Source: Pseudotabrizicola sp.
Lineage (GTDB): Bacteria > Pseudomonadota > Alphaproteobacteria > Rhodobacterales > Rhodobacteraceae
NCBI RefSeq assembly: GCF_030684215.1
Contig: NZ_JAUXOV010000070.1
Location: forward strand, 248,001 to 312,000
Direction of reading: 5' to 3'
Length of the DNA: 64,000 nt
Shown: positions 1 to 64,000 of the stretch, piece by piece
Layout: every line of letters starts with the position of its first letter
Position numbering within the stretch: position 1 is the first letter of the stretch
Position numbers and translations under genes: made by a program
Notes under the pieces: generated by a model
Seen by the model: only the letters and a program-made list of their open reading frames with translations
The model's database searches: none
What the model was told of the DNA's origin: nothing

Positions 1-465
1 GGTGGAGCCATAGCGCAGCACATTGGACCCGCCCGCATTGGTAGAGAGCACCCCGCCAATCATCGCCGAGCCGCGCGCGCCAAACCACAGCGGGAAGTAG
101 AGCCCCTGTTCGGCAGCGGCATCATGCAGGCGCGACAGGATCACCCCAGCCTCAACCACCGCTGAGCGCGTGGCCGGGTTCAGATCGCGGATGCGGTTCA
201 TCCGTTCAAGGCTGATCATCAGGGCCTGCGTGGTAAAGGTGCCGCCCACCAGCCCTGTATTGCCGGAGACCGGCACCACAGCCACGCCATGCCGCGCGGC
301 TTGGGCCAGACAGGCCGCCACTTCGCCGGTATCGCAGGGCCGCACCACCGCAAGCGGCTGGCCCGCGTATTTCCCGGTCCAGTCGTGTGCGTAGCGGTCC
401 ATATCTGCCCCGGTTAGCACATGGGCCGGGCCAAGCAGGTCACTAAGATCAGAAATCAGGGTCAT
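1..465 (-). CDS. FAD-linked oxidase (GlcD / D-2-hydroxyglutarate dehydrogenase-like), 5' part only
   Basis: Only the first 155 residues are present; the gene runs off the left edge. The ATG is at 465. The fragment is the start of a PCMH-type FAD-binding domain of the vanillyl-alcohol-oxidase superfamily: a PVSGNTGLVGGT loop around residue 75 would bind the FAD pyrophosphate, and GGVLSTNAGGSN near the cut end is typical of D-lactate, glycolate and D-2-hydroxyglutarate dehydrogenases. These flavoenzymes oxidise 2-hydroxyacids, usually passing electrons to a quinone or ETF. The substrate cannot be told without the C-terminal cap domain. The next minus-strand gene ends 160 bases upstream, so this is probably its own transcription unit. 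Confidence 0.85.
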   Translation of the reverse strand, partial: MTLISDLSDLLGPAHVLTGADMDRYAHDWTGKYAGQPLAVVRPCDTGEVAACLAQAARHGVAVVPVSGNTGLVGGTFTTQALMISLERMNRIRDLNPATRSAVVEAGVILSRLHDAAAEQGLYFPLWFGARGSAMIGGVLSTNAGGSNVLRYGST

Positions 466-590
466 CGCGCGGTCCTTGCACGGGCCGCATAGCAATGAAC
501 CGTCACGGGCTGCTCATCAAGCCCTTGCGGGCATTCTTCATGGTGCAGTGCCCGGTTTTTTTATCGTGCGCCCGGGGGCGGGCGGGGGAG

Positions 591-620
591 CCTCCGGCGG
601 GAGTATTTCGCAAGCAGCAA
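591..620 (+). repeat. Dispersed GAGTATTT element, copy A (AGCAGCAA tail)
   Basis: CCTCCGGCGG followed by GAGTATTT and the tail CGCAAGCAGCAA. It lies 8 bases beyond the stop of the esterase gene. It is the only copy in the window that is not on the same strand as a gene ending just upstream of it. The GCCTCCGGC before the core could form only a very short stem. Confidence 0.7.
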
Positions 621-627
621 AGGCTGG

Positions 628-1317
628 TCAGTCGACCTGCCCAACCAGTTTCAGGATCTGCGGGCCAAGGCTTTCTACCGCGCGTTTGACGCCATCTGCA
701 TTGGGATGGATGCCATCGGCCTGCATGAGTTCTGCAATCTGGCCGGGATCTGTGGCGTCGGGGTCGATCAGGCCAAAATAGCTGGCGATGTGCTGCGCGC
801 CGTATTGGGCCGCGAGCTCTGGGTAAAGCTGGTCGAAGGCGGTTTTGTAATCGGGACCGAAATTGCCCGGAGCCTCCATCCCGATCAGCAGAACCGGCAA
901 GGCGCGGGTTTGGGCCTCGACCAGAATTTTCTCAATATTGTTGCGTGTCACGACAGGTTGCAACCCGCGCAAGAGATCGTTGCCGCCCAAGGTTACGATC
1001 ATGGCATCAACCTCGGGTGTCAGGCTCCACGCCAGTCGCGAAAGGCCACCCGCCGAGGTATCGCCGGACACGCCGCCATTCAGCACGGTGATGTCGGCTC
1101 CCTGATCTGCCAGCCACAGATTAAGTTGCGGCACAAGACCTTCGCCATCGGGTAGACCGTAGCCGGCTGTCAGGCTGTCACCCAGCGCAAAAACGGTCAC
1201 GGATTCGGCATTCACGGCTGTGGCGACGGAAAACGGTAACGCCAGCGTGAAGGTCAGGTTGCGGATGCAGCGTAATGCGCCATATGCAACAGGGGACAGT
1301 GTAAAGGAAAAGATCAT
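628..1317 (-). CDS. tesA: GDSL-type arylesterase / lysophospholipase (TesA-like), secreted
   Basis: 229 residues. After a hydrophobic export signal (about residues 18-37) comes the SGNH-hydrolase block I, ALGDSLTAG, with nucleophile Ser48. Block III is GGNDLLRG and block V is DGIHPN, which carries the Asp/His pair. Family members hydrolyse short acyl esters, acyl-CoA or lysophospholipids in the periplasm. The only in-frame ATG before the signal peptide is at 1317. Its start codon shares two bases with that of the divergent ABC ATPase gene (CATG at 1315-1318). The arrangement matches enterobacterial tesA next to ybbA-ybbP. No strong ribosome-binding site is visible for this start. Confidence 0.88.
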   Translation of the reverse strand: MIFSFTLSPVAYGALRCIRNLTFTLALPFSVATAVNAESVTVFALGDSLTAGYGLPDGEGLVPQLNLWLADQGADITVLNGGVSGDTSAGGLSRLAWSLTPEVDAMIVTLGGNDLLRGLQPVVTRNNIEKILVEAQTRALPVLLIGMEAPGNFGPDYKTAFDQLYPELAAQYGAQHIASYFGLIDPDATDPGQIAELMQADGIHPNADGVKRAVESLGPQILKLVGQVD

Positions 1318-2014
1318 GGGTCAGACCGTTCTGGCGTTGAAGGATGCGACGCTTACTTTGGCAGGCAATGCCGGGCCGGTTGAGATTCTGAAGGGCATCG
1401 ACCTTGATGTCATGCAGGGCGAGACATTGGGTCTGATCGGTCCGTCCGGGTCTGGCAAGTCGTCTCTCCTCATGCTGATGGGCGGGCTGGAGCGCGCGAC
1501 ATCGGGGTCTGTCATTGCGCTGGGGTCGGATCTGACCGCTTTGGACGAGGATGCCCTCGCGCGCTTTCGTAGGGGGAATATGGGGGTGGTGTTCCAATCT
1601 TTCCACCTGATCCCGACAATGACCGCTTTGGAAAACGTTGCGGTGCCCTTGGAGTTGGCTGGCGTGACCGATGCCTTTGCCCGGGCCGAGGCGGAATTGC
1701 GCAGTGTGGGCCTTGGGTCGCGGATGGACCATTACCCGCGCCAGATGTCGGGGGGCGAGCAGCAGCGGGTGGCGCTTGCACGGGCCGCTGCGCCACGGCC
1801 GGCAATCTTGCTGGCTGATGAGCCGACGGGCAATCTGGACGGCGTGAACGGGTCGGCGATCATGGACATGCTGTTTGGTCTGCGCGACCGGCATGGGGCG
1901 ACGCTGGTGCTGGTGACCCATGCGCCGGAACTGGCGGCGCGGTGTGACCGGGTGGTACGGTTGGCTGATGGACGGATCGTGGGCGAAGACCGCATGAAGG
2001 CGGCGGCGGAATGA
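1316..2014 (+). CDS. ABC transporter ATP-binding protein (YbbA/LolD-type)
   Basis: 232 residues. All nucleotide-binding motifs are present in order: Walker A GPSGSGKSS, Q-loop at QSFHLIPT, signature MSGGEQQRVALARA, Walker B ILLADEPTGNLD, and switch His in VTHAPE. It belongs to the MacB/LolD/FtsE group of ATPases, which drive mechanotransmission rather than classical membrane translocation. A longer frame opens upstream at 1220, but the ATG at 1316 has a good AAAGGA site 7 bases before it. It overlaps the permease gene by 4 bases (ATGA). By analogy with YbbAP and its esterase neighbour, it probably acts on envelope lipids or lipoproteins; the substrate is unknown. Confidence 0.9.
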   Translation: MGQTVLALKDATLTLAGNAGPVEILKGIDLDVMQGETLGLIGPSGSGKSSLLMLMGGLERATSGSVIALGSDLTALDEDALARFRRGNMGVVFQSFHLIPTMTALENVAVPLELAGVTDAFARAEAELRSVGLGSRMDHYPRQMSGGEQQRVALARAAAPRPAILLADEPTGNLDGVNGSAIMDMLFGLRDRHGATLVLVTHAPELAARCDRVVRLADGRIVGEDRMKAAAE

Positions 2015-4539
2015 GCGGCATGACAACTTGGCCCCTTGCTTGGCGTCTGGCGCGGCGTGAATTGCGCGGCGGCCTGCGCGGGTTTCGTATTTTTCTGGCC
2101 TGCCTTGCGCTGGGCGTGATGGCAATTGCGTCTGTCGGCATGGTGCGCGCTGCGATCGAGGCGGGGTTGCGCGATCAGGGGTCGGTTCTGTTGGGCGGCG
2201 ATGCGCAGATGGAATTCACCTATCGTTTCGCGGATGACGGCGAGCGGGCGTATATGGACAGCATCGCCTCGGGTGTGTCGGAGGTGGTTGATTTCCGGTC
2301 GATGGCAGTGCGCGGCGACGACACAGCGCTGACCCAGATCAAGGCGGTGGACAGTGCCTATCCCCTGTTGGGTGAGGTGGCGCTGGAGCCGGATATTTCG
2401 CTGGATCAGGCATTTGCCACAATGAATGGCCTGCCCGGTGCGGTGATGGACCGGGTGTTGGTCGACCGGCTTGGTCTGTCACTGGGCGACACATTCCGGC
2501 TGGGCGTGCAGGAATTCCGCCTTGGTGCCGTGCTGCTGCGCGAACCAGACAGCGCCACGCAAGGGTTTACACTTGGCCCACGCACGATGGTGCAGACCCG
2601 TGATCTGGCGCAGTCGGGGCTGATCGGGCCGGGGTCGCTTTATGAAACCAAATACCGGATGACGCTGCCTGCGGGGGCTGACCTTGCCGCGCTAAGGGCG
2701 CAGACAGAAGCGGCATACCGCGACAAGGGCGTGCGCTGGCAAGACAGCCGCCGCGCCACACCAGGGGTGGAGCGCTTTGTAGAACGCATGGGGTCTTTCC
2801 TTATTCTGGTGGGCCTTGCCGGGCTGGCCGTCGGTGGGGTGGGGGTGTCTTCGGCGGTGCGGGCCTATCTGGATGGTAAGGTGTCTACCATTGCCACGCT
2901 CAAAACTCTGGGGGCCGAGGGCGGGATGATTTTCCGCGTGTATCTGTTGCAGATTGCAGTGCTGGCGGGTGTTGGCGTGGCCATCGGGCTGGTGCTTGGC
3001 ACTGTGATTCCGATGCTGCTGGCCCCGGTGATTTCGGCGTCATTGCCGCTGCCGGTGATCTTTCGTCCCTATCCGATGCCCCTGCTGGAGGCTGGATTCT
3101 ATGGGTTGGTGACGGCGCTTTTGTTCACGCTGTGGCCGCTGGCACGGACACAAAGCGTGCGGGCGGCGGCGCTGTATCGTGGCGCGGGCCGTGAAGGCTG
3201 GGCCGGCTGGCCTGCGGCTTTTTCTGTGGTGGGGTTGCTGGCGCTGTTGGTTGGGGGTGCGGTCTGGTTTTCGGGCGTGCCGGAACTGGCGCTTGGTTCT
3301 GCCGCCGGGATTGCCGGGGCGCTTTTGGTGCTGGCGGGGGCGGCATGGCTGTTGCGTCGGGCCGCCAACCGTGTGGCGCGGTCGGTGCTGGCGCGGGGCC
3401 GCGTTGCCTTGCGGCTTGCGTTGGCGGCCATTGGTGGCCCGCGGGCCGAAGCGACAAGTGTTGTGCTGTCACTGGGTCTTGGGCTGTCGGTGCTGGCGGC
3501 GGTGGGACAGATCGAGGCAAACCTGCGTATGGCAATCGCGACTGACCTGCCTGATCGCGCGCCATCGTATTTCTTCGTCGATATCCAACCTGACCAGATT
3601 GACGGCTTTCTGACCCGCGTGACCGAAGACCCTGCGGTCAGCAAAGTGGAGAGCGCGCCGATGTTGCGTGGCGTGGTTACCCAGATCAACGGCCGCCCCG
3701 CGCGGGATGTGGTGGGCGAGCATTGGGTTGTGCGCGGCGACCGGGGTGTGACCTATGCCGCAGCCCCGTCCGAGAACACGACCATCACCGCAGGCACATG
3801 GTGGCCTGCCGATTACGCGGGCGAGCCACAGATCAGCTTTGCCGCAGAAGAAGCGGGCGAGATGGGTCTGAAACTGGGCGACCGGATCACGACCAACATT
3901 CTGGGCCGCGACATCACCGCGACGATCACCAGCTTTCGTGAGGTCAATTTTTCCAGTGCAGGCATGGGCTTTGTGATGACCCTGAATCCTGCCGCCGTGT
4001 CAGGGGCACCGCATACCCACATTGCCACCGTTTATGCTGAACCGCAGGCGGAAGCCGCGATCCTGCGCGATCTGTCACGGGCCTATCCCAATATCACTGC
4101 GATCCGGGTCAAAGATGCGATCGAGCGGGTGACCGAGGCATTGGGTGCCATCGCTACCGCGACCGCATGGGCGGCGGCGGCGACGCTGTTGACCGGGTTT
4201 GTTGTGCTGATCGGTGCTGCAGCCGCAGGCGAGCGGGCGCGGGTCTATGAGGCGGCAGTGTTGAAAACCCTTGGGGCCACGCGTGGGCGTATCCTTGCCA
4301 GCTTTGCGCTGCGCTCTGCGCTGATGGGGGCTGCTGCGGGGGGTGTTGCCATTGTGGCGGGGGGCTTGGCGGGTTGGGCTGTGATGGTATTTGTGATGGA
4401 GACGAGCTACCGCTTTGAACCCATTTCGGCCTTGGCCATTGTCGCAGGCGGTGTGATCGCCACTCTTGGGGCGGGATTGGCCTTTGCCTTGCGCCCGCTT
4501 GCTGCGCGGCCGGCTCAGGTCTTGCGCTCTGCTGAATAA
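2011..4539 (+). CDS. FtsX-like ABC transporter permease (YbbP-type)
   Basis: 842 residues. The layout is that of the large YbbP permeases: an N-terminal membrane helix (about residues 22-48), a periplasmic domain to about 250, a block of helices (about 255-400), two central helices (about 402-450), a second periplasmic domain (about 500-700), and a C-terminal FtsX domain with three helices. The paired sequences TLKTLGAEGG and VLKTLGATRG mark the two repeated FtsX modules and their coupling helices. It is translationally coupled to the ATPase gene (ATGA overlap). MSGM offers a second ATG at 2020. Its partner lipid or protein is unknown. Confidence 0.88.
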   Translation: MSGMTTWPLAWRLARRELRGGLRGFRIFLACLALGVMAIASVGMVRAAIEAGLRDQGSVLLGGDAQMEFTYRFADDGERAYMDSIASGVSEVVDFRSMAVRGDDTALTQIKAVDSAYPLLGEVALEPDISLDQAFATMNGLPGAVMDRVLVDRLGLSLGDTFRLGVQEFRLGAVLLREPDSATQGFTLGPRTMVQTRDLAQSGLIGPGSLYETKYRMTLPAGADLAALRAQTEAAYRDKGVRWQDSRRATPGVERFVERMGSFLILVGLAGLAVGGVGVSSAVRAYLDGKVSTIATLKTLGAEGGMIFRVYLLQIAVLAGVGVAIGLVLGTVIPMLLAPVISASLPLPVIFRPYPMPLLEAGFYGLVTALLFTLWPLARTQSVRAAALYRGAGREGWAGWPAAFSVVGLLALLVGGAVWFSGVPELALGSAAGIAGALLVLAGAAWLLRRAANRVARSVLARGRVALRLALAAIGGPRAEATSVVLSLGLGLSVLAAVGQIEANLRMAIATDLPDRAPSYFFVDIQPDQIDGFLTRVTEDPAVSKVESAPMLRGVVTQINGRPARDVVGEHWVVRGDRGVTYAAAPSENTTITAGTWWPADYAGEPQISFAAEEAGEMGLKLGDRITTNILGRDITATITSFREVNFSSAGMGFVMTLNPAAVSGAPHTHIATVYAEPQAEAAILRDLSRAYPNITAIRVKDAIERVTEALGAIATATAWAAAATLLTGFVVLIGAAAAGERARVYEAAVLKTLGATRGRILASFALRSALMGAAAGGVAIVAGGLAGWAVMVFVMETSYRFEPISALAIVAGGVIATLGAGLAFALRPLAARPAQVLRSAE

Positions 4540-4616
4540 GGCGAAGGAGCACGCGTGCCGCGCGCGTTCTTTTGTCCGCGCCTTCTGTGGCTGCGCCACA
4601 ACCGGCGCGGGCGTTG

Positions 4617-4648
4617 CCTCCGGCGGGGATACTTTTGAACAGAAAATG
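4617..4648 (+). repeat. Dispersed GAGTATTT element, copy B (diverged)
   Basis: CCTCCGGCGGG followed by GATACTTTTGAACAGAAAATG. It is the most diverged copy, but it keeps the same GC-rich lead and the same position, 78 bases downstream of the permease stop and on its strand. It sits in the convergent gap before the HAD gene, which otherwise shows no intrinsic terminator. Confidence 0.5.
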
Positions 4649-4660
4649 TTCAGGTTCGTA

Positions 4661-5308
4661 TCAGAGACCCAGCAGGCGGGGCAGATCGTTCATGTCGAAA
4701 AATGGCTCTGCACCAACGGCGGTCAGTCTTTCGGCAGGGGTGTGGGCGGCAAATCCCATGCAACGCATCCCCGCCGCACTTGCTGCGCGTGCGCCTGTCG
4801 GGCTGTCTTCGATCACCACGCAATCGGTGGGCGCAACGCCCAGTTGGCCTGCGGCATGCAGATAAAGGTCGGGCGCGGGCTTTGGTGCGCCAAGCGTCTG
4901 ACCGGAGTAAAGATGGCCCCGAAACCGAGCGATCAGGCCAGGGTGCTGGCCCAGCGTGATCTGCATTTTCTGATCGGACCCGTTGGAGCCTATCGCAAAG
5001 GGAATGTCCGCCGTGTCCAACGCATCCAGCACGCCCAAAATGCCGGGGATCATCGGGGTACCTTTGGCCAGCCGGGTATAGAGGCGCTGATAGAAGTCAT
5101 CGACCCAGGTGTCGGGGAGTGTCGCCCCCGCCTTACGGGCGCGGTGGGCCACATCTGCCATTGTGCCGCCGATAAAGTCCCGTGCGATGACTTCCACGGG
5201 CAAGAGCAAGTCATGGCTGGCGAATTCGCCAACCAGCAACTCAAAGGTCATGCCCTCGCTGTCCACCACGACACCGTCACAGTCGAAAATCACGGCCCGA
5301 GGGGTCAT
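4661..5308 (-). CDS. HAD-superfamily hydrolase (beta-phosphoglucomutase/phosphatase-like)
   Basis: 215 residues. Motif I FDCDGVVVDSEG at residues 8-19 carries the nucleophile Asp and the acid/base Asp. Motif II is IGSNGS, motif III the Lys of APKPAPDLY, and motif IV VIEDSPTG. The helical cap between motifs I and II places it in subfamily IA, with sugar-phosphate phosphatases and phosphoglucomutases. The substrate cannot be read from the sequence. The gene overlaps the rsmD stop by ATGA (5305-5308), so the two are translated as a unit. It is the last gene of a three-gene operon that begins with the ferredoxin-reductase-like gene's upstream promoter region. Confidence 0.88.
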   Translation of the reverse strand: MTPRAVIFDCDGVVVDSEGMTFELLVGEFASHDLLLPVEVIARDFIGGTMADVAHRARKAGATLPDTWVDDFYQRLYTRLAKGTPMIPGILGVLDALDTADIPFAIGSNGSDQKMQITLGQHPGLIARFRGHLYSGQTLGAPKPAPDLYLHAAGQLGVAPTDCVVIEDSPTGARAASAAGMRCMGFAAHTPAERLTAVGAEPFFDMNDLPRLLGL

Positions 5309-5868
5309 TCTGGCATCCTTAGCAGGGTTACAGATGTGTCACCATATTTGCGCTGATCAAGCAGGGCCAGCCCTGCGGGTGGGATTGGCTGGGTGCTTTC
5401 TTCCCAGACAATCACGGCATTCGGGGCCAGCCAGCCGCCCGCAACGGCCGAGGCGATGGCCTTTTCCCCAAGACCTTTGCCGTAGGGCGGATCAAGGAAG
5501 ACCAGATCAAACGGCGCGCCCCGGTTGGCCCCAAGTTGCGTTGCATCGCGTCGCGAGATTTCGGTTTCGGCTGTCGCACGCATCAGGGCGATGTTGCGTT
5601 TGATCAGGCTTAGCGCGACCTTGCCGTCTTCGACGAATGTGGCCTGTGCAGCCCCGCGCGACAGCGACTCCAGCCCCAGGGCCCCAGTGCCGGCGAACAG
5701 ATCCAGCACCTTGGCTCCTTGCACCAGATTGCCGTGGCCACCGTTGAGCAGCAGATTGAAGATCGACTCGCGCACGCGGTCAGAGGTGGGGCGCAGATGT
5801 GCCTGCGCATCGCCTGCGCCAAGTGGTGTCAGATGCAACCCGCGCGCGCGGCCCCCGATGATCCTCAC
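5305..5868 (-). CDS. rsmD: 16S rRNA (guanine(966)-N2)-methyltransferase
   Basis: 187 residues. The N-terminus MRIIGGRARG and PTSDRVRESIFNLL are hallmarks of RsmD. The SAM-binding motif is VLDLFAGTGALGLESLSRGA and the catalytic motif is FLDPPYGKG (DPPY). The enzyme methylates G966 of 16S rRNA in the assembled small subunit. Translation starts at a GTG (5868-5866) that overlaps the stop of the upstream reductase gene (GTGA). With the ATGA overlap to the HAD gene, this makes a compact run of three coupled genes. Confidence 0.93.
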   Translation of the reverse strand: MRIIGGRARGLHLTPLGAGDAQAHLRPTSDRVRESIFNLLLNGGHGNLVQGAKVLDLFAGTGALGLESLSRGAAQATFVEDGKVALSLIKRNIALMRATAETEISRRDATQLGANRGAPFDLVFLDPPYGKGLGEKAIASAVAGGWLAPNAVIVWEESTQPIPPAGLALLDQRKYGDTSVTLLRMPE

Positions 5869-7067
5869 CTGAGCAGCGCCTTCAGATCGGTTGCAGGGTC
5901 CGCCACCAGACCAGGTGCGGGGGATTTTCCCGCCTCGATCAGGCGCTTGCCGACCATGTAGGCGCGGGCATCGTTCATCGCGTCCAGCGCCAGCAGGCGG
6001 TCGTCCTGGTAATACCAGAACGACACAGAATTGCCGTCGCCGGGGCGGGTTACAATCCGGTCATAGCCGGTGTTCAGACCGGCGATCTGCAATTTGCAAT
6101 CGTATTGATCGGACCAGAACCATGGTGCCGCAAGGTAGGGTTTTTCGGCACCAAGCATATTTGCCGCGACCACCTCGGCCTGATCAATCGCATTGCCCAC
6201 AGATTCCAATCGAAGCCGCCCTGCGCCCCATGGAAAGGATGCACAATCGCCCGCTGACCAGACGTCGGGCGCCGAAGTGCGGCCATGGGCATCGGTTGCG
6301 ATTCCGTTGTCCAGTGCGATGCCAGCCGCTTCGGCAAGGGTGGTGTTTGGCACGATGCCCACGCCTACAATCACGAAATCTGTTGCGATTTCGCGGCCGT
6401 CGGACAGACGCGCTCCCGTGACACGGCCCTCACCCAGCAAGCGCTCCAATCCGGTGGATTCCAGTAGTGTCACGCCATGTGCCATGTGCAAGGCGCGGAA
6501 GTAATCTGACGTTTCAGGTGCCGCGACGCGTTGCAAAATGCGTGGGGCCATTTCCAGAACGGTGACTTGCAGGCCCAGCTTTGCGGCCACTGCCGCTGCT
6601 TCCAGACCGATATAACCACCGCCTATAATCACCACCCGGCGGCCGGGCTGAAATTCGGGCCGCATTGCGTCAACATCGGCCAGACCGCGCACGGTATAGA
6701 CCCCGGCCATATCGCCGCCGATTGCGGCGGGCAGGCGGCGCGGGCTGGAACCAGTTGTCAGTGCCAATGCATCATAGGCGATGGCTTCACCGCCGACATT
6801 TACGGTCTTGGTTGCCGTGTCCAGTCTGGTAACCGGCGCACCCAACCGCAGATCCACCCTTTGATCGGCCCAGAATTCAGGCGCGCGCAGCCACAGACGC
6901 TCGGCTGCCATCTCGCCCATCAGATAGCCTTTGGACAGCGGCGGGCGCTGATAAGGCGGTGCGATTTCCTCGCCAATCATTGTGAGTGGCCCGGTATGGC
7001 CAAGGCTTCGCAGCTTTGCCGCCAGTGCCGCTCCGGCCTGCCCTGCGCCGACGATCACCACATGCAT
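5865..7067 (-). CDS. NAD(P)/FAD-dependent ferredoxin reductase-type oxidoreductase
   Basis: 400 residues. Two Rossmann folds are clear: the FAD-binding VVIVGAGQAGAALAAKL at the N-terminus and the NAD(H)-binding VVIIGGGYIGLEAAAVA about residue 145. PYQRPPLSKGYL is typical of the putidaredoxin reductase/rubredoxin reductase family, and WSAGDCA is the second FAD contact. Such enzymes pass electrons from NADH to a ferredoxin or rubredoxin, often for a P450 or dioxygenase, but no such partner lies nearby. Two ATGs are possible (7073 and 7067). The AGAGGA site is 8 bases before 7067 and only 2 before 7073, so I chose 7067. It lies divergent to the peroxiredoxin gene. Confidence 0.88.
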   Translation of the reverse strand: MHVVIVGAGQAGAALAAKLRSLGHTGPLTMIGEEIAPPYQRPPLSKGYLMGEMAAERLWLRAPEFWADQRVDLRLGAPVTRLDTATKTVNVGGEAIAYDALALTTGSSPRRLPAAIGGDMAGVYTVRGLADVDAMRPEFQPGRRVVIIGGGYIGLEAAAVAAKLGLQVTVLEMAPRILQRVAAPETSDYFRALHMAHGVTLLESTGLERLLGEGRVTGARLSDGREIATDFVIVGVGIVPNTTLAEAAGIALDNGIATDAHGRTSAPDVWSAGDCASFPWGAGRLRLESVGNAIDQAEVVAANMLGAEKPYLAAPWFWSDQYDCKLQIAGLNTGYDRIVTRPGDGNSVSFWYYQDDRLLALDAMNDARAYMVGKRLIEAGKSPAPGLVADPATDLKALLR

Positions 7068-7147
7068 GGTCATATTCCTCTGGTCGCCCAACCGACCGGA
7101 CCCTATATCCTGTGCCTAAGTAAACGCAACGCGAGAAGGATATATTC

Positions 7148-7633
7148 ATGACGATTTCTGTAGGTGGCACGTTACCGGATGCGAAGCTGGCGCACATGGG
7201 CGATGGCGGACCTGCCCTGGTGTCATTGCATGACAAGCTGAAAGGCCGCAAAGTCATTGTATTCGCCCTTCCCGGCGCCTTCACCGGCCCATGTTCGACG
7301 ATACATCTGCCAAGCTTCATCCGTACAAAGGACGCATTCATGGCCAAGGGTGTCGAAGAGATCATCTGCATTGCCGTGAATGATCCCTTTGTTCTCAAGG
7401 CCTGGGGCGAAGCAACCGGTGCAACTGAAGGTGGCATCACGCTGCTGGGCGATGCCGACGGGTCGTTCACCAAATCACTCGGGATGGATTTCACTGCGCC
7501 GCACATCGGGCTGATCGGCCGGTCCAACCGCTATGCTCTGGTGCTGGAAGACGGCGTTGTCACGCATGCCAACATCGACAACCCGAACGAGTGCAATATC
7601 TCCACGGGCGAGGCGCTTCTGGCCGCGATCTGA
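7148..7633 (+). CDS. Peroxiredoxin (Prx5/hybrid type)
   Basis: 161 residues. The peroxidatic cysteine is Cys49 in PGAFTGPCS, the Prx5 version of the PxxxTxxC motif. A second Cys, about residue 75 in EEIICIAVNDPF, is at the position where many Prx5 proteins have a non-resolving Cys. Members reduce hydrogen peroxide and alkyl hydroperoxides using glutathione/glutaredoxin or thioredoxin. A good AAGGA site lies 8 bases before the ATG. The gene is divergent to a flavin oxidoreductase across an 80-base gap; a shared redox role is possible but unproven. Confidence 0.93.
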   Translation: MTISVGGTLPDAKLAHMGDGGPALVSLHDKLKGRKVIVFALPGAFTGPCSTIHLPSFIRTKDAFMAKGVEEIICIAVNDPFVLKAWGEATGATEGGITLLGDADGSFTKSLGMDFTAPHIGLIGRSNRYALVLEDGVVTHANIDNPNECNISTGEALLAAI

Positions 7634-7640
7634 TTGCAAA

Positions 7641-7682
7641 TGCAAACCGCGAACCGTTTTTGCGGCGCGTGCGCGGTTTGCA
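7641..7682. terminator. Long inverted repeat after the peroxiredoxin gene
   Basis: TGCAAACCGCG (7641-7651) and CGCGGTTTGCA (7672-7682) are perfect 11-base arms around a 20-base loop. It starts 8 bases after the stop and lies in the convergent gap before phhB. No T-run follows on the plus strand, so it may be a Rho-independent-like stem, an mRNA 3'-end stabiliser or a protein site. Confidence 0.45.
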
Positions 7683-7790
7683 AACCAAGCCCTTGACGGC
7701 GATTTCTGATGCGGGCATCCCAACCTGCGGATGGGAAGGGTGCCAGACTGCCCTGATATCCAGGGGTCTCGTCAGGTCGCTAAGCGCTGG

Positions 7791-8084
7791 TCAGTAGCCC
7801 GCCGCCTTGTCCATCCGTTTGGCCAGTTTCACATCCAGATCGGTCAGCCCGCCCGCGTCATGGGTGGTCAGCTTTACCTTGACGGTGCGGTAAACATTCG
7901 ACCATTCGGGATGGTGGTTTAGCGCCTCGGCGTCGTCGGCCACCTGAGTCATGAAGGCAAAGGCCTGCTTGAAATCGCGGAACAGGAATGTCTTGACCAG
8001 CGCGTCCTTCCCCTCGGCCATTGCCCAGCCGGTGCCGAACAGGGGCACCAGGGTTGCGCGGTCCAGTTTTGGCGTGTCTGTCAT
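7791..8084 (-). CDS. phhB: 4a-hydroxytetrahydrobiopterin dehydratase
   Basis: 97 residues, the usual size of the pterin-4a-carbinolamine dehydratase family. [10 protein letters not shown] contains the conserved His pair that dehydrates the 4a-hydroxy pterin, regenerating the cofactor of aromatic amino acid hydroxylases. [18 protein letters not shown] is the family's second conserved block. The ATG at 8084 follows an AAGGAAG site at a normal distance. No phenylalanine hydroxylase gene is visible nearby. In bacteria lacking one, the protein may serve molybdopterin or other pterin metabolism. Confidence 0.93.
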
Positions 8085-8136
8085 GTGTTACTTCCTTTTG
8101 CATCGGGGGGCAGTCGGTGGGGGGCAGTCGGGTCGG

Positions 8137-9294
8137 TCAGTCTTCGGAGTGGACACGACGAAAAGGCCCGTATTGCGTCAGGACCTCAATTTCTTCGTCT
8201 ACGGCGCGGCGCTCTTCTTGCAAATAACGCGCAACGGCGTCGCGAAAGCCGGTATCTGCGATCCAGTGCAGCGAATGCACCGGCGTTGGCAAATAGCCGC
8301 GCGCCAGTTTGTGTTCGCCCTGCGCCCCCGCCTCAACCCTGTGCAGGCCATTTGCGATCACCCAGTCGATCGCCTGATAATAGCACAGTTCAAAGTGCAG
8401 GCAGGGGTGATCCTCGACACAGCCCCAATAGCGGCCAAACAACGTATCGCGCCCAATGAAATTCAGCGCGCCTGCCACGGGGCGGTCGCCGTCAAAGGCC
8501 ATCATCAGCAGGATGTCATCCCGCATCGTGTCGTGAAAGCGGGTGAACGCCGCACGGGTCAGATAGGGCGTGCCCCATTTGCGCGCACCGGTGTCTTGAT
8601 AAAACTGCCAGAACGCATCCCAATATGCAGGCTCGATCTGGTCGCCGGTCAGCGCGCGGATGATCAGACCGGACGCGCGTGCCGTTTCACGTTCTTTGCG
8701 GATCATCTTGCGCTTGCGGCTGGAAAGCTGGCTCAGGAAATCGTCAAAGGTTGCGTAGCCGTTGTTTTCCCAGTGAAACTGCTGCGTAACCCGGTGCAAA
8801 ATGCCATCTACCCCGGCCAGAGAGTCCGCCTCGTCGTCGGTGCAGAAGGTCACATGCAAAGAAGACAGACGATTGCGTGTGGCAACCGAAATCGCCGCTG
8901 TCAGCATCGCCTCATGATATGCCGCAGCGCCCAAAAATCGCCGCCCCGTGGCAGGCGTGAATGGCACTGCGATCTGCAATTTGGGGTAATATCGACCGCC
9001 CGCCCGTTCAAACGCCTGCGCCCAGCCGTGGTCAAAGATATACTCGCCCTGAGAATGGCCCTTTGCATACATCGGCACGGCGGCCACCAACTGACCATCT
9101 ACGCGCAACGCTAGCGGATGCGCGGTCCAACCGGTGCCTGTTCCTGTCGATCCTGAAGAGTCCAGCGCTTGTAAAAAGCGATAAGTCGTAAACGGGTCCA
9201 CGGGCCGGCCGGACGCTTGTTCAGGTGCCGCGACAGCATCCCATTGGGTCGCGTCAATCTCGGACAGGCTTTGATGCAGGGTGATTTCGGTCAT
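8137..9294 (-). CDS. GNAT/FemAB-like acyltransferase (DUF482, peptidogalycan biosynthesis type)
   Basis: 385 residues from the ATG at 9294. A longer frame opens at 9348, but the family begins near the chosen Met. Recognisable blocks include FDHGWAQAFERAGGRYYPKLQ, the basic stretch SSRKRKMIRKERE, and FDGDRPVAGALNFIGRDTLFGRYWGC. Members are two-lobed GNAT folds resembling FemABX aminoacyl transferases, and no substrate is experimentally settled. There is no signal peptide or membrane helix, so it is cytoplasmic. It ends 52 bases before phhB and starts 64 bases downstream of the GDPD stop, so it could be part of one minus-strand unit. Confidence 0.82.
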   Translation of the reverse strand: MTEITLHQSLSEIDATQWDAVAAPEQASGRPVDPFTTYRFLQALDSSGSTGTGTGWTAHPLALRVDGQLVAAVPMYAKGHSQGEYIFDHGWAQAFERAGGRYYPKLQIAVPFTPATGRRFLGAAAYHEAMLTAAISVATRNRLSSLHVTFCTDDEADSLAGVDGILHRVTQQFHWENNGYATFDDFLSQLSSRKRKMIRKERETARASGLIIRALTGDQIEPAYWDAFWQFYQDTGARKWGTPYLTRAAFTRFHDTMRDDILLMMAFDGDRPVAGALNFIGRDTLFGRYWGCVEDHPCLHFELCYYQAIDWVIANGLHRVEAGAQGEHKLARGYLPTPVHSLHWIADTGFRDAVARYLQEERRAVDEEIEVLTQYGPFRRVHSED

Positions 9295-9358
9295 GGTTCC
9301 GCTATTAGGCTGCGCCCACAAAGCGCGACGGTAAAGACTGTGCCGCATCCCGCCAAAT

Positions 9359-10132
9359 TCAAGCCGGGATCGCGCTCAGATAGCCCTCAAACGTCACATT
9401 TGCCGCAATCTGCCGCGCCATCGCCTCTTGTTCGGGCGAACGGATGGTCCAGCACAACACCGGCACACTCGCATCCCGAAGCTCCAACACGCGCGGGCGG
9501 GTCAGGTCGTTGGCCTGATGGCTGATGAAAGACGCCCCCACCCGGTCAAAATCCGGGATCCCGCGCAGATGGTCGCAGACCGCAGCCGGAACCGGTGACC
9601 AGTCTTCCGGATCATAGGAGGATGTGGTCAGCCCCCGCGCAACATGCGGCGACAGTCGCGCCATATGGGCCATGCTATGGGGGTTGAATGACATCACCGC
9701 CACGTCGCCGCCATAGCCCGCCAACGCCTGTGCCACTGCTGTCTCCAACCGCCCGTCGGTCTGGCCCATCACCCCGGTCTGATCCTTGATCTCGATCAGC
9801 AGGGGCACCCGGCCTGCGACCAGTGTCAGAACTTCGGGCAGGGTAGGGATCGTGTCACTGCCCCCGGTGAGAACGATCCGCCCCAAGGCGTCCGCCGACT
9901 GCGCTGATACCGGGCCATGGTGTGCAGTCAGGCGGTCCAGATCATCATCATGGAACACCATCGCCCGACCATCGGCAGACAGATGCACATCAACCTCAAT
10001 GGCATAGCCCGCCGCCACCGCCGCCTTGATCGCCGCAGGGCTGTTTTCGATCCGCCCGGCCGCGCGGTCATGCAGGGCGCGGTGGGATACTGGCAGGTGC
10101 AGCAGGCTGGCGGGCAGGGCGGGGCGCGTCAT
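9359..10132 (-). CDS. Glycerophosphodiester phosphodiesterase
   Basis: 257 residues. The GDPD TIM-barrel active site is visible: HRA near residue 18, the metal ligands in IEVDVHLSADG, and the second His in VFHDDDLDRLT. LLIEIKDQ carries a further Glu ligand. The enzyme splits glycerophosphodiesters into glycerol-3-phosphate and an alcohol. There is no signal peptide, so it is probably cytoplasmic. I chose the ATG at 10132, which is one base beyond the ridA stop, over an upstream extension that reads through ridA. The first motif is HRA rather than the usual HRG, a small variation. Confidence 0.88.
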   Translation of the reverse strand: MTRPALPASLLHLPVSHRALHDRAAGRIENSPAAIKAAVAAGYAIEVDVHLSADGRAMVFHDDDLDRLTAHHGPVSAQSADALGRIVLTGGSDTIPTLPEVLTLVAGRVPLLIEIKDQTGVMGQTDGRLETAVAQALAGYGGDVAVMSFNPHSMAHMARLSPHVARGLTTSSYDPEDWSPVPAAVCDHLRGIPDFDRVGASFISHQANDLTRPRVLELRDASVPVLCWTIRSPEQEAMARQIAANVTFEGYLSAIPA

Positions 10133-10133
10133 T

Positions 10134-10595
10134 TCAGGCAATCTCGAACACCGCCTCGATCTCGACCGCGACGCCAAACGGCAAAGATGCCGCCGATACG
10201 GCAGAGCGTGCATGACGCCCGGCATCGCCCAGCACGGCCACCATGAAATCTGACGCGCCGTTGATCACCTTTGGCTGATCCACGAAATCCGGGCCCGAGT
10301 TCACAAAGCCCACCAGCTTGACCAACCGCACCACGCGGTCAATGTCGCCATCGGTGGCGGCTTTCAACTGCGCGAGAAGCGAGATTGCACACGCCTTTGC
10401 CGCTTCGGCCCCTTGCTCAACGCTCAGGTCCGCGCCGAGCTTTCCCTTAATCATGCCGCCCGCGTTCTGGCTGATCTGACCCGAGATGAACACCTGTTTG
10501 CCGCTGATCACCCAAGGCACGTAATTCGCCGCTGGTGCAGGCGCATCGGGCAGGGTCACCCCCAGTTCGGCAAGTCGGGTTTCGATCTTTGACAT
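10134..10595 (-). CDS. RidA family protein (YjgF/YER057c/UK114)
   Basis: 153 residues, slightly longer than the 130-residue archetype, as in the subfamily that starts MSKIETRLAELG. VFISGQIS and the C-terminal GRHARSAVSAASLPFG followed by VEIEAVFEI are the family signature; the Arg and Glu there bind the substrate carboxylate in active members. RidA proteins hydrolyse reactive enamine/imine intermediates from PLP enzymes. A GGAG site precedes the ATG. It lies directly upstream of the GDPD gene and is presumably co-transcribed. The 260 bases between this gene and mlaA hold only divergent upstream sequence and a 6-base stem (10819-10832). Confidence 0.88.
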   Translation of the reverse strand: MSKIETRLAELGVTLPDAPAPAANYVPWVISGKQVFISGQISQNAGGMIKGKLGADLSVEQGAEAAKACAISLLAQLKAATDGDIDRVVRLVKLVGFVNSGPDFVDQPKVINGASDFMVAVLGDAGRHARSAVSAASLPFGVAVEIEAVFEIA

Positions 10596-10855
10596 GGCAT
10601 ATACTCCGTTCTGTTTGCCGCAAGCTAACGGCGGGGCAAGGCGGCGGCAAGCACAGCCTGTGGCATGGTCGGTGCTTGGTTGGTGCCGGTGTTATCACAA
10701 GACATATCTGCCGCCTGCGGATCGCCCAAAACCTGCCCAAATGCCCATCCCAGACTGACGCATCGTTGTAATCCAATGCCATGGCCTATATCAAAACATA
10801 TGATCGAATGATGACGCTCCCCGATTTCGGGGCAGAACAATGGCCGTGACCCAGT

Positions 10856-11635
10856 ATGATTTTATCTGCCCGATTGCCGACCGCTTACCGCGCACCGAAG
10901 CGCATGGTCATGGCGCTTGCCGCCTTCGCCCTGCTGGCCGCCTGTGCACAAAAACCTGCGCCGACGGGCTTCAATGACCCGCTGGAAGCGAACAACCGCC
11001 AGATCCACGACTTCAACCGCAGTGTGGACCGCGCCATTTTGCGCCCCCTGTCCAGCAGCTTTGGCAACGGGCCGCCCGGTCCTGTCATGCAGGGCGTGAC
11101 CAACTTTGCGCAGAACCTTGATGCGCCGGGGGCGGTGGTGAACAACCTTCTGCAAGGCCGCCCGCATTTTGCGGCGGAAAACACGCTGCGCTTTGTGCTG
11201 AATACCACTGTCGGCATCGGTGGATTGTTTGATCCAGCCAGTGCCATTGGCGTGAACGGCAAAGTCACCGATTTCGGCGAAACCCTGCATGTCTGGGGCG
11301 CCGGCGAGGGGAATTATGTGGAACTGCCCTTCATTGGCCCGTCAACCGAACGCGATCTTGTCGGCAAGATTGTCGATGTTGGTCTGAACCCGCTGCGCTA
11401 TGTTTTGCCCAAGCCTGAAGACAACATCGTGCCGGTTGCAAAGCTCGCATCAAGTCTTGGTGATCGGGCGCGCTATTCCGAAACAGTCGACTCTGTCCTA
11501 TATGATAGTGCAGACAGCTATGCACAGGCGCGCCTGTTGTATCTGCAAAGCCGTCGTTTTCAATTGGGGCAAACCTCTGGCGAAGCCGGAGATGACGCTT
11601 TCGAAGATCCGTATGAGGACATCTATGGCCAATGA
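10856..11635 (+). CDS. mlaA: MlaA family outer-membrane lipoprotein (VacJ)
   Basis: 259 residues. A basic N-terminus and a hydrophobic stretch end in the lipobox LLAACA, so it is processed by Lsp and lipid-anchored. NDPLEANNRQIHDFN is the MlaA signature (the DP-hE-xxNR pattern). ENTLRFVLNTTVGIGGLFDPA follows, and GNYVELPFIGPSTERD is the classical VacJ segment. MlaA sits in the outer membrane and removes mislocalised phospholipids from the outer leaflet. It overlaps mlaC by 11 bases. No mlaBDEF genes are in the window, so the inner-membrane part must be elsewhere. A second ATG at 10904 would still leave a signal peptide. Confidence 0.92.
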   Translation: MILSARLPTAYRAPKRMVMALAAFALLAACAQKPAPTGFNDPLEANNRQIHDFNRSVDRAILRPLSSSFGNGPPGPVMQGVTNFAQNLDAPGAVVNNLLQGRPHFAAENTLRFVLNTTVGIGGLFDPASAIGVNGKVTDFGETLHVWGAGEGNYVELPFIGPSTERDLVGKIVDVGLNPLRYVLPKPEDNIVPVAKLASSLGDRARYSETVDSVLYDSADSYAQARLLYLQSRRFQLGQTSGEAGDDAFEDPYEDIYGQ

Positions 11636-12236
11636 CAGACTGATCATCACACGGCGCGGCTTTGGCATCGGTCTGGTCGGAGGGGCCGCTGCCCTTGCGA
11701 TGCCGCTTCCCGCCGCCGCTCTGACCGTCGATCAGGCCCGGGCACTGGTAGGCAAGACGATTGCAGACGTGAACCGCACGATCAATTCCGGTAAATCCGC
11801 CAGTGCCATGTATGCTGATTTCGAGCGTATTTTCCGCAGCTACGCCGATGTGCCGACCATTGCGCGCTCGGCCCTTGGTCCGGCTGCCCGGTCGGCGTCA
11901 AATGCGCAGCTGTCGGCGTTCACCACCGCTTACCAAGGCTATATCGCCCGCAAATATGGCGCCCGGTTCCGTGAGTTCATCGGCGGCCAGATCGAGGTGA
12001 CGGGCGCACGCGCCGTCAAAAGCTATTTCGAGGTGATCTCGGTCGCCAAACTGCGCGGACAGGCCCCGTTTGACCTGCGCTGGCATGTGTCGGACAAATC
12101 CGGCAAGGATCTGTTCTTCAACATCATCATTGAGGGCGTGAACATGCTGGCCAGCGAGCGCACCGAAATCGGCGCCATGCTTGACCGCCGCCGCGGCGAT
12201 ATCAACGGGCTGATCGAGGATCTGAAAAAGGCCTGA
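11625..12236 (+). CDS. mlaC: MlaC/Ttg2D family phospholipid-binding periplasmic protein
   Basis: 203 residues. The N-terminus has a twin-arginine-like signal (ITRRGFGIGLVGG followed by an Ala-rich core and AAAL), which would send the folded protein to the periplasm. The body matches the Tol-Tol-Ttg2 family: YADFERIFRSYADVPTIAR, FTTAYQGYIARKY, and a C-terminal GVNMLASERTEIGAML. MlaC ferries phospholipid between MlaA in the outer membrane and the MlaFEDB complex. A GAGGA site within the end of mlaA precedes the ATG, and the genes overlap, so translation is probably coupled. A T-ending hairpin follows at 12258. Confidence 0.9.
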   Translation: MANDRLIITRRGFGIGLVGGAAALAMPLPAAALTVDQARALVGKTIADVNRTINSGKSASAMYADFERIFRSYADVPTIARSALGPAARSASNAQLSAFTTAYQGYIARKYGARFREFIGGQIEVTGARAVKSYFEVISVAKLRGQAPFDLRWHVSDKSGKDLFFNIIIEGVNMLASERTEIGAMLDRRRGDINGLIEDLKKA

Positions 12237-12257
12237 GCCGCCCACCGCAAACGACCG

Positions 12258-12294
12258 ACGCCGACCACCGAAACAGGAGGGTCGGCGTTTTGCT
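12258..12294 (+). terminator. Intrinsic terminator of mlaA-mlaC
   Basis: ACGCCGACC (12258-12266) pairs with GGTCGGCGT (12280-12288), followed by TTTGCTTTG. It begins 22 bases after the mlaC stop. Confidence 0.75.
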
Positions 12295-12343
12295 TTGCGG
12301 CGGGGTAAGGTGTAACGGCGAGGACGCTATGAGTCCGTTGCAG

Positions 12344-12706
12344 TCATTGCCGAAATGCGCGGCTTGAAACCTGAATTGAATTCTTGGACGGATCTTTGGC
12401 ATTGGCAAATTCATACCCGCCAGCCTTGTGGATCTTGCCAAAATCAACTCCGTCGGCCTTGGCAGCTTCGCAAAAGGCCGATACGTCCTCAACGTCAAAT
12501 ACAAGCTTCACCAAAACCTGTCCTTCTTTCTGCTTTGCCGCTGCCGGGTGCAAAAGCAGTGCCAAACCCGAGTTTTGCGCCCTTAGCTCAACAATGCGTT
12601 CGTTGTCAGCCCGCAACACCGAGAAGCCGAAGTGCTTGGCGTAAAAGTCAGCCATCTCGTCGATCCTGCTTGTGTAGATCACCAATCGCCCGAGTGATGC
12701 TGACAT
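12344..12706 (-). CDS. VOC-family (glyoxalase/bleomycin-resistance fold) protein
   Basis: 120 residues from the ATG at 12706. A longer frame reaches 12823, but the domain begins at SASLGRLVIYTSRIDEMADFY, the usual VOC start. FYAKHFGFSV, ELRAQNSGLALLLHP and KLVFDVEDVSAFCEAAKADGV give the paired beta-alpha-beta-beta-beta modules. The C-terminal AKDPSKNSIQVSSR resembles the D-P-x-G-N-x-I/L block. VOC proteins use a divalent metal for isomerases, dioxygenases or thiol transferases; the reaction here is unknown. The 270 bases between its start and the PBP1A stop hold nothing else I can support. Confidence 0.85.
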   Translation of the reverse strand: MSASLGRLVIYTSRIDEMADFYAKHFGFSVLRADNERIVELRAQNSGLALLLHPAAAKQKEGQVLVKLVFDVEDVSAFCEAAKADGVDFGKIHKAGGYEFANAKDPSKNSIQVSSRAFRQ

Positions 12707-12976
12707 TTCTGCGCCTTCGACAAGCCCTGTTTCTGGAAACCATAGCACCGTATGGTTCGAGACGGCAGTTCCGTCCCGCATGGCACAAGCACACCTGTTG
12801 CGTCGCCTCATGCTGCTGCTCAAGCAGCAAAAAGCGCTCTGGTTTCAGTCCCCGGCGATAACTGTGCTTCAAGGGTTTAAACGCTAAAAATCGGTCAATC
12901 CCACACCCCTAACACCATGATATCACAAGGGGCCCAAATCCTCCCCCTGTGTTATACGCCCTTTGTGGGGGCAGGG

Positions 12977-15259
12977 TCAGTTCCCGAACACCCCCAGAAC
13001 GTCGCGCAGGATCTGATCGGCCAGATCGCCTTCTACCGGCCCCTCATTGATCCAATCCTGCGGCACCGGCCCGTCATAGATGATCACCTCTTGCGACGGC
13101 ATCTCGCCCTGCCACTCACCTGCGCCGGGTTGGGGCACCGGGGCCGGGGACTGGCCATCTGCCATCACGTTTGGTGACGGCGCGTAGTAGCCGCCCGGTG
13201 GCAGTTTCGGTTCAGGGACCAGCATAGGCAGCGTTTGCGGTTGCAGGCCCTGATGGACACGCACCATCACCTCACGCCAGATTTCTGCAGGCAAGCCACC
13301 GCCCGTCACACCTGTCAACGGGGCGTTGTCGTCGTTCCCCATCCAGACCCCAGCGACATATTCGGCAGTAAAGCCCAGAAACCACGCATCGCGTGCCGCC
13401 TGTGTTGTGCCGGTCTTGCCTGCTGCCTGCCATCCGGGAATTTTTGCCCGCGTGCCGGTGCCGTTTTCGATCACCCGGTTCATCATATAGGTCAGATACA
13501 GCGACGCTTCTTCACTGATCACCCGCTGTCCGACGCCGCCGGTTGCTCCCAAAAGCATATCTTGTTCGCCCTGAAGCCGCAATTCGACCAGACCATAAGG
13601 CGTCACCGACGACCCACCGTTCAGGATGCCCGCATAGGCCCCCGACATCTCCAGCAGCGACGATTCCGACGCGCCAAGTGCCAGCGCCGGACCATCGGCC
13701 AAGGCCGAAACGATGCCGAAGCCATTGGCCACCCGCCGCACGGCATCGCGCCCCACCGCTTCCGACACCCGCACGGCAGGAATGTTGCGGCTTTCGGCCA
13801 ATGCCTGCGAAAGCGTGATCATGCCCTTGAACTGGTTGTCGTAGTTCTTCGGCGTCCATGCGCCTGAACCGGGGATGTTGATGGTCAGCGGGGTGTCTTC
13901 GACATAATCCGCCGGGGTAAAGCCCAGATCCATCGCCGCAGCATAGGCAAAGGGTTTAAAGCTGGATCCGGTCTGCCGCTTGGCTTGTGTTGCACGGTTG
14001 AAGCTGCCCGCTGCCACCGCTTCGCGCCCGCCCACCATGGCGCGCACAGCCCCATCGGCAGACATCACCACGATTGCAGCTTGTGCCTTTGATCCCTCTT
14101 TTACCTTGGTCTCAAACACGAATTTGACCGCATCCTCGGCGGCTTTTTGCAACCGTTGGTCCATTGTGGTGTGGATGATGACATCTTCGGTCGTCGCCGA
14201 CGACAGAAAGCTGGGGGTGGATTCCATCACCCAATCGGCAAAAGCGCCACCTGATTTTGTCTCGGCGGCCTTTGACAGCCGTGCCGGGTTCTGGCGGGCA
14301 TCGTTTGCCTGCGCGGGGGTCAGGAACCCCTGTTCCTCCATCAGGCCTACCACAACCGCGGCCCGCTCCTGCGAGCGGATCAGGTTGTTGGTGGGGGCAA
14401 AGCGAGAGGGTGCGGTCAGAAGGCCTGCCAGCATCGCCGCTTCGGCCGGGCCCACCTCATTGGCGGATTTGCCGAAATAGCGTTGCGACGCCGCCTCGAA
14501 GCCGCGTGCGCCCGCGCCCATATAGGCGCGGTTCAGATAGATGGTCAGGATTTCCTGCTTGGAATACTTGACCTCCATCGCCATCGCATAGGGGATTTCC
14601 TTGACCTTGCGCCAGACGCCGCCGCTGCGGCAGTCCTGTTCATAGGCGGCCTCTGATTTCCACTCTGTCGGATTATAGGGCACGCCAAGGCACAGAAGCT
14701 TGGCCACCTGCTGGGTGATGGTCGATCCGCCGTTGCCCGACAGCGGGCTGCGGCCCTGGCTCATGTTGATGCGGATTGCCCCGGCAATACCACGCGGGCT
14801 GATGCCTAAGTGGCCGTAAAAGCGCTTGTCTTCGGTTGCGATCACCGCGTTGTGCAAGTCGCGCGACACATTTTCGGCGGTGATCTGGCCGCCAAACGTC
14901 TCTCCGCGCCATGCAAAGACCTGACCTTCGCGGTCCAGCATGGTGACAGAGCCACGCGCCCGGCCGTCCAGCAATTCGGTCACGGCGGGTAGCTGGCTGT
15001 AGAAATAGAACACGGTCAGTGCCAGCACCATGCCGACCACGGCACCGACCCGCCATGTCACACCCCAAAGGATACGCCAGATCAAGCGCCACAGGCCCAC
15101 GATCAGCCCGACCACAAAGCCATGCTGACGCCGCGGCTTGCGCGGTGCGGGCTTGCGGGGCGGGCGCCCACCGGATGTGGATTTGGCTGGGGTCGCCTTT
15201 TGCGTCCCATACCGCTTGTCCGCGGTCAGCTTTCCCCGACCATTGCCCGATACTGCCAT
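12977..15259 (-). CDS. mrcA: Bifunctional penicillin-binding protein 1A (transglycosylase/transpeptidase)
   Basis: 760 residues. A basic cytoplasmic tail (1-45) is followed by one membrane anchor (about 60-88) and a GT51 domain with ATEDKRFYGHLGISPRG (catalytic Glu) and GGSTITQQVAK. The transpeptidase domain carries SxxK as TGSSFKPFAY, SxN as ESRNIPAV and KTG as GKTGTTQ. The enzyme polymerises and crosslinks peptidoglycan. The tail after KTG contains a Pro-rich linker ending in an acidic segment. It is short compared with E. coli PBP1A, as is common for alphaproteobacterial PBP1A/1C-like proteins. It is a single gene, followed on the opposite strand by glnK. Confidence 0.92.
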   Translation of the reverse strand: MAVSGNGRGKLTADKRYGTQKATPAKSTSGGRPPRKPAPRKPRRQHGFVVGLIVGLWRLIWRILWGVTWRVGAVVGMVLALTVFYFYSQLPAVTELLDGRARGSVTMLDREGQVFAWRGETFGGQITAENVSRDLHNAVIATEDKRFYGHLGISPRGIAGAIRINMSQGRSPLSGNGGSTITQQVAKLLCLGVPYNPTEWKSEAAYEQDCRSGGVWRKVKEIPYAMAMEVKYSKQEILTIYLNRAYMGAGARGFEAASQRYFGKSANEVGPAEAAMLAGLLTAPSRFAPTNNLIRSQERAAVVVGLMEEQGFLTPAQANDARQNPARLSKAAETKSGGAFADWVMESTPSFLSSATTEDVIIHTTMDQRLQKAAEDAVKFVFETKVKEGSKAQAAIVVMSADGAVRAMVGGREAVAAGSFNRATQAKRQTGSSFKPFAYAAAMDLGFTPADYVEDTPLTINIPGSGAWTPKNYDNQFKGMITLSQALAESRNIPAVRVSEAVGRDAVRRVANGFGIVSALADGPALALGASESSLLEMSGAYAGILNGGSSVTPYGLVELRLQGEQDMLLGATGGVGQRVISEEASLYLTYMMNRVIENGTGTRAKIPGWQAAGKTGTTQAARDAWFLGFTAEYVAGVWMGNDDNAPLTGVTGGGLPAEIWREVMVRVHQGLQPQTLPMLVPEPKLPPGGYYAPSPNVMADGQSPAPVPQPGAGEWQGEMPSQEVIIYDGPVPQDWINEGPVEGDLADQILRDVLGVFGN

Positions 15260-15350
15260 TGCCTGCCCAACCGTTAAACGCGTGCTCTTTTGCGCGACTC
15301 TAGCCCGAATAGCGCAGGTTGTGGAGAGCGTGAGTTCACGATTCGGATAC

Positions 15351-15406
15351 CTTGAGCGCCTAAAAATTAATCAAGTTGCACAATAAGTATAAATTTTGTG
15401 CAGTTT
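15351..15406 (+). promoter_or_regulatory. AT-rich inverted repeats upstream of glnK, candidate regulatory region
   Basis: Two dyads lie in the only AT-rich patch of this gap: CTTGA (15351-15355) with TCAAG (15371-15375), and TGCACAA with TTGTGCA (15378-15403, perfect 7-base arms, 12 bases apart). NtrC half-sites are TGCAC/GTGCA, but the spacing here is wider than the enteric consensus. A nitrogen-control site is therefore an inference from position only. I see no clean -35/-10 pair. Confidence 0.4.
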
Positions 15407-15517
15407 GGTGGGGTCTCGGGCAAAGTTCCACCGCCCATTTCTTGTTCTGGCTGCCCGAAACACGGCTTCTGTCTGCAAGGGCCCAACCCCGGGCCCCACA
15501 GAACGAAGGGGAAGGAC

Positions 15518-15856
15518 GTGAAACTAATCATTGCAGCAATCAAGCCGTTCAAGTTGGAGGAAGTGCGTGAAGCACTGACCACCATCGGGGTGCGCGGCAT
15601 GATGGTTACCGAGATCAAAGGTTTCGGCAGCCAGTCTGGTCATACGGAAATTTATCGCGGCGCTGAATACGCCGTGAATTTCGTGCCAAAGGTCCGTCTG
15701 GAAATCGTGGTCAGCAACAGCCTTGCCGATGCGGTCGTCGAGACAATCCGCACTACCGCAAAAACCGACAAGATCGGCGATGGCAAGATCTTCGTGCTGG
15801 ATGTCCAGCATGCCGTGCGCGTGCGCACTGGCGAAATCAACGACGATGCGCTCTGA
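15518..15856 (+). CDS. glnK: Nitrogen regulatory protein PII
   Basis: 112 residues, full length. The T-loop GHTEIYRGAEYAVNF carries Tyr51, the residue uridylylated by GlnD. TDKIGDGKIFVLDV is the B-loop/ATP-binding region and ends in the RVRTGE C-loop. PII senses ATP/ADP and 2-oxoglutarate and, as GlnK, blocks the AmtB channel when ammonium is plentiful. The frame extends upstream to 15398, but the GTG at 15518 is the family's first residue and follows a strong AAGGGGAAGG site. amtB begins 28 bases downstream, the usual glnK-amtB operon. This linkage and the AmtB partner favour GlnK over GlnB. Confidence 0.95.
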   Translation: MKLIIAAIKPFKLEEVREALTTIGVRGMMVTEIKGFGSQSGHTEIYRGAEYAVNFVPKVRLEIVVSNSLADAVVETIRTTAKTDKIGDGKIFVLDVQHAVRVRTGEINDDAL

Positions 15857-15884
15857 CGCGTTGGGGACAGGGGAAAACGCAAAA

Positions 15885-17234
15885 ATGAACAACCTGATTA
15901 AAATTTCTGGCCTGACGACGTTGGCCGCTTCGCTGTTTGCCAGCCTGCCAGCCTGGGCGCAGGAGGCCACTGTCGAGGCGACCGAAGTTGTGGCTGAAAC
16001 GGCTCCGGCTGTGATTGATAATGCTTTCATTTTCAACACATTGCTGTTTCTGATTGGTGGCTTTCTTGTGTTCTGGATGGCTGCAGGCTTCGCGATGTTG
16101 GAGGCTGGTCTGGTCCGGTCCAAAAACGTCACGATGCAGTTGACCAAGAACATCGCGCTCTTTTCGATCGCGTCGATTATGTATTGGCTCGTCGGCTATA
16201 ACCTGATGTATCCGGGCGACGCCTGGACCATGACTGGCTATGTTGGCCAATTGTTCGCCGCGAAATCTCTGGCGGGTGATCCTGATGTTGCCGCTGGCTA
16301 TTCGGTTGCGTCGGACTTTTTCTTTCAGCTGATGTTCTGTGCGACCACTGCCTCGATCGTTTCGGGCACCTTGGCCGAGCGGATCAAGCTGTGGCCGTTC
16401 CTGATCTTTACTGTGGTGCTGACTGGGATTCTTTACCCGATCGAAGCGTCATGGCAGTGGGGTGGCGGCTGGTTGTCCGAAGCAGGCTTCTCTGACTTTG
16501 CCGGATCGACACTTGTTCACGCAGCAGGTGGTTTTGCAGCCCTTGCCGGTGCACTGATCCTTGGACCACGTTTGGGCAAGTATACGAAAGACGGTCGCGT
16601 CAATCCGATGCCGGGCTCTAACCTTGCGCTTGCCACTTTAGGCACGTTCATTCTGTGGCTGGGTTGGTTCGGCTTCAATGGCGGCTCGCAGTTGGCGCTG
16701 GGGACCGAGGCGGATGCAAATGCCGTGTCGATCATCTTTGCCAACACCAACATGGCGGCCTCTGCCGGTGCTGTGACTGCCCTGATCCTGTCGCAACTGA
16801 TTTACAAAAAGGTTGACCTTACCATGGTGCTGAACGGTGCCTTGGCTGGTCTGGTGTCGATCACCGCTGGGCCGCTGGACCCGACATTGTTCGGCGCGCT
16901 GTGGATCGGTTCAATCGGTGGTGTGATCGTTCTGGTGGTCGTGCCATTGCTTGACAAGTTGAAGATCGATGACGTGGTTGGTGCCATCCCGGTTCACCTT
17001 GTGGCTGGCCTTTGGGGTACCATGGCGGTTCCGTTCTACACTGCGGACACCAGCTTTGCGACGCAGCTTATGGGCTTTGTTGCCATCGGTGCCTTCATGA
17101 TGATCGCTTCTGGCATCGTCTGGTTCATCCTCAAGGCAACCATTGGGCTGCGCCCAAGCCAGGAAGACGAAATGATGGGTCTGGACAAAGCCGAGCTTGG
17201 TCTGGAAGCCTATCCTGAGTTCACCAAGGGCTGA
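15885..17234 (+). CDS. amtB: Ammonium transporter
   Basis: 449 residues with a cleavable signal peptide (AWAQE about residue 25), as in E. coli AmtB, then eleven membrane helices. Conserved landmarks are WMAAGFAMLEAGLVRSKN in the first helix, GSTLVHAAGGFAALAGA (first pore His), and IPVHLVAGLWGTMAV (second pore His). It forms a trimer that conducts ammonia/ammonium and is gated by GlnK, the product of the preceding gene. The start ATG at 15885 was chosen because it opens the signal peptide; the frame runs further upstream through glnK. A strong terminator follows. Confidence 0.95.
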   Translation: MNNLIKISGLTTLAASLFASLPAWAQEATVEATEVVAETAPAVIDNAFIFNTLLFLIGGFLVFWMAAGFAMLEAGLVRSKNVTMQLTKNIALFSIASIMYWLVGYNLMYPGDAWTMTGYVGQLFAAKSLAGDPDVAAGYSVASDFFFQLMFCATTASIVSGTLAERIKLWPFLIFTVVLTGILYPIEASWQWGGGWLSEAGFSDFAGSTLVHAAGGFAALAGALILGPRLGKYTKDGRVNPMPGSNLALATLGTFILWLGWFGFNGGSQLALGTEADANAVSIIFANTNMAASAGAVTALILSQLIYKKVDLTMVLNGALAGLVSITAGPLDPTLFGALWIGSIGGVIVLVVVPLLDKLKIDDVVGAIPVHLVAGLWGTMAVPFYTADTSFATQLMGFVAIGAFMMIASGIVWFILKATIGLRPSQEDEMMGLDKAELGLEAYPEFTKG

Positions 17235-17264
17235 TCACTCCTCCTCCCGATTAGTCCAGGGTCT

Positions 17265-17294
17265 GGCCCGAGCCGCAAGGTTCGGGCCTTTTTT
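17265..17294 (+). terminator. Intrinsic terminator of glnK-amtB
   Basis: GGCCCGAGCC (17265-17274), loop GCAA, GGTTCGGGCC (17279-17288, one G-T pair), then six T. It starts 31 bases after the amtB stop. Confidence 0.92.
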
Positions 17295-17321
17295 ACTGCC
17301 GTGTGATCAAAGTGCGCATGA

Positions 17322-17348
17322 AAAAGCCCGCGACCGGCGCGGGCTTTT
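17322..17348 (-). terminator. Intrinsic terminator of the aminotransferase gene
   Basis: AAAAGCCCGCG (17322-17332) and CGCGGGCTTTT (17338-17348) are perfect 11-base arms with A and T ends, so it can work in both directions. It lies 20 bases beyond the minus-strand stop at 17368 and backs up the amtB terminator. Confidence 0.88.
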
Positions 17349-17367
17349 CCTTGTAACTTTGGCCAGA

Positions 17368-18546
17368 TCAGCCCGCCACTGTTGCAATCGCCGCCGCGAG
17401 GATCGGCACGGTGCGGGCGTTCAGCCCGGCAATGTTGATACGGCTGTCGCCGACCATGTAAATCCCGTGATCGTCGCGCAGAACATTCACCTGCGCTTCG
17501 GTCAGCCCCAGACGGCTGAACATACCACGATGATGCGCGACGAAGTCAAAACGGTCAGAGTTGGTGGCGCGGCGCAATTCATCCGCAAGGGTCTTGCGCA
17601 GGTTCAGCATATTTTTCCGCACCTCCTCCAATTCGGCCTTCCAGTCGGCGCGCAGGGTGTCATCTTCCAGAATCATCGTGACCAGACGCGCGCCATGATC
17701 GGGCGGAAAGCTGTAATTCTGGCGGTTCAGATAGGCCAGATTGCCCTGCACTACCGCACGGCGCGCGGGGTCGGTCAGCGCAATCAGCACTCCGGTCCGC
17801 TCGCGGTAGATACCGAAATTCTTGGAACATGACGCCGCAATCAGCACTTCAGGAAAGCGCGCCGCGATCATCCGGGTGGCAGCGGCGTCTTCTTCCAGCC
17901 CGTCGCCAAAGCCCTGATAGGCGATGTCGATGAACGGAATAGCACCGCGCGCTTCCAGCACATCGGCCACTTGCGCCCACTGGTCAGTGGTAAAATTCGC
18001 GCCCGTCGGATTATGGCAGCAGCCGTGAAGCAGCACGATGTCGCCAGATGCAACGCTGCCAAGGTCTTCCAGCACGCCCGAAAAATCCACGCCGCGCGAC
18101 TCTGCATCGAAATAGCGATACTCGGCCATTTTCATGCCAAGATACTTGATGATCGAGGGATGGTTCGGCCATGTCGGATTTGACAGCCAGACCGTTGCAC
18201 CGGGCGCCGCCATTTTCACCAGTTCCAGCGCCTGACGAATGGCCCCGGTGCCGCCTGGTGTCGCAACGCTTGCTGCACGATCAGCATAGCCTGCGCCCAA
18301 AATCATGCCCACCATCGCCGCGTTATAGGCAGGCTCTCCTGCCAGCCCGGTATAGCTCTTGGTGGTCTCAACCTCCCACAGTTTTTTCTCGGCGGCCTTG
18401 ACCGCGCGCATCACGGGGGTGAGGCCAGTGGCATCTTTGTAGACGCCAACGCCAAGGTCGATCTTGGTGTCGCGCGGGTCATCGCGGTACAAGGCAATCA
18501 GTTGCAGGATCTTGTCCTGCGGTTGCGGGTTCAGCACTTCCAGCAT
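17368..18546 (-). CDS. Aromatic amino acid aminotransferase (class I, TyrB/AspC-type)
   Basis: 392 residues. PLP enzyme of fold type I: the Schiff-base Lys is in SCSKNFGIYRERTG, and WLSNPTWPNHPSI and LLHGCCHNPTGANFT are the aspartate/aromatic aminotransferase signatures. RINIAGLN near the C-terminus holds the carboxylate-binding Arg. It transfers amino groups between aspartate or aromatic amino acids and 2-oxoglutarate. I placed the start at 18546 (AAGGAT upstream); the longer frame enters the sulfurtransferase gene. It begins 5 bases after that gene's stop, so the two are in one operon, linking mercaptopyruvate (a transamination product of cysteine) with its sulfurtransferase. Confidence 0.9.
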   Translation of the reverse strand: MLEVLNPQPQDKILQLIALYRDDPRDTKIDLGVGVYKDATGLTPVMRAVKAAEKKLWEVETTKSYTGLAGEPAYNAAMVGMILGAGYADRAASVATPGGTGAIRQALELVKMAAPGATVWLSNPTWPNHPSIIKYLGMKMAEYRYFDAESRGVDFSGVLEDLGSVASGDIVLLHGCCHNPTGANFTTDQWAQVADVLEARGAIPFIDIAYQGFGDGLEEDAAATRMIAARFPEVLIAASCSKNFGIYRERTGVLIALTDPARRAVVQGNLAYLNRQNYSFPPDHGARLVTMILEDDTLRADWKAELEEVRKNMLNLRKTLADELRRATNSDRFDFVAHHRGMFSRLGLTEAQVNVLRDDHGIYMVGDSRINIAGLNARTVPILAAAIATVAG

Positions 18547-18550
18547 TGGC

Positions 18551-19423
18551 CTATCCTTTGGCGACGGCAAGATCTTCATACATGCCCCATTCGGACCACG
18601 ATCCGTCATAGAGCGAGTGGCTGCGGTGCCCCAGGCGTTCCAGCGCAAGCGACAGAATCGCGGCTGTCACGCCAGACCCGCAAGAGGTGATGGCAGGTCT
18701 GGACAGATCGACGCCCGCGGCCTCGAAAACAGCTTTCAGTTCGGCGGGGGGCTTCATTGTGCCATCGGCATTCAGCAGCGTGGCAAAGGGCACGTTCCTG
18801 GACCCCGGAATATGGCCCGACCGCAGGCCGGGGCGCGGCTCGTCCACCTCACCCTTGAAGCGGGCGGTGGCGCGGGCGTCAATAATCTCGGCCTGCGCCA
18901 GTTTGGCGGCGTGCGCCACCTGCGTGACGTCCTTGACCAGATGGTTCTGGCGGCTGACGGTCATGTGCCGGTCACGCACCACAGGGGGCAGGTCTTCGAC
19001 TTCGCGCCCCTCGGCCTGCCACTTCGGGAAACCGCCGTCCAGCACGGCCACATCCATTTTGCCCATCAGCCGGAACGTCCACCAGACGCGCGCCGCCGAA
19101 AACAGCCCTGCCCCGTCATAGACCACCACCTGATGCCCGTCGCCTACGCCCATCGCACGCATCCGGCTCATGAACTTTTCAACCGGCGGCACCATATGCG
19201 GCAGGTTTGACCGGTGGTCGCTGATGTCGTCGATATCAAAAAAACGAGCGCCGGGGATATGGCCAGCAGCATACTCGGCCTTTGCATCGCGGCCCGAGTC
19301 CGGCATGAACCACGTCGCGTCCAGCACCCGCAGATCCGGGTCTTTAAGATGGGCCGCCAGCCAGTCAGTCGATACCAGCGTTTTCGGGTCATCACTGGGC
19401 GAGGGTGTCACAAGTTTTGTCAT
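18551..19423 (-). CDS. sseA: 3-mercaptopyruvate sulfurtransferase
   Basis: 290 residues, two rhodanese domains. The first (about 20-145) is structural and keeps AGHIPGARFFDIDDISD. The second carries the active Cys248 in CGSGVTA, the loop that distinguishes mercaptopyruvate from thiosulfate sulfurtransferases (CRKGVTA). It moves sulfur from 3-mercaptopyruvate to cyanide or thiols. It lies 5 bases upstream of an aminotransferase gene that could make its substrate from cysteine. The start at 19423 opens the family-typical N-terminus; an in-frame extension to 19480 has no support. Confidence 0.92.
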   Translation of the reverse strand: MTKLVTPSPSDDPKTLVSTDWLAAHLKDPDLRVLDATWFMPDSGRDAKAEYAAGHIPGARFFDIDDISDHRSNLPHMVPPVEKFMSRMRAMGVGDGHQVVVYDGAGLFSAARVWWTFRLMGKMDVAVLDGGFPKWQAEGREVEDLPPVVRDRHMTVSRQNHLVKDVTQVAHAAKLAQAEIIDARATARFKGEVDEPRPGLRSGHIPGSRNVPFATLLNADGTMKPPAELKAVFEAAGVDLSRPAITSCGSGVTAAILSLALERLGHRSHSLYDGSWSEWGMYEDLAVAKG

Positions 19424-19502
19424 CGGCCATGCTCCGCGCGGGTCTGGTTCCGCATATATCGGCAGAGGCACACAGGGCAAGTGTGCAGCTTTGGTGTCGG
19501 GA

Positions 19503-19985
19503 CTAGTCCCGGGCGTTTTGCTTCATAATCCGGGCCTTTTGCCGGTCCCAGTCGCGCTTGGCGCTGGTTTCGCGCTTGTCGGCCAGCTTCTTGCCTTTGG
19601 CGACGCCCAGTTTGATCTTCACGATGCCGCGCTCGTTGAAATACATCTTGATGGGCACGATGGTCATGCCTTCGCGCGCGGTCGAGTTCCACAACCGGGC
19701 CAGCTCACGCTTTGACACCAAGAGCTTGCGCCGGCGGCGTTCGTCGTGGCTGTCCCAGTGGTTTGACTGGTTGTAAGGCGCGATATAGCCGTTGATCAGC
19801 CATAGCTCGCCGCCCTCAACGCTTGCATAGCTGTCGCCGATGTTCGACCCGCCCTTGCGCAGCGATTTGACCTCTGACCCTTGCAGCATGATCCCGGCTT
19901 CCAGATCAGACTCGATATGGTAGTCGAACCGCGCCCGGCGGTTTTCGGCAATCAACTTGGAATTGGGGTCAGAAATCGTGGCCAT
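19503..19985 (-). CDS. smpB: SsrA-binding protein SmpB
   Basis: 160 residues. [19 protein letters not shown] and [21 protein letters not shown] are the OB-fold core that binds tmRNA. The C-terminal basic tail [24 protein letters not shown] reaches the decoding centre. With tmRNA it rescues stalled ribosomes. The ATG at 19985 begins [10 protein letters not shown]; the extension to 20015 adds residues foreign to the family. The tmRNA gene itself is not in this window as far as I can see. The gap to sseA is 80 bases. Confidence 0.95.
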
Positions 19986-20055
19986 CCACTTCACATAAGC
20001 GCAGGGCGGGGCCAAGTCCAGATGGTGGCCACCACTGTCTGCGGGCTGTGGCTGG

Positions 20056-20961
20056 TTATTGTGGCAGGCGCGTCGCCGGGTTTGTCAAAGGGCGCGTTTT
20101 TTGCCGATTTCCACGGATCAGCGTGTAAATTCCTGACCCCACTACCAGCGCCGACCCAAGCCACGTCGCCAGATCAGGCCGCTCGCCAAACAACAGCATG
20201 GCCAGCGCCATCGCAAACACCAGCCGCACATATCGGAACGGGGTCACAAACCCGATCTCACCCGTGCGCATCGCCGAGGTCAGGGCGTGATAGCCCAGCA
20301 CAGCAAACAGCGCCGTCCCGGCCAGCAGCGCAACCCCTTTGGCATCAGGCAGCACTGCCCCGCCTGTAAAGGCCAGAATGGCCGCCCCGGCCAAGGCCAG
20401 CATGGCAAAGCCTGCCACCCCCAACTGTCGGTTCGACATCACCTTTGGTGCGGCCCGCGTCGCCAGATCGCGCCCGGCGAACCCCAGCATGCCCGCCACC
20501 GCCAGCAGGGACAGCGCCGAAAACCCGTCCAGCCCCGGCCGAATGATGATCAACACGCCCACAAAGCCGACCACCACCGCCAACCAGCGCCGCCAACCCA
20601 CGCGCTCACCAAAGAACAGCGCCGCCCCGCCCACCACCACCAAGGGTGAGGCCTGCAAAATTGCCGATGTCGTTGAAAGCGGCGTCAGCGCGATGGCCAG
20701 GGCATAGAACAACCGCCCCGACACCTCGAACCCCGACCGGATCGCCAGCCCGCGCGTCAACAGTGCCGGATGAAACACCGGCTCCCGCATCCGCCGCGCC
20801 ATCAGGGCAAACACCGCCATGCCGCACAGACCCACGATCAGCACCGCCTGTCCTATCGGCATCACGCGTGAAGCAGTTTTCAGAAGCATATCCTCAACTG
20901 CAAACCCCGCCATGGACAGGATCATGAATGCCGCGCCGCGCAAGTTCGCGTTCTCAAACAT
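20056..20961 (-). CDS. EamA/DMT-family transporter (RhaT/YdcZ-like), first of three
   Basis: 301 residues with ten predicted helices in two EamA repeats. The first ends with [28 protein letters not shown] and the second with [24 protein letters not shown], the duplicated E-R-P/W-x-G pattern. DMT exporters move amino acids, nucleosides or drugs across the inner membrane; the substrate cannot be inferred. The ATG at 20961 has a GGCGGA site before it; a TTG five codons upstream is also in frame. It is alone between smpB and dapA and related to the pair at 24.2-25.9 kb. Confidence 0.85.
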
Positions 20962-21037
20962 CGGATATCCGCCCAAAACAGATCAGCGATTCACTGCCCT
21001 GTGGTGCAATTTTGACTCAAAACCCTAGGTTCAGTCA

Positions 21038-21060
21038 TTCATCTTGGCTGAAATACTCTT
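21038..21060 (-). repeat. Dispersed GAGTATTT element, copy C (CCAAGATGAA tail)
   Basis: Read on the minus strand: AAGAGTATTTCAGCCAAGATGAA. It lies 60 bases downstream of the dapA stop and on its strand. It is preceded by a run of eight C (21061-21068) and a GGGGG...CCCCC dyad (21071-21088). Confidence 0.7.
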
Positions 21061-21117
21061 GGGGGGGCAGGGGGTCAGACAGCCCCCATGTTCAGCAGCA
21101 GTCTTCGGTCCGGGATT

Positions 21118-21993
21118 TCAGTTCAACAGCCCGGCATGGCGCATCGCAGCCTTGATCTTGTCCTTGGTGCCATCGGTCAGGCCGACAAGCGGCAGCCGCA
21201 CATCTTCGGCACAACGGCCCAGCAGTGACAGACCGTACTTTGCCCCCGCCAGCCCCGGCTCGATGAAAATAGCCTCATGCAGCGGCATCAGCCTGTCCTG
21301 AATTTGCAAAGCGGTGCGGTAATCCCCGGCCAGAGTGGCATTCTGGAACTCGGCGCACAGGCGCGGGGCCACGTTTGCCGTGACCGAAATGCATCCGGTG
21401 CCGCCATGCGCGTTAAAGCCAAGCGCGGTCGCATCTTCGCCCGACAGCTGGATAAAATCCTTGCCGCAGGTCTCGCGTTGCATCGACACGCGCTCGATTT
21501 TGCCGGTCGCGTCTTTTACCCCAATGATCCGCGGCAGTCTCGACAACGCGCCCATGGTGTCGGGGGACATATCCACCACCGACCGGCCCGGAATGTTGTA
21601 AATGATGATCGGTAGGGTGCAGCAATCATGCAGTGCTGTGAAATGCGCGATCAATCCGGCTTGCGTTGGCTTGTTGTAATAGGGTGTCACCACCAGCGCG
21701 ACATCAGCTCCCACCCGTTCGGCGTGCTGAATAAGCCGGATGCCTTCAACCGTGTTGTTTGACCCGGCCCCTGCAATGACCGGCACACGGCCCGCAGCGA
21801 ATTTCACCACCGCCTCGATCATCGCCTCATGTTCTTCATGGCTCAGCGTCGGGCTTTCGCCCGTTGTGCCCACCGGAACCAGCCCATGCGAGCCTTCGGA
21901 AATTTGCCAGTCGACCAGCTTTTTCAGCATGTCCAGATCAAGTTCGCCGTTCTTGAACGGCGTAACCAAGGCGGGGATGGACCCTTTGATCAT
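21118..21993 (-). CDS. dapA: 4-hydroxy-tetrahydrodipicolinate synthase
   Basis: 291 residues, usual length. [14 protein letters not shown] carries the catalytic Thr pair, [13 protein letters not shown] the Tyr of the proton relay, and [13 protein letters not shown] the Schiff-base Lys that binds pyruvate. It condenses pyruvate and aspartate semialdehyde on the way to diaminopimelate and lysine. It stands alone, divergent to the transglycosylase gene across 176 bases; the gap shows a TTGACA at 22109 but no matching -10. A copy of the dispersed element lies just beyond its stop. Confidence 0.94.
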
Positions 21994-22169
21994 GGCACGC
22001 AGACTCCTGTTGGCGCGACACGCAAGGGCGAGTCGCTTGGGCTGAAAATCCCGCCTTGATTAGCCGGGGCGCGGGCAATTGCCAAGCGCAGCCTTTCATC
22101 TGCCGCTTTTGGCCCGGTTGACAGGATCGTGGGTTGTCGACCCAACGGGCTTCGGGCAAAATCCGTGCC

Positions 22170-24116
22170 ATGAGCAGAAGATCAAAAAACACGGTTGTGG
22201 GGCTGCTGGCGCCTGTTGTGCTTGCGCTGGCACTCACCGGCCCGGTGCGGGCAGATGAAACACAGGCGATGCGGCAGGTTCTGGACCGCATCTCGGCCAA
22301 GGATTGGGCGGGAGCCGCCGCCATCGCCCCGCATGACGTCGCCCGCGATCTGGTGGTCTGGAGCAAGCTTCGCGCAGGCGACGGGCTGCTTGGCGACTAT
22401 GAAGCGTTCCTCAAGCGCCGTCCGGATTGGCCGGGTCTGCCATTTTTGCGCCAAAAGGGTGAAGCCGCCGTTGCCCGGTCGAACACGCCAGACCGGGTGG
22501 TCGCCTATTTCAACGGCCAGACCCCACAAACCGGCGAAGGTGCCGTGGCGTTGGTCCGCGCGCTTCAAGCCCTTGGCCGCCGGGATCAGGCCGAAGATCG
22601 CGCCATGCAGGCCTGGTCCGATCTGACCCTTTCCGCCGAACATGAAGCGGCGTTGCTGTCCTTGTCCCCTCAATCGGTGGCCCTTGTGCATGAGCTGCGG
22701 ATGGACCGCCTGCTCTGGCAAGAGCGGCGCGCAGAGGCGCAGCGGATGTTGCCGCGCCTGCCCGCCGATTGGCAGGCCCTCGCCAAGGCCCGCATGGGGT
22801 TGCAGACCGGGGCTGATGGCGTGACAGCACTGATCAACGCCGTGCCACAGAGCCGCGCGACCGATCCGGGTCTTGCTTTTGACCGCTTTATCTGGCGCAT
22901 GAAGCGTGACCTTTATGACGAAGCCTTGCCGTTGATTCTGGACCGCAGTGCCAATGCCGCCGCTTTGGGCGATCCGCAGGCTTGGGCGGCGCGTCGTGCC
23001 GTGCTGACACGCTGGCTCTTGCGTCAGAACCGTCCTGCCGAGGCGTACCGCGTTGCGTCATCGCATCACCTGACCGCTGGCGGCGGCTATGCCGATCTGG
23101 AGTTCCTGTCGGGCTTCATCGCCCTGCGTCGCCTGAACGATCCCGCCCGCGCGCTGGAGCATTTCCGCCACCTCGAAGCCGGGGTGGCGACGCCGATTTC
23201 CCTTTCACGCGCGCTTTATTGGCAGGGCCGCGCCCAAGAGGCCGGCGGCGCGCGCGATGCGGCACAGCGCGCTTATCAGTCTGCGGCCCGGCATCAGACC
23301 GCCTATTATGGCTTGCTTGCCGCCGAAAAACTTGGGCTGTCGCTGGATGCAACCCTGCTCAGCGCCGCCCGCCCCGCCGATTGGCGACAGGCTGGCTGGA
23401 CCCGCTCAAGCGTACATCAGGCTGCTCTTTTGGCCCTGCGCGCAGGCGACCGCAATCTGGCCAAGCGGTTCTGGCTGCATCTGGCCGAAAGCCTTGATGC
23501 CACCGGCCTTGACCAGTTGGGCGATATGGCCTTGGCGCTGAACGAGCCGCATATCGCGGTGCTGATCGGTAAACATGCGGCCGAGCGCAGCATCATTCTG
23601 CCGCGCGCCTACTATCCGATAACCGATCTGGTGCCTGATGGGTTGGCGGTCAGCCGTGCCTTCGCCCTCGCCATCGCGCGGCGCGAAAGCGAATTCGAAC
23701 CCTCCGCCCGCTCGCCGGCCGATGCGCGCGGGTTGATGCAGCTTTTGCCCGGAACCGCGAAGATGATGGCCGACAAGGTGTCGGTGCCGTTTGATGCGGG
23801 CCGCCTGACCCGCGACCCCGGCTATAACGCCATTCTGGGCGGTGCTTATCTCAAACAACTGGTCGATGAATTCGGCCCCTCCATCGCGCTGGTCGCCTCG
23901 GGCTATAACGCAGGCCCCGGCCGCCCGCGCCGCTGGATCACAGAATACGGCGATCCGCGCCGCGCTGATGTCGATGTCATCGACTGGGTGGAGTCGATCC
24001 CCTTCACCGAAACCCGAACTTATGTGATGCGGGTGATCGAAGGCGTGATCCTTTACCGCGCCAAACTGCGCGGCACCCCCGGCCCGGTTAATGTAACGGG
24101 CGAGCTAAAAGGCTGA
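22170..24116 (+). CDS. slt: Soluble lytic murein transglycosylase (Slt70-like)
   Basis: 648 residues. A signal peptide (about 1-28, ending VRADE) precedes a long alpha-helical superhelix (about 30-480) and a C-terminal goose-lysozyme-like domain. There IARRESEFEPSARSPADARGLMQLLPGTA holds the catalytic Glu, and YNAGPGRPRRW is the third family motif. It cleaves peptidoglycan to 1,6-anhydromuropeptides in the periplasm. ATG at 22170 was preferred to an upstream in-frame one because it directly opens the signal sequence. It is the only gene on the plus strand between dapA and mnmC-like and converges on the transporter pair. Confidence 0.92.
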   Translation: MSRRSKNTVVGLLAPVVLALALTGPVRADETQAMRQVLDRISAKDWAGAAAIAPHDVARDLVVWSKLRAGDGLLGDYEAFLKRRPDWPGLPFLRQKGEAAVARSNTPDRVVAYFNGQTPQTGEGAVALVRALQALGRRDQAEDRAMQAWSDLTLSAEHEAALLSLSPQSVALVHELRMDRLLWQERRAEAQRMLPRLPADWQALAKARMGLQTGADGVTALINAVPQSRATDPGLAFDRFIWRMKRDLYDEALPLILDRSANAAALGDPQAWAARRAVLTRWLLRQNRPAEAYRVASSHHLTAGGGYADLEFLSGFIALRRLNDPARALEHFRHLEAGVATPISLSRALYWQGRAQEAGGARDAAQRAYQSAARHQTAYYGLLAAEKLGLSLDATLLSAARPADWRQAGWTRSSVHQAALLALRAGDRNLAKRFWLHLAESLDATGLDQLGDMALALNEPHIAVLIGKHAAERSIILPRAYYPITDLVPDGLAVSRAFALAIARRESEFEPSARSPADARGLMQLLPGTAKMMADKVSVPFDAGRLTRDPGYNAILGGAYLKQLVDEFGPSIALVASGYNAGPGRPRRWITEYGDPRRADVDVIDWVESIPFTETRTYVMRVIEGVILYRAKLRGTPGPVNVTGELKG

Positions 24117-24127
24117 TCCCCTCAGGA

Positions 24128-24150
24128 TTGCTGCTTTCCAAATACTCCCG
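24128..24150 (-). repeat. Dispersed GAGTATTT element, copy E (AGCAGCAA tail)
   Basis: Minus-strand reading: GCGGGAGTATTTGGAAAGCAGCAA. It lies 39 bases downstream of the transporter stop at 24189 and on its strand. An 8-base perfect stem (24152-24175) comes immediately before the core. Confidence 0.75.
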
Positions 24151-24151
24151 C

Positions 24152-24175
24152 GCGGAGCGCTCCTACACGCTCCGC
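24152..24175 (-). terminator. Hairpin preceding dispersed element E
   Basis: GCGGAGCG (24152-24159) and CGCTCCGC (24168-24175), 8-base loop. On the minus strand it follows the transporter stop by 14 bases and is followed by GCGGGAGTATTTGG, so it looks like a weak intrinsic terminator made of a hairpin plus the GAGTATTT core. Confidence 0.5.
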
Positions 24176-24188
24176 TTGGGCCAACCCA

Positions 24189-25070
24189 TCAAGCCTTGCG
24201 CTTGGCTTTCATATGCTGACGCCAAAGGGTGAACAGCCCGGCGGCCACCACGATCCCGGCCCCGGTCGCTACATTCAGCCGGAGGGATTCGCTAAATACG
24301 AAAAGCCCGATCAATGCGGCGAAGGGCAATTGCAGATAGGCCAAAGGCTGAATGGCTGACGCCTCGGCCACCTCATAGGCGCGGATCAGGCACCAGTGCG
24401 ACAGCGCGGCGGTCATGCACAGCAGCGCCATCCAGCCCATGTCGGGAACACTCATCGGTTCCCAATGCCAGATGCCGATGGCGGTCATCACCACCGCCCC
24501 GGTTGTTCCGGTCCAGAAGAACGACACCATCGCGGCATCCTCGCGCGCAACATAGCGGGTCAGCAGACCGTAAAGTGCAAACATCGTCGCCGCTGCCAGC
24601 GGGATCAAAGCCTCCACCTTGAACACACCAAAACCGGGTTGCAGGATCACCACGACGCCCACAAAGCCGACGCCAATCGCCAGCCACCGCCGCCAACCTA
24701 CGGTTTCGCCCAGAATGGGGCCAGACAGCGCGGCGATCAGCAGAGGATATGTCGCAAACACCGCATGGCTTTCGACCAGCCCCAGCGCCACAAACCCCAG
24801 CACCATCACGCAGATTTCCAGTGCCAGCAGGACACCACGCAAGATCTGAACCTTTGGCATCCGCGACCGCACCGCCGCCCGGATCCCGCCCGGTGCGCGC
24901 GACACCAAAGCGATAACAAACGCCGCAAAGAACCAGTAGCGCAGCATCACCACCATCCAGACGTTATATGTCCCGCCCAAATGGCGCGACAGCCCGTCCT
25001 GCACCGCGAAAATCAACGTCGTGCCAACCATCAGCCAAATGCCGAGCTTTGTGTTTTGCGCAACACTCAT
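24189..25070 (-). CDS. EamA/DMT-family transporter, second of tandem pair
   Basis: 293 residues and ten helices in two EamA halves. LVESHAVFATYPLLIAALSGPILGE and GWRRWLAIGVGFVGVVVILQPG mark the first half, and FAALIGLFVFSESL the second. It is clearly paralogous to the gene just upstream: both share ESHAVFA...PLLIAA, RWLAIG, VVVIL-PG and the N-term pattern LGIWLMxxxxxxFAxQDG. The ATGA overlap (25067-25070) suggests that both products are made in fixed ratio and might work as a heterodimer. The substrate is not known. Confidence 0.87.
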   Translation of the reverse strand: MSVAQNTKLGIWLMVGTTLIFAVQDGLSRHLGGTYNVWMVVMLRYWFFAAFVIALVSRAPGGIRAAVRSRMPKVQILRGVLLALEICVMVLGFVALGLVESHAVFATYPLLIAALSGPILGETVGWRRWLAIGVGFVGVVVILQPGFGVFKVEALIPLAAATMFALYGLLTRYVAREDAAMVSFFWTGTTGAVVMTAIGIWHWEPMSVPDMGWMALLCMTAALSHWCLIRAYEVAEASAIQPLAYLQLPFAALIGLFVFSESLRLNVATGAGIVVAAGLFTLWRQHMKAKRKA

Positions 25071-25933
25071 GTCTTCGCCGTCCGTTCCAGCGACAGGGCA
25101 TAAAGCCCCGCCGCAATGATAATGCCAGCCCCCAATGCCACCAGTGGGCTCAGCGTTTCGTTGTAAACCGTCAACCCGATCAGGGTGACAAAGACAATCT
25201 GCAAATAGGCATAGGGCTGCACCCGCGCGGCCTCGATCTGCTCATAGCATTTGAGCAAAAGCCAATGCGAGAAAATCGAGATCACTGCATAGATGGCCAG
25301 CAAGGGCAGGTCGGCAGGGGCCACAGCTTGCCAGTTCGGCAGGCCCGCCACGGTCATCAAACCAGCCCCGATCACACCCGGCCAGAAGAATGACGGAAAC
25401 GTTGGCTCATCCCGCGTGGTCAGTCGGGTGAGGATGGAATACAGCGCGAACATCACCGCCGCCGCCAAGGGCAGCAGTGCGGCAGGCGTAAACACCCCCA
25501 TGCCGGGACGCAGGATCACCACCACGCCCAGCATTCCCGCCCCAATTGCCAGCCAGCGTTGCCAGATGATCCGCTCGCCCAATATCAGGCCTGAGAACGC
25601 CGCGATCAGCAGCGGGCAGATGGCAAAGACCGCGTGGCTCTCAATCAAACCGATCAGGGTATAGCCCCAGACGATCACGCAAATCTCGCCCACCAGCAAC
25701 AAGGACCGCGCGACATGCACGCGCATGTGGCGCGAGGCGACAGCGCTGCGCAGCCCCTCCGGTCGGCGCAGGGCAAGCAGGGTGACGAACCCCGCAAACA
25801 CCCAATAGCGCACCATCACCACCATCAAGGTATTGTATTCGCTGGCCAGATAGCGCGAAAATCCGTCTTGCGCAGCAAAGGCGGCGACAGCGGCAATCAT
25901 CAGCCAGATGCCAAGCCGCGGGTTCCGGCTCAT
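25067..25933 (-). CDS. EamA/DMT-family transporter, first of tandem pair
   Basis: 288 residues and ten helices. PRLGIWLMIAAVAAFAAQDG and GLIESHAVFAICPLLIAAF are near-copies of the corresponding stretches in the downstream gene, showing a recent tandem duplication. It overlaps the mnmD gene upstream (25930-25933, ATGA), so three minus-strand genes run without gaps. Whether mnmD and the transporters share a function is doubtful; overlap more likely reflects compaction. The exported compound is unknown. Confidence 0.87.
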   Translation of the reverse strand: MSRNPRLGIWLMIAAVAAFAAQDGFSRYLASEYNTLMVVMVRYWVFAGFVTLLALRRPEGLRSAVASRHMRVHVARSLLLVGEICVIVWGYTLIGLIESHAVFAICPLLIAAFSGLILGERIIWQRWLAIGAGMLGVVVILRPGMGVFTPAALLPLAAAVMFALYSILTRLTTRDEPTFPSFFWPGVIGAGLMTVAGLPNWQAVAPADLPLLAIYAVISIFSHWLLLKCYEQIEAARVQPYAYLQIVFVTLIGLTVYNETLSPLVALGAGIIIAAGLYALSLERTAKT

Positions 25934-26619
25934 CGCACACCCGTCGTCATATGCCGTTTGCGTCCGTGTCCGGGTTGACGTGTCACGGTGAACCCGGCGT
26001 CGGTCAGCGCGCGCCGGACATGGCCTGCGGCGGTATATGTGGCGAAGGTGCCGCCGGGCGCGGTGTGGCGCGCGACTTCGGCCATGATCTCGGGCGACCA
26101 GAGTTCAGGGTTCTTGGCGGGCGAAAACCCGTCCAGAAACCACGCGTCCGCCATGCCCTGCCAAGCGGGCAGGGTGTTGCGCGCGTCACCGATGATCACC
26201 TCAACCTCCAGCCCGGGCAGGCGGAATTGGCGTGCGCCCTTGGCCCATGCCGCCAGAAATTCGCCCGCAACGGCCTGCGCCGCGGGGAAGTGGGCCAGCG
26301 CGCGGAAGATGTCATTGGCCGTCATCGGATAGGCTTCGAAACTGGTGAAACGAATTGTGCCGGGGCGGGCCGTATCCGCCCAAGCCATCAGAACCGCCAG
26401 AAGGTTCAGCCCGGTGCCAAAGCCCAGTTCGGCAATGTGAAAGCCATCTCGCAGCCGATCCGGCAGAGTGTTGCCTGCCAAAAACACATGCCGCGTCTCG
26501 GCCAGCCCGTCATTCAGCGAAAAGTAGGGATCATCAAAACGGCGCGAGACCGGAATCACGCCATCGCGCCAGTCCAGACCCTCTGGATCATGCTCTGTAC
26601 CCTGTTCGATATCCGACAT
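25930..26619 (-). CDS. mnmD: tRNA 5-methylaminomethyl-2-thiouridine methyltransferase (MnmD, stand-alone MnmC methyltransferase domain)
   Basis: 229 residues. The N-terminal SRRFDDPYFSLNDGLAETRHVFL and ELGFGTGLNLLAVLMAW (SAM motif) are the DUF752/MnmC(m) signature, followed by YPMTANDIFRALAHFP and FLDGFSPAKNPELWS. MnmC(m) makes the last methylation of mnm5s2U34 in tRNAs for Lys, Glu and Gln. In gammaproteobacteria this domain is fused to an FAD oxidase; here it is free. The ATG at 26619 starts MSDIEQ; upstream reading-through into the divergent gene has no support. A DAO-type oxidase, the likely other half, starts 49 bases away on the other strand. Confidence 0.85.
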   Translation of the reverse strand: MSDIEQGTEHDPEGLDWRDGVIPVSRRFDDPYFSLNDGLAETRHVFLAGNTLPDRLRDGFHIAELGFGTGLNLLAVLMAWADTARPGTIRFTSFEAYPMTANDIFRALAHFPAAQAVAGEFLAAWAKGARQFRLPGLEVEVIIGDARNTLPAWQGMADAWFLDGFSPAKNPELWSPEIMAEVARHTAPGGTFATYTAAGHVRRALTDAGFTVTRQPGHGRKRHMTTGVR

Positions 26620-26667
26620 TTGCCCTATGCCTCGCGTCAGGTGATCCATGGTCAGAAGGCACAGCAA

Positions 26668-27708
26668 ATGACAAGACCCGATCTGACAGTCAGGGGCGGC
26701 GGCATCTTTGGTCTGTCTGTCGCATGGGAAGCGGCCCGGCGCGGCGCGCGCGTGCGGCTGATCGAGACGGATCGGATCGGGGCGGGATCGTCGGGCGGCG
26801 TGGTCGGTGCGCTGGCCCCGCATGTGCCGGAGAACTGGAATGAAAAAAAGGCTTTCCAGCTGGAAAGCCTGCTGATGGCCGGGGCGTTCTGGGCCGAGGT
26901 TGCTACCGTTTCGGGCCTGCCCACAGGCTATGCCCGGTTTGGCCGCCTGCAACCGCTGGACAGTGCCGAGGCTGTCGCGCGCGCTCAGGACCGGGCCTTG
27001 GAGGCTCGGTCCTTGTGGCAAGGGCGTGCTGAGTGGCAAGTGGTTGCTGCCACAGGGAAAGGTTGGGAACCTGCAAGCCCAACGGGCTTGCTGATCCATG
27101 ACACCCTGTCTGCCCGGTTGCACCCGCGTCTGGCGGCTTTGGCTTTGGTGCAGGCGATCCGGGCCAAAGGGGGCGAGGTGGTGATCGGTAAGGCGGAGGC
27201 CTCAGGCCCGGTGATCTGGGCCACGGGTCTGGCAGGGTTGCTGGCGCTGAATGACGATTTAAAGCGCCGCGTTGGCGCCGGGGTCAAGGGGCAGGCGATG
27301 CTTTTGGCCTATGACGCAAGCGATCTGCCGCAGATGCAGGTCGATGGGCTGCATATTGTGCCCCATGCGGATGGCACAGTGGCGATTGGGTCAACGTCAG
27401 AAAACCAGTGGGATGATCCCATATCGGTGGACGCGCAATGCGATGCTCTGCTGGGTCGGGCGATTGCGGCTGTGCCTGTTTTGCAAGACGCAAGGGTTAT
27501 GGAGCGCTGGGCCGGCCTGCGCCCCCGCGCGCGCAGTCGCGCGCCGATGCTGGGGGCCTGGCCGGGGCGGCCGGGGCAGTTTGTGGCCAATGGCGGGTTC
27601 AAGATTGGTTTTGGCATGGCGCCAAAGGTGGCGCAGGTGATGGTGGATCTTGTGCTTGAGGGCGCCGACCATGTGCCCTGCGGGTTCCGGGTGGAAGCTT
27701 CGCTGTAA
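26668..27708 (+). CDS. FAD-dependent oxidoreductase, DAO family (possible stand-alone MnmC oxidase half)
   Basis: 346 residues. The N-terminal dinucleotide fold is LTVRGGGIFGLSVAWEAARRGARVRLIE, with the RIGAGSSGGVVGALAPHVPENW loop of the glycine/D-amino-acid oxidase family. Near the end are MERWAGLRPRARSRAPMLGAWP and FVANGGFKIGFGMAP, the FAD-binding close typical of DAO/MnmC(o). The ATG at 26668 follows AAGGCAC and sits 49 bases from the divergent mnmD start. The pairing suggests removal of the carboxymethyl group from cmnm5U before MnmD methylates it, but DAO folds are common, so the substrate is an inference. Confidence 0.75.
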   Translation: MTRPDLTVRGGGIFGLSVAWEAARRGARVRLIETDRIGAGSSGGVVGALAPHVPENWNEKKAFQLESLLMAGAFWAEVATVSGLPTGYARFGRLQPLDSAEAVARAQDRALEARSLWQGRAEWQVVAATGKGWEPASPTGLLIHDTLSARLHPRLAALALVQAIRAKGGEVVIGKAEASGPVIWATGLAGLLALNDDLKRRVGAGVKGQAMLLAYDASDLPQMQVDGLHIVPHADGTVAIGSTSENQWDDPISVDAQCDALLGRAIAAVPVLQDARVMERWAGLRPRARSRAPMLGAWPGRPGQFVANGGFKIGFGMAPKVAQVMVDLVLEGADHVPCGFRVEASL

Positions 27709-27729
27709 GGGGGGCTTTGGCCCAAATGG

Positions 27730-27748
27730 CCGGGGGCTCTGCCCCCGG
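27730..27748 (+). terminator. GC hairpin preceding dispersed element D
   Basis: CCGGGGGC, loop TCT, GCCCCCGG, then ACCCCCGGAGTATTTTTG. A strong 8-base stem 22 bases after the stop at 27708, with the T-run supplied by the dispersed element's core. Confidence 0.65.
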
Positions 27749-27749
27749 A

Positions 27750-27777
27750 CCCCCGGAGTATTTTTGCCAAGATGAAA
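27750..27777 (+). repeat. Dispersed GAGTATTT element, copy D (CCAAGATGAAA tail)
   Basis: CCCCCGGAGTATTTTTGCCAAGATGAAA, directly abutting the stop codon of the convergent FMN-reductase gene (27778). It is 42 bases downstream of the oxidoreductase gene, on its strand, after a perfect hairpin. Confidence 0.75.
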
Positions 27778-28314
27778 TCAGCGGGCGATTTGGCTGCGCA
27801 AAAGCTGCATCAGCTCTGTCAGCCCCTTTTGCGCGCGTTCGTCTTTGAGGTGGCCCTGATCGTCAAAGGCAGCGCCTGAATTTGCGATGAACACCTCTGG
27901 CCCTGGCAGCAGGTGCGGACGGAACGGGATGAGGCAATGGCGCAGCGAGAATTGCGATCGCTCGCCCCCGGCGCGGCCTGCCGCGGCCGAGAGGATGGCG
28001 ACCGGCTTGTCGCGCCATGGGCTGCCCTTGGTGCGGCTGACCCAGTCGAGCGCGTTCTTCAGCACGCCGGACAGGTTCTTGTTATACTCTGGCGTGGCAA
28101 TCACCACGGCATCGGCGGCGGTGATCTGGTCGGCGAGGGCTTGCACTTCGGATGGGATGCCCTGTTCCTCCAGATCGCCGTCGTAGAGTGGCAGGCGCAG
28201 GTTGGCTTCGGTAAAGGTGCAGTCGCCAAAGGCGCGGACGGCTTCCTGCATCAAAAGGCGGTTGGTGGAGGCCGCACGGAGGGAGCCACAGATGCCGAGA
28301 AGGGTAGGGGTCAT
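27778..28314 (-). CDS. NADPH-dependent FMN reductase (flavodoxin-fold)
   Basis: 178 residues. Flavodoxin-like FMN-binding loop GICGSLRAASTNRLL at the N-terminus, then VVIATPEYNKNLSGVLKNALDWVSR, the phosphate/isoalloxazine contact block of the chromate/azo reductase family. Members reduce FMN, quinones, chromate or azo dyes with NADPH. It overlaps the lrgB stop (28311-28314, ATGA) and is the third gene of an lrgA-lrgB-reductase unit. That combination suggests an envelope or redox stress response rather than chromate metabolism specifically. Confidence 0.88.
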   Translation of the reverse strand: MTPTLLGICGSLRAASTNRLLMQEAVRAFGDCTFTEANLRLPLYDGDLEEQGIPSEVQALADQITAADAVVIATPEYNKNLSGVLKNALDWVSRTKGSPWRDKPVAILSAAAGRAGGERSQFSLRHCLIPFRPHLLPGPEVFIANSGAAFDDQGHLKDERAQKGLTELMQLLRSQIAR

Positions 28315-29039
28315 TGCAAGCCTTGCTGGATCAGGGACAGGGACAGCGGCGCGATAAGCGCCGTCGCAACGGCATTTAGCGCCATGCCAAGCGCTGCAAA
28401 GGCTCCGGCGGTGGGATGAACCTGTAATGCGCGGGCGGTGCCGATTCCGTGGCTGGTCAGCCCCACCGCAAAGCCGCGCGCGCGCCAGTCTTTCAGGCGC
28501 AACAGGTTGAGGAGCGGCGTGGCGACAATTGCCCCTGTGATCCCGGTCAGGATCACGAGAACGGCTGTCAGCGTGGGCGATCCGCCGATGCGTTCTGCGA
28601 TGCCGATGGCGACAGGGGCGGTGGCCGATTTGGGAGCGAGCGAGGCCAGCACCGTTGCATCCACGCCCAACGCCGCGCCGATGGCCAGGGCCGACAGCGC
28701 GGCGGTGAACGAGCCTGCGATCAGGGCTGCCAGCGTGGGCCAAAGGGCGCGGCGTAACCGGGGCAGGCTGTCATAAAGCGGCAAAGCAAGGGCCACCGTG
28801 GCCGGGCCAAGCAGGAAATGGACGAACTGCGCGCCCTCAAAATACGTGGAGTAGGGGGTAGCGGTCAGATGCAGCAGCACCGCGAGGGCCGCGACGGCGA
28901 TCAGCACCGGGTTGACCAGCGGGCTGCGCCCTGCGAGCCGGAAACAGGCATCCCCCAGCGCATAGGCGGTCAGGGTGGCCGTCAGCCACAGGAGCGGGCC
29001 TTGGGATAGATAGCTCCAGATTTCGGCGAAATCAGTCAT
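28311..29039 (-). CDS. lrgB: LrgB/CidB family membrane protein
   Basis: 242 residues, about seven to eight helices. FEGAQFVHFLLGPATVALALPLYD is the LrgB signature, and LASLAPKSATAPVAIGIAERIGG carries the conserved PKS-T-P motif. SHGIGTARALQ is the third block. LrgAB/CidAB are implicated in murein hydrolase control and, in several bacteria, in pyruvate or glycolate movement across the membrane (as plant PLGG1). It overlaps lrgA by 8 bases and the reductase gene by 4, so it is firmly within one operon. Confidence 0.9.
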   Translation of the reverse strand: MTDFAEIWSYLSQGPLLWLTATLTAYALGDACFRLAGRSPLVNPVLIAVAALAVLLHLTATPYSTYFEGAQFVHFLLGPATVALALPLYDSLPRLRRALWPTLAALIAGSFTAALSALAIGAALGVDATVLASLAPKSATAPVAIGIAERIGGSPTLTAVLVILTGITGAIVATPLLNLLRLKDWRARGFAVGLTSHGIGTARALQVHPTAGAFAALGMALNAVATALIAPLSLSLIQQGLQ

Positions 29040-29385
29040 CGCGTGATCCTGTCAGCCAGGCCACAAGGGCAAAGGTCAAGGCGCCCGCGGTGATGGCGAG
29101 GATGGTAGAGCCGACAACCGCCAGCAGGATGGCGGCGGTCTGGGTGCCAAGCGTGGCGAAATGGCCCACCACGCCGACGCCTGCGGGCACGAACAGCAAG
29201 GACAGATGCGACAGGATCCCTTGTGCGGTGGGGCGGATCAGAGCGGCAAAGCGGGGTGAGGCGATCAGTGCGGCCAGCATCAGTACCATGCCCAGAACCG
29301 GGCCGGGCAGGGGAAGCGACAGGACGCGGGCGGCGGACTCTCCCAGCACCTGGCAGATCAGAATGGCGATCAGGGCGTGAAGCAT
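29032..29385 (-). CDS. lrgA: CidA/LrgA family holin-like membrane protein
   Basis: 117 residues and four helices. LSLPLPGPVLGMVLMLAAL is the family's P-G-x-hhGM motif, and HLSLLFVPAGVGVVGHF matches the second conserved block. The frame extends to 29520, but the start at 29385 fits family length. LrgA is thought to be the small holin-like partner of LrgB. The gene heads a three-gene unit; the terminator of the preceding membrane gene lies 45 bases upstream, so it should have its own promoter in that short gap. Confidence 0.88.
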   Translation of the reverse strand: MLHALIAILICQVLGESAARVLSLPLPGPVLGMVLMLAALIASPRFAALIRPTAQGILSHLSLLFVPAGVGVVGHFATLGTQTAAILLAVVGSTILAITAGALTFALVAWLTGSRDD

Positions 29386-29429
29386 GGGTGTGGCCTTTGG
29401 CTGTTTTGGCAACCCTAAGACCTTTGGCA

Positions 29430-29466
29430 CAAAAGAAAAGGGCGGCTGTGGGGACAGCCGCCCTTT
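29430..29466 (-). terminator. Intrinsic terminator of the 29.5-30.7 kb membrane gene
   Basis: AAAGGGCGGCTGT (29437-29449), GGGG loop and ACAGCCGCCCTTT (29454-29466): a perfect 13-base stem. On the minus strand it is followed by TCTTTTG. It begins 16 bases after the stop at 29483 and separates this gene from lrgAB. Confidence 0.92.
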
Positions 29467-29482
29467 GGTCCGGGGGAGGTGG

Positions 29483-30688
29483 TTATTCGGCGGGAACGGC
29501 CTGTGTTTGCACCGCGCCAAAGTGGCGGCGGTTCAGCGCCAGCACCAAGAGCACCATGGCGATCTGCACCATCACCAGCACCGACGTCAGCGCCCAGTAG
29601 GCAAAGCCGAACTTGGCCAGCAACCCTGCACCGACCAGCGCCTTGTTGATCCAGAACTGCAGCAGAACCGACAGGCCGACACCGGGGCAGACCAGACCAT
29701 AAGCGCCCGCTGATGGTGTGGCCGAGGTCATGAAGCGCGCCACATAGTCATGCTTTTTCAGGATCGACAGACCAAAGCCGAGAAAGCCGATCTGCACCGC
29801 CAGAAGCGCTGTCAGGAACCACAGATCGTCACCCGGCGCGGCATGCACGCCAAAATGCACGTGCAGGCCATGGCTTTGACGCAGCATCAGGATACCCAGA
29901 ACGGTCACCAAGGGTACGATGTTCATCAGGGTCGGGATCTGTTCGGCCACCGTGCCATGTTGCAGCATAGCCAGCAGGCCAAGGATGACGCCAACCGCTG
30001 CCCAGACCACAGCGATCACCAGCACAATGGTGGACAGCACCAGCGCGATGCCCGCCACGGTGGGCGAGGTTGACAGCGCCGCCGGGGCCGACATGCCCAC
30101 GCCGATCATGCCAAGCGCAAAGGCGGGCTGCACTTGCAGGAACGATCCCGCTTTGGTCATGTCAAAGGTGCCTGCCACGGACAACCGCGCAATATGCGCG
30201 CCCATCATCTGCAGGGTCATCACGGCAAGGGCTGCAAACGCCATCAGCGCCAGCGGGAACAGGTATTCCACCACGCTCCACAGCCCCGGCACAAAGGCCA
30301 GACCGGCGGAGAAGCTGACATTGACCGTCATCGCCAGCATCAGGGGCAGGCCGAACAAGCCGGCGCCGGCGTTGGAATTCTGAACTCCCGCAAAGCCGGG
30401 GCTGCGTTTGAAGTCTGCATAGCGGCGCAGGTTCCAGATCATCAGCCGCACATGCTGGACTGCAAAAAACCCAAGGCCCAGATAGGCGAGAGCGATCATC
30501 GCCTGTTGTAATGGGGTGCCGATGGCAAAGGCGCGGGCCACGTCTTCAAAGATCGGCACTGGCTGGCCGGGGTGTGGCACCCACATATAGAGCCAGAGGA
30601 AAAAGGTCACAGCAATCCCACCTGCGCCAAGCGCAGACAGGAAATAGGGCGGGGACCATTGGTCGGCAGGGCGGGACAGGGTTGGCAT
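29483..30688 (-). CDS. Polytopic membrane protein, TsoY/TDT-like (tentative)
   Basis: 401 residues with ten or eleven hydrophobic helices and short loops. The order (SPPYFLSALGAGGIAVTFF at the start, FVPGLWSVVEYLFPLAL mid-protein, YGLVCPGVGLSV near 340) resembles what I recall of TsoY-type proteins, some of which carry selenocysteine, and more loosely the tellurite-resistance/dicarboxylate transporters. Cys345, approximately, in the VCPGVG motif is the obvious candidate for a redox-active position. The promoter carries an ATTC-N8-GAAT operator like those of the persulfide sensors SqrR/BigR, which hints at sulfur metabolism. AGGAGG lies 6 bases before the ATG. The family name is from memory; the membrane topology is certain. 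Confidence 0.6.
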   Translation of the reverse strand: MPTLSRPADQWSPPYFLSALGAGGIAVTFFLWLYMWVPHPGQPVPIFEDVARAFAIGTPLQQAMIALAYLGLGFFAVQHVRLMIWNLRRYADFKRSPGFAGVQNSNAGAGLFGLPLMLAMTVNVSFSAGLAFVPGLWSVVEYLFPLALMAFAALAVMTLQMMGAHIARLSVAGTFDMTKAGSFLQVQPAFALGMIGVGMSAPAALSTSPTVAGIALVLSTIVLVIAVVWAAVGVILGLLAMLQHGTVAEQIPTLMNIVPLVTVLGILMLRQSHGLHVHFGVHAAPGDDLWFLTALLAVQIGFLGFGLSILKKHDYVARFMTSATPSAGAYGLVCPGVGLSVLLQFWINKALVGAGLLAKFGFAYWALTSVLVMVQIAMVLLVLALNRRHFGAVQTQAVPAE

Positions 30689-30704
30689 GATGGGCCTCCT
30701 ACAA

Positions 30705-30746
30705 ATTCATAATCATGAATATGAATATATGTGACCCATCCGTCAA
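30705..30746 (-). promoter_or_regulatory. Promoter with SqrR/BigR-type operator
   Basis: On the minus strand, TTGACG (30746-30741) and CATATT (30723-30718) are spaced by 17 bases, a plausible -35/-10. The perfect dyad ATTC-N8-GAAT (30705-30720) overlaps the -10 and start region, where a repressor would block transcription. ATTC-N8-GAAT is, as I recall, the consensus of the ArsR-family sulfide/persulfide regulator SqrR of Rhodobacter. A further GAATAT copy follows at 30723-30728. Confidence 0.62.
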
Positions 30747-30816
30747 GACATTCTATCAGAGCTGGACAAGGTGTCGCGGGGCGCGCGCGTCGGGTCTTTT
30801 GGCTGTCCGGGCTTTT

Positions 30817-31275
30817 TCAGACCGCGCGCTGAAAGATCAGGGTTGTGGGGCGGTCATAGCCCGGATGGCTGCCGCGCCCGACCTCGGCGAAGCCCATGGC
30901 GCGAAAGGCGGCATGATTTTCCACCAATTCGATCCGGGTCTTCAGTTCGAGGATCGGCAGGCCCAAAGCACGCGCCCGCGCAGCGGCAGTGTCGATCAAC
31001 ACCCGAGCCAGACCGCGCCCTCGCCGGCTGCCTGCGACGGCCAGTTTGCCCAGATACAACGCCTGTGGTTTGACCGTCAGGAACAGGCAGGCCACGGGCG
31101 GCGCGCCGATCACCCAGACCTCACCCGTTTGCGCCTGTCCGGCAATCGCATCGCTGGTCAGGGCGTGCATCGAAGATGGCGGGTCGATCCTGCCCTCCAT
31201 TGACGCGAATTCAGTCTGGATCAGCCGCAGAATGACAGACCAGTCATAGGGGGCTTGGGCTTCGTGCGGGGTCAT
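30817..31275 (-). CDS. GNAT-family N-acetyltransferase
   Basis: 152 residues. The acetyl-CoA pyrophosphate loop is GSRRGRGLARVLID (motif A, R-x-x-G-x-G/A), preceded by LYLGKLAVAG and followed by ELKTRIELVENHAAFRAMGFAEVGR, the usual motif B. Substrate unknown. It stands alone between the divergently regulated membrane gene and smc, with a 128-base gap on one side and 170 on the other, neither holding another gene. Confidence 0.88.
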   Translation of the reverse strand: MTPHEAQAPYDWSVILRLIQTEFASMEGRIDPPSSMHALTSDAIAGQAQTGEVWVIGAPPVACLFLTVKPQALYLGKLAVAGSRRGRGLARVLIDTAAARARALGLPILELKTRIELVENHAAFRAMGFAEVGRGSHPGYDRPTTLIFQRAV

Positions 31276-31445
31276 TTTCCGGGGCCTTTCACGGTCAGGC
31301 TACAAAACGCGAAACCAAATCCTTCGGCAAGTGACCAAGATGTTGGGGATAACCAGCGCGAGACCGCCAGATACGGGGGCACCCCTGTTGACTCTGGCCG
31401 CCCCAATGCACGACCATCGCCACCTTGCGACTCAACGAGGCACAG

Positions 31446-34400
31446 GTGCGCTTTTCCCGGCTTAGGCTCAACGGCTTCAAAAGTTTTGTCGACCCCACGG
31501 ATCTGGTGATCCATGAGGGGCTGACCGGTGTTGTTGGGCCAAATGGCTGCGGCAAGTCCAACCTGCTGGAGGCGTTGCGCTGGGTCATGGGCGAAAACCG
31601 CCCGACCGCCATGCGTGGCGGCGGGATGGAGGATGTGATTTTCGCCGGGGCCGCCACGCGCGGCGCGCGGCATTTCGCCGAAGTGTCCATCGTTATTGAC
31701 AATCAGGACCGTCTGGCACCCTCTGGTTTCAACGATGCCGATACCATCGAAATCGTGCGCCGGATCACCCGCGATGCGGGATCGGCCTATAAAGCCAATG
31801 CCAAGGATGTGCGCGCCCGCGATGTCCAGATGTTGTTCGCCGACGCCTCTACCGGGTCACATTCCCCTGCGCTGGTGCGGCAGGGACAAATCTCGGAACT
31901 GATCAACGCCAAGCCCAAATCCCGCCGCCGCATTCTAGAAGAAGCGGCGGGTATTTCGGGGCTTTATGCCCGTCGGCATGAGGCGGAACTGAAACTCTCG
32001 GGGGCCGAGCAGAACCTTTTGCGCGTCGATGATGTGTTGGAGGGGTTGGCGCAACAGGTCGCCACCCTGACCCGTCAGGCCCGGCAAGCCGCCCGCTACC
32101 GCGAAATCGGTGAGGAGCTGCGCCGGTCAGAGGGCATGCTGTTGTTCCGCCGCTGGCGCGAGGCCGAACAGGCCCGCGCCGAAGCGGAAGCCCAGCTGCG
32201 CGACCGGCTGATGGCCGCGGGCAAGGCCGACATGGCCGCCCGCGCAAGTGCCAAGGCGCGCGAGGCCCGCGAAGACGCCCTGCCGCCCAAGCGCGAGGAA
32301 GAAGCGGTCGCCGCCGCCATCCTGCAACGCCTTGTCCTGCAACGTGACGCATTGGGTGACCAAGAGGCGCGCGCCATGCAGCTGATTGAAACCCTGCGCG
32401 GCCGCATTACCCAGCTTGACCGCGATATGGAGCGTGAGGCTGGGCTGAACCGAGATGCGATTGACACCATCAGCCGTCTGGACTGGGAGATCGAGCAACT
32501 GCTGCGTGCCCATGATGGTCATGACGACCGTCTGACTGAAGCCGCAGATGCCGCGCGTGATGCGGGGGCGATCCTGTCAGACCGCGAAACCCTGCTGTCA
32601 CAGGCCACCGAAGATTCTGCCCGTCTCGCCGCCCGCCATCAGTCAGTGCAGCGCTTGCTATCCGATACCCGTGCGACCGTAGACCGCGCCGAGGCCGAGG
32701 CCGCACGTGCCCGTGATATGGTCGCTGCTGCCGACTCCGCCCGCGAAACTGCCGTTGAGGCATACGCCGCTGCAACCGAGGGTCAGGAAGACGCCGCCGC
32801 CTTGGCCGAAGCGGCAGAAGAGGCGCTGGAGCAAACCGAAACCGCCCGCGCCGAAGCGCAAGGCCGCGAGGCCGAAGCCCGCGCCGCGCGTGGCGAAGCC
32901 GAAGGCGAGGCCAACGCCCTGCGTGCCGAAGTCGCCGCCTTGGCCCGGCTGGTCGACCGCGAATCGCAAGCTGGCCACCAGCTGCTTGACCGCCTGACAG
33001 TCGAACCGGGGTATGAAAAAGCCCTCGGTGCTGCCCTGTCAGATGACCTGCGCGCGCCCGAGGTCGGGGCCGAGGCGCCCTCTGGCTGGGCGGTGCTGCC
33101 CGGCTATGACGATACTGCGCCGCTGCCCGCAGGTGCGCAACCGCTCGCCAGCCATGTCGGTGCGCCGGGTGTGCTGGACCGCAGGCTTTCCCAGATTGGC
33201 CTCGTCGACCGTGCGCTGGGTGCCAGACTGCAACCCATGCTGCAACCCGGCCAACGCCTTGTCAGCCTTGAAGGCGACCTCTGGCGCTGGGACGGGTTTC
33301 GCGCCTCTGCCGAAGATGCGCCCTCTGCCGCCGCGGCCCGCCTGCAACAGCTTAACCGGCTTGTGCAACTCAAACTTGATCTTGAACAGGTAGCCGCCCG
33401 TGCCGAAGGCGCCAAGCGCGCGCATGAGGCGTTGCAGACCCGTCTTGCCGATCTTGCCCGCGCTGATCAGATGGCCCGCGACGCGCGCCGCGCCGCCGAT
33501 GCCCGCGTGACAGAAGCCAACCGGGCCGCAAGCCGCGCCGAAGCTGAAGCCTCGATCGCCGGGGGCAAGCTGGAGTCGGCCAGACTGGCTGTGGCCCGCT
33601 ATGAAGACGAGGCGATGGCCGCCCGCACCCGCCTGCGTGAAGCCGAAGGCTCAAGCACTGACCTGCCCGACCTTGACGCCGCCCGCGACCGGGTCGAAGC
33701 CGCCAAGGTCGCGGTCGAGGCCGCGCGTCTGGCCATGCTCACCCGCCGCTCTGCCCATGACGAGCTGCGCCGCGAAGGCGAAGCCCGAGTGCGCCGCCGC
33801 CAAGAGGCAACCAAGGAATTGTCCGGCTGGCGTCACCGTCTGGACACTGCCGAAAAGCGCAGCACCGAACTGGCTGAACGCCGCGCGCAAACCGAGGAGG
33901 AGTTGGACGAGGCCAGCGCCGCCCCTGAAGAAATCGCTGCAAAGCGCGAGGAACTCTCCGACGCCATTGACACCGCCGAAGCCCGCCGCCGCAAAGCCGC
34001 CGATGCGTTGACCGAGGCCGAAACCGCTCTGCGAGAGGCGCAACTTGCCGAACGCGACGCTGAACGCCAGAACGGCGAGGCCCGCGAGGCCCGTGCCCGT
34101 GCCGAGGCCCGCAACGATGCGGCCCGCGAGACCGTGGCCTATGCCGCTGAACGTATCGCAGAAGACGCTGACTGCAACCCGGCAGAGCTTTTGGCCTCAT
34201 TGGCGGTTGATCCTGACAAAATGCCAGATGCAGAAACCCTTGATGTCGAAGTGCAGCGCCTGAAGCGTCAGCGCGAAGCGCTTGGTGCGGTCAACCTGCG
34301 CGCCGAAGAAGACATGGCCACAGTCGCAGGTGAACATGCGACGCTGCTCAAGGAAAAAACTGATCTGGAGGAGGCCATCAAGAAACTACGTGCCGGAATT

Positions 34401-34901
34401 TCGGGGCTGAACAAAGAGGGCCGCGAACGCCTGCTGACCGCATTCGAACAGGTCAACCAGAACTTCGCCACCCTGTTCACCCACCTCTTTGGCGGCGGAG
34501 AGGCGCGCCTCGTTCTGGTCGAATCCGATGATCCGCTAGAGGCTGGGCTGGAAATCATGTGCCAGCCCCCCGGCAAGAAACTTGCTACCCTGTCGCTCTT
34601 GTCCGGGGGGGAACAGACCCTGACCGCGCTCGCCCTGATCTTCGGCGTCTTCCTCGCCAATCCTGCCCCGATCTGCGTGCTGGACGAGGTGGATGCGCCC
34701 TTGGATGATGCCAACGTTACCCGCTTCTGCGACCTCCTTGATGAAATGGCCCGCCGCACAGAAACCCGGTTCCTGATCATCACCCACCACGCTGTCACCA
34801 TGGCCCGGATGGACCGGCTGTTCGGCGTCACCATGGCTGAACAGGGCGTCAGCCAGCTGGTCAGCGTCGATCTCAAGAAAGCCGAGGCGCTGGTCGCATG
34901 A
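31446..34901 (+). CDS. smc: Chromosome segregation protein SMC
   Basis: 1151 residues. N-terminal Walker A GPNGCGKSN (31-39), two very long Ala/Arg/Glu-rich coiled coils, a hinge about residues 510-640 containing the GYEKALGAALSDDL block, then C-terminal signature LSGGEQTLTALALIFGVFL and Walker B CVLDEVDAPLDDANV. It forms a ring-shaped dimer that compacts and segregates DNA with ScpA/ScpB. I use the GTG at 31446 (site ACGAGG), because homologues begin with the same MxFxRLRLNGFKSF; an ATG 7 codons earlier is possible. The coiled coils contain long GC-rich imperfect repeats (33.4-34.1 kb) that are coding. Confidence 0.95.
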   Translation: MRFSRLRLNGFKSFVDPTDLVIHEGLTGVVGPNGCGKSNLLEALRWVMGENRPTAMRGGGMEDVIFAGAATRGARHFAEVSIVIDNQDRLAPSGFNDADTIEIVRRITRDAGSAYKANAKDVRARDVQMLFADASTGSHSPALVRQGQISELINAKPKSRRRILEEAAGISGLYARRHEAELKLSGAEQNLLRVDDVLEGLAQQVATLTRQARQAARYREIGEELRRSEGMLLFRRWREAEQARAEAEAQLRDRLMAAGKADMAARASAKAREAREDALPPKREEEAVAAAILQRLVLQRDALGDQEARAMQLIETLRGRITQLDRDMEREAGLNRDAIDTISRLDWEIEQLLRAHDGHDDRLTEAADAARDAGAILSDRETLLSQATEDSARLAARHQSVQRLLSDTRATVDRAEAEAARARDMVAAADSARETAVEAYAAATEGQEDAAALAEAAEEALEQTETARAEAQGREAEARAARGEAEGEANALRAEVAALARLVDRESQAGHQLLDRLTVEPGYEKALGAALSDDLRAPEVGAEAPSGWAVLPGYDDTAPLPAGAQPLASHVGAPGVLDRRLSQIGLVDRALGARLQPMLQPGQRLVSLEGDLWRWDGFRASAEDAPSAAAARLQQLNRLVQLKLDLEQVAARAEGAKRAHEALQTRLADLARADQMARDARRAADARVTEANRAASRAEAEASIAGGKLESARLAVARYEDEAMAARTRLREAEGSSTDLPDLDAARDRVEAAKVAVEAARLAMLTRRSAHDELRREGEARVRRRQEATKELSGWRHRLDTAEKRSTELAERRAQTEEELDEASAAPEEIAAKREELSDAIDTAEARRRKAADALTEAETALREAQLAERDAERQNGEAREARARAEARNDAARETVAYAAERIAEDADCNPAELLASLAVDPDKMPDAETLDVEVQRLKRQREALGAVNLRAEEDMATVAGEHATLLKEKTDLEEAIKKLRAGISGLNKEGRERLLTAFEQVNQNFATLFTHLFGGGEARLVLVESDDPLEAGLEIMCQPPGKKLATLSLLSGGEQTLTALALIFGVFLANPAPICVLDEVDAPLDDANVTRFCDLLDEMARRTETRFLIITHHAVTMARMDRLFGVTMAEQGVSQLVSVDLKKAEALVA

Positions 34902-35248
34902 TTGACGCGCTGCGGCAGGCGGGCTTTCTGGCCGTAGAGGCCGAAGGTGGCACAATTCACGCCCGCCTCTGGTCCGGTTCGGTCGATTTTACCGCCACGC
35001 GTGCTGGCGATCAGTGGCAGCTCGCCCTGCACTGGCCGGTCCGCGCGTCTAAGGCGCAACGCGAAAGCTGGAACGCCAGTCACCCGCATGCCCTGATGGA
35101 CATCCATCAAGGCGAAACCCGGCTGTTGATGCGCGTGCCCTGTGACAGCCTGCACGCCCTCCACCTCTGGGCCGCCCTCGCCGAACAGGCCGTGGCCCGC
35201 CTCACCCGCTGGCGCCGCATGCAACGTCAACCGGGCGAAGGCTACTGA
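34898..35248 (+). CDS. Small conserved-looking protein translationally coupled to smc
   Basis: 116 residues, not recognised. It starts at the ATG overlapping the smc stop (34898-34901). The sequence is a beta-rich N-terminal part (FLAVEAEGGTIHARLWSGSVDFTAT, GDQWQLALHWPVRAS) and a C-terminal helix (LHALHLWAALAEQAVARL) with a basic tail. There is no signal peptide and no membrane helix. The tight overlap suggests it is made in proportion to SMC. It could be a partner, but ScpA/ScpB are unrelated to it and I do not claim a function. Confidence 0.75.
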   Translation: MIDALRQAGFLAVEAEGGTIHARLWSGSVDFTATRAGDQWQLALHWPVRASKAQRESWNASHPHALMDIHQGETRLLMRVPCDSLHALHLWAALAEQAVARLTRWRRMQRQPGEGY

Positions 35249-35260
35249 AACTCTGCCGGA

Positions 35261-35285
35261 TTGCTGCTTTCAAAATACTCCGGGG
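35261..35285 (-). repeat. Dispersed GAGTATTT element, copy F (AGCAGCAA tail)
   Basis: Minus-strand reading: CCCCGGAGTATTTTGAAAGCAGCAA. It lies 113 bases downstream of the mltB-like stop (35398), on its strand, in the convergent gap after the smc-coupled gene. A GTCC-GAA-GGAC stem (35288-35298) lies just before it and a GCGGC-GTA-GCCGC stem at 35360-35372. Confidence 0.75.
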
Positions 35286-35397
35286 GCGTCCGAAGGACGG
35301 GGGCAGCGCCCCCCACGCCCGAGGCAAAGGCCTCTTGGCCGTCGCCGAGGTGACTCCGTGCGGCGTAGCCGCTCCGCCAGATCAATGCGTGCTCAGA

Positions 35398-36552
35398 TCA
35401 AAGCGCGTTCAGCAGTGCCATGGTCGGCCAGGCATCGGCAGGGAGGCCAAGGCGCTGTTGTTCCTTCTGCACGGCAGCACGGGTGCCAGAGCCCAGAATG
35501 CCGTCGATCTTTCCCACATCATGTCCCCGCGCCGCCAGCTTTTCCTGTAATCGCATCATTTGCGCGTCATCCAACCCCGGCTCTGGATTGCCCGCATCAT
35601 AGACTGGTGCACCGTCCAGCCTTGTGGCGAAATAGGCGCCGGTCAGCACATAGGTAAAGCTCTGGTTCCAGTCGAACAGCGTGTGAAAGTTTGGATAGGC
35701 AAGGAACGCCGGGCCAAACCGTCCCTGTGGCAGGATCAGCGATGCTTCGCCCCCGGCCAGCGCGCCGCTGCGCCCTGTAACCCCCATCGCTTGCCATTGT
35801 GCCACCGGCAGTCGCACCTCCAGCCCCGACAGCGCCCAATCCATCTGCGCGGGCACCGCAACCTCGGCCAGCCAAGGCTGCCCCGCCTGCCAGTTGTGGT
35901 GCTGCAATAGCCGCGCGCCTGACAGCAGCGCATCGGCAACGGATGTTTTCAGCGTCACATGCCCGTCACCGTCGCCATCCACCCCGCGCGCCAGAATATC
36001 GGCGGGCAACATCTGCACCATGCCGATCTCTCCGGCCCAGGCACCCGTGGTGTCGGTGGGCAGATCGCCCTTTGCGTGCAGGGCTATCGCCGCCAGAATT
36101 TGCGGCTGAAACAGGTCTGGCCGCCGGCAATCATGGCCCAGCGTCACCAGCGCATCGCGGGTGTTGAAATCACCCTGCACCGCGCCGTAATCGGTCTCAA
36201 ACGCCCAGAACGCCAACAAGATGCCCTTTGGCACTCCGTATTCTGCCGCTGCACGGTCAAAGATCGCCGCATGTTGCACGGCCAGTGCGCGCCCCTTTTC
36301 CAGCCGGTTCTGTGAAATCAGCCGTCGCGAAAAGTCGATGAAATTCATCCGGAACACGCCTTGTGACCGATCCGCCTTAAGCACACGATCATCAATCTGC
36401 GCACCCAGCAGATAGCTGCGCGCGGCCTCTACCGGTAGACCGGCGGCGACCGCTTCAGCGGTCATCGCGGCGGCGAAATCCGACAATCGCCCCCCACAGG
36501 GGGCAGCAAGGGCGGGGCTGCTCATCAGCAGCAGGGCAAGGGCACAGCGCAT
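35398..36552 (-). CDS. MltB-family lytic murein transglycosylase with C-terminal peptidoglycan-binding domain
   Basis: 384 residues. Signal peptide (1-16, ALAAPC). The SLT_2 domain has the catalytic Glu in LLAFWAFETDYGAVQG, and EIGMVQMLPADILARGVDGDGDG carries the motif around the substrate groove. GARLLQHHNWQAGQPW and the C-terminal LAARGHDVGKIDGILGSGTRAAVQ, a classic PG_binding_1 repeat, anchor it to the wall. It cleaves glycan strands to 1,6-anhydro ends. There is a Cys19 after the signal in PALAAPCG, so a lipoprotein form is possible but LAAPC is not a good lipobox. It ends just after cobD begins. Confidence 0.9.
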   Translation of the reverse strand: MRCALALLLMSSPALAAPCGGRLSDFAAAMTAEAVAAGLPVEAARSYLLGAQIDDRVLKADRSQGVFRMNFIDFSRRLISQNRLEKGRALAVQHAAIFDRAAAEYGVPKGILLAFWAFETDYGAVQGDFNTRDALVTLGHDCRRPDLFQPQILAAIALHAKGDLPTDTTGAWAGEIGMVQMLPADILARGVDGDGDGHVTLKTSVADALLSGARLLQHHNWQAGQPWLAEVAVPAQMDWALSGLEVRLPVAQWQAMGVTGRSGALAGGEASLILPQGRFGPAFLAYPNFHTLFDWNQSFTYVLTGAYFATRLDGAPVYDAGNPEPGLDDAQMMRLQEKLAARGHDVGKIDGILGSGTRAAVQKEQQRLGLPADAWPTMALLNAL

Positions 36553-36561
36553 CCGGGCAGC

Positions 36562-37461
36562 CTAGATCAGCGCGACCACGGCAACAAGCGCCAGCATCAT
36601 CGCCCATGCCCGCCACAGGGCACGGCAGGCGGCGTCCACATCATGCGGCCCCGCATCCCGCCGCCCTTCAGGCCAGACCCATGGAAAATCTGACATCACC
36701 CCATGATAGGCGCGCGGCCCGGACAGGGCGATATTCAGCACAACCGCCATCGCCGCCTCGGGCCAGCCTGCGTTCGGGCTGCGGTGCAAGGGCGCGTCGC
36801 GCAGAATGGGGCGTGCATTGATATGGCCATGCGAGACTGCGATCAAAAGCGCCGTCAGCCGCGCGGGGATCAGATTCAACAGATCGTCAAACCTCGCAGA
36901 GGCCCAGCCGAATTCCTCGTGACGGGGCGTGCGATGGCCGATCATGCTGTCGGCAGTGTTGGTGATTTTATAGACCAGCATAAGCGGCAGCCCCCCGATC
37001 AGGAACCAGAACGCGGGCGCGATTACCCCGTCTGACAGGTTCTCGGCAGCGCTTTCAATCGCGGCGCGAGAAACGGCGGCTTCGTTCATTGCCGCTGTGT
37101 CGCGCCCGACGATCATTGCCACAGTGCGCCGACCTTCCGTCAAGGAAATACGCAGTGCGTCAGCCACTGATCGGACATGATCGACCAGTGATTTTTGCGC
37201 AAGCAGGATCGCGGCCAGAATACCCTCGAGCAGCCCGAAGTCGGGGATCAACGCGATGGCATGACCCAGAGCGTAGGCCCCCAGCACCATCATGGCCAGC
37301 GCCGCCACGCCCTTGGCCCGGCGGTGCCTTCCTGCGTTCAGGCGCAGGTCCAATCCCCCAACCACGCTGCCCATCAGCACCGCCGGATGCGGGATGCGGT
37401 CCCAGATTGCGCGGGGCTCTCCAAAGGCTGCGTCCAGCAGCATCGCAAGAAACAGGATCAT
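36562..37461 (-). CDS. cobD: Adenosylcobinamide-phosphate synthase
   Basis: 299 residues, polytopic. DAAFGEPRAIWDRIPHPAVLMG and ESAAENLSDGVIAPAFWFLIGG are the CobD/CbiB signatures, with YKITNTADSMIGHRTPRHEEFGW in the middle. It attaches aminopropanol phosphate to adenosylcobyric acid in the cobalamin pathway. The protein starts MILFLAMLLD at 37461; a start at 37491 is also possible. It is 9 bases upstream of the transglycosylase gene, but no other cob gene is in the window, so its operon partners here are unrelated to B12. Confidence 0.92.
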   Translation of the reverse strand: MILFLAMLLDAAFGEPRAIWDRIPHPAVLMGSVVGGLDLRLNAGRHRRAKGVAALAMMVLGAYALGHAIALIPDFGLLEGILAAILLAQKSLVDHVRSVADALRISLTEGRRTVAMIVGRDTAAMNEAAVSRAAIESAAENLSDGVIAPAFWFLIGGLPLMLVYKITNTADSMIGHRTPRHEEFGWASARFDDLLNLIPARLTALLIAVSHGHINARPILRDAPLHRSPNAGWPEAAMAVVLNIALSGPRAYHGVMSDFPWVWPEGRRDAGPHDVDAACRALWRAWAMMLALVAVVALI

Positions 37462-37683
37462 CGCGCTTGTCCCCCCCCTAAGGCAGGGCAAGCCTGCTAT
37501 CCCAAGGCTTTACACCTCTGATTCGCGGGGCAACAGAGGGTCTGGCCTGCGCGAGTGTTGCAAAATGCGATAAAATCGGCACGTGCGACTGGGATTTGTG
37601 ATCTTGCGTCTGCATGTCACGCGATTGACTTGATTTTAACCGAATGTGGATCAGAATTTCGAATGTGGGAGCAGGAGGTCGAC

Positions 37684-38034
37684 GTGCTGGAATTTTTGCC
37701 GCAAGAGATTCGTGACGGGCTGGATGCCGCGCGCAAGCGTGAGGCAAGGCGCAAATCCCGTCTGCGGGTTCAGGTCGGCGAAGCAGTGTTTCCGGTCCTG
37801 CGCTTCTGGCATGACGGTTTTGTGCTTGATGGCGAACTTACCCCGCATCTGCGTGGTCTGGTCGATGTGTACGATGGTGCCAACCACATCTTTCAATGCC
37901 TGATCGTTGCCTCAACCATGGAAAACGGCGATCTGGTGTGTGAGTTCAAACGATCAACCGCTGTGCAGGACAAGGCCCCGCTGGATTTCTGGCGTGATGA
38001 AAACGCACCCGTAGCCTATCTGCCGCGCGCTTGA
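37684..38034 (+). CDS. Hypothetical protein, PilZ-like beta domain (tentative)
   Basis: 116 residues from a GTG at 37684 that has a clean GGAGG 5 bases upstream; an ATG at 37663 and a longer frame to 37555 lack such a site. An N-terminal helix (EFLPQEIRDGLDAARKREARRKSRLRV) with RRKSR is followed by short beta strands up to DGANHIFQCLIVASTMENGDLVCEFKR. The RxxxR before the strands recalls PilZ c-di-GMP-binding proteins, but the second PilZ motif (D/N-x-S-x-x-G) is missing, so the fold assignment is weak. It stands alone between divergent cobD and convergent malY. Confidence 0.6.
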   Translation: MLEFLPQEIRDGLDAARKREARRKSRLRVQVGEAVFPVLRFWHDGFVLDGELTPHLRGLVDVYDGANHIFQCLIVASTMENGDLVCEFKRSTAVQDKAPLDFWRDENAPVAYLPRA

Positions 38035-38048
38035 TCTGTGGCCGGGCA

Positions 38049-38065
38049 GGGGCCTGATCGGCCCC
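38049..38065. terminator. Weak GC hairpin between convergent genes
   Basis: GGGGCC, loop TGATC, GGCCCC, then CCG. There is no T-run on either side. It could be a weak end signal for both the 37.7 kb gene and the convergent malY-like gene. Confidence 0.35.
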
Positions 38066-38074
38066 CGCCAGCTG

Positions 38075-39247
38075 CTATTGCAAATCGCCAAACGCCGTCT
38101 GCAAGCGCGCCACCGCATCCTCAATCCGCGCGCGGGGGGTGGCGATGTTGAACCGCAGATAGCTTTCGCCCCCGGTTCCGAACGTCTCGCCGTGATTGGC
38201 GCAAATCTGCGCCGCCTTTTCCACGCGCGCCTTGAATTCAGCAGGTGCCATGCCTGTTCCGGTGAAATCCACCCATGACAGATAGGTCGCCTCCAGCGGC
38301 ATCGACCGCAGACCGGGAATGGCATTCACGCCTGCGTCAAAGATCTGCCGGTTGCCATCCAGATAGGTCACCAACGCATCAACCCAGACCGCCCCTTCAG
38401 GCGAATAGGCGGCTTCGGCCATATGCATCCCGAACGAGTTGCCCGAAATCCCCATCGCCATGATTTTCGACGCAAACTTCGCCCGCAGCGCATCATCTGC
38501 AATGATCACATTGCCGATATGCGCGCCCGCGATGTTGAAAGTTTTGGTCGTGGCGGTCAGCATCACCAGCCGATCCGCAATGTCGGGCGCGGCCAGCGGC
38601 ATGGCAATATGGCGGTGACCCGGCATCACCAGATCATGATGGATCTCATCCGACACCAGAATCAGATCGTGGCGGGTGCAGAAATCAGCCACGCCGCGCA
38701 ATTCCTCGGCTTTCCAGACCCGTCCGCCCGGATTGTGCGGTGAACACAGGATCAGCATGGATTCGCCCCCGGTCATCCGCGAATCCCAGGCCGCAAAATC
38801 TATCTCATAGCGCTCATCCACCAGCGCAAGCGGGCATTCCACCACCACACGCCCCGCCGCTTTGATGGTGCGCGCGAATGCGTGATAGACCGGGGTCATC
38901 AGCAAGATCCCGTCCCCCGGCGCTGTATAGGCATCCACCACCAGCCCGGTCGCGTTGACCAGCCCATGTGTGGTGAAAATATGGTCGGGGTTCAGCGCCC
39001 AGCCGTGCCGGGTCTGCATCCACCAGCGGATCGACTCGCGGTAGGCCGCATCATCGCCATAATAGCCATAGACTCCATGTGCGGCCATTTTCTCTACCGC
39101 TGCCTGGACGCAGGCGGGTGGGCGGAAATCCATATCCGCCACCCACATTGACAGACCTTTGTCTGCGGGCACGCCATACAGACGCTCCATCATATCCCAT
39201 TTCACGGAATGGGTACCAAAGCGGTTGATCTGGTCGTCAAACTGCAT
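38075..39247 (-). CDS. MalY/PatB family PLP enzyme (putative C-S beta-lyase / aminotransferase)
   Basis: 390 residues. Fold type I: WVADMDFRPP at the N-terminus is diagnostic for MalY/PatB, and the PLP Lys is in TATTKTFNIAGAHIGN. LILCSPHNPGGRVW, LVSDEIHHDLV and the C-terminal YLRFNIATPRARIEDAV complete the family. Such enzymes usually cleave cystathionine or cysteine, and MalY can repress regulators in E. coli. The context (nothing sulfur-related adjacent) does not decide. It is alone, with its start 166 bases from the deformylase cluster on the other strand. Confidence 0.88.
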   Translation of the reverse strand: MQFDDQINRFGTHSVKWDMMERLYGVPADKGLSMWVADMDFRPPACVQAAVEKMAAHGVYGYYGDDAAYRESIRWWMQTRHGWALNPDHIFTTHGLVNATGLVVDAYTAPGDGILLMTPVYHAFARTIKAAGRVVVECPLALVDERYEIDFAAWDSRMTGGESMLILCSPHNPGGRVWKAEELRGVADFCTRHDLILVSDEIHHDLVMPGHRHIAMPLAAPDIADRLVMLTATTKTFNIAGAHIGNVIIADDALRAKFASKIMAMGISGNSFGMHMAEAAYSPEGAVWVDALVTYLDGNRQIFDAGVNAIPGLRSMPLEATYLSWVDFTGTGMAPAEFKARVEKAAQICANHGETFGTGGESYLRFNIATPRARIEDAVARLQTAFGDLQ

Positions 39248-39419
39248 GGTCAGCCTTTTTTCAGAGTGTTCGGAGCAATTACAGGATAATAGGCGCGAAG
39301 TCGCTTTGAAAGTGCCGGCCTGATATATGCGGTATCTTGCAGTGGATTGGCCGGGCCGAGACAGCCGCCCGCCCTATCGCCCCCTTGCGCGAATACCCCT
39401 TGCGCCGTAAATCATGCCC

Positions 39420-39935
39420 ATGATCCGCCCCATCCTGATCCACCCCGACCCGCGCCTCAAGAAGCCCTGTGACACAGTGGCGGTCTTTGACGGCGATTTG
39501 CGTAAACTCGCCGAAGACATGTTCGAGACGATGTATGACGCGCCCGGCATCGGCCTTGCCGCTCCGCAGATCGGTGTGATGCAACGCGTGCTGGTGATGG
39601 ATTGCATCAAGGATGGCCCGCCGCGCCCGATGGCGCTGATCAATCCGCGTGTGGTCTGGGCGTCGGAAGACCTGTCCAGCTATGAGGAAGGGTGCCTGTC
39701 GATCCCCGACCAATACGCCGAGGTGCGCCGCCCTGCCGAGGTGCGCGTCGCGTGGCACGCCCTAGATGGCTCTGAGCAGGAAGAACAGTTCGCGGGCCTT
39801 TGGGCAACCTGCGTGCAGCACGAGATTGACCATCTGGAGGGCAAGCTGTTCATCGACTATCTTGGCCCGTTGAAGCGCCAGATGATCACCCGCAAGATGG
39901 AAAAGCTGAAGCGTGAACGCGCGCGGCAGGGTTGA
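39420..39935 (+). CDS. def: Peptide deformylase (first of three tandem homologues)
   Basis: 171 residues from the second of two close ATGs (39414 and 39420). All three motifs are intact: GIGLAAPQ, EEGCLSIPD with metal Cys92, and QHEIDH with His134, Glu135 and His138. It removes the formyl group from the N-terminus of new proteins. The gene is first in a four-gene run def-def-pseudo def-fmt with overlaps or few-base gaps. The C-terminal basic tail (KRQMITRKMEKLKRERARQ) contacts the ribosome in other deformylases. Confidence 0.94.
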   Translation: MIRPILIHPDPRLKKPCDTVAVFDGDLRKLAEDMFETMYDAPGIGLAAPQIGVMQRVLVMDCIKDGPPRPMALINPRVVWASEDLSSYEEGCLSIPDQYAEVRRPAEVRVAWHALDGSEQEEQFAGLWATCVQHEIDHLEGKLFIDYLGPLKRQMITRKMEKLKRERARQG

Positions 39936-39937
39936 GT

Positions 39938-40438
39938 ATGGCGGTTCTCCCCATCCTGCGCTGGCCCGATCCGCGCCTTGCCACGCCTTGTGCACCCGTG
40001 GGGGCCGAGGATGTGTCACTTCTTGCCGCTGACATGCTGGAAACGATGTATGCCGCCCCCGGTCGCGGGCTTGCGGCACCGCAGATTGGCGTGCTCAAAC
40101 GCTTGTTTGTGATGGATGTGGCGTGGAAAGGCGGCCTGCCCGCGCCGCGTGTCGTGATCGATCCGCAAATTCTGTGGCGCTCGGATGACACTGCCACGGG
40201 GTCCGAGGGCTGCCTTTCGATTCCCGGCATCACCACTGATATCACCCGCGCCACGCAAATCCGCATGGCATGGACCGACCAGAACGGCCAGCTACATGAG
40301 GAAATCCTGACCGGATTTGCCGCGATCTGCGCCCAGCACGAATACGACCACCTTGACGGCGTCGTGACCTTTGACCGCATGGCCCCCGACCTGAGCGCTG
40401 CGGTGCAAGCAGCTTATCTGGACCAAACCCCCACATGA
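39938..40438 (+). CDS. Peptide deformylase (second, active-site intact)
   Basis: 166 residues starting 2 bases after the first def stop. Motifs: GRGLAAPQ, SEGCLSIPG with Cys92, and QHEYDH with His134, Glu135, His138, so it should bind metal and be catalytic. It lacks the basic C-terminal tail of its neighbour, so it may act on another substrate or off the ribosome. A TTG at 39932 is the other possible start. The duplicated, intact enzyme next to a degenerate one suggests an expansion by tandem duplication. Confidence 0.88.
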   Translation: MAVLPILRWPDPRLATPCAPVGAEDVSLLAADMLETMYAAPGRGLAAPQIGVLKRLFVMDVAWKGGLPAPRVVIDPQILWRSDDTATGSEGCLSIPGITTDITRATQIRMAWTDQNGQLHEEILTGFAAICAQHEYDHLDGVVTFDRMAPDLSAAVQAAYLDQTPT

Positions 40439-40935
40439 CCCGCTCCTGTATTCCATGGCCGCACCCGGTGTTGCGCACAAAGGCCGCCGAAGTGGCCGAG
40501 ATTACCGACGAGATCCGCGCCCTTTGGGCCGAGATGATCGAGGTAATGGATGCCATGCCCGGCTATGGCCTTGCCGCCGTGCAGATCGGTGTGCCGTTGC
40601 GGCTGGCGGTTGTCGATTGCTCTGACGCGCGGGGGCAGGCCATCTGCATGGCCAACCCCGAAATCCTGCATGCCAGCGGACAGTTGCGCGAGCATGAGGA
40701 AGCCAGCCCGAACCTTCCCGGTGTGTCCGCTGTCATCAAGCGCCCGCGCGCGGTCACGGTGCGCTATCTTAACGATCAGGGCGTGGTCGAAGACCGCGAT
40801 TTTGTGAACCTCTGGGCGACATCGGTTCAGCACCAGATCGATCATCTGGCTGGCAAGATGTATTTCGACCGTCTGTCGGCGCTGAAACGCAAGATGCTGA
40901 TTGCAAAGGCGGAAAAGGCGCGCAAACGGCTATGA
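40435..40935 (+). CDS. Deformylase-like protein without catalytic residues
   Basis: 166 residues. It keeps GYGLAAVQ (motif 1) and the overall fold, including the basic tail [10 protein letters not shown], but motif 2 EGCLS is EASPN, so the metal-ligand Cys is Ser91, and motif 3 HExxH is HQIDH, so the general-base Glu is Gln134. Both His ligands (133 and 137) remain. It is therefore probably inactive as a deformylase or has a changed metal site. The gene is intact, overlaps the previous gene by 4 bases and overlaps fmt (40932-40935), so it is translated in step. Likely a retained regulatory or binding protein. Confidence 0.88.
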
Positions 40936-41825
40936 AACTTATCTTTATGGGCACGCCAGACTTTTCGGTTCCGGTGCTGGAGGCGCTGGCGGCACAGCAT
41001 GACATCGTTGCCGTCTACACCCAGCCCCCGCGCCCTGCCGGGCGTGGCAAGGCAGACCGCCCCAGCCCGGTGCATCAAAAGGCGCTTGCCCTTGGCTTGT
41101 CCGTTCGCCACCCCGCCCGGTTGACAGATCCCGTTGACCAAGCCGAGTTTGCCGCGTTGCACGCGGATATCGCCGTGGTAGTCGCCTATGGCCTGATCTT
41201 ACCGCAAGCGGTGCTGGATGCGCCGCGTCTTGGCTGTCTGAACATCCACGCAAGCCTTTTGCCGCGCTGGCGCGGGGCCGCGCCCATCCACCGCGCCATC
41301 ATGGCTGGCGACAGCCACACCGGCATCTGCATCATGCAGATGGAGGCGGGGCTGGACTCCGGCCCGGTGCTGTTGCGGCAGGAAACCCCGATCAACCCGC
41401 AGGAAACCACCGCCGATCTGCACGACCGTCTGTCTGCCATGGGTGCTGCGCTGATCGTGCAGGCGCTGGACCAGTTGCCCTTGACCCCGCAGCTGCAACC
41501 CAAGCAGGGCATCACCTACGCCACGAAAATCGACAAGGCCGAGGCGCGGATCGACTTCACCCAAACCGCCGAAACCGTTGATCGCCAGATCCGTGGCCTG
41601 TCGCCATTCCCCGGTGCATGGGTGCAGATCGGGCCAGAGCGGGTCAAACTTCTCCGCTCCCGCCTAGCCGAAGGCCGCGGCACACCGGGCCAGGTGCTGC
41701 ACGGCTTTACCATCGCCTGCGGCACCGGCGCCGTGGAGATCACCGAGGCACAACGCGAGGGCAAACGCCCGATGCCCGCCGCCGAAATCCTTAAAGGTCT
41801 GCGCCTGCCCACGCATCTGGCCTAG
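40932..41825 (+). CDS. fmt: Methionyl-tRNA formyltransferase
   Basis: 297 residues. [19 protein letters not shown] and the formyl-THF site [18 protein letters not shown] (the SLLPxWRGAAPI motif) are clear, as is the C-terminal OB-like domain with [17 protein letters not shown]. It formylates Met-tRNA-fMet for initiation, the reaction undone by the deformylases upstream. It overlaps the pseudo-deformylase gene by ATGA, so the whole set is one operon. Confidence 0.95.
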
Positions 41826-41873
41826 CCAAGCCCGCCCCGGCCCCCCATATTGGCCCCAACAATGGAGGCCACC

Positions 41874-42110
41874 ATGCCCATCATCGCCCTGATCATCATT
41901 GGTGCCGCTGCGGGTTTCATCGCCACGCGGATGATGAAACTTGAAACCGATGTGCTGACCACCATTGCCATCGGCGTCTTCGGCGCGCTGATCGGCGGCT
42001 TTGCGCTACGCTTCCTGATCACCATCACCGGCTGGATGGCGGGGTTTGTCGGCGCGGTGCTAGGGGCCATGGTGCTGATCTGGCTGTGGAAAACCTATAT
42101 TGCTAAGTAA
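41874..42110 (+). CDS. GlsB/YeaQ/YmgE family small membrane protein
   Basis: 78 residues. Three hydrophobic stretches: IIALIIIGAAAGFIATRMM, LTTIAIGVFGALIGGFALRFL and FVGAVLGAMVLIWLW, matching the transglycosylase-associated/GlsB family of stress-induced membrane proteins. The start was chosen at 41874, with GGAGG 8 bases before it (41862-41866). It follows fmt by 48 bases and overlaps the convergent TetR gene by 8 bases. Function unknown. Confidence 0.82.
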   Translation: MPIIALIIIGAAAGFIATRMMKLETDVLTTIAIGVFGALIGGFALRFLITITGWMAGFVGAVLGAMVLIWLWKTYIAK

Positions 42111-42624
42111 GCCGCTTGATCGCGTCTTTCAGCCTGAAGCCTTTGTCGCCCGCCGCCTGCCACAGCATTTGCCCCTGCCATGCCGCAAACAGCAGCGCGG
42201 CCGCCTCGCGCCCCTTGGCACCGCCGCCCAAGCGCACAGCCAGTGCTTGTTCGACCCGCACCCGCCATGCCATTGCACGCAGGCGAAGGGTTGGGTCGTC
42301 CAGATGCGCGACCAGCAGCGGCAGATCCGCAGCGTCGCCGCTGGTTTCGCTTAGCGCCTTGATCAGCATTTGCGCGCCCTTGACCGACATATCAGACTGC
42401 CCTTCGGCCGCATCCGTTGCCCGGTCCAGTGCGTCCCAGCCAGCCAGCAATGCTTCGCGCACCATCCCGTCCTGACTGCCATAGCGTTGCACGAGCGTTG
42501 GCGCTGCCAAACCGGTGGCACGCGAGACCATGGCAAAACTTGCCCCCCGCTCGCCCGATTGGGCCAACAGAGTACGGATGGCTGAAAAAACGACGGGATC
42601 GGGAATGATTTTTGTTCGTGGCAT
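42103..42624 (-). CDS. TetR-family transcriptional regulator
   Basis: 173 residues from ATG 42624. The N-terminal helix-turn-helix is ASFAMVSRATGLAAPTLVQRYGSQDGMVREAL, typical of TetR (helix 3 with L-x-x-x-Y/F-G/F-x-S/D). The rest is an all-helical ligand domain (LPLLVAHLDDPTLRLRAMAWR). A longer frame reaches 42660 but runs into its own promoter. A perfect 10-base palindrome and a good -35/-10 pair lie directly upstream, so it probably represses itself. Its ligand and other targets are unknown; its neighbours (GlsB, TRIC channel) are candidates. Confidence 0.85.
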   Translation of the reverse strand: MPRTKIIPDPVVFSAIRTLLAQSGERGASFAMVSRATGLAAPTLVQRYGSQDGMVREALLAGWDALDRATDAAEGQSDMSVKGAQMLIKALSETSGDAADLPLLVAHLDDPTLRLRAMAWRVRVEQALAVRLGGGAKGREAAALLFAAWQGQMLWQAAGDKGFRLKDAIKRLT

Positions 42625-42630
42625 CGCCTG

Positions 42631-42660
42631 ATTGTAAACGATCGTTCGTCTGTTGGGCAA
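42631..42660 (-). promoter_or_regulatory. Promoter and palindromic operator of the TetR gene
   Basis: Minus strand: TTGCCC (42660-42655), 18-base spacer, TACAAT (42636-42631). The spacer contains the palindrome AACGATCGTT (42637-42646). The -10 is only 6 bases from the ATG at 42624, so the transcript would start at or near the start codon (leaderless). Confidence 0.5.
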
Positions 42661-42663
42661 GCC

Positions 42664-43320
42664 TTAGCGTTTCGGGGGCAGGGTCCGGGGCGGGCGGGGG
42701 CGATATACCGGCAAACGCCAGCCAAACACCAGACTGCCCGCGCGCAGCGTCAGCGTCACCAACGCACAAGTCAGAAGCGCAAATCCGCCCTCTACGCCTG
42801 CCAGCCCGGCCAGAACAGCAGCCACACCCCCGGCAAAGGCGCAGGATACATACAGCTCACCCTGCTTCAGCACCAACGGCACCTCGTTGCACACCACGTC
42901 GCGCAACAGCCCGCCCATGCAGCCTGTTACCATCCCCATGATCAAGACCACTGGCCAGCCCATGCCTTGACCCAAGGCCGCCGCCACCCCGGCAGGCACA
43001 GCGACCGCCAAAGCAAACGCATCCAGCCACAGAATCGCGCGGTAGCGGCTTTCCAGCAGATGCGCTGCAAAGAACACGATCACAGCGGCAAGCGTGGCCA
43101 CGCCCAGCATCATCGGGTCAACGATCCAGAATACATCGCGGTCCAGCATCACATCGCGCAGCGTGCCGCCGCCCGTGGCTGTAAGGCTGGCAATGAAGAT
43201 AAAGCCCACGATATCAAGCTGCGCCCGGCTTGCGACCAGCGCCCCGGTCAGCGCGAATACCGCGACGGACGCGTAATCCAAAAAGGGCAAAAGCCATAAA
43301 AGGCCCTGCGCCGTGGTCAT
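42664..43320 (-). CDS. Trimeric intracellular cation (TRIC) channel family protein (UPF0126)
   Basis: 218 residues, seven helices in two repeats. [18 protein letters not shown] and [24 protein letters not shown] are the duplicated GGGxxRD family motifs that line the pore. Prokaryotic TRIC homologues conduct K+ or Na+. It overlaps the rnhA gene by ATGA (43317-43320), so it is downstream of it in one transcript, an arrangement with no obvious functional reason. Confidence 0.9.
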
Positions 43321-43778
43321 GGTTTGCCCGGCTTGAAAGGAGCCATTCCGGCGCGGGCCAGCGCATCGGCGCGTTCATTTTCGACGTGTCCGGCGTGGCC
43401 CTTGATCCAGCGCCATTCTACCTTGTGCCGCGCCTGCGCCGCCTCCAGCCTTTGCCACAGCTCAATGTTTTTCACTGGCTTGTTGTCTGCGGTTTTCCAG
43501 CCCCTGCGCTTCCAGCCGTGGATCCATGTGGTCACGCCGTTTTTCACATAGGCGCTGTCGGTTACGATGATCAGATCTGATGCGCGCGACAACGCCTCCA
43601 GTGCGGAAATCGCGGCCATCAGCTCCATCCGGTTATTGGTGGTATCCGGCTCGCCGCCTTGCAATTCGCGTTCTTTGACCACCGCGTCGCCGTCGCGGGC
43701 GATCATCAGCACCCCCCAGCCCCCCGGACCGGGATTGCCGGAACAGGCACCGTCAGTATAGGCGAAAAGTTGCGGCAT
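43317..43778 (-). CDS. rnhA: Ribonuclease HI
   Basis: 153 residues. The four carboxylates are in place: Asp in [16 protein letters not shown], Glu in [10 protein letters not shown], Asp in [14 protein letters not shown], and Asp in NERADALAR, with the basic handle [16 protein letters not shown]. It cuts RNA in RNA/DNA hybrids during replication. I placed the start at 43778 (MPQLFAY), dropping an in-frame extension to 43847 that overlaps the DUF3429 gene. Confidence 0.94.
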
Positions 43779-43836
43779 AGGGCCTCCCGTTGCTGCGCAG
43801 GGGATAGGCTGCGGGCGCGCAGGGGTCAACGCCCGA

Positions 43837-44292
43837 TCAGCTTGCAATCGGCACGATCAGACAGGCCAGCACCACCAGTGTCAGCCCGGCGCGAAACCGC
43901 AGCCACCAATCCGGGGCCGTTCCCATCTTCCAGAAGTGCCAGTCCAGCATGACGAGCCCGACAAAGCCGGCAAAAAGGTTTACCGCCGCGTCGCCGGGGC
44001 TGCCGTTAACCATGAAATACGCCCAAAGCGCCGGGGCGACCGACAGGATATAGCCCACTGCCGCCTCTGGCCCATCCGCCTTGGTGGCAAAGCCCCACAA
44101 CACGCCCGACATGAAAGACAAGATCACCGTGCCATAGGTCAGGCTGACATATGTGCCTATGAACAATGGCCCCACGAACCGACCGCCCCAAGCGGCCAAT
44201 CCGGGTGACAGCGCGGTTGATGCCCCCCAGACAAAGGGGATCAATCCTGCAATCCCTAGAATAAGCGCCGTTCTGGGAATAGGCTCCAACAT
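43837..44292 (-). CDS. DUF3429 family membrane protein
   Basis: 151 residues with four to five helices. [26 protein letters not shown] and [21 protein letters not shown] are the conserved blocks of DUF3429. The family has no known function. It lies between rnhA and LysE-family genes, 58 bases from rnhA, so it could be in the same transcript. The 103 bases upstream of it hold no gene. Confidence 0.82.
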
Positions 44293-44395
44293 ATCACCTT
44301 CAAAAATCTATCAGGCGGCAAGTGATAGGTTGCTCTGCGACGGGGTCCAGTCATTGAGGGGAAAATGACGGCGCTGTTGCCTCCCTGCCATGCGG

Positions 44396-45004
44396 TCAGG
44401 CGCGCTCCATCGCCAACCGCGCGCCCAGTGCCGCAAAAGATGCGGCAAAGGCCCGACGCATTCCGGTCATCAGGCGGGGCGAGGCCAGCACCGCATCGCG
44501 CCCCGACGCGGCAAGCCCGACATACAGCGCAAAGGTCACAAAGGTCATCGCGGTAAACCCGGCCCCCAACTCGACCATGGCCGCCAGACTGGTGGAATCC
44601 CCGGCAGGCATGAACTGCGGCAGGAAGGCTACGAAGAACAGCGGCAGCTTCGGGTTCAGAAGGTTCAGCACAATCCCGCGCCAGACCAGTTGACGCGCAT
44701 TGCCCCCGTGTGACGCCTGCACCGCCATTGATCCGGTCGATTGCAACACCGCGTAGGCCATCCACAAAAGATAGGCTACGCCCGCATATTTGATGGTCTG
44801 GAACAAAAGCGCCGAGGTATGCAGCACCGCCGCCAGCCCCGCCATTGCGATGCCCAGGTGAAACACCGTTGCCAAAGTGCATCCACCCGCCGCCCAAAGC
44901 CCCGACCGAAACCCGCCTCCCAAGGTGACCGACAGGGTATAGACCACGCCAATGCCGGGGGTGATGCAAACGACAAAGGCGGTCAGCAGAAACTCTGGGC
45001 TCAT
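44396..45004 (-). CDS. LysE/RhtB-family amino-acid exporter
   Basis: 202 residues and six helices. TAFVVCITPGIGVVYTLSVTLGGGFRSGL (the family P-G-P-like start), SGLWAAGGCTLATV and GIVLNLLNPKLPLFFVAFLPQF (NP-K-hhFF) are diagnostic. LysE/RhtB proteins export lysine, homoserine or related compounds. The substrate cannot be specified. It starts 18 bases after the ispH stop, so it may be co-transcribed with ispH. Confidence 0.9.
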   Translation of the reverse strand: MSPEFLLTAFVVCITPGIGVVYTLSVTLGGGFRSGLWAAGGCTLATVFHLGIAMAGLAAVLHTSALLFQTIKYAGVAYLLWMAYAVLQSTGSMAVQASHGGNARQLVWRGIVLNLLNPKLPLFFVAFLPQFMPAGDSTSLAAMVELGAGFTAMTFVTFALYVGLAASGRDAVLASPRLMTGMRRAFAASFAALGARLAMERA

Positions 45005-45022
45005 CTGATCACCTTTACGGGC

Positions 45023-45976
45023 TTATGCAGGCTCGCGCAGGATGCGCGGGACCTTGAATTCGATATTTTCCTGCGCAGTTTCCACCAATTCCACCTTTGT
45101 TGTAAACCGCGCGCGGAAGGCGTCGATGACCTCATCCACCAGCACTTCGGGCGCGCTTGCCCCCGCAGTGATGCCAACCGACCGGATGCCCTCCAGCGCG
45201 CGCCAGTCGATATCTGTGGCCCGCTGGATCAGTTGCGCATAAGCGCAACCCGCCGCCGACCCGACCTCAACCAGCCGTTTCGAGTTCGACGAATTCGGTG
45301 CGCCGATCACCAGCAGCGCATCAATGCGCGGTGCAATCGCCTTGACCGCCATCTGACGGTTCGTGGTGGCGTAGCAGATGTCTTCATGCGCGGGGGCATT
45401 GATTGCCGGAAACCGCGTCTTCAGCGCCGCTGCGATATCCGCCGTGTCATCGACTGACAGCGTGGTCTGGGTGATGAACGCCAGCTTGGCAGGGTCGCGC
45501 ACGACCAGCCCGGCCACATCGGCCACCGTTTCCACCAGCAGCACTTCGCCGGTGGGCAATTGGCCCATGGTGCCCACGGTTTCCGGGTGGCCTTCATGGC
45601 CGATCATGATCATCTGCAACCCGTTTTCGTGATGTCGCGCGGCCTCGTTATGCACCTTTGTCACCAAGGGGCAGGTGGCATCTACTGCGATCATCTCGCG
45701 CCGCGCGGCCTCGGCTGGTACCGCCTTTGGCACACCATGGGCGGAAAACACCACTGGGCGATCTTGCGGGCAATCGTCGAGTTCTTCGACAAACACGGCC
45801 CCTTGGGCGCGCAAAGCATCGACCACGAATTTGTTGTGCACGATCTCGTGACGCACATAAACCGGCGCGCCCCATTTTTGCAGCGCCAGTTCCACGATTT
45901 TTATCGCACGGTCCACACCGGCGCAAAACCCGCGCGGGGCGGCCAGATACAGGTGCAGAGGGGGCAGATCGGTCAT
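45023..45976 (-). CDS. ispH: 4-hydroxy-3-methylbut-2-enyl diphosphate reductase
   Basis: 317 residues. The three cluster cysteines are in [12 protein letters not shown] (Cys18), [13 protein letters not shown] and [10 protein letters not shown]; the substrate-binding HxxH/E pattern and [15 protein letters not shown] are present. It is the last enzyme of the MEP isoprenoid pathway, turning HMBPP into IPP and DMAPP with an iron-sulfur cluster. It precedes the LysE-family gene by 18 bases. Its start is at 45976; nothing else lies between it and the YqaA gene except 72 bases. Confidence 0.95.
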
Positions 45977-46048
45977 GGCGGGCCTGTGGTTTGCTCTGCC
46001 CCAGAGGTAAGGCGATATGGGCCGCAGGTCCAGCCCCCGCAGCCGCTT

Positions 46049-46507
46049 TCAGCCCCAGATGCCCAGCCCGATCAGCGCCACCACTGCGTAGCGCGCTATC
46101 TTTGCAATCGTGACCAGAACCAAAAAGCGGGGCAGGGGCACCCGCAACGCCCCCGACAGCGCCACGATCAGATCACCCCCCGGTGCCCAACTGAAAAGCA
46201 GCGCCCAGACACCCCAACGCCCGAACCAGCCTTCGGCTTTTGCCTGCCGTTCTGGTGTAAGCCCCAGCCAGCGTGCGCCCCTGTCACCCCCCAGGCCCCG
46301 CCCCAAGGCATAGGTCACACAAGACCCAAGGATATTGCCCACAGAGGCCACAGCAACCAGCGCCCATACCGACAGCGTGCCCTGCGCCATCAGCGCAAGA
46401 AAAACCACTTCGGACTGAAAGGGCACCGGCGTTGCTGCCAGAAAAGCCGCTACAAAAAGCCCTGCAAGCGAGGTTCCGGTCAGCACGGCTGGAAAAAGGG
46501 GAAACAA
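46049..46507 (-). CDS. YqaA-family (VTT/SNARE-associated) membrane protein
   Basis: 152 residues with four helices. AGLFVAAFLAATPVPFQSEVVFLALM and NILGSCVTYALGRGLGG match the VTT domain (E-x-x-hP and G-x-x-h-x-Y-x-h-G motifs), then WALLFSWAPGGDLIVALSGALRVP. VTT proteins include DedA flippases, but YqaA itself is uncharacterised. It converges on nothing; the neighbouring NYN gene ends 91 bases away on the same strand, with a terminator hairpin in the gap. Confidence 0.85.
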   Translation of the reverse strand: MFPLFPAVLTGTSLAGLFVAAFLAATPVPFQSEVVFLALMAQGTLSVWALVAVASVGNILGSCVTYALGRGLGGDRGARWLGLTPERQAKAEGWFGRWGVWALLFSWAPGGDLIVALSGALRVPLPRFLVLVTIAKIARYAVVALIGLGIWG

Positions 46508-46567
46508 AGGTTCATGCGCGCGGCTATCGCAAAGAAAGTGGTGCGATGCAAACCGGATTGCCCGAAT

Positions 46568-46591
46568 AAAACCGGGGCGCCGTAGCGCCCC
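46568..46591 (-). terminator. Intrinsic terminator of the NYN gene
   Basis: GGGGCGC (46574-46580), CGTA loop, GCGCCCC (46585-46591). On the minus strand it is followed by GGTTTTATT. It begins 7 bases after the stop at 46598. Confidence 0.8.
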
Positions 46592-46597
46592 GCTGTC

Positions 46598-47176
46598 TTA
46601 CTTGACCATTTCCACAGCGTCTTCGCGCTCGCCAAACGGGCGCGGATCACGGGGTGGGCGGCCGATCACATCGCGCAGCTCTTCCAGTTCGATGAAATTG
46701 TCACACTGGCGGCGCAGCTCGTCTGCGATCATCGGTGGCTGGCTGCGGATGGTAGACACAACTGACACGCGCACACCCTGCCGTTGCAGACTCTCGATCA
46801 GCGGCCGGAAATCCCCATCCCCGGAAAACAGAACGATATGATCCACATGCGGCGCAAGTTCCATGGCATTGACGGCAAGTTCAATATCCATGTTCCCCTT
46901 GACCTTCCGCCGGCCCTGGCTGTCGGTGTATTCCTTGGCCGGCTTGGTCACCATGGTAAAGCCGTTGTAATGCAGCCAGTCTACCAGTGGGCGGATCGGT
47001 GAATATTCGTCATTTTCCAAAAGCGCAGTGTAGTAGAACGCCCGCAACAGCTTGCCACGGCGCATGAATTCCTGCCGAAGCAGCTTGTAGTCGATATCAA
47101 ACCCCAGCGCTTTGGCCGCAGCATAAAGGTTTGACCCGTCAATGAACAACGCAAGTCGTTCGTCCTTGTAAAACAT
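46598..47176 (-). CDS. NYN-domain (LabA/DUF88) ribonuclease-like protein
   Basis: 192 residues. The NYN/PIN-like catalytic acids are in LALFIDGSNLYAAA, KGNMDIELAVNAM and VLFSGDGDFRPLIE. EELRDVIGRPPR follows as a linker. NYN proteins are metal-dependent RNases; LabA members affect circadian or developmental control in some bacteria, but no specific target is known here. I chose 47176 (MFYKDERLALF) over an extension to 47269. The gene is divergent to folK over 149 bases. Confidence 0.88.
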   Translation of the reverse strand: MFYKDERLALFIDGSNLYAAAKALGFDIDYKLLRQEFMRRGKLLRAFYYTALLENDEYSPIRPLVDWLHYNGFTMVTKPAKEYTDSQGRRKVKGNMDIELAVNAMELAPHVDHIVLFSGDGDFRPLIESLQRQGVRVSVVSTIRSQPPMIADELRRQCDNFIELEELRDVIGRPPRDPRPFGEREDAVEMVK

Positions 47177-47325
47177 TTGTAAATCCCCTCGAAAATCCTG
47201 ACTTTGTCGCACCAAAATGTGAGTGGTGTGGTGGCTTTGACAATCGGCGCGATGTAAAGACAATGCCAAGTATCAGGTCGAAACTTGGTGCCGCAAGTTG
47301 GTCTATACGAAAGTGTAATACTGCC

Positions 47326-47901
47326 ATGAACGACAAGATGCGCGCTTTGATTGCATTCGGCGCCAATCTGCCATTCGGCGCGTCTTTGCCTGCACAAACA
47401 ATCGCCGATGCTGTCGCGTGTCTTGATGCTCGTGCAGTTAATGTAAAAGCCTGTAGCCGCCTGTTCAAGACGCCCTGCTTTCCAAAAGGCGCTGGTCCCG
47501 ACTATGTGAACGCTGCGGCAGTGCTGGAGGTGTCGGCAGATATGACACCATTTGCCCTGCTCCAGCATCTGCACGCGGTTGAGGCCCGATTTGGCCGCAG
47601 CCGCAATACGCGCTGGGGGATGCGCACGCTGGATATCGATTTGCTCGCGCTGGACAGTCTGGTGTTGCCCGATCCCGCAGGACAAGCGCATTGGCGTGAC
47701 CTGTCGCCGGATGATCAGGCCCGGCTGTCGCCTGACGAGTTGATCTTGCCGCATCCCAGGCTTCAGGACCGCGCTTTTGTGCTGGTGCCCCTTGCGGATA
47801 TCGCACCGGATTGGGTTCACCCGATCCTGCAGCGCAGCGTGGTGCAGATGCTGGAGGCACTTTCCGCTAAAGATCGCGCCGAAGTCCGGGTGTTTGCCTG
47901 A
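47326..47901 (+). CDS. folK: 2-amino-4-hydroxy-6-hydroxymethyldihydropteridine diphosphokinase
   Basis: 191 residues, longer than the 158-residue E. coli enzyme by a C-terminal segment. ALIAFGANLPFGAS, YVNAAAVLEV and the signature RWGMRTLDIDLLAL (RxxxRxIDID) are clear, as is LPHPRLQDRAFVLVPL. It transfers pyrophosphate from ATP to the pterin in folate synthesis. A run TAATAC lies 10 bases before the ATG. The extra insert SLVLPDPAGQAHWRDLSPDDQARLSPDE separates the catalytic core from LPHPR, as in other Rhodobacterales. Confidence 0.9.
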   Translation: MNDKMRALIAFGANLPFGASLPAQTIADAVACLDARAVNVKACSRLFKTPCFPKGAGPDYVNAAAVLEVSADMTPFALLQHLHAVEARFGRSRNTRWGMRTLDIDLLALDSLVLPDPAGQAHWRDLSPDDQARLSPDELILPHPRLQDRAFVLVPLADIAPDWVHPILQRSVVQMLEALSAKDRAEVRVFA

Positions 47902-47976
47902 ATCCGGGGTTGTCAAGGCCGGGCATCGCGCGTAAGTACACGCTTTCCATGCCCCCAAGACCAACTGGAGTCGTCC

Positions 47977-48330
47977 ATGGCCCGCGTGACGGTTGAAGAC
48001 TGCGTTGACAAGGTTCCGAACCGGTTCGAACTGGTGATGCTTGCCGCCCATCGGGCGCGCGAAATCCAGTCCGGCTCGCCGCTGACCATTGATCGCGATA
48101 ATGATAAGAACCCGGTTGTCGCCCTGCGCGAGATCGCGGATGAAACCCAATCGGCAGAATCTCTGCGCGAACGGATGATCGAAAGCCATCAGACCCAGAT
48201 TGAGGTTGATGAGCCCGAAGATGACCAGATGGCTTTGCTGATGTCGGGCGAAATTGACCGCCCAATGCAGGACGACATGTCCGAAGAAAAGCTGTTGCGC
48301 GCCCTGATGGAAGCACAGGGCGAACTCTAA
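47977..48330 (+). CDS. rpoZ: DNA-directed RNA polymerase omega subunit
   Basis: 117 residues. [30 protein letters not shown] is the conserved N-terminus of omega; the acidic C-terminal extension ([12 protein letters not shown]) is typical of alphaproteobacteria. It aids RNA polymerase assembly and, in other bacteria, forms part of the ppGpp site, so the adjacent RSH gene is a familiar neighbour. The two genes lie 30 bases apart. Confidence 0.95.
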
Positions 48331-48360
48331 ACCGGGGGGAACCCCGCTTCAGGGGCGATG

Positions 48361-50478
48361 ATGATCGACGTAGAAGACCTCATCGCCCTTGTCCGGAATT
48401 ACAATCCGCGAACCAATGCCGATCTGATCCGCCGCGCCTACGCGTACGGCATGCAGATGCATGAAGGTCAGATGCGCAAATCGGGTGAGCCGTATTTCAC
48501 CCACCCCGTCGCCGTTGCCGCCATTCTGACGGAACAGCGGCTTGATGATGCGACCATCGTGACGGCGCTGCTGCATGACACGATCGAAGACACCAAGTCC
48601 ACCTATACCGAGGTTGAACGCCAGTTCGGTCAAGAGGTGGCCGAGTTGGTCGATGGCGTCACCAAGCTGACCAACCTGCAATTGTCATCGACCGAAACCC
48701 AGCAGGCGGAAAACTTCCGCAAGCTGTTCATGGCGATGTCCAAAGACCTGCGGGTGATTCTGGTCAAACTGGCCGACCGTTTGCATAATATGCGCACGAT
48801 CAAATCGATGCGGGTGGAAAAGCAGGCGCAAAAAGCCCGCGAAACCATGGAAATCTATGCCCCGCTTGCCGGGCGCATGGGCATGCAATGGATGCGTGAA
48901 GAGTTGGAGGATCTGTCCTTCAAGGTTCTGAACCCTGATGCGCGCAATTCTATCATCCGCCGATTCCTGACCCTGCAACGCGAAGCAGGCGATGTGGTTC
49001 ACAAGATCACGGCCGATATCCGGCATGAATTGGAAAAGGTCGAGATAGAGGCCACCGTATATGGGCGCGCGAAAAAGCCGTTTTCAATCTGGCGCAAGAT
49101 GCAGGAAAAGGATTTGGCGTTTTCGCGCCTGTCCGACATTTACGGTTTTCGCATCATTTGCGCCAATGTGGCAGAATGCTACACCATCCTTGGCGTGATT
49201 CATCAGCGCTGGCGCTCGGTGCCGGGCCGCTTCAAGGATTACATTAGCCAACCAAAAACCAACGGCTACCGCTCTATCCACACCACGGTATCGGGCCGCG
49301 ACGGTAAACGGGTAGAGGTGCAGATCCGCACGCGCGAGATGCACGAAGTAGCCGAGGCGGGCGTCGCAGCGCACTGGTCTTACCGCGAAGGCGTGCGCGC
49401 CCAGAACCCCTTTGCCATTGATCCCGGCAAGTGGATTGCGTCGATGACCGAACGGTTCGACGAAGGCGATCACGACGAGTTTCTCGAACACGTCAAGCTT
49501 GAGATGTATTCGGATCAGGTATTTTGCTTCACGCCCAAGGGCGATGTGGTGCAGCTTCCCCGCGGGGCAACCCCCTTGGATTACGCCTATTCGATCCACA
49601 CCCGCATTGGGAATTCCTGCGTGTCGGCCAAGGTTGACGGCATTCGCGTGCCGTTGTGGACACGGCTGAAAAACGGCCAATCGGTCGAGATCATCACCGC
49701 CGAAGGTCAACGCCCGCAGGCCAGCTGGATCGACATTGTGACAACGGGTCGCGCTAAGGCAGCGATCCGCAAGTCACTGCGCGAAGAAGACCGGGGTCGC
49801 TTTATCAAGCTGGGGCAGGAACTTGCCCGCGCGGCCTTTGATCACGTTGGCAAGAAGGCTAGCGAAAAGGCGTTGCGCACCGCCGCCAAAATGTTGGGCC
49901 TGCATGACGAAGAAGACCTGCTTGCCCGCCTTGGGTCTGCCGAACTGACTGCGCGCCGCGTGGTTGAGACGCTTTATCCCGAACTTGCGCGCGCCGATCT
50001 GGAGGTGGTGGACGCCGCTCGCCCGGTTCTGGGCCTGTCCGATGATCAGGCTTTCCGCCGCGCGCCATGCTGCCAACCGGTGCCGGGTGAGCGCATTGTC
50101 GGCATCACTTACCGGGGCAAGGGCGTTGTGGCTCATGCCATCGACTGCCCGGCGCTGGAAGAGTTTGAGGAACAGACCGAACGCTGGGTTGATCTGGCCT
50201 GGCACTCTGGTCGCCACGCTGCGGTGCATACCGTGACGATGGAAATGACGATTGCCAACGATGCGGGCGTCCTTGGTCGCATTTGCACCTTGATTGGCGA
50301 GCAGCGCGCCAATATCTCTGACTTGAGGTTTACAGATCGCAAGCCAGACTTTTATCGTCTGATTGTGGACGTTGATCTTCGTGATGTCGAACATCTGCAT
50401 ATGGTTATGACGGCGCTTGAGGCCGAAACCGATGTTGCGCAGGTGTCGCGGTATCGTGATAAAACCCGCAAGCCATAG
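48361..50478 (+). CDS. Bifunctional (p)ppGpp synthetase/hydrolase (RSH family)
   Basis: 705 residues. The HD hydrolase domain (about 45-150) has TALLHDTIEDT and KLADRLHNMRTI; the synthetase domain (about 240-350) has DIYGFRIICA and NGYRSIHTTVSG; then TGS (FTPKGDVVQLPRGATPLDYAYSIH) and a C-terminal ACT domain. As the only RSH in sight it should both make and break the alarmone. Its intact HD residues argue for a Rel/SpoT bifunctional protein rather than a hydrolase-dead RelA. MM allows starts at 48358 and 48361. Confidence 0.93.
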   Translation: MIDVEDLIALVRNYNPRTNADLIRRAYAYGMQMHEGQMRKSGEPYFTHPVAVAAILTEQRLDDATIVTALLHDTIEDTKSTYTEVERQFGQEVAELVDGVTKLTNLQLSSTETQQAENFRKLFMAMSKDLRVILVKLADRLHNMRTIKSMRVEKQAQKARETMEIYAPLAGRMGMQWMREELEDLSFKVLNPDARNSIIRRFLTLQREAGDVVHKITADIRHELEKVEIEATVYGRAKKPFSIWRKMQEKDLAFSRLSDIYGFRIICANVAECYTILGVIHQRWRSVPGRFKDYISQPKTNGYRSIHTTVSGRDGKRVEVQIRTREMHEVAEAGVAAHWSYREGVRAQNPFAIDPGKWIASMTERFDEGDHDEFLEHVKLEMYSDQVFCFTPKGDVVQLPRGATPLDYAYSIHTRIGNSCVSAKVDGIRVPLWTRLKNGQSVEIITAEGQRPQASWIDIVTTGRAKAAIRKSLREEDRGRFIKLGQELARAAFDHVGKKASEKALRTAAKMLGLHDEEDLLARLGSAELTARRVVETLYPELARADLEVVDAARPVLGLSDDQAFRRAPCCQPVPGERIVGITYRGKGVVAHAIDCPALEEFEEQTERWVDLAWHSGRHAAVHTVTMEMTIANDAGVLGRICTLIGEQRANISDLRFTDRKPDFYRLIVDVDLRDVEHLHMVMTALEAETDVAQVSRYRDKTRKP

Positions 50479-50520
50479 CGTAGGCAGGCACGGGTCGAGT
50501 GGTAAGAAGGGGACTGAGGC

Positions 50521-51198
50521 GTGGTGTTTCGTCGCCGCAACAAACGGTCATGGCCGGAACGGCTTAAGGCGCTGGTCTATCCGCAAGGCGGATGGATGCG
50601 TGCGGGCTATTATGTCTGGCACCGTCTGACGCGACTGCCGGACCCGCCGCACCGAATTGCACGGGGCATCTTTGCTGGTGTGTTCATTTCGTTTACGCCT
50701 TTGTTCGGCCTGCATTTCTTTGCCTCGGCTTTTCTGGCCTTTCTGATGCGCGGCAATATCATCGCGGCAATTTTTGCGACGTTCTTCGGCAATCCGATTA
50801 CCTTTCCCATCATTGCCGTAAGCTCGGTGCAACTTGGGCACTGGCTTTTGGGTACGGGTGTTGATGCTGTCCCCGCCCGTCTTATCCTGACTGCGTTCAC
50901 CAATGCGGGGGGGGAGATATGGTCAAACATTCTGGCCACATTCACGGGTGATCCAACACAATGGGGCAAATTGCGTCATTTTTATTATGGCCTGTTCAAA
51001 CCCTATTTCGTGGGAGGAATCATTCCGGGCCTGATTGTTGCGACGGTGTGTTATTATGTCAGTCTGCCGATTATTCTTGGCTATCAGAAGCTGCGTCAAA
51101 AAAGACGGCGCGAGCGTGCAGAGAATCTGCGCGAGCGGGCGGCCGCACGTTTGCGCGCCCGGTCTTCGGTCGATGACGGAGCATCCGGGGGAAGCTGA
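50521..51198 (+). CDS. DUF2062 membrane protein, first of a tandem pair
   Basis: 225 residues. PHRIARGIFAGVFISFTPLFGLHFFAS and MRGNIIAAIFATFFGNPITFPII are the DUF2062 signature with its conserved N-P. Two to three helices; a basic C-terminal tail rich in Arg. Begins with a GTG 42 bases after the RSH stop. Function unknown in all bacteria. The next gene is a clear paralogue with the same start MVFxRRxxRxW. Confidence 0.82.
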   Translation: MVFRRRNKRSWPERLKALVYPQGGWMRAGYYVWHRLTRLPDPPHRIARGIFAGVFISFTPLFGLHFFASAFLAFLMRGNIIAAIFATFFGNPITFPIIAVSSVQLGHWLLGTGVDAVPARLILTAFTNAGGEIWSNILATFTGDPTQWGKLRHFYYGLFKPYFVGGIIPGLIVATVCYYVSLPIILGYQKLRQKRRRERAENLRERAAARLRARSSVDDGASGGS

Positions 51199-51361
51199 GG
51201 CTGTGACGCCCTTCACAATTTGCGTTGGGGTGTTCACGAAACGCTGTTGGGCCGCCTCTATTTCTGGCGTGTCAGTCACATCGAAGTCATGTATTGCGGC
51301 TTCTGTCAGGCTATGGTGTCCGCCCAGATCGGGCGCGCCGAAGGCCTAAGCGAGGAACGAC

Positions 51362-52087
51362 GTGGTTTTTAAAAGGCGTGACCGGCGGGGTTGGCTGGCT
51401 TGGGTGCGGGAGATGTTCTACCCAACCGGGGGCTTTCGTCGTGCGACCCGCTATGTCATCCACCGCATGCAGCGTTTGCCCGACCGCCCGCACCGTATTG
51501 CGCGCGGGGTGTTTGCAGGCAGTCTGATCGGTTTTCTTCCTCTGCCGGGGTTGCAGTTTCTGGGAGCGTGGGGGCTGGCCTTTCTGATGCGTGGCAACAT
51601 TCTTGCGGCGCTGCTGGCCACGTTCAACTCCAACCCGATCACCACGCCCTTTTTTGCAGTGGGGGCAATCTCGCTGGGGCATTGGATGCTGGGCATCGAC
51701 ACGCCGCTGACCGCCGAGGCCATCGGTGACGGCTTCGGCCGCGCGGGCACAGAGCTTTGGCATAATTTTCTGGCGATCTTTGGTCCCGAACATATGCATT
51801 GGGATGGGTTGGCGCAGTTCTGGTCTGATATCTACCTGCCCTATTTCATCGGCGCGCTGGGGCCGGGCATTCTGCTGAGTTTGATCTTTTACTACATCAC
51901 CATTCCGCTGGTCGAAGCCTATCAGAACGCCCGCAGTGTCAAATTCAAGGAACAGAGTGAAAAGCGCCTGCTGTTGCGCGAAAAGCTGGCGGCGCTGGGC
52001 TTGCGCGGTGAGCCGAAGAAGGGCCCTGTGAGAGACCCTGTGACCGATACAAAACAAGGGGATGACGTGCCCCCACCAGCGCCCTAA
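51362..52087 (+). CDS. DUF2062 membrane protein, second of a tandem pair
   Basis: 241 residues. PHRIARGVFAGSLIGFLPLPGLQFLGA and MRGNILAALLATFNSNPITTPFFAVG are the same blocks as in the previous gene, and the helix pattern is the same. GTG start at 51362 after AGCGAGGAACG. The C-terminus is longer and ends in a Pro-rich segment. The 163 bases between the two paralogues hold no gene. Because both are kept, they may make a heteromer or act under different conditions. Confidence 0.82.
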   Translation: MVFKRRDRRGWLAWVREMFYPTGGFRRATRYVIHRMQRLPDRPHRIARGVFAGSLIGFLPLPGLQFLGAWGLAFLMRGNILAALLATFNSNPITTPFFAVGAISLGHWMLGIDTPLTAEAIGDGFGRAGTELWHNFLAIFGPEHMHWDGLAQFWSDIYLPYFIGALGPGILLSLIFYYITIPLVEAYQNARSVKFKEQSEKRLLLREKLAALGLRGEPKKGPVRDPVTDTKQGDDVPPPAP

Positions 52088-52119
52088 TCTTTACTGGGTG
52101 ACGACAAGAGGATACGGCC

Positions 52120-52872
52120 ATGACACACAGCGGCAAACTTCGACTTGGGGTCAACATTGACCATGTGGCGACCCTGCGCAATGCACGCGGTTCGGCATGG
52201 CCTGACCCGCTGCGAGCGGCGCTGCTGGCCGAGGCGGCCGGGGCCGATGGGATCACTGCCCACTTGCGCGAAGATCGCCGCCATATCCGCGACGGCGATA
52301 TGGCCGCTCTGAAAGATGGGATCGGCATTCCGCTGAACTTTGAATGCGGCGCAACGGATGAGATGCAGGCAATCTGTCTTGCGACGCGCCCTCATGCCGT
52401 GTGTCTTGTGCCAGAACGTCGAGAGGAGCGCACGACAGAAGGCGGGCTGGATGTGGCAGGCGACACCAACCGGCTGGCGGCCTTTGTCGCGCCGCTGCGG
52501 GACGCAGGGGCGCGTGTCAGCATGTTTATCAGCCATGACGCGCGCCAGATCGAAGCCTCGGCCCGGATTGGCGCGGCTGTGGTCGAACTGCACACGGGGC
52601 TTTATTCCGATCTGCACGCAGAGGGCCGGCTTGAGGCGGCGGAAGCCGAACTTGAGGCGTTGCGCAAGGGGGCGGCCTTGGCCCATAGTCTTGGACTGGA
52701 GGTTCATGCGGGGCATGGGCTGACCTTTGACAACGTGGCCCCCGTCGCCGCGATCCCGCAAGTGGTAGAGCTGAACATCGGGCATTTTCTGATCGGCGAG
52801 GCGGTATTTATGGGTCTTGGTCCGGCAATCCTGGAGATGCGGCGCTTGATGGATGCGGCGCGGGGTCTGTGA
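52120..52872 (+). CDS. pdxJ: Pyridoxine 5'-phosphate synthase
   Basis: 250 residues. [18 protein letters not shown] is the start motif with the active His; [13 protein letters not shown] and FECGATDEM follow. [13 protein letters not shown] and [13 protein letters not shown] bind the phosphates. It condenses 3-amino-1-hydroxyacetone phosphate with deoxyxylulose phosphate. AGGATACGGCC precedes the ATG. It heads a plus-strand run through acpS and lepB. Confidence 0.95.
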
Positions 52873-52900
52873 ACGGGTCGCTTGGGGCAGAGGGCGAAAG

Positions 52901-52948
52901 ATGAGTATTTGGAAAGCAGCAATTGTCAGAGGCGCGTCATGCGCCTGA
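52901..52948 (+). CDS. Possible 15-codon leader ORF containing element G (speculative)
   Basis: ATG (52901) follows GAGGGCGAAAG and opens a 15-codon frame beginning MSIWKAA, which ends at a TGA after the start of the next gene. The coding sequence is simply the dispersed element plus a few codons. Nothing shows it is translated; the similar frame at 59321 (MSIYAKMK) makes it worth noting. Confidence 0.2.
   Translation: MSIWKAAIVRGASCA
52903..52922 (+). repeat. Dispersed GAGTATTT element, copy G (AGCAGCAA tail)
   Basis: GAGTATTTGGAAAGCAGCAA, a perfect match to copies E and I. It lies 31 bases after the pdxJ stop, on its strand. It is the only copy between two plus-strand genes with the next start close by (52939). 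No stem precedes it. Confidence 0.75.
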
Positions 52949-53385
52949 GCGGTGGTGCTCTGATGATGTTGCTGGGGACAGCTTTGCCCACAACGGCGCA
53001 AGAGGTCGCGGAGTGTGATTGGCGCAGTGCGGCGCAGGCGATTGCCGAGCCGTGGGAGGACAACACGGTGACCTTTGCCAATGGCAGGGTCCGGTTGGCG
53101 GTGATGGATGTAATGGAACCTGCTGCCGGAGCCTTTCATTTGTTGATCCTGTCGCCGCCATACGCCGAGTTGGGCGAGCGTCAGTGCCGGATCATGTCGG
53201 CTCGGGGCAGCTTTGGCTTTGCCGGGTTGTCACTTGCGGGGGCCACTGCCAGCTATGACCCCGCCACCGGGCTGACCGTCAGTCTGGCGGCAAAGCGTTG
53301 GTCTGAGGGGGATGTGTTCAGCGACACAAGGTTGCTTGTCGCCATCAATCAGGCGACAGGTGTTATCAACGGGTTTCTGGAATAG
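52939..53385 (+). CDS. Secreted small protein of unknown function
   Basis: 148 residues. [23 protein letters not shown] is a clear signal peptide (cleavage after TTA or AQ). The mature part has a conserved-looking core with two Cys ([10 protein letters not shown] and GERQCRIM) that could form a disulfide, and [15 protein letters not shown]. No family recognised. It starts just after element G and ends 5 bases before acpS, so it is co-transcribed with it. Start at 52939 rather than the frame opening at 52882 because of the signal peptide. Confidence 0.72.
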
Positions 53386-53389
53386 CGAC

Positions 53390-53800
53390 ATGATCCTTGG
53401 AATCGGCAGTGATCTGGCCAATATCGAGCGGATCGAGGCAACGCTCGCGCGATTTGGCGACCGTTTTCGCAACCGTGTCTTTACCGACACCGAGCAGCGC
53501 AAGGCTGGCAGTCGCCCGCATGGGGTTGCGGCAACTTATGCCAAACGCTGGGCCGCGAAAGAGGCCTGTTCCAAGGCGCTGGGCACTGGTCTGCGAATGG
53601 GAATTTCCTGGAAAGACATGGCCGTGACCAATCTGGAGACCGGCCAGCCCGTGATGCATGTGACCGGGTGGGCGGCAGAGCGCCTGAACACCATGACGCC
53701 TGTCGGGCATAGCGCAGTCATTCACGTCACACTGACCGACGATCATCCATGGGCACAGGCATTTGTCGTGATCGAGGCCCGGCCCGTGACGAAAGGGTGA
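53390..53800 (+). CDS. acpS: Holo-[acyl-carrier-protein] synthase
   Basis: 136 residues. [15 protein letters not shown] and [16 protein letters not shown] hold the Mg2+ and CoA-binding residues; [10 protein letters not shown] is the third family block. It attaches phosphopantetheine to ACP. The ATG at 53390 lies 5 bases after the previous stop. As in other alphaproteobacteria it precedes lepB-rnc-era. Confidence 0.95.
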
Positions 53801-53886
53801 AGCGCATGCCGCACCACGGGCTGAACTTGACTCGGGCCGGATGCGGGCGCATGTAGCGGCCCGTAGAGCAGCAAGGTGGATGCAGG

Positions 53887-54675
53887 ATGGCCAGCAAGGC
53901 GAAAGAAGACGGCGGTATCGTCGAGACGATCAAAACAGTGGTCTATGCATTGTTGATTGCAGGCGTGTTCCGCACCTTGTTTTTTCAGCCGTTCTGGATT
54001 CCGTCGGGCAGCATGAAAGACACCCTGCTGATTGGTGATTTTCTGTTCGTGAACAAGATGGCCTATGGCTACAGCCGCTATTCCTGCCCGTTTTCGGCTT
54101 GTCCGTTTGACGGACGACTGCTGTTTGGCGAACCAGAGCGCGGCGATGTGGTTGTGTTCCGTCATCCGGTGAACGGGTCGGATTTCATCAAGCGCCTGAT
54201 TGGCATGCCGGGAGATACAGTGCAGATGCGTGGTGGCATGGTCTATCTGAACGGGGTAGAGGTGCCACAAGAAGCTGCAGGCGTGTTCAGCGAAGTTTAT
54301 GAGCAACAAGGCCCGATGGGTCATCTTCCGCGCTGTGAGAACGGACCCGTGGGGCAGGGCGATACCTGCACCAAATCGCGCAGCCGAGAGACGCTTCCGG
54401 GGGGCCGAACCCATGATGTGCTGAACATCGACACCAATGGCGCGGGTGACAACACCGATGTGTTCACCGTGCCTGCGGGCCACTACTTTTTTATGGGCGA
54501 CAACCGCGATAACAGCCAGGATAGCCGCTTTGTGCAGGCCGTGGGCGGTGTTGGCTTTGTGCCAGCCGACCATCTGATCGGGCGGGCCGACAGGATCATG
54601 TTCTCGTCAGCGGGCCGGTCGATGCTGTACTTCTGGACGTGGCGGTCTGACCGCTTCTTCAAGGCGGTGGAATGA
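53887..54675 (+). CDS. lepB: Signal peptidase I
   Basis: 262 residues. One N-terminal membrane helix (about 14-34), catalytic Ser42 in [10 protein letters not shown] and Lys102 in [12 protein letters not shown], then box [12 protein letters not shown]. It cleaves signal peptides in the periplasm. AAGGTGG 9 bases before the ATG. It overlaps rnc by ATGA (54672-54675). The gene order lepB-rnc-era-recO is conserved in proteobacteria. Confidence 0.95.
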
Positions 54676-55358
54676 GGCTGTCTGCGGACCTTAAGGCCTT
54701 TGAGGGCCGGATCGGGCACCAGTTTGCAACGCCTGAGCTGTTGGTCCGCGCCGTCACCCACGCCTCACTTTCATCGCAGACCCGGCCAGACAATCAGCGG
54801 CTGGAGTTTTTGGGCGACCGGGTGCTGGGCCTTGTGATGGCCGAGGCCCTGCTGGGCGCCGATGTCGCCGCATCCGAAGGGCAGTTGGCCCCGCGCTTTA
54901 ACGCTATGGTGCGCAAGGAAACCTGCGCCGATGTCGCCCGTGCGATTGATCTGGGCGAGGTGATGAAGCTGGGCCGCTCTGAGATGCTGTCGGGTGGCCG
55001 GCGCAAAGAGGCGCTCTTGGGCGATGCAATGGAGGCGCTGATTGCCGCCGTCTATCTTGACGGCGGCTTTGATGCCGCCAGGGCGTTGGTCTTGCGGCTT
55101 TGGGCCGACCGTATCGGCGCGGTGGACCGCGACGCCCGCGACCCAAAGACCGCGCTGCAGGAATGGGCGCAGGCCCGTGGCATGACCCCGCCATGCTATA
55201 CACAGACCGGGCGCACTGGCCCGGATCATCAACCGATTTTCACCGTCGAAGTGGTTCTGGACAATGGCGCGCGCGAAACCGCTCGCGCAGGCTCCAAGCG
55301 CATCGCCGAACAACAGGCCGCCCGCGCTTTGCTGGCAAGGCTGGAGCAAGAGATATGA
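54672..55358 (+). CDS. rnc: Ribonuclease III
   Basis: 228 residues. [16 protein letters not shown] (residues 43-58) holds the metal-binding acids, and [16 protein letters not shown] the second pair. The C-terminal dsRNA-binding domain is [14 protein letters not shown] through AARALLARL. It processes rRNA precursors and dsRNA. It overlaps era by ATGA (55355-55358). Confidence 0.95.
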
Positions 55359-56272
55359 CAGACGCACCCACCCGCGCGGGCTTTGTTGCCCTGATTGGCG
55401 AACCCAATGCCGGCAAATCCACCCTTCTGAACCGCATGGTCGGGGCCAAGATCTCGATTGTGACACACAAGGTTCAGACCACCCGCACCCGTATTCGGGG
55501 TGTGGCGATCGAAGGGCCGGCGCAGATCGTCTTTGTCGATACCCCGGGCCTGTTCCGCCCTCGCCGCCGTCTGGACCGTGCGATGGTCAAAGCGGCATGG
55601 GGTGGCGCATCGGATGCCGATGTGATCGTGCTGATGATCGAGGCGCACCGTGGCCTGACCGAAGGCGTGCAGGCCATCATCGACCGGATGCGCGATCAGT
55701 TGCCGCAGGGTCAGCCGGTAGCTTTGGCGATCAACAAGATCGACCGCGTGAAAGCCGAGGTGCTGCTGGCGCTGGCCGAAAAGCTGAACGAAGCCTTTTC
55801 CTTTGCCAAAACCTTCATGATCAGCGCTGAAAAAGGCTATGGTGTCAAAGATCTGCGCGAATGGCTGGCCGAACAACTGCCTGCGGGTCCGTGGTTCTAT
55901 CCCGAAGATCAAATCGCCGATCTGCCGATGCGGATGATCGCTGCCGAGATGACGCGCGAAAAGCTGACCCTGCGCCTGCATGAAGAACTGCCCTATCAGC
56001 TGACGGTCGAGACCGAAAAATGGGAAGACAAGCCCGACGGATCGACGCGTATCGACCAGATCGTTTATGTCATGCGTGATGGTCACAAGGGCATCGTTCT
56101 GGGCAACAAGGGTGAGACGATCAAGGCCATCGGCTCTGCCGCGCGGGCGGATATTTCAGAGTTTCTTGACCGCACTGTGCATCTGTTCTTGCAGGTCAAG
56201 GTTCGCCCCAACTGGCTGGACGAACCCGAGCGCTATTCCGAAATGGGGCTGGATTTCAAAGACGGCGACTGA
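55355..56272 (+). CDS. era: GTPase Era
   Basis: 305 residues. G1 [13 protein letters not shown]2 around [14 protein letters not shown]3 DTPGL, G4 INKID, then a C-terminal KH domain with [13 protein letters not shown]. It binds 16S rRNA in ribosome assembly. It overlaps rnc and is followed by the DUF1491 gene 2 bases later. The frame is open upstream but ATG 55355 is the family start. Confidence 0.96.
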
Positions 56273-56274
56273 CC

Positions 56275-56619
56275 ATGCCAGCGCCTGATATCCGCCTGCA
56301 AGCGAACCTTTGGGTCTCGGCCTATCTGAACCGTCTGCGGCTGGCCGATATTCCTGCCTATGTCACCCGCAAGGGTGATCCCACCGCCGGCACCGTGCTG
56401 GTCAAGGTGGCGCTGCTGGACGGTACTGCCCGCGCCTTTGAGCGTGGTTATGACATGGCGACTGGCTCGCGGGTGTGGCGGCAGATGGCCGATGGACCAG
56501 AACCCGAGGTTGACGCCATGCTCACCCGTGCCGGACAGCGCGACCCTGACCTGTGGGTGATCGAACTGGAAAGCAGAACCGGGCGCACCTTGCTGGATGA
56601 GGACGGGTTGTCATCCTAA
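56275..56619 (+). CDS. DUF1491 family protein
   Basis: 114 residues, all domain. LQANLWVSAYLNRLRLADIPAYVTRKGDPTAGTVLVK is the DUF1491 signature; the C-terminal DPDLWVIELESRTGRTLL closes it. The function is unknown. It is restricted to alphaproteobacteria as far as I recall and sits between era and recO there. Its last 9 bases overlap the convergent Pr6Pr gene (56611). Confidence 0.9.
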   Translation: MPAPDIRLQANLWVSAYLNRLRLADIPAYVTRKGDPTAGTVLVKVALLDGTARAFERGYDMATGSRVWRQMADGPEPEVDAMLTRAGQRDPDLWVIELESRTGRTLLDEDGLSS

Positions 56620-57216
56620 TCGCCGCTTTGCCGTGATCAGTATTGCCGAGACGGCCACAAAAGCCAGCACCATCCCGGCGCAATTTAGCGAGACAGACAA
56701 CCACCCCAAGCGCCCCACATCCAGAAACGGATAGGGCCAGAACCCGGTCAGCGCCCCGCGTGTGAGCGCATAGGTCAGATAGGCCAGCGGCCAGATCAGC
56801 GCTGTGCCATGGACCCCTTTGCCCGGCTCAGGCGCAAACAGCAGCCACCAGACCAGAGTCAGCGCTGGCACCGCCGTATGCAATCCCTGATCCGCCCACC
56901 ACGCCATGCCGACCGGATCGACCAGTCCCGCCAACAGGGTGTGATACACCAGCCCTACCATCACAATCGCCACAGTCACAGCAAAGGCCAGCCGCCCCGG
57001 AACCTGCCAACGCATCGCCACCAGCGCCATCATCACCGCCACCACCAGATTGGTCAGCACGGTGAAATATCCGGCCATCGCCCAAAGTGTTGCCGATACC
57101 GAAATGCTGCGCATCTCAACATGGCTGGCATCGAACTGCAACCGCAGCGACACGATAGCCAAGGCAAAGATGAAGGCCGCGCTCAGTCGTGGCGGCAAGG
57201 GCAGGTCATTGGTCAT
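56611..57216 (-). CDS. Pr6Pr family membrane protein
   Basis: 201 residues, six helices. YFTVLTNLVVAVMMALVAM and GLVYHTLLAGLVDPVGMAWWADQGLHTAVP are the conserved blocks of Pr6Pr (Predicted 6-TM) proteins, and WPLAYLTYALTRGALTGFWPYPFLDV is the C-terminal one. No function known. It is inserted on the opposite strand between DUF1491 and recO, so it breaks the usual era-recO run. ATG at 57216; a longer frame is unsupported. Confidence 0.85.
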   Translation of the reverse strand: MTNDLPLPPRLSAAFIFALAIVSLRLQFDASHVEMRSISVSATLWAMAGYFTVLTNLVVAVMMALVAMRWQVPGRLAFAVTVAIVMVGLVYHTLLAGLVDPVGMAWWADQGLHTAVPALTLVWWLLFAPEPGKGVHGTALIWPLAYLTYALTRGALTGFWPYPFLDVGRLGWLSVSLNCAGMVLAFVAVSAILITAKRRLG

Positions 57217-57303
57217 TTGGAGAGTATCTGGCGCAACGCATTGGGGCTTCAAGCGGAAATGCAGTGCTTGAAGCCCCACGCCGCGCCTGCAAAGATCAGC
57301 CCT

Positions 57304-58029
57304 ATGGAATGGCGCGAAGACGGGGTGCTTTTGTCCATGCGACCGCATGGCGAAGGCTCTGCAATCATCGAGGTGTTTACCAGCGGCCATGGCCGTCATT
57401 TCGGCGTGGTCCGGGGCGGGGCGTCGCGCAAACGCGCGCCGCTGCTGCAACCCGGCGCGCAGCTTGACCTGACATGGCGGGCGCGTCTGGATGATCAGAT
57501 CGGCGTGTTTCTGGCCGAACCCGTGCAATCACGCGCCGCCGTGCTGGAAAGCCCGCTGGCTCTGGCGGGTCTCACGGCGGCTTGCGCGCTGTTGCACATC
57601 AGCATGCCCGAGCGCGACCCCCACCCGATTTTGTATCGCAGCACGGTGTCGTTGATGGATGCCATGGCAGGCGGAACCGATTGGGTGGGCGATTATCTGC
57701 GGTGGGAAATGCTGCTGCTTGATGAGATCGGCTTTGGCCTGGATCTGTCGCGCTGTGCCATAACCGGGCAGCGCGATGATCTGGGCTACGTCAGCCCGCG
57801 CACCGGGCGCGCGGTGTCACGCAACGCTGCTGGCGATTGGGTCCCCAGGCTGCTGCCTTTGCCACAGGCGCTGATGGGGCAGGGTCCGGTTACCCTCGCC
57901 GACGCGGCGCAGGCGCTGGCCATCACCGGCCATTTCCTTGGCCGGGAACTGGCGTCTGATATGCGGCCAAGCCCGTTACCCGAGTCCCGCGCTCGCTTGC
58001 TTGCGCGGATCAATCGCAGTTCGGGCTGA
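57304..58029 (+). CDS. recO: DNA repair protein RecO
   Basis: 241 residues. WREDGVLLSMRPHGEGSAIIEVFTSGHG is the N-terminal OB domain start; GVVRGGASRKRAPLLQPG and RWEMLLLDEIGFGLDLSRCA are further RecO landmarks. The Cys cluster of zinc RecOs is lost except for one Cys. It anneals ssDNA and loads RecA with RecR. The ATG at 57304 lies 87 bases from the divergent Pr6Pr start. Confidence 0.93.
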   Translation: MEWREDGVLLSMRPHGEGSAIIEVFTSGHGRHFGVVRGGASRKRAPLLQPGAQLDLTWRARLDDQIGVFLAEPVQSRAAVLESPLALAGLTAACALLHISMPERDPHPILYRSTVSLMDAMAGGTDWVGDYLRWEMLLLDEIGFGLDLSRCAITGQRDDLGYVSPRTGRAVSRNAAGDWVPRLLPLPQALMGQGPVTLADAAQALAITGHFLGRELASDMRPSPLPESRARLLARINRSSG

Positions 58030-58103
58030 CAAACGACGCAAAGTGTCGCGCCCGGATCAGACCTGCCGCCCAATCCTTGGGCAAATGGCAGGCGAGATAT
58101 GAC

Positions 58104-59324
58104 ATGGCCAATAAATTCATTCCCCTTCACCTGAAGCATGCTCCGGCCCCAAAGGTGCAAAGTTTTGCCCTTTTGTCGGGGCTGGAGGCAGCCGTGCGCG
58201 GCACCTTGGTTTCGGCCATGCCGCTGGCGGTCTATGACGCACTTGGCAGCGCCGAGGCAACCTCATCGGCCTATTTCGTTGCCGGCATCGTCTCGTTGAT
58301 CTGGGGCCTCATGGTGCCATGGGCCACGCGGCACATTCCGCGGCGCTGGATGTATACGCTGGGTTGCGGCCTCTACCTGATTGGCATGAGCATTGCGATT
58401 GTGGGCACCGGCTGGCTGATGCCCGTTGCGCTGACCTGCCTTGCGATGGCCACGGCGACCACCTTTGTCTGCCTGAACGCCTATATTCTCGACTATATTG
58501 ACCGCCAGAACCTTGGCCGCAGTCAGTCTATGCAGATGGTCTTTGCCGCCGGGCCATGGGCGATCGGACCGCTTCTGGGAGTCTGGTTGCGCAGCATCTG
58601 GGCACCCTTGCCTTTTGTGGTAGCCGGGGCCTGCGCGATTTTGCTGCTGACAGTTTTTTGGGTGCTGCGATTGGGCAATGGCAAACAGATCAGCCGTGCC
58701 AAGGGGCCTGCCGCCAACCCGCTGGCCTATCTGGGCCGGTTCTTCGCGCAACCCCGGCTGATTGCAGGATGGCTGTTTGCGGTCATGCGCTCCTGCGGCT
58801 GGTGGGTCTATGTGGTCTACCTGCCGATCTTTTGCATCGAGGCAGGCTTGGGCGACAAGGTTGGCGGCGTGGCCCTGTCGCTGTCCAACGCGCTTCTGTT
58901 CGCCTCACCGGTGATGCTGCGCTATGCCCGGTCTGCCAGCGTGCGCCGCACGGTGCGCTTCGCTTTTGGCGCCGGTGGCATGTTGTTCCTTGCTGCCGCC
59001 GCTGTATCGCCACTGCCTTGGGCCACGGTGCTGTGCTGCATGGCTGCGGCGGTGTTTCTGGTGCTATTGGACATCGTTGGCGGCCTGCCGTTTCTGATGG
59101 CTGTGAAGCCGTCCGAGCGAACCGAGATGTCAGCAGTCTACTCCAGCTTTCGCGATGTCTCGGGCATCCTGACCCCAGGGGCTGCATGGTTGGTGCTGTT
59201 GGTGGCCCCTTTGCCGGGGATCTTCGCGGCGTCTGGGGTCGGTCTTGTGATAGCTTGGGCGATCTCAGGCCGATTGCACCCCCGCCTTGGTGTGCAGCGC
59301 GTGGTGCAGCAGGTGGAAAGATGA
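58104..59324 (+). CDS. MFS-family transporter
   Basis: 406 residues with twelve predicted helices. The loop between helices 2 and 3 is VPWATRHIPRRWMYTLG (a variant of the MFS G-x-x-x-D/R-R/K motif), and VGGVALSLSNALLFASPVM begins the second half. The substrate is unknown. The ATG at 58104 follows GGCGAGATATGAC. Its stop codon TGA is part of dispersed element H1. Confidence 0.85.
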   Translation: MANKFIPLHLKHAPAPKVQSFALLSGLEAAVRGTLVSAMPLAVYDALGSAEATSSAYFVAGIVSLIWGLMVPWATRHIPRRWMYTLGCGLYLIGMSIAIVGTGWLMPVALTCLAMATATTFVCLNAYILDYIDRQNLGRSQSMQMVFAAGPWAIGPLLGVWLRSIWAPLPFVVAGACAILLLTVFWVLRLGNGKQISRAKGPAANPLAYLGRFFAQPRLIAGWLFAVMRSCGWWVYVVYLPIFCIEAGLGDKVGGVALSLSNALLFASPVMLRYARSASVRRTVRFAFGAGGMLFLAAAAVSPLPWATVLCCMAAAVFLVLLDIVGGLPFLMAVKPSERTEMSAVYSSFRDVSGILTPGAAWLVLLVAPLPGIFAASGVGLVIAWAISGRLHPRLGVQRVVQQVER

Positions 59325-59344
59325 GTATTTACGCCAAGATGAAA
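59321..59344 (+). repeat. Dispersed GAGTATTT element, copy H1 (CCAAGATGAAA tail)
   Basis: ATGAGTATTTACGCCAAGATGAAA. Its first four bases contain the MFS stop codon. It faces H2 22 bases away; the arms match in 21 of 24 bases. Confidence 0.75.
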
Positions 59345-59366
59345 TCAAAAGCGCAGTTCGCCGCCG

Positions 59367-59390
59367 TTTCATCTTGGTGAAAGTACTCAT
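59367..59390 (-). repeat. Dispersed GAGTATTT element, copy H2 (CCAAGATGAAA tail)
   Basis: Minus strand: ATGAGTACTTTCACCAAGATGAAA. It lies 104 bases downstream of the mcd stop (59494) and on that gene's strand, completing the inverted pair with H1. Confidence 0.72.
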
Positions 59391-59493
59391 ATTACGACCT
59401 TGAGGCCCAAACACGCCAGATGTCCAAGGCCCGATGCCGTTTGCGGAGGCGGCTTCGGGCGCAGTATGAGACCTTTTCAGGCGCGTCGCACGA

Positions 59494-61161
59494 TTAATCC
59501 AGCAATCGCCGGGCAATCACCTGCGCTTGAATCTCGGCGGCCCCTTCAAAGATGTTCAGGATGCGGGCATCACACAGGATACGGCTGATCTGATACTCCA
59601 GTGCAAAGCCGTTGCCGCCGTGGATCTGCAAGGCATTGTCGGCCGCTGCCCAGGCCACACGCGCGCCAAGCAGTTTGGCCATCCCTGCTTCCAGATCGCA
59701 GCGCTTGTCATGGTCCTTTTGCCAAGCACTGAAGTAAGTCAGCTGACGTGCCACCATGATCTCTACCGCCATCATCGCCAGCTTGCTGGCCACGCGAGGG
59801 AATTCGATCAGAGCCTGGCCGAACTGCTTGCGGTCCTCGGCATAGCTCAGCCCCACATCGAGCGCGTTCTGCGCGACACCGATGGCGCGGGCAGCGGTCT
59901 GGATGCGGGCAGATTCGAAGGTCTGCATCAATTGCTTGAACCCCTGACCCTCTACCCCGCCCAGCAGGTTTTCGCCCTTTACCTTGAAGTCATCAAAGTT
60001 GACGGTGTATTCCTTCATGCCGCGGTAGCCCAACACCTCGATCTCGCCACCCGACAGGCCGGGGTCGACAAAGGGCGTCTCGTCCGTGCCGGGGGTCTTT
60101 TCGGCCAGAAACATCGACAGCCCACGATAGTCGCTGGTCGCATCCACGCTGCGGGCCAGCACGGTCATCACATGGGTGCGCGCCGCATGGGTGATCCAGG
60201 TCTTGTTGCCGGTGATGGTCCAACTGTCGCCTTCGCGCCGCGCCCGCGTGCGCAAAGAGCCGAGATCCGATCCGGTGTTGGGCTCGGTGAACACCGCCGT
60301 CGGCAGGATTTCCCCGCTTGCCAGTTTGGGCAACCAATGCGCCTTTTGCTCGGGCGTGCCGCCGCACAGGATCAGCTCCGCGGCAATCTCTGACCGGGTG
60401 GCGAGGGAGCCCACGCCGATATAGCCGCGCGACAGTTCCTCGGACACCACGACCATGCTGGCCTTGGACAGGCCAAAGCCGCCGAATTCCTCTGGGATGG
60501 TCAGGCCAAACACACCCATTTCCGCCAGCTGGTCGATCACCGACATCGGGATCAGCGCATCCTTGAGGTGCCATTCATGGGCAAAAGGCGTGACCTGTTC
60601 GCCAGCAAAGCGGCGGAACTGGTCGCGGATCATCTCCAACTCGTCATCCAGCCCGGTTGCGCCAAAGGTTGCATTGGCGCGGGTGTCACGCATCAGCGCC
60701 ACAAGGCGTGCGCGGGCGGCGGCGGTGTTTCCTTGGGCCATAAGGGTCTGTGCCGCCGCACCGCAGGCTGCCGGGGAAAGGTTCAGGTCCTGCAAGCGCG
60801 CGACCTCTCCCTGGCTCATGGGGATGCCCCCATGAATCTGGTTCAGATACTCGCCGAAAGTGATCTGGAGGATCAGTGCTTCCATTTCGCCAAACTTGCC
60901 ATCCGCCGTCAGCCGGGTCGCCCAAGCCTGCATCTGGCGCAGGGCTTCGGTATAGGTTGCAAGCCATGCCATCGCATGGGCGGCGTATTGGTGTTCTTCC
61001 ATCGCGACAGCAGAGATCTTTCCCGAGATGCTGACCATGTCGCGCAGGTTTTCGCGGCCAGCGTTGAACAGTGCCTCGGTTTCGGGCAGCGCTTGCGCCG
61101 TCAGCGCCAGCAGGTCTGCCAGCAGCGGCGAAGTGGGGGTCGTCTGTCCGTCATGGGCCAT
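59494..61161 (-). CDS. mcd: (2S)-methylsuccinyl-CoA dehydrogenase (acyl-CoA dehydrogenase with long N-terminal extension)
   Basis: 555 residues. A 170-residue N-terminal helical domain (LLADLLALTAQALPETEALF to GNTAAARARLVALMRD) precedes the standard acyl-CoA dehydrogenase fold: FTEPNTGSDLGSLRTRA, RTHVMTVLARS, FESARIQTAARAIGVAQ, and the catalytic region at LNIFEGAAEIQAQVIARRLL. Ordinary acyl-CoA dehydrogenases are about 380-400 residues; this length and extension fit Mcd of the ethylmalonyl-CoA pathway, which oxidises methylsuccinyl-CoA to mesaconyl-CoA and passes electrons to ETF. The upstream region carries TTTGCA/TGCAAA repeats. The substrate is inferred. The ATG at 61161 opens MAHDGQ; 22 upstream residues are unlikely. 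Confidence 0.78.
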   Translation of the reverse strand: MAHDGQTTPTSPLLADLLALTAQALPETEALFNAGRENLRDMVSISGKISAVAMEEHQYAAHAMAWLATYTEALRQMQAWATRLTADGKFGEMEALILQITFGEYLNQIHGGIPMSQGEVARLQDLNLSPAACGAAAQTLMAQGNTAAARARLVALMRDTRANATFGATGLDDELEMIRDQFRRFAGEQVTPFAHEWHLKDALIPMSVIDQLAEMGVFGLTIPEEFGGFGLSKASMVVVSEELSRGYIGVGSLATRSEIAAELILCGGTPEQKAHWLPKLASGEILPTAVFTEPNTGSDLGSLRTRARREGDSWTITGNKTWITHAARTHVMTVLARSVDATSDYRGLSMFLAEKTPGTDETPFVDPGLSGGEIEVLGYRGMKEYTVNFDDFKVKGENLLGGVEGQGFKQLMQTFESARIQTAARAIGVAQNALDVGLSYAEDRKQFGQALIEFPRVASKLAMMAVEIMVARQLTYFSAWQKDHDKRCDLEAGMAKLLGARVAWAAADNALQIHGGNGFALEYQISRILCDARILNIFEGAAEIQAQVIARRLLD

Positions 61162-61208
61162 GGCGCGCTTCCTGTCTTTGGATTCTGCGAGTGCTTTTGA
61201 GCTAATCA

Positions 61209-61245
61209 CTTTGCAAGTGCAGCGCAACTTAATTTCAATGCAAAG
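61209..61245 (-). promoter_or_regulatory. TTTGCA/TGCAAA inverted repeat upstream of mcd
   Basis: CTTTGCA (61209-61215) and TGCAAAG (61239-61245) flank TGCAGCGCAAC and an AT-rich stretch, 48 bases upstream of the mcd ATG. The half-site CACTTTGCAAG resembles the AACTTTGCAAA motif I recall for the RamB/PccR (ScfR) family of short-chain acyl-CoA regulators. Confidence 0.45.
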
Positions 61246-61364
61246 CCATTGGTATGATCGAAAATGTCGCAGGCAATCCTGGCGCGAGCGGTAGGCAGAC
61301 TGGTTTTGCGGCTGACGCGCAAACTGGGCTTTCCATTTTCGTCGGCGCGCGCAATGCAGGGCAC

Positions 61365-62150
61365 ATGATTGAAAACGCCGTCCTTTATGTCTCGGTTGAT
61401 CAGGGGTTTTGGCCTTTGACTGCTGCTGTTGTCGTTACCTTGCTGGCGGGCTTCGTCAAGGGAGCGGTTGGTTTTGCGATGCCGCTGATCATGATCTCGG
61501 CCTTCTCGGCCTTTTTGCCGCCCGAGGTGGCACTTGCAGGGCTGATCTTGCCCACATTAGTCACAAACCTGAGTCAGGCATTCCGGCAAGGGTTTGGTCC
61601 GGCAAAGACCACCGCATGGCAATTCAGGCGCTTTTTGATCGGAACGGTGGTATTCATCGCCATTGCTGCGCAGTTTTTCGATCACATTCCACGTGTCGCC
61701 TATCTACTGCTTTTGGGCGTGCCAGTCACCGCCTTTGCCGCGCTGCAGCTTGCAGGCGTGCCGCTGGCCCTGCGGCTGGAGCATCGCAGCCGTGCGGAGT
61801 GGGGGCTGGGGGTGATTGGCGGGCTTTATGGTGGCGTGTCGGGCATCTGGGGGCCGCCCTTGCTGGTCTATCTCTTGTCGATCAATGCCAGCAAGCTTGA
61901 TGCGGTGCGTGCGCAGGGTGTGGTGTTTCTGATTGGCGCAGTGGCGCTGCTGGCAGCTCACCTGGGCACGGGGCTTGCCAATGCACATACGATGGCTTTT
62001 TCGGCGGCGCTGATTGTGCCCGCGCAACTCGGGATGGTGCTGGGCTATCGTCTGCAGGACCGTCTGCCACAGGCGCGGTTCCGGCGCTGGACCCAGGCGC
62101 TTTTGGTGGTGACGGGGCTGAACCTGATTGTGCAGGCACTGGTGGCCTAG
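61365..62150 (+). CDS. TauE/SafE family membrane exporter
   Basis: 261 residues, eight helices. FVKGAVGFAMPLIMISAFSAFLPPEVALAGLILPTL and GGLYGGVSGIWGPPLLVYLLS are the duplicated G-x-G-x-hhh TauE repeats. The family exports sulfite, sulfoacetate or other organic anions. I used ATG 61365, as upstream residues (from 61254) read through the mcd control region. It is divergent to mcd over 203 bases. Confidence 0.85.
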   Translation: MIENAVLYVSVDQGFWPLTAAVVVTLLAGFVKGAVGFAMPLIMISAFSAFLPPEVALAGLILPTLVTNLSQAFRQGFGPAKTTAWQFRRFLIGTVVFIAIAAQFFDHIPRVAYLLLLGVPVTAFAALQLAGVPLALRLEHRSRAEWGLGVIGGLYGGVSGIWGPPLLVYLLSINASKLDAVRAQGVVFLIGAVALLAAHLGTGLANAHTMAFSAALIVPAQLGMVLGYRLQDRLPQARFRRWTQALLVVTGLNLIVQALVA

Positions 62151-62164
62151 GGTAAATGCGCTCT

Positions 62165-62190
62165 GCGCGGGAGTATTTGGAAAGCAGCAA
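62165..62190 (+). repeat. Dispersed GAGTATTT element, copy I (AGCAGCAA tail)
   Basis: GCGCGGGAGTATTTGGAAAGCAGCAA, 15 bases after the TauE-family stop and on its strand. GCGC-TCT-GCGC (62159-62169) forms a small stem before it. Confidence 0.75.
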
Positions 62191-62196
62191 ACGCAA

Positions 62197-62225
62197 AGCG
62201 CCCGCGCATCTGAGGCGCGGGCGCT
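62197..62225 (-). terminator. Hairpin terminator of pckA
   Basis: AGCGCCCGCGC (62197-62207) and GCGCGGGCGCT (62215-62225) are a perfect 11-base stem. On the minus strand it follows the pckA stop by 16 bases and leads into TTGCGTTTGC, a weak T-run. Confidence 0.75.
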
Positions 62226-62241
62226 GTCAGGTCAGGCAGGA

Positions 62242-63840
62242 TCAGCCAATCGCGGCGGCTTTGATGTCGTCGTCGATGTAGGGCACGTACTGGCCGAAGT
62301 TTTTCGAGAACATATCAACCAGCTTTTTCGCCTGCGCATCATAGGCAGCAGGGTCAGCCCAGGTGGTGCGGGGATTGAGCAGGGTGCAGTCGACGCCCGT
62401 GACAGCCACAGGCACATCAAATCCGAAGTTCGGATCGCGCCGGAATTCGACGCCTGCAAGCGATCCGTCCAGTGCGGCGCTGAGCAGGGCGCGCGTGGCC
62501 TTGATCGGCATGCGCTTGCCGGTGCCATAGGCCCCGCCGGTCCAGCCGGTGTTGACCAGCCAGCAGGTCGCGCCCTGTTTCAGGATCTTTTCCTGCAACA
62601 GTTTGCCGTAGATCTCGGGGCGGCGCGGCATGAAGGGTGCGCCAAAACAGGTCGAGAAGGTGGGTTGCGGTTCTGTGATCCCCCTCTCGGTTCCCGCTGC
62701 CTTTGATGTGAAGCCCGACAGGAAGTGATACATCGCCTGCGCCGGGGACAGCCGCGCGATGGGCGGCAGCACGCCAAAGGCGTCACAGGTCAGCATCACC
62801 ACATGCTTGGGCGACCCGCCAAGGCCAGTGGTCGAAGCGTTGGAGATCGCCTCCAGCGGATAGGCGCAGCGGGTGTTTTCGGTCAGGGATTTGTCGGCGA
62901 AATCAAGATCAAACGTCTCGGGGTCATAGACCATGTTTTCGACCACGGTGCCAAAGCGCGATGTGGTGGCGTAGATTTCAGGCTCGGCCTTTGGGTCGAG
63001 GTTGATGGTCTTTGCATAGCAGCCGCCTTCAAAGTTGAAGATGCCGCGGTCGGACCAGCCGTGTTCATCATCGCCGATCAGCGTGCGGTCGGGGGCGGCG
63101 GACAGGGTGGTCTTGCCGGTGCCCGACAGGCCAAAGAACACCGCCGCATCGACCGGGTTGCCGATGGCATGGTTGGCGCTGCAATGCATCGCCATCACGC
63201 CCTTGCCTGGCAGCAGATAGTTCAGAATCGTGAAGACCGACTTCTTGTTTTCGCCCGCATAGGCGGTGTTGCCGATCAGCACGGTTTTTTCGTCAAAGTT
63301 CAGCGCGATCACGGTTTCCGACCGGCAGCCATGCCGTACCGGATCAGCCTTGAAACTGGGGACGTTGATGATCGTCCATTCTGGGGTGAAGCCGTCCAAC
63401 TCTTCCCGCGCGGGGCGGCGAAGCAGGTGCCTGATGAACAGGCCATGCCACGCCAGTTCGGTGACCACCCGCACATCCAGACGGTGCAGCGGATCGGCCC
63501 CGGCGTAAAGGTCTTGCACGAACATGTCGCGGCCCGTCAGATGCGCCAGCATGTCTGCTTTCAGCACGGCGTAAGCATCAGGTGCCATCGGCGCGTTGTT
63601 GTCCCACCAGATCGAATCTTCAACCGACGGGGTGCGGACCACGAATTTATCTTTGGGAGAACGGCCGGTAAACTGACCGGTAGAGCACAGGAACGCGCCA
63701 CCTTTGCCCAGACGCCCTTCGCCACGCGAGACTGCGGCTTCGACAAGGGCAGGCTCTATTTGGTTATAATAGACGTTGCCCAAACCGGTGATGCCGTGTG
63801 CGTCAAGGGTCTGATTGGGGTTCACGCGTCCGTGGTTCAT
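62242..63840 (-). CDS. pckA: Phosphoenolpyruvate carboxykinase (ATP)
   Basis: 532 residues, usual length. The P-loop is [17 protein letters not shown], the metal/substrate sites are in [13 protein letters not shown] and [22 protein letters not shown], and [17 protein letters not shown] binds the adenine. It makes phosphoenolpyruvate from oxaloacetate, the entry to gluconeogenesis. This fits an organism that assimilates acetate through the ethylmalonyl-CoA pathway. The start ATG at 63840 has no canonical site in the 160 bases that remain of its upstream region. Confidence 0.96.
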
Positions 63841-63967
63841 CCTGCAAGCTCCCGTTGTCCACGCTGATGTGCGGACTGAATGTCGGTCAGAATTCGGTAT
63901 CCGGGCCAATAGGATACCGGCAGCCCCCAGGGCCATTGGGGTGCCACAAGCCGCCTATAACACAGGG

Positions 63968-64000
63968 ATGACAGATCGGAACAGGATGCAATGGCACAGT
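63968..64000 (+). CDS. Possible start of a divergent gene running off the right edge
   Basis: ATG at 63968 opens a frame of 11 codons (MTDRNRMQWHS) that runs to the end. In alphaproteobacteria pckA is often divergent to the chvI-chvG two-component genes, so this could be the start of chvI, but 11 residues give no family signal and no ribosome-binding site is convincing. Confidence 0.25.
   Translation, partial: MTDRNRMQWHS

Follow-up and report, generated by a model that had tools for sequence, protein, structure and literature searches.

A two-part sequence element with type-specific tails at gene ends of Pseudotabrizicola and other Rhodobacteraceae

Introduction

In a stretch of 64 kb of a Pseudotabrizicola genome (the whole stretch of DNA analysed, hereafter the window), a preliminary description had listed ten copies of a short sequence at nine sites, mostly behind the stops of genes. 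This raises the question whether these copies constitute one defined element and, if so, whether they are terminators, sites read by a factor at the boundary between genes, or members of a dispersed repeat family. Intrinsic and bidirectional terminators consist of a GC-rich hairpin followed by a U-rich stretch at gene ends and are used in both directions in convergent gaps; in eukaryotes, Reb1 and TTF-I are site-specific transcription roadblocks.

Material and methods

The source genome comprises 4.44 Mb in 81 contigs. The window and a further 800 kb of the same genome were examined (864 kb together); because part of this sequence was picked for listed core hits, the element densities in it do not equal genome averages. 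Genes were called by a simple hexamer model instead of a curated annotation, which gave 819 genes and 90% coding sequence. The family is the GTDB family, taken as Rhodobacteraceae in the GTDB sense, and 199 of its genomes were scanned (hereafter family genomes). Facing pairs were searched in them with the exact core and 28-58 bases between; about 280 pairs were summed by hand, and 75 of these, from 15 genomes, were listed and compared. The third type of the element (type C, see below) was found via a search behind hairpins shared with copies of the other two types.

Results

Structure of the element

The element is real and larger than first reported, and it is bipartite, consisting of a core and a tail. 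Across 83 exact cores, apart from some in coding sequence, the same two-part motif is seen: a core of the form G-purine-purine-TATTT is followed by three variable, little constrained spacer bases and by a fixed, type-specific tail of about 10 bases, and a GC-rich hairpin is usually situated directly in front. Type A is GAGTATTT-N3-AAGCAGCAA and type B is GAGTATTT-N3-CCAAGATGAA; in type C, GGATATTT-N3-AACAG[AA/GT]AATG with the tails AACAGAAAATG or AACAGGTAATG, core and tail are both altered, together. The tail AAGCAGCAA occurs 53 times in the 864 kb, and in 49 of these cases the core stands in front of it.

In the window, the count of ten copies at nine sites holds, with eight exact cores GAGTATTT and two variant cores (Table 1), and a conserved tail is present in all ten. 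Some assignments have to be changed: the tails of copies D and E had been swapped, as the core at 24140 is followed by AAGCAGCAA and that at 27756 by CCAAGATGAA; copy B, previously called diverged, is not decayed and belongs to the third type with its own core and tail, of which the 864 kb contain 22 copies; and in the doublet at site H, H2 is situated on the minus strand and faces H1, site H therefore being an inverted pair.

Table 1. Coordinates and surroundings of the ten copies in the window
Copy	Type	Position	Strand	Hairpin end	Core	Spacer	Tail	Context
A	A	590-620	+	590-600	601-608	609-611	612-620	strand opposite to that of both neighbours; 19 bases between core end and stop of minus gene 628-1317 (GDSL lipase family)
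B	C	4616-4648	+	4616-4626	4627-4634 (GGATACTT)	4635-4637	4638-4648 (AACAGAAAATG)	convergent gap
C	B	21038-21058	-		21051-21058		21038-21047	59 bases behind stop of DHDPS-family gene 21118-21993 (minus)
D	A	24128-24160	-	24148-24160	24140-24147		24128-24136	convergent gap
E	B	27732-27776	+	C-rich, before core	27756-27763		27767-27776	convergent gap; stop of opposing gene 14 bases beyond core
F	A	35261-35280	-		35273-35280		35261-35269	convergent gap, 117 bases behind stop
G	A	52903-52922	+	no GC hairpin	52903-52910		52914-52922	30 bases behind pdxJ stop; 28 before next called start, same strand
H1	B	59323-59343	+		from 59323		59334-59343	core overlaps stop codon of MFS gene 58104-59324; left arm of facing pair
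H2	B	59368-59388	-		59381-59388 (GAGTACTT)		59368-59377	right arm of facing pair, 50 bases between H1 and H2 cores; behind acyl-CoA dehydrogenase gene 59494-61161 (minus)
I	A	62158-62190	+	62158-62170	62171-62178		62182-62190	convergent gap, TauE-family gene / PEPCK gene

The excess of the core over shuffled sequence is borne out, with 8 exact occurrences in the window compared to a mean of 0.33 in the shuffles (largest shuffle 3). Genome-wide, the exact core is found 188 times and the reversed word 40 times, and GAGTATTT is also the commonest 8-mer in the 3' regions of 467 called genes. If up to three mismatches are allowed, the 864 kb contain 113 copies (type A 54, type B 37, type C 22), as opposed to none in the reversed sequence.

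Concerning the hairpin, 64 of 88 A and B copies possess one of three recurrent GC hairpin ends upstream (GCCTCCGGCGG, GCGCTCCGCGCGG or ...CCCCC[GA]), and the predicted stem ends between 2 bases before the core and 3 bases into it in at least 51 of these 64, which lends support to a terminator reading suggested at the outset. The remaining copies are of an AT-type without GC hairpin (14/88) or of other kinds (10/88). Over all 88 copies, the mean folding energy amounts to -14.5, compared to -9.4 in 432 control 40-mers. In A and B copies, the hairpin is followed only by the short TATTT and by no longer T-run; signals of hairpin plus T-run according to a simple rule are hardly more frequent in the 3' regions of the 467 genes than on the opposite strand (42 vs 34). 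The first two hairpin classes go with type A (40/54) and the third with type C (14/22), and type B exhibits the third class or no hairpin (31/37).

Position relative to genes

Independent simple gene calls likewise place six of the nine sites of the window in convergent gaps. Convergent gaps, which comprise 12.6% of the intergenic bases, hold 41 of the 104 intergenic copies in the 864 kb (P 5e-12); 7 copies are situated in divergent gaps (27% expected; P 1e-7), and tandem gaps contain 34 copies on the gene strand and 22 on the other strand. Nine of the 113 copies lie inside called genes and the reversed control gave none; the copies are thus neither equally common within genes nor at the frequency expected by chance, either of which the preliminary description had regarded as contrary to its view. 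Its statement that the copies follow the strand of the gene in front stands in part, yet was overstated: among unpaired tandem-gap copies, 25 are found on the gene strand and 13 on the opposite one (a weak bias, P 0.07), the copies in divergent gaps do not conform to it, and strand consistency in convergent gaps carries no weight, because the convergent layout gives it for free. The distance to the upstream stop, given as 0-113 bases, reaches 117 in copy F.

Unpaired copies on the gene strand number 48, namely 25 in tandem and 23 in convergent gaps; in 32 of them the core lies 20-60 bases past the stop. The unpaired opposite-strand copies in tandem gaps end in 12 of 13 cases 13-45 bases from the stop of the gene pointed at, and 18 of the 23 unpaired convergent copies end at most 33 bases from the opposing stop. 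With ends so close to opposing stops, many copies are situated where transcription on their own strand would enter the next gene antisense, and the placement of unpaired copies is as expected of antisense barriers. Among the 34 same-strand tandem copies, 12 have the next called start no more than 61 bases away, and for 10 of these the distance is at most 30; the same-strand neighbours flanking copies include what we take, from the protein starts, to be glgC-glgA and pdxA-rsmA. Copies inside such apparent operons argue against strong termination, since a strong terminator would be harmful there.

Facing pairs

Eighteen tail-to-tail pairs with 30-50 bases between the cores exist in the 864 kb of the own genome, and both arms belong to one type in 17 of them (value expected in the test 0.37; P 6e-7). 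Facing pairs of the exact core are found in 58 of the 199 family genomes, compared to one pair each in two genomes for the reversed pattern, and the spacing in the 75 listed pairs covers 32-58 bases within the searched range of 28-58.

In these 75 pairs, the two tails of a pair have an identity of 0.842, tails of different pairs from the same genome 0.804, and tails from different genomes 0.567; in genomes with at least three pairs the identity within pairs is 0.843, compared to 0.798 after shuffling (2 of 2000 shuffles as high), a modest excess, as a single tail predominates in most of these genomes. When the listed and own pairs are combined (93 pairs from 16 genomes), the agreement of the two arms at the first three tail bases exceeds that in all 5000 within-genome permutations. 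Identical spacers are found in 8 of these pairs (8.0 expected). Taken singly, the spacer bases agree between the arms less often than chance predicts, with 27, 482, and 1003 of 5000 permutations as low for N1, N2, and N3, respectively; for the 75 listed pairs, spacer similarity was in none of 2000 shuffles below that observed. Equally, the hairpin class is unmatched, being the same in both arms of 6 of the 18 own pairs (4.2 expected).

As spacer and hairpin class are unmatched and the tail type is matched, these data speak for selection on two separate sites and not for copying, by which spacer and hairpin would be expected to match as well; that either arm is selected for a common tail type is the simplest reading. 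An origin of the matched arms by inverted duplication or conversion is disfavoured for the same reason. Paired arms are not better conserved than singles, the mean number of mismatches being 0.58 in 36 paired arms and 0.32 in 68 singles. Concerning helical phasing, the gaps form two clusters in the 18 own pairs and none apparent in the 75 listed ones; by eye, no compensating changes were noticed within tail pairs, and the pairs of the own genome have no common interior between their arms.

Occurrence in other genomes

Of the named genomes, Pseudotabrizicola and Gemmobacter possess, among the matches listed, many copies with the same tail as the source genome. Tails of the sequence AGCAGCAA occur in one of the 199 family genomes, namely the own one, and AAGATGAA tails in 32 of 199, with a preceding dinucleotide that is largely genome-specific among the matches listed. 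Behind a fixed hairpin-core TGCCTCCGGCGGGAGTATTT, matches were found in 20 of 25 chosen genomes from many genera, in which the hairpin-core is the same and the tails differ, e.g., GAAAATCGAA in genome G289, GCACAAAGAAG in G405, GACGAAGAGAAG in G367, and GCAAGATGAA in G457; two kinds of tail follow it in G404 and in G479. The pattern GAGTATTT-N3-8-ATGAA is found 47 times in the own genome and 0 or 1 times in the four other family members drawn, which have other dialects; outside the family, 284 genomes from the remainder of the class contain 0-6 matches each, and nothing exceeds chance. Single tail matches exist also in unrelated phyla, among the matches listed.

Occurrences of the core and of the reversed word number 187 and 8 in G310, 182 and 9 in G387, and 21 and 34 in G311, and counts of the bare core over the whole class are uninformative, as the reversed word, being affected by codon use, does not serve well as a control. 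In Ruegeria pomeroyi, GAGTATTT-N3-ACCAGAAAGAAG is present between trmB and aroA, and a facing pair of it separates a cytochrome peroxidase gene from a gene of the crcB family. The megaplasmid of strain DSS-3 carries a copy at 12825+ and a facing pair at 36665+/36717-; for this species, there are no clear copies in the second 50 kb of its megaplasmid, nor in 50-kb stretches of Paracoccus denitrificans, Dinoroseobacter shibae, and Pseudorhodobacter turbinis.

In 400 kb of the congener G408, 10 of 14 copies belong to type C, most of them being of the variant AACAGATAATG, and remnants of A and B are found besides; with type C present at this frequency, a loss of the element system in G408 was rejected. 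Nineteen copies of the own genome, in 16 distinct gaps, could be compared with G408: some sites are absent there, and about half are recognisable by eye. The copy at C48:24877 is of type B in the own genome and of type C in G408, behind the same C-rich stretch, and the B-B pair at C32:14975/15030 corresponds to a degenerate A-like pair in G408. Among orthologues of ileS (30) and pgm (14), an element is found near the gene end in few, the frame being wrong at several loci. This comparison of orthologues gives no more than a hint of a fast turnover of elements at gene ends. G423 possesses a composite, approximately 130 bases long, whose two arms differ from each other and whose interior is shared between copies (by eye); it looks like a dispersed repeat and is found also in divergent gaps, which is a warning that an amplified or mobile origin is possible.

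Discussion

Comparison with known systems

The literature searched, which lay mostly outside subscription papers, contains no description of this element. In the portions of PMC7866481 concerning PNPase-dependent 3' ends of R. sphaeroides, no motif is reported at these ends; passages of PMC8632094 describe two other terminator-like motifs of Rhodobacterales, tied to the cco and cysS genes; and the term-matched parts of PMC3733652 name none of the queried genera. Five Rfam matches at E up to 1 were obtained in the window, all below gathering, and no family fits.

Like the REP and REPIN sequences characterised in parts of Bertels and Rainey 2011 (PMC3116915), the element is dispersed and extragenic, with several groups per genome and with singlets and inverted doublets, so that the resemblance to REP pointed out initially holds for the layout; inverted doublets are over-represented as in REPINs (58/199 genomes vs 2/199 for the reversed pattern). 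The defining transposase, however, is absent: the Y1 (RAYT) domain PF01797 was found in 0 of 46 genomes, with control genomes positive in 5 of 14, and a RAYT-driven REP was rejected on account of its absence in 46/46. Furthermore, REPIN doublets are, according to the same portions of PMC3116915, more conserved than singlets, whereas here the opposite is the case (0.58 vs 0.32 mean mismatches), REPs are random in extragenic space, in contrast to 41/104 copies in convergent gaps, and, unlike in REP/REPIN, the two arms match neither in spacer bases nor in hairpins.

Uptake signals of Neisseria and Pasteurellaceae, which according to sections of Kingsford et al. 2007 (PMC1852404) form terminator hairpins as inverted pairs and generally number 1,000 or more copies per genome, share with the element a short lineage-specific motif, facing pairs at gene ends, and the link to terminator hairpins. 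As far as those sections describe them, there are also differences: the element has far fewer copies (188 exact cores), nearly all of them extragenic, and its hairpin is usually situated outside the motif, whereas that of the uptake signals is formed by the motif pair.

Compared to intrinsic terminators, the element exhibits a short TATTT instead of a T-run, hairpins conserved in sequence, and a type-specific tail beyond the expected RNA end. Similarly to the sites of Reb1 and TTF-I, it would be a sequence-specific site at gene ends for a trans-acting factor; unlike these, it is bacterial, usually possesses a hairpin, exists as several site types per genome, and would have a factor that is only putative.

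A proposed boundary module and its alternatives

The element is conserved in two parts, is situated at gene ends, is of the same type within pairs, and has genome-specific tails. The coupling of core and tail across a free spacer, the matching within pairs without the spacer, and the drift between genera fit a site read by a specific, evolving factor. Judging from these sequence patterns, a gene-end boundary module of this family with type-specific recognition is our tentative explanation, to which we give close to an even chance, its termination and its factor both being putative. The TATTT and the three spacer bases make up 8 bases, approximately the usual distance between a terminator hairpin and the RNA end. 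From general knowledge of terminators, the hairpin and the UAUUU would stall or release RNA polymerase, with the RNA end at the border of spacer and tail; core and tail may then be read, as DNA or RNA, by a putative type-specific trans-acting factor, by which the boundary would be sharpened. In this way the gene would be ended and transcription kept from running antisense into the neighbour, and in a facing pair two sites of the same type would stop both directions. No factor was found for the tails. Weighing against the module are the tandem copies close before the next start, the weak strand bias in tandem gaps, the A and B copies of the AT-type (14/88), the composite in G423, and the modest tail excess within the listed pairs.

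The strongest challenge to this module comes from REPIN- or MITE-like miniature mobile repeats moved by a non-RAYT enzyme, with A, B, and C as subfamilies, the pairs as the mobile unit, and the singles as leftovers; gene ends would tolerate the insertions, and the transposase would bind to the tail, with the core as tip of the transposon. The narrowly spaced inverted doublets (30-50 bases between cores in the own genome, 32-58 in the 75 pairs), arms of the same type, several types per genome, a different dominant type in the congener G408 (C in 10/14), sites of one species that are absent in the other, and the dispersed composite in G423 agree with such an origin. Neither the lack of the Y1 domain (0/46 genomes, controls 5/14), nor the unmatched spacer and hairpin class of the arms, nor the conservation of paired arms, which is not better than that of singles and thus opposite to REPINs, nor the inter-arm gaps, which by eye are not repeated between own-genome pairs, accords with it, and we regard it as rather unlikely, though a serious candidate.

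Ordinary intrinsic terminators with a poor U-tract, in which the tail is kept only via an effect of downstream DNA on RNA polymerase, would account for the gene-end location and for the hairpin followed directly by TATTT in 64/88 A and B copies with three hairpin classes. A tail set by the polymerase should, however, not vary by genome or by type in one genome, nor match within pairs; the view that termination does not explain the tails is thereby upheld, since these depend on the type and in many cases on the genome, and the arms of a facing pair have them in common as to type; plain terminators appear improbable. The copies close before the next start in tandem genes would suit a site read as RNA, for processing or stabilisation of mRNA 3' ends or for partial attenuation in operons, and GU-AUU in the core, presumably resembling the RNase E site of other bacteria, was counted in favour of it; since processing of sense RNA leaves the opposite-strand and facing gene-end copies unexplained, there is little probability in this reading. 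A DNA uptake signal or another chromosomal address tag, finally, would be in line with the dialects, the inverted pairs, and the gene-end place, uptake signals occurring as terminator hairpins in the sections of PMC1852404 mentioned above; with 188 exact cores in 4.4 Mb, as opposed to generally 1,000 or more according to the same sections, and with only 9/113 copies in called genes, it is very improbable.

Significance

The second half of the element, i.e., the tail, differs from genus to genus, which hints at putative factors reading gene stops. A more far-reaching version of the boundary module, possible in our opinion yet doubtful, is that several coexisting site types mark gene boundaries in Rhodobacteraceae, each with its own trans-acting factor: the types would rise, fall, and drift between genera, hairpin and core would stay, and facing pairs of the same type would act as two-way barriers between convergent genes, so that bacteria would possess an equivalent of site-specific transcription-boundary proteins. 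Should the pairs be mobile, on the other hand, they would represent a miniature repeat family without the expected transposase. As a putative factor should covary with the tail, the dialects offer a way to find it, and if a factor does read the tails, this would constitute a new level at which gene ends are controlled, in a large family that includes marine and phototrophic model organisms.

Related elements in other genomes of the family

The type C core is not confined to the genus of Pseudotabrizicola sp., since cores of the form GGATATTT follow the same hairpins in three genomes of other genera (locus L211 in G303, L230 in G405 and L199 in G457). In G423, another genome of the family, an arm with a CTCC hairpin faces an unlike arm with the tail GGCAAGATGAA in a composite of around 130 bases (loci L277-L296). 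Its interior, compared by eye, is common to the copies, its sites also include divergent gaps, and it looks like a true dispersed repeat.

Arrangement of the copies

Within Pseudotabrizicola sp., two cores lie back to back with one hairpin between them, the same layout as in a classical two-way terminator; the core on the forward strand has a different tail, AAAGGTAAAA. Two type C copies sit inside apparent operons, and at the one on C44c the called start comes directly after the core.

Locations of composite, back-to-back and type C copies
Feature	Genome	Stretch	Positions	Remark
Composite	G423	a	60993, 112012	
Composite	G423	b	62172, 122455, 129377	
Back-to-back cores	Pseudotabrizicola sp.	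C32	197124-, 197151+ (L018 17124, 17151)	AAATACTCCCG...CGGGAGTATTT
Type C ahead of glgA-like / rsmA-like genes	Pseudotabrizicola sp.	C44c, C44d	13759, 34466	joined stretches

Concerning facing pairs, the mir-2363 hairpin matches pair H weakly on both strands (window 59316-59395; 31.8 and 28.0 bits versus a gathering threshold of 90); this identity was rejected, as the scores fall below gathering and the matches reflect only the palindrome of the pair. Agreement between the two arms of a pair at spacer position one is rarer than expected (27 of 5000 within-genome permutations were as low; 93 facing pairs, 16 genomes), perhaps because a perfect long palindrome is avoided.
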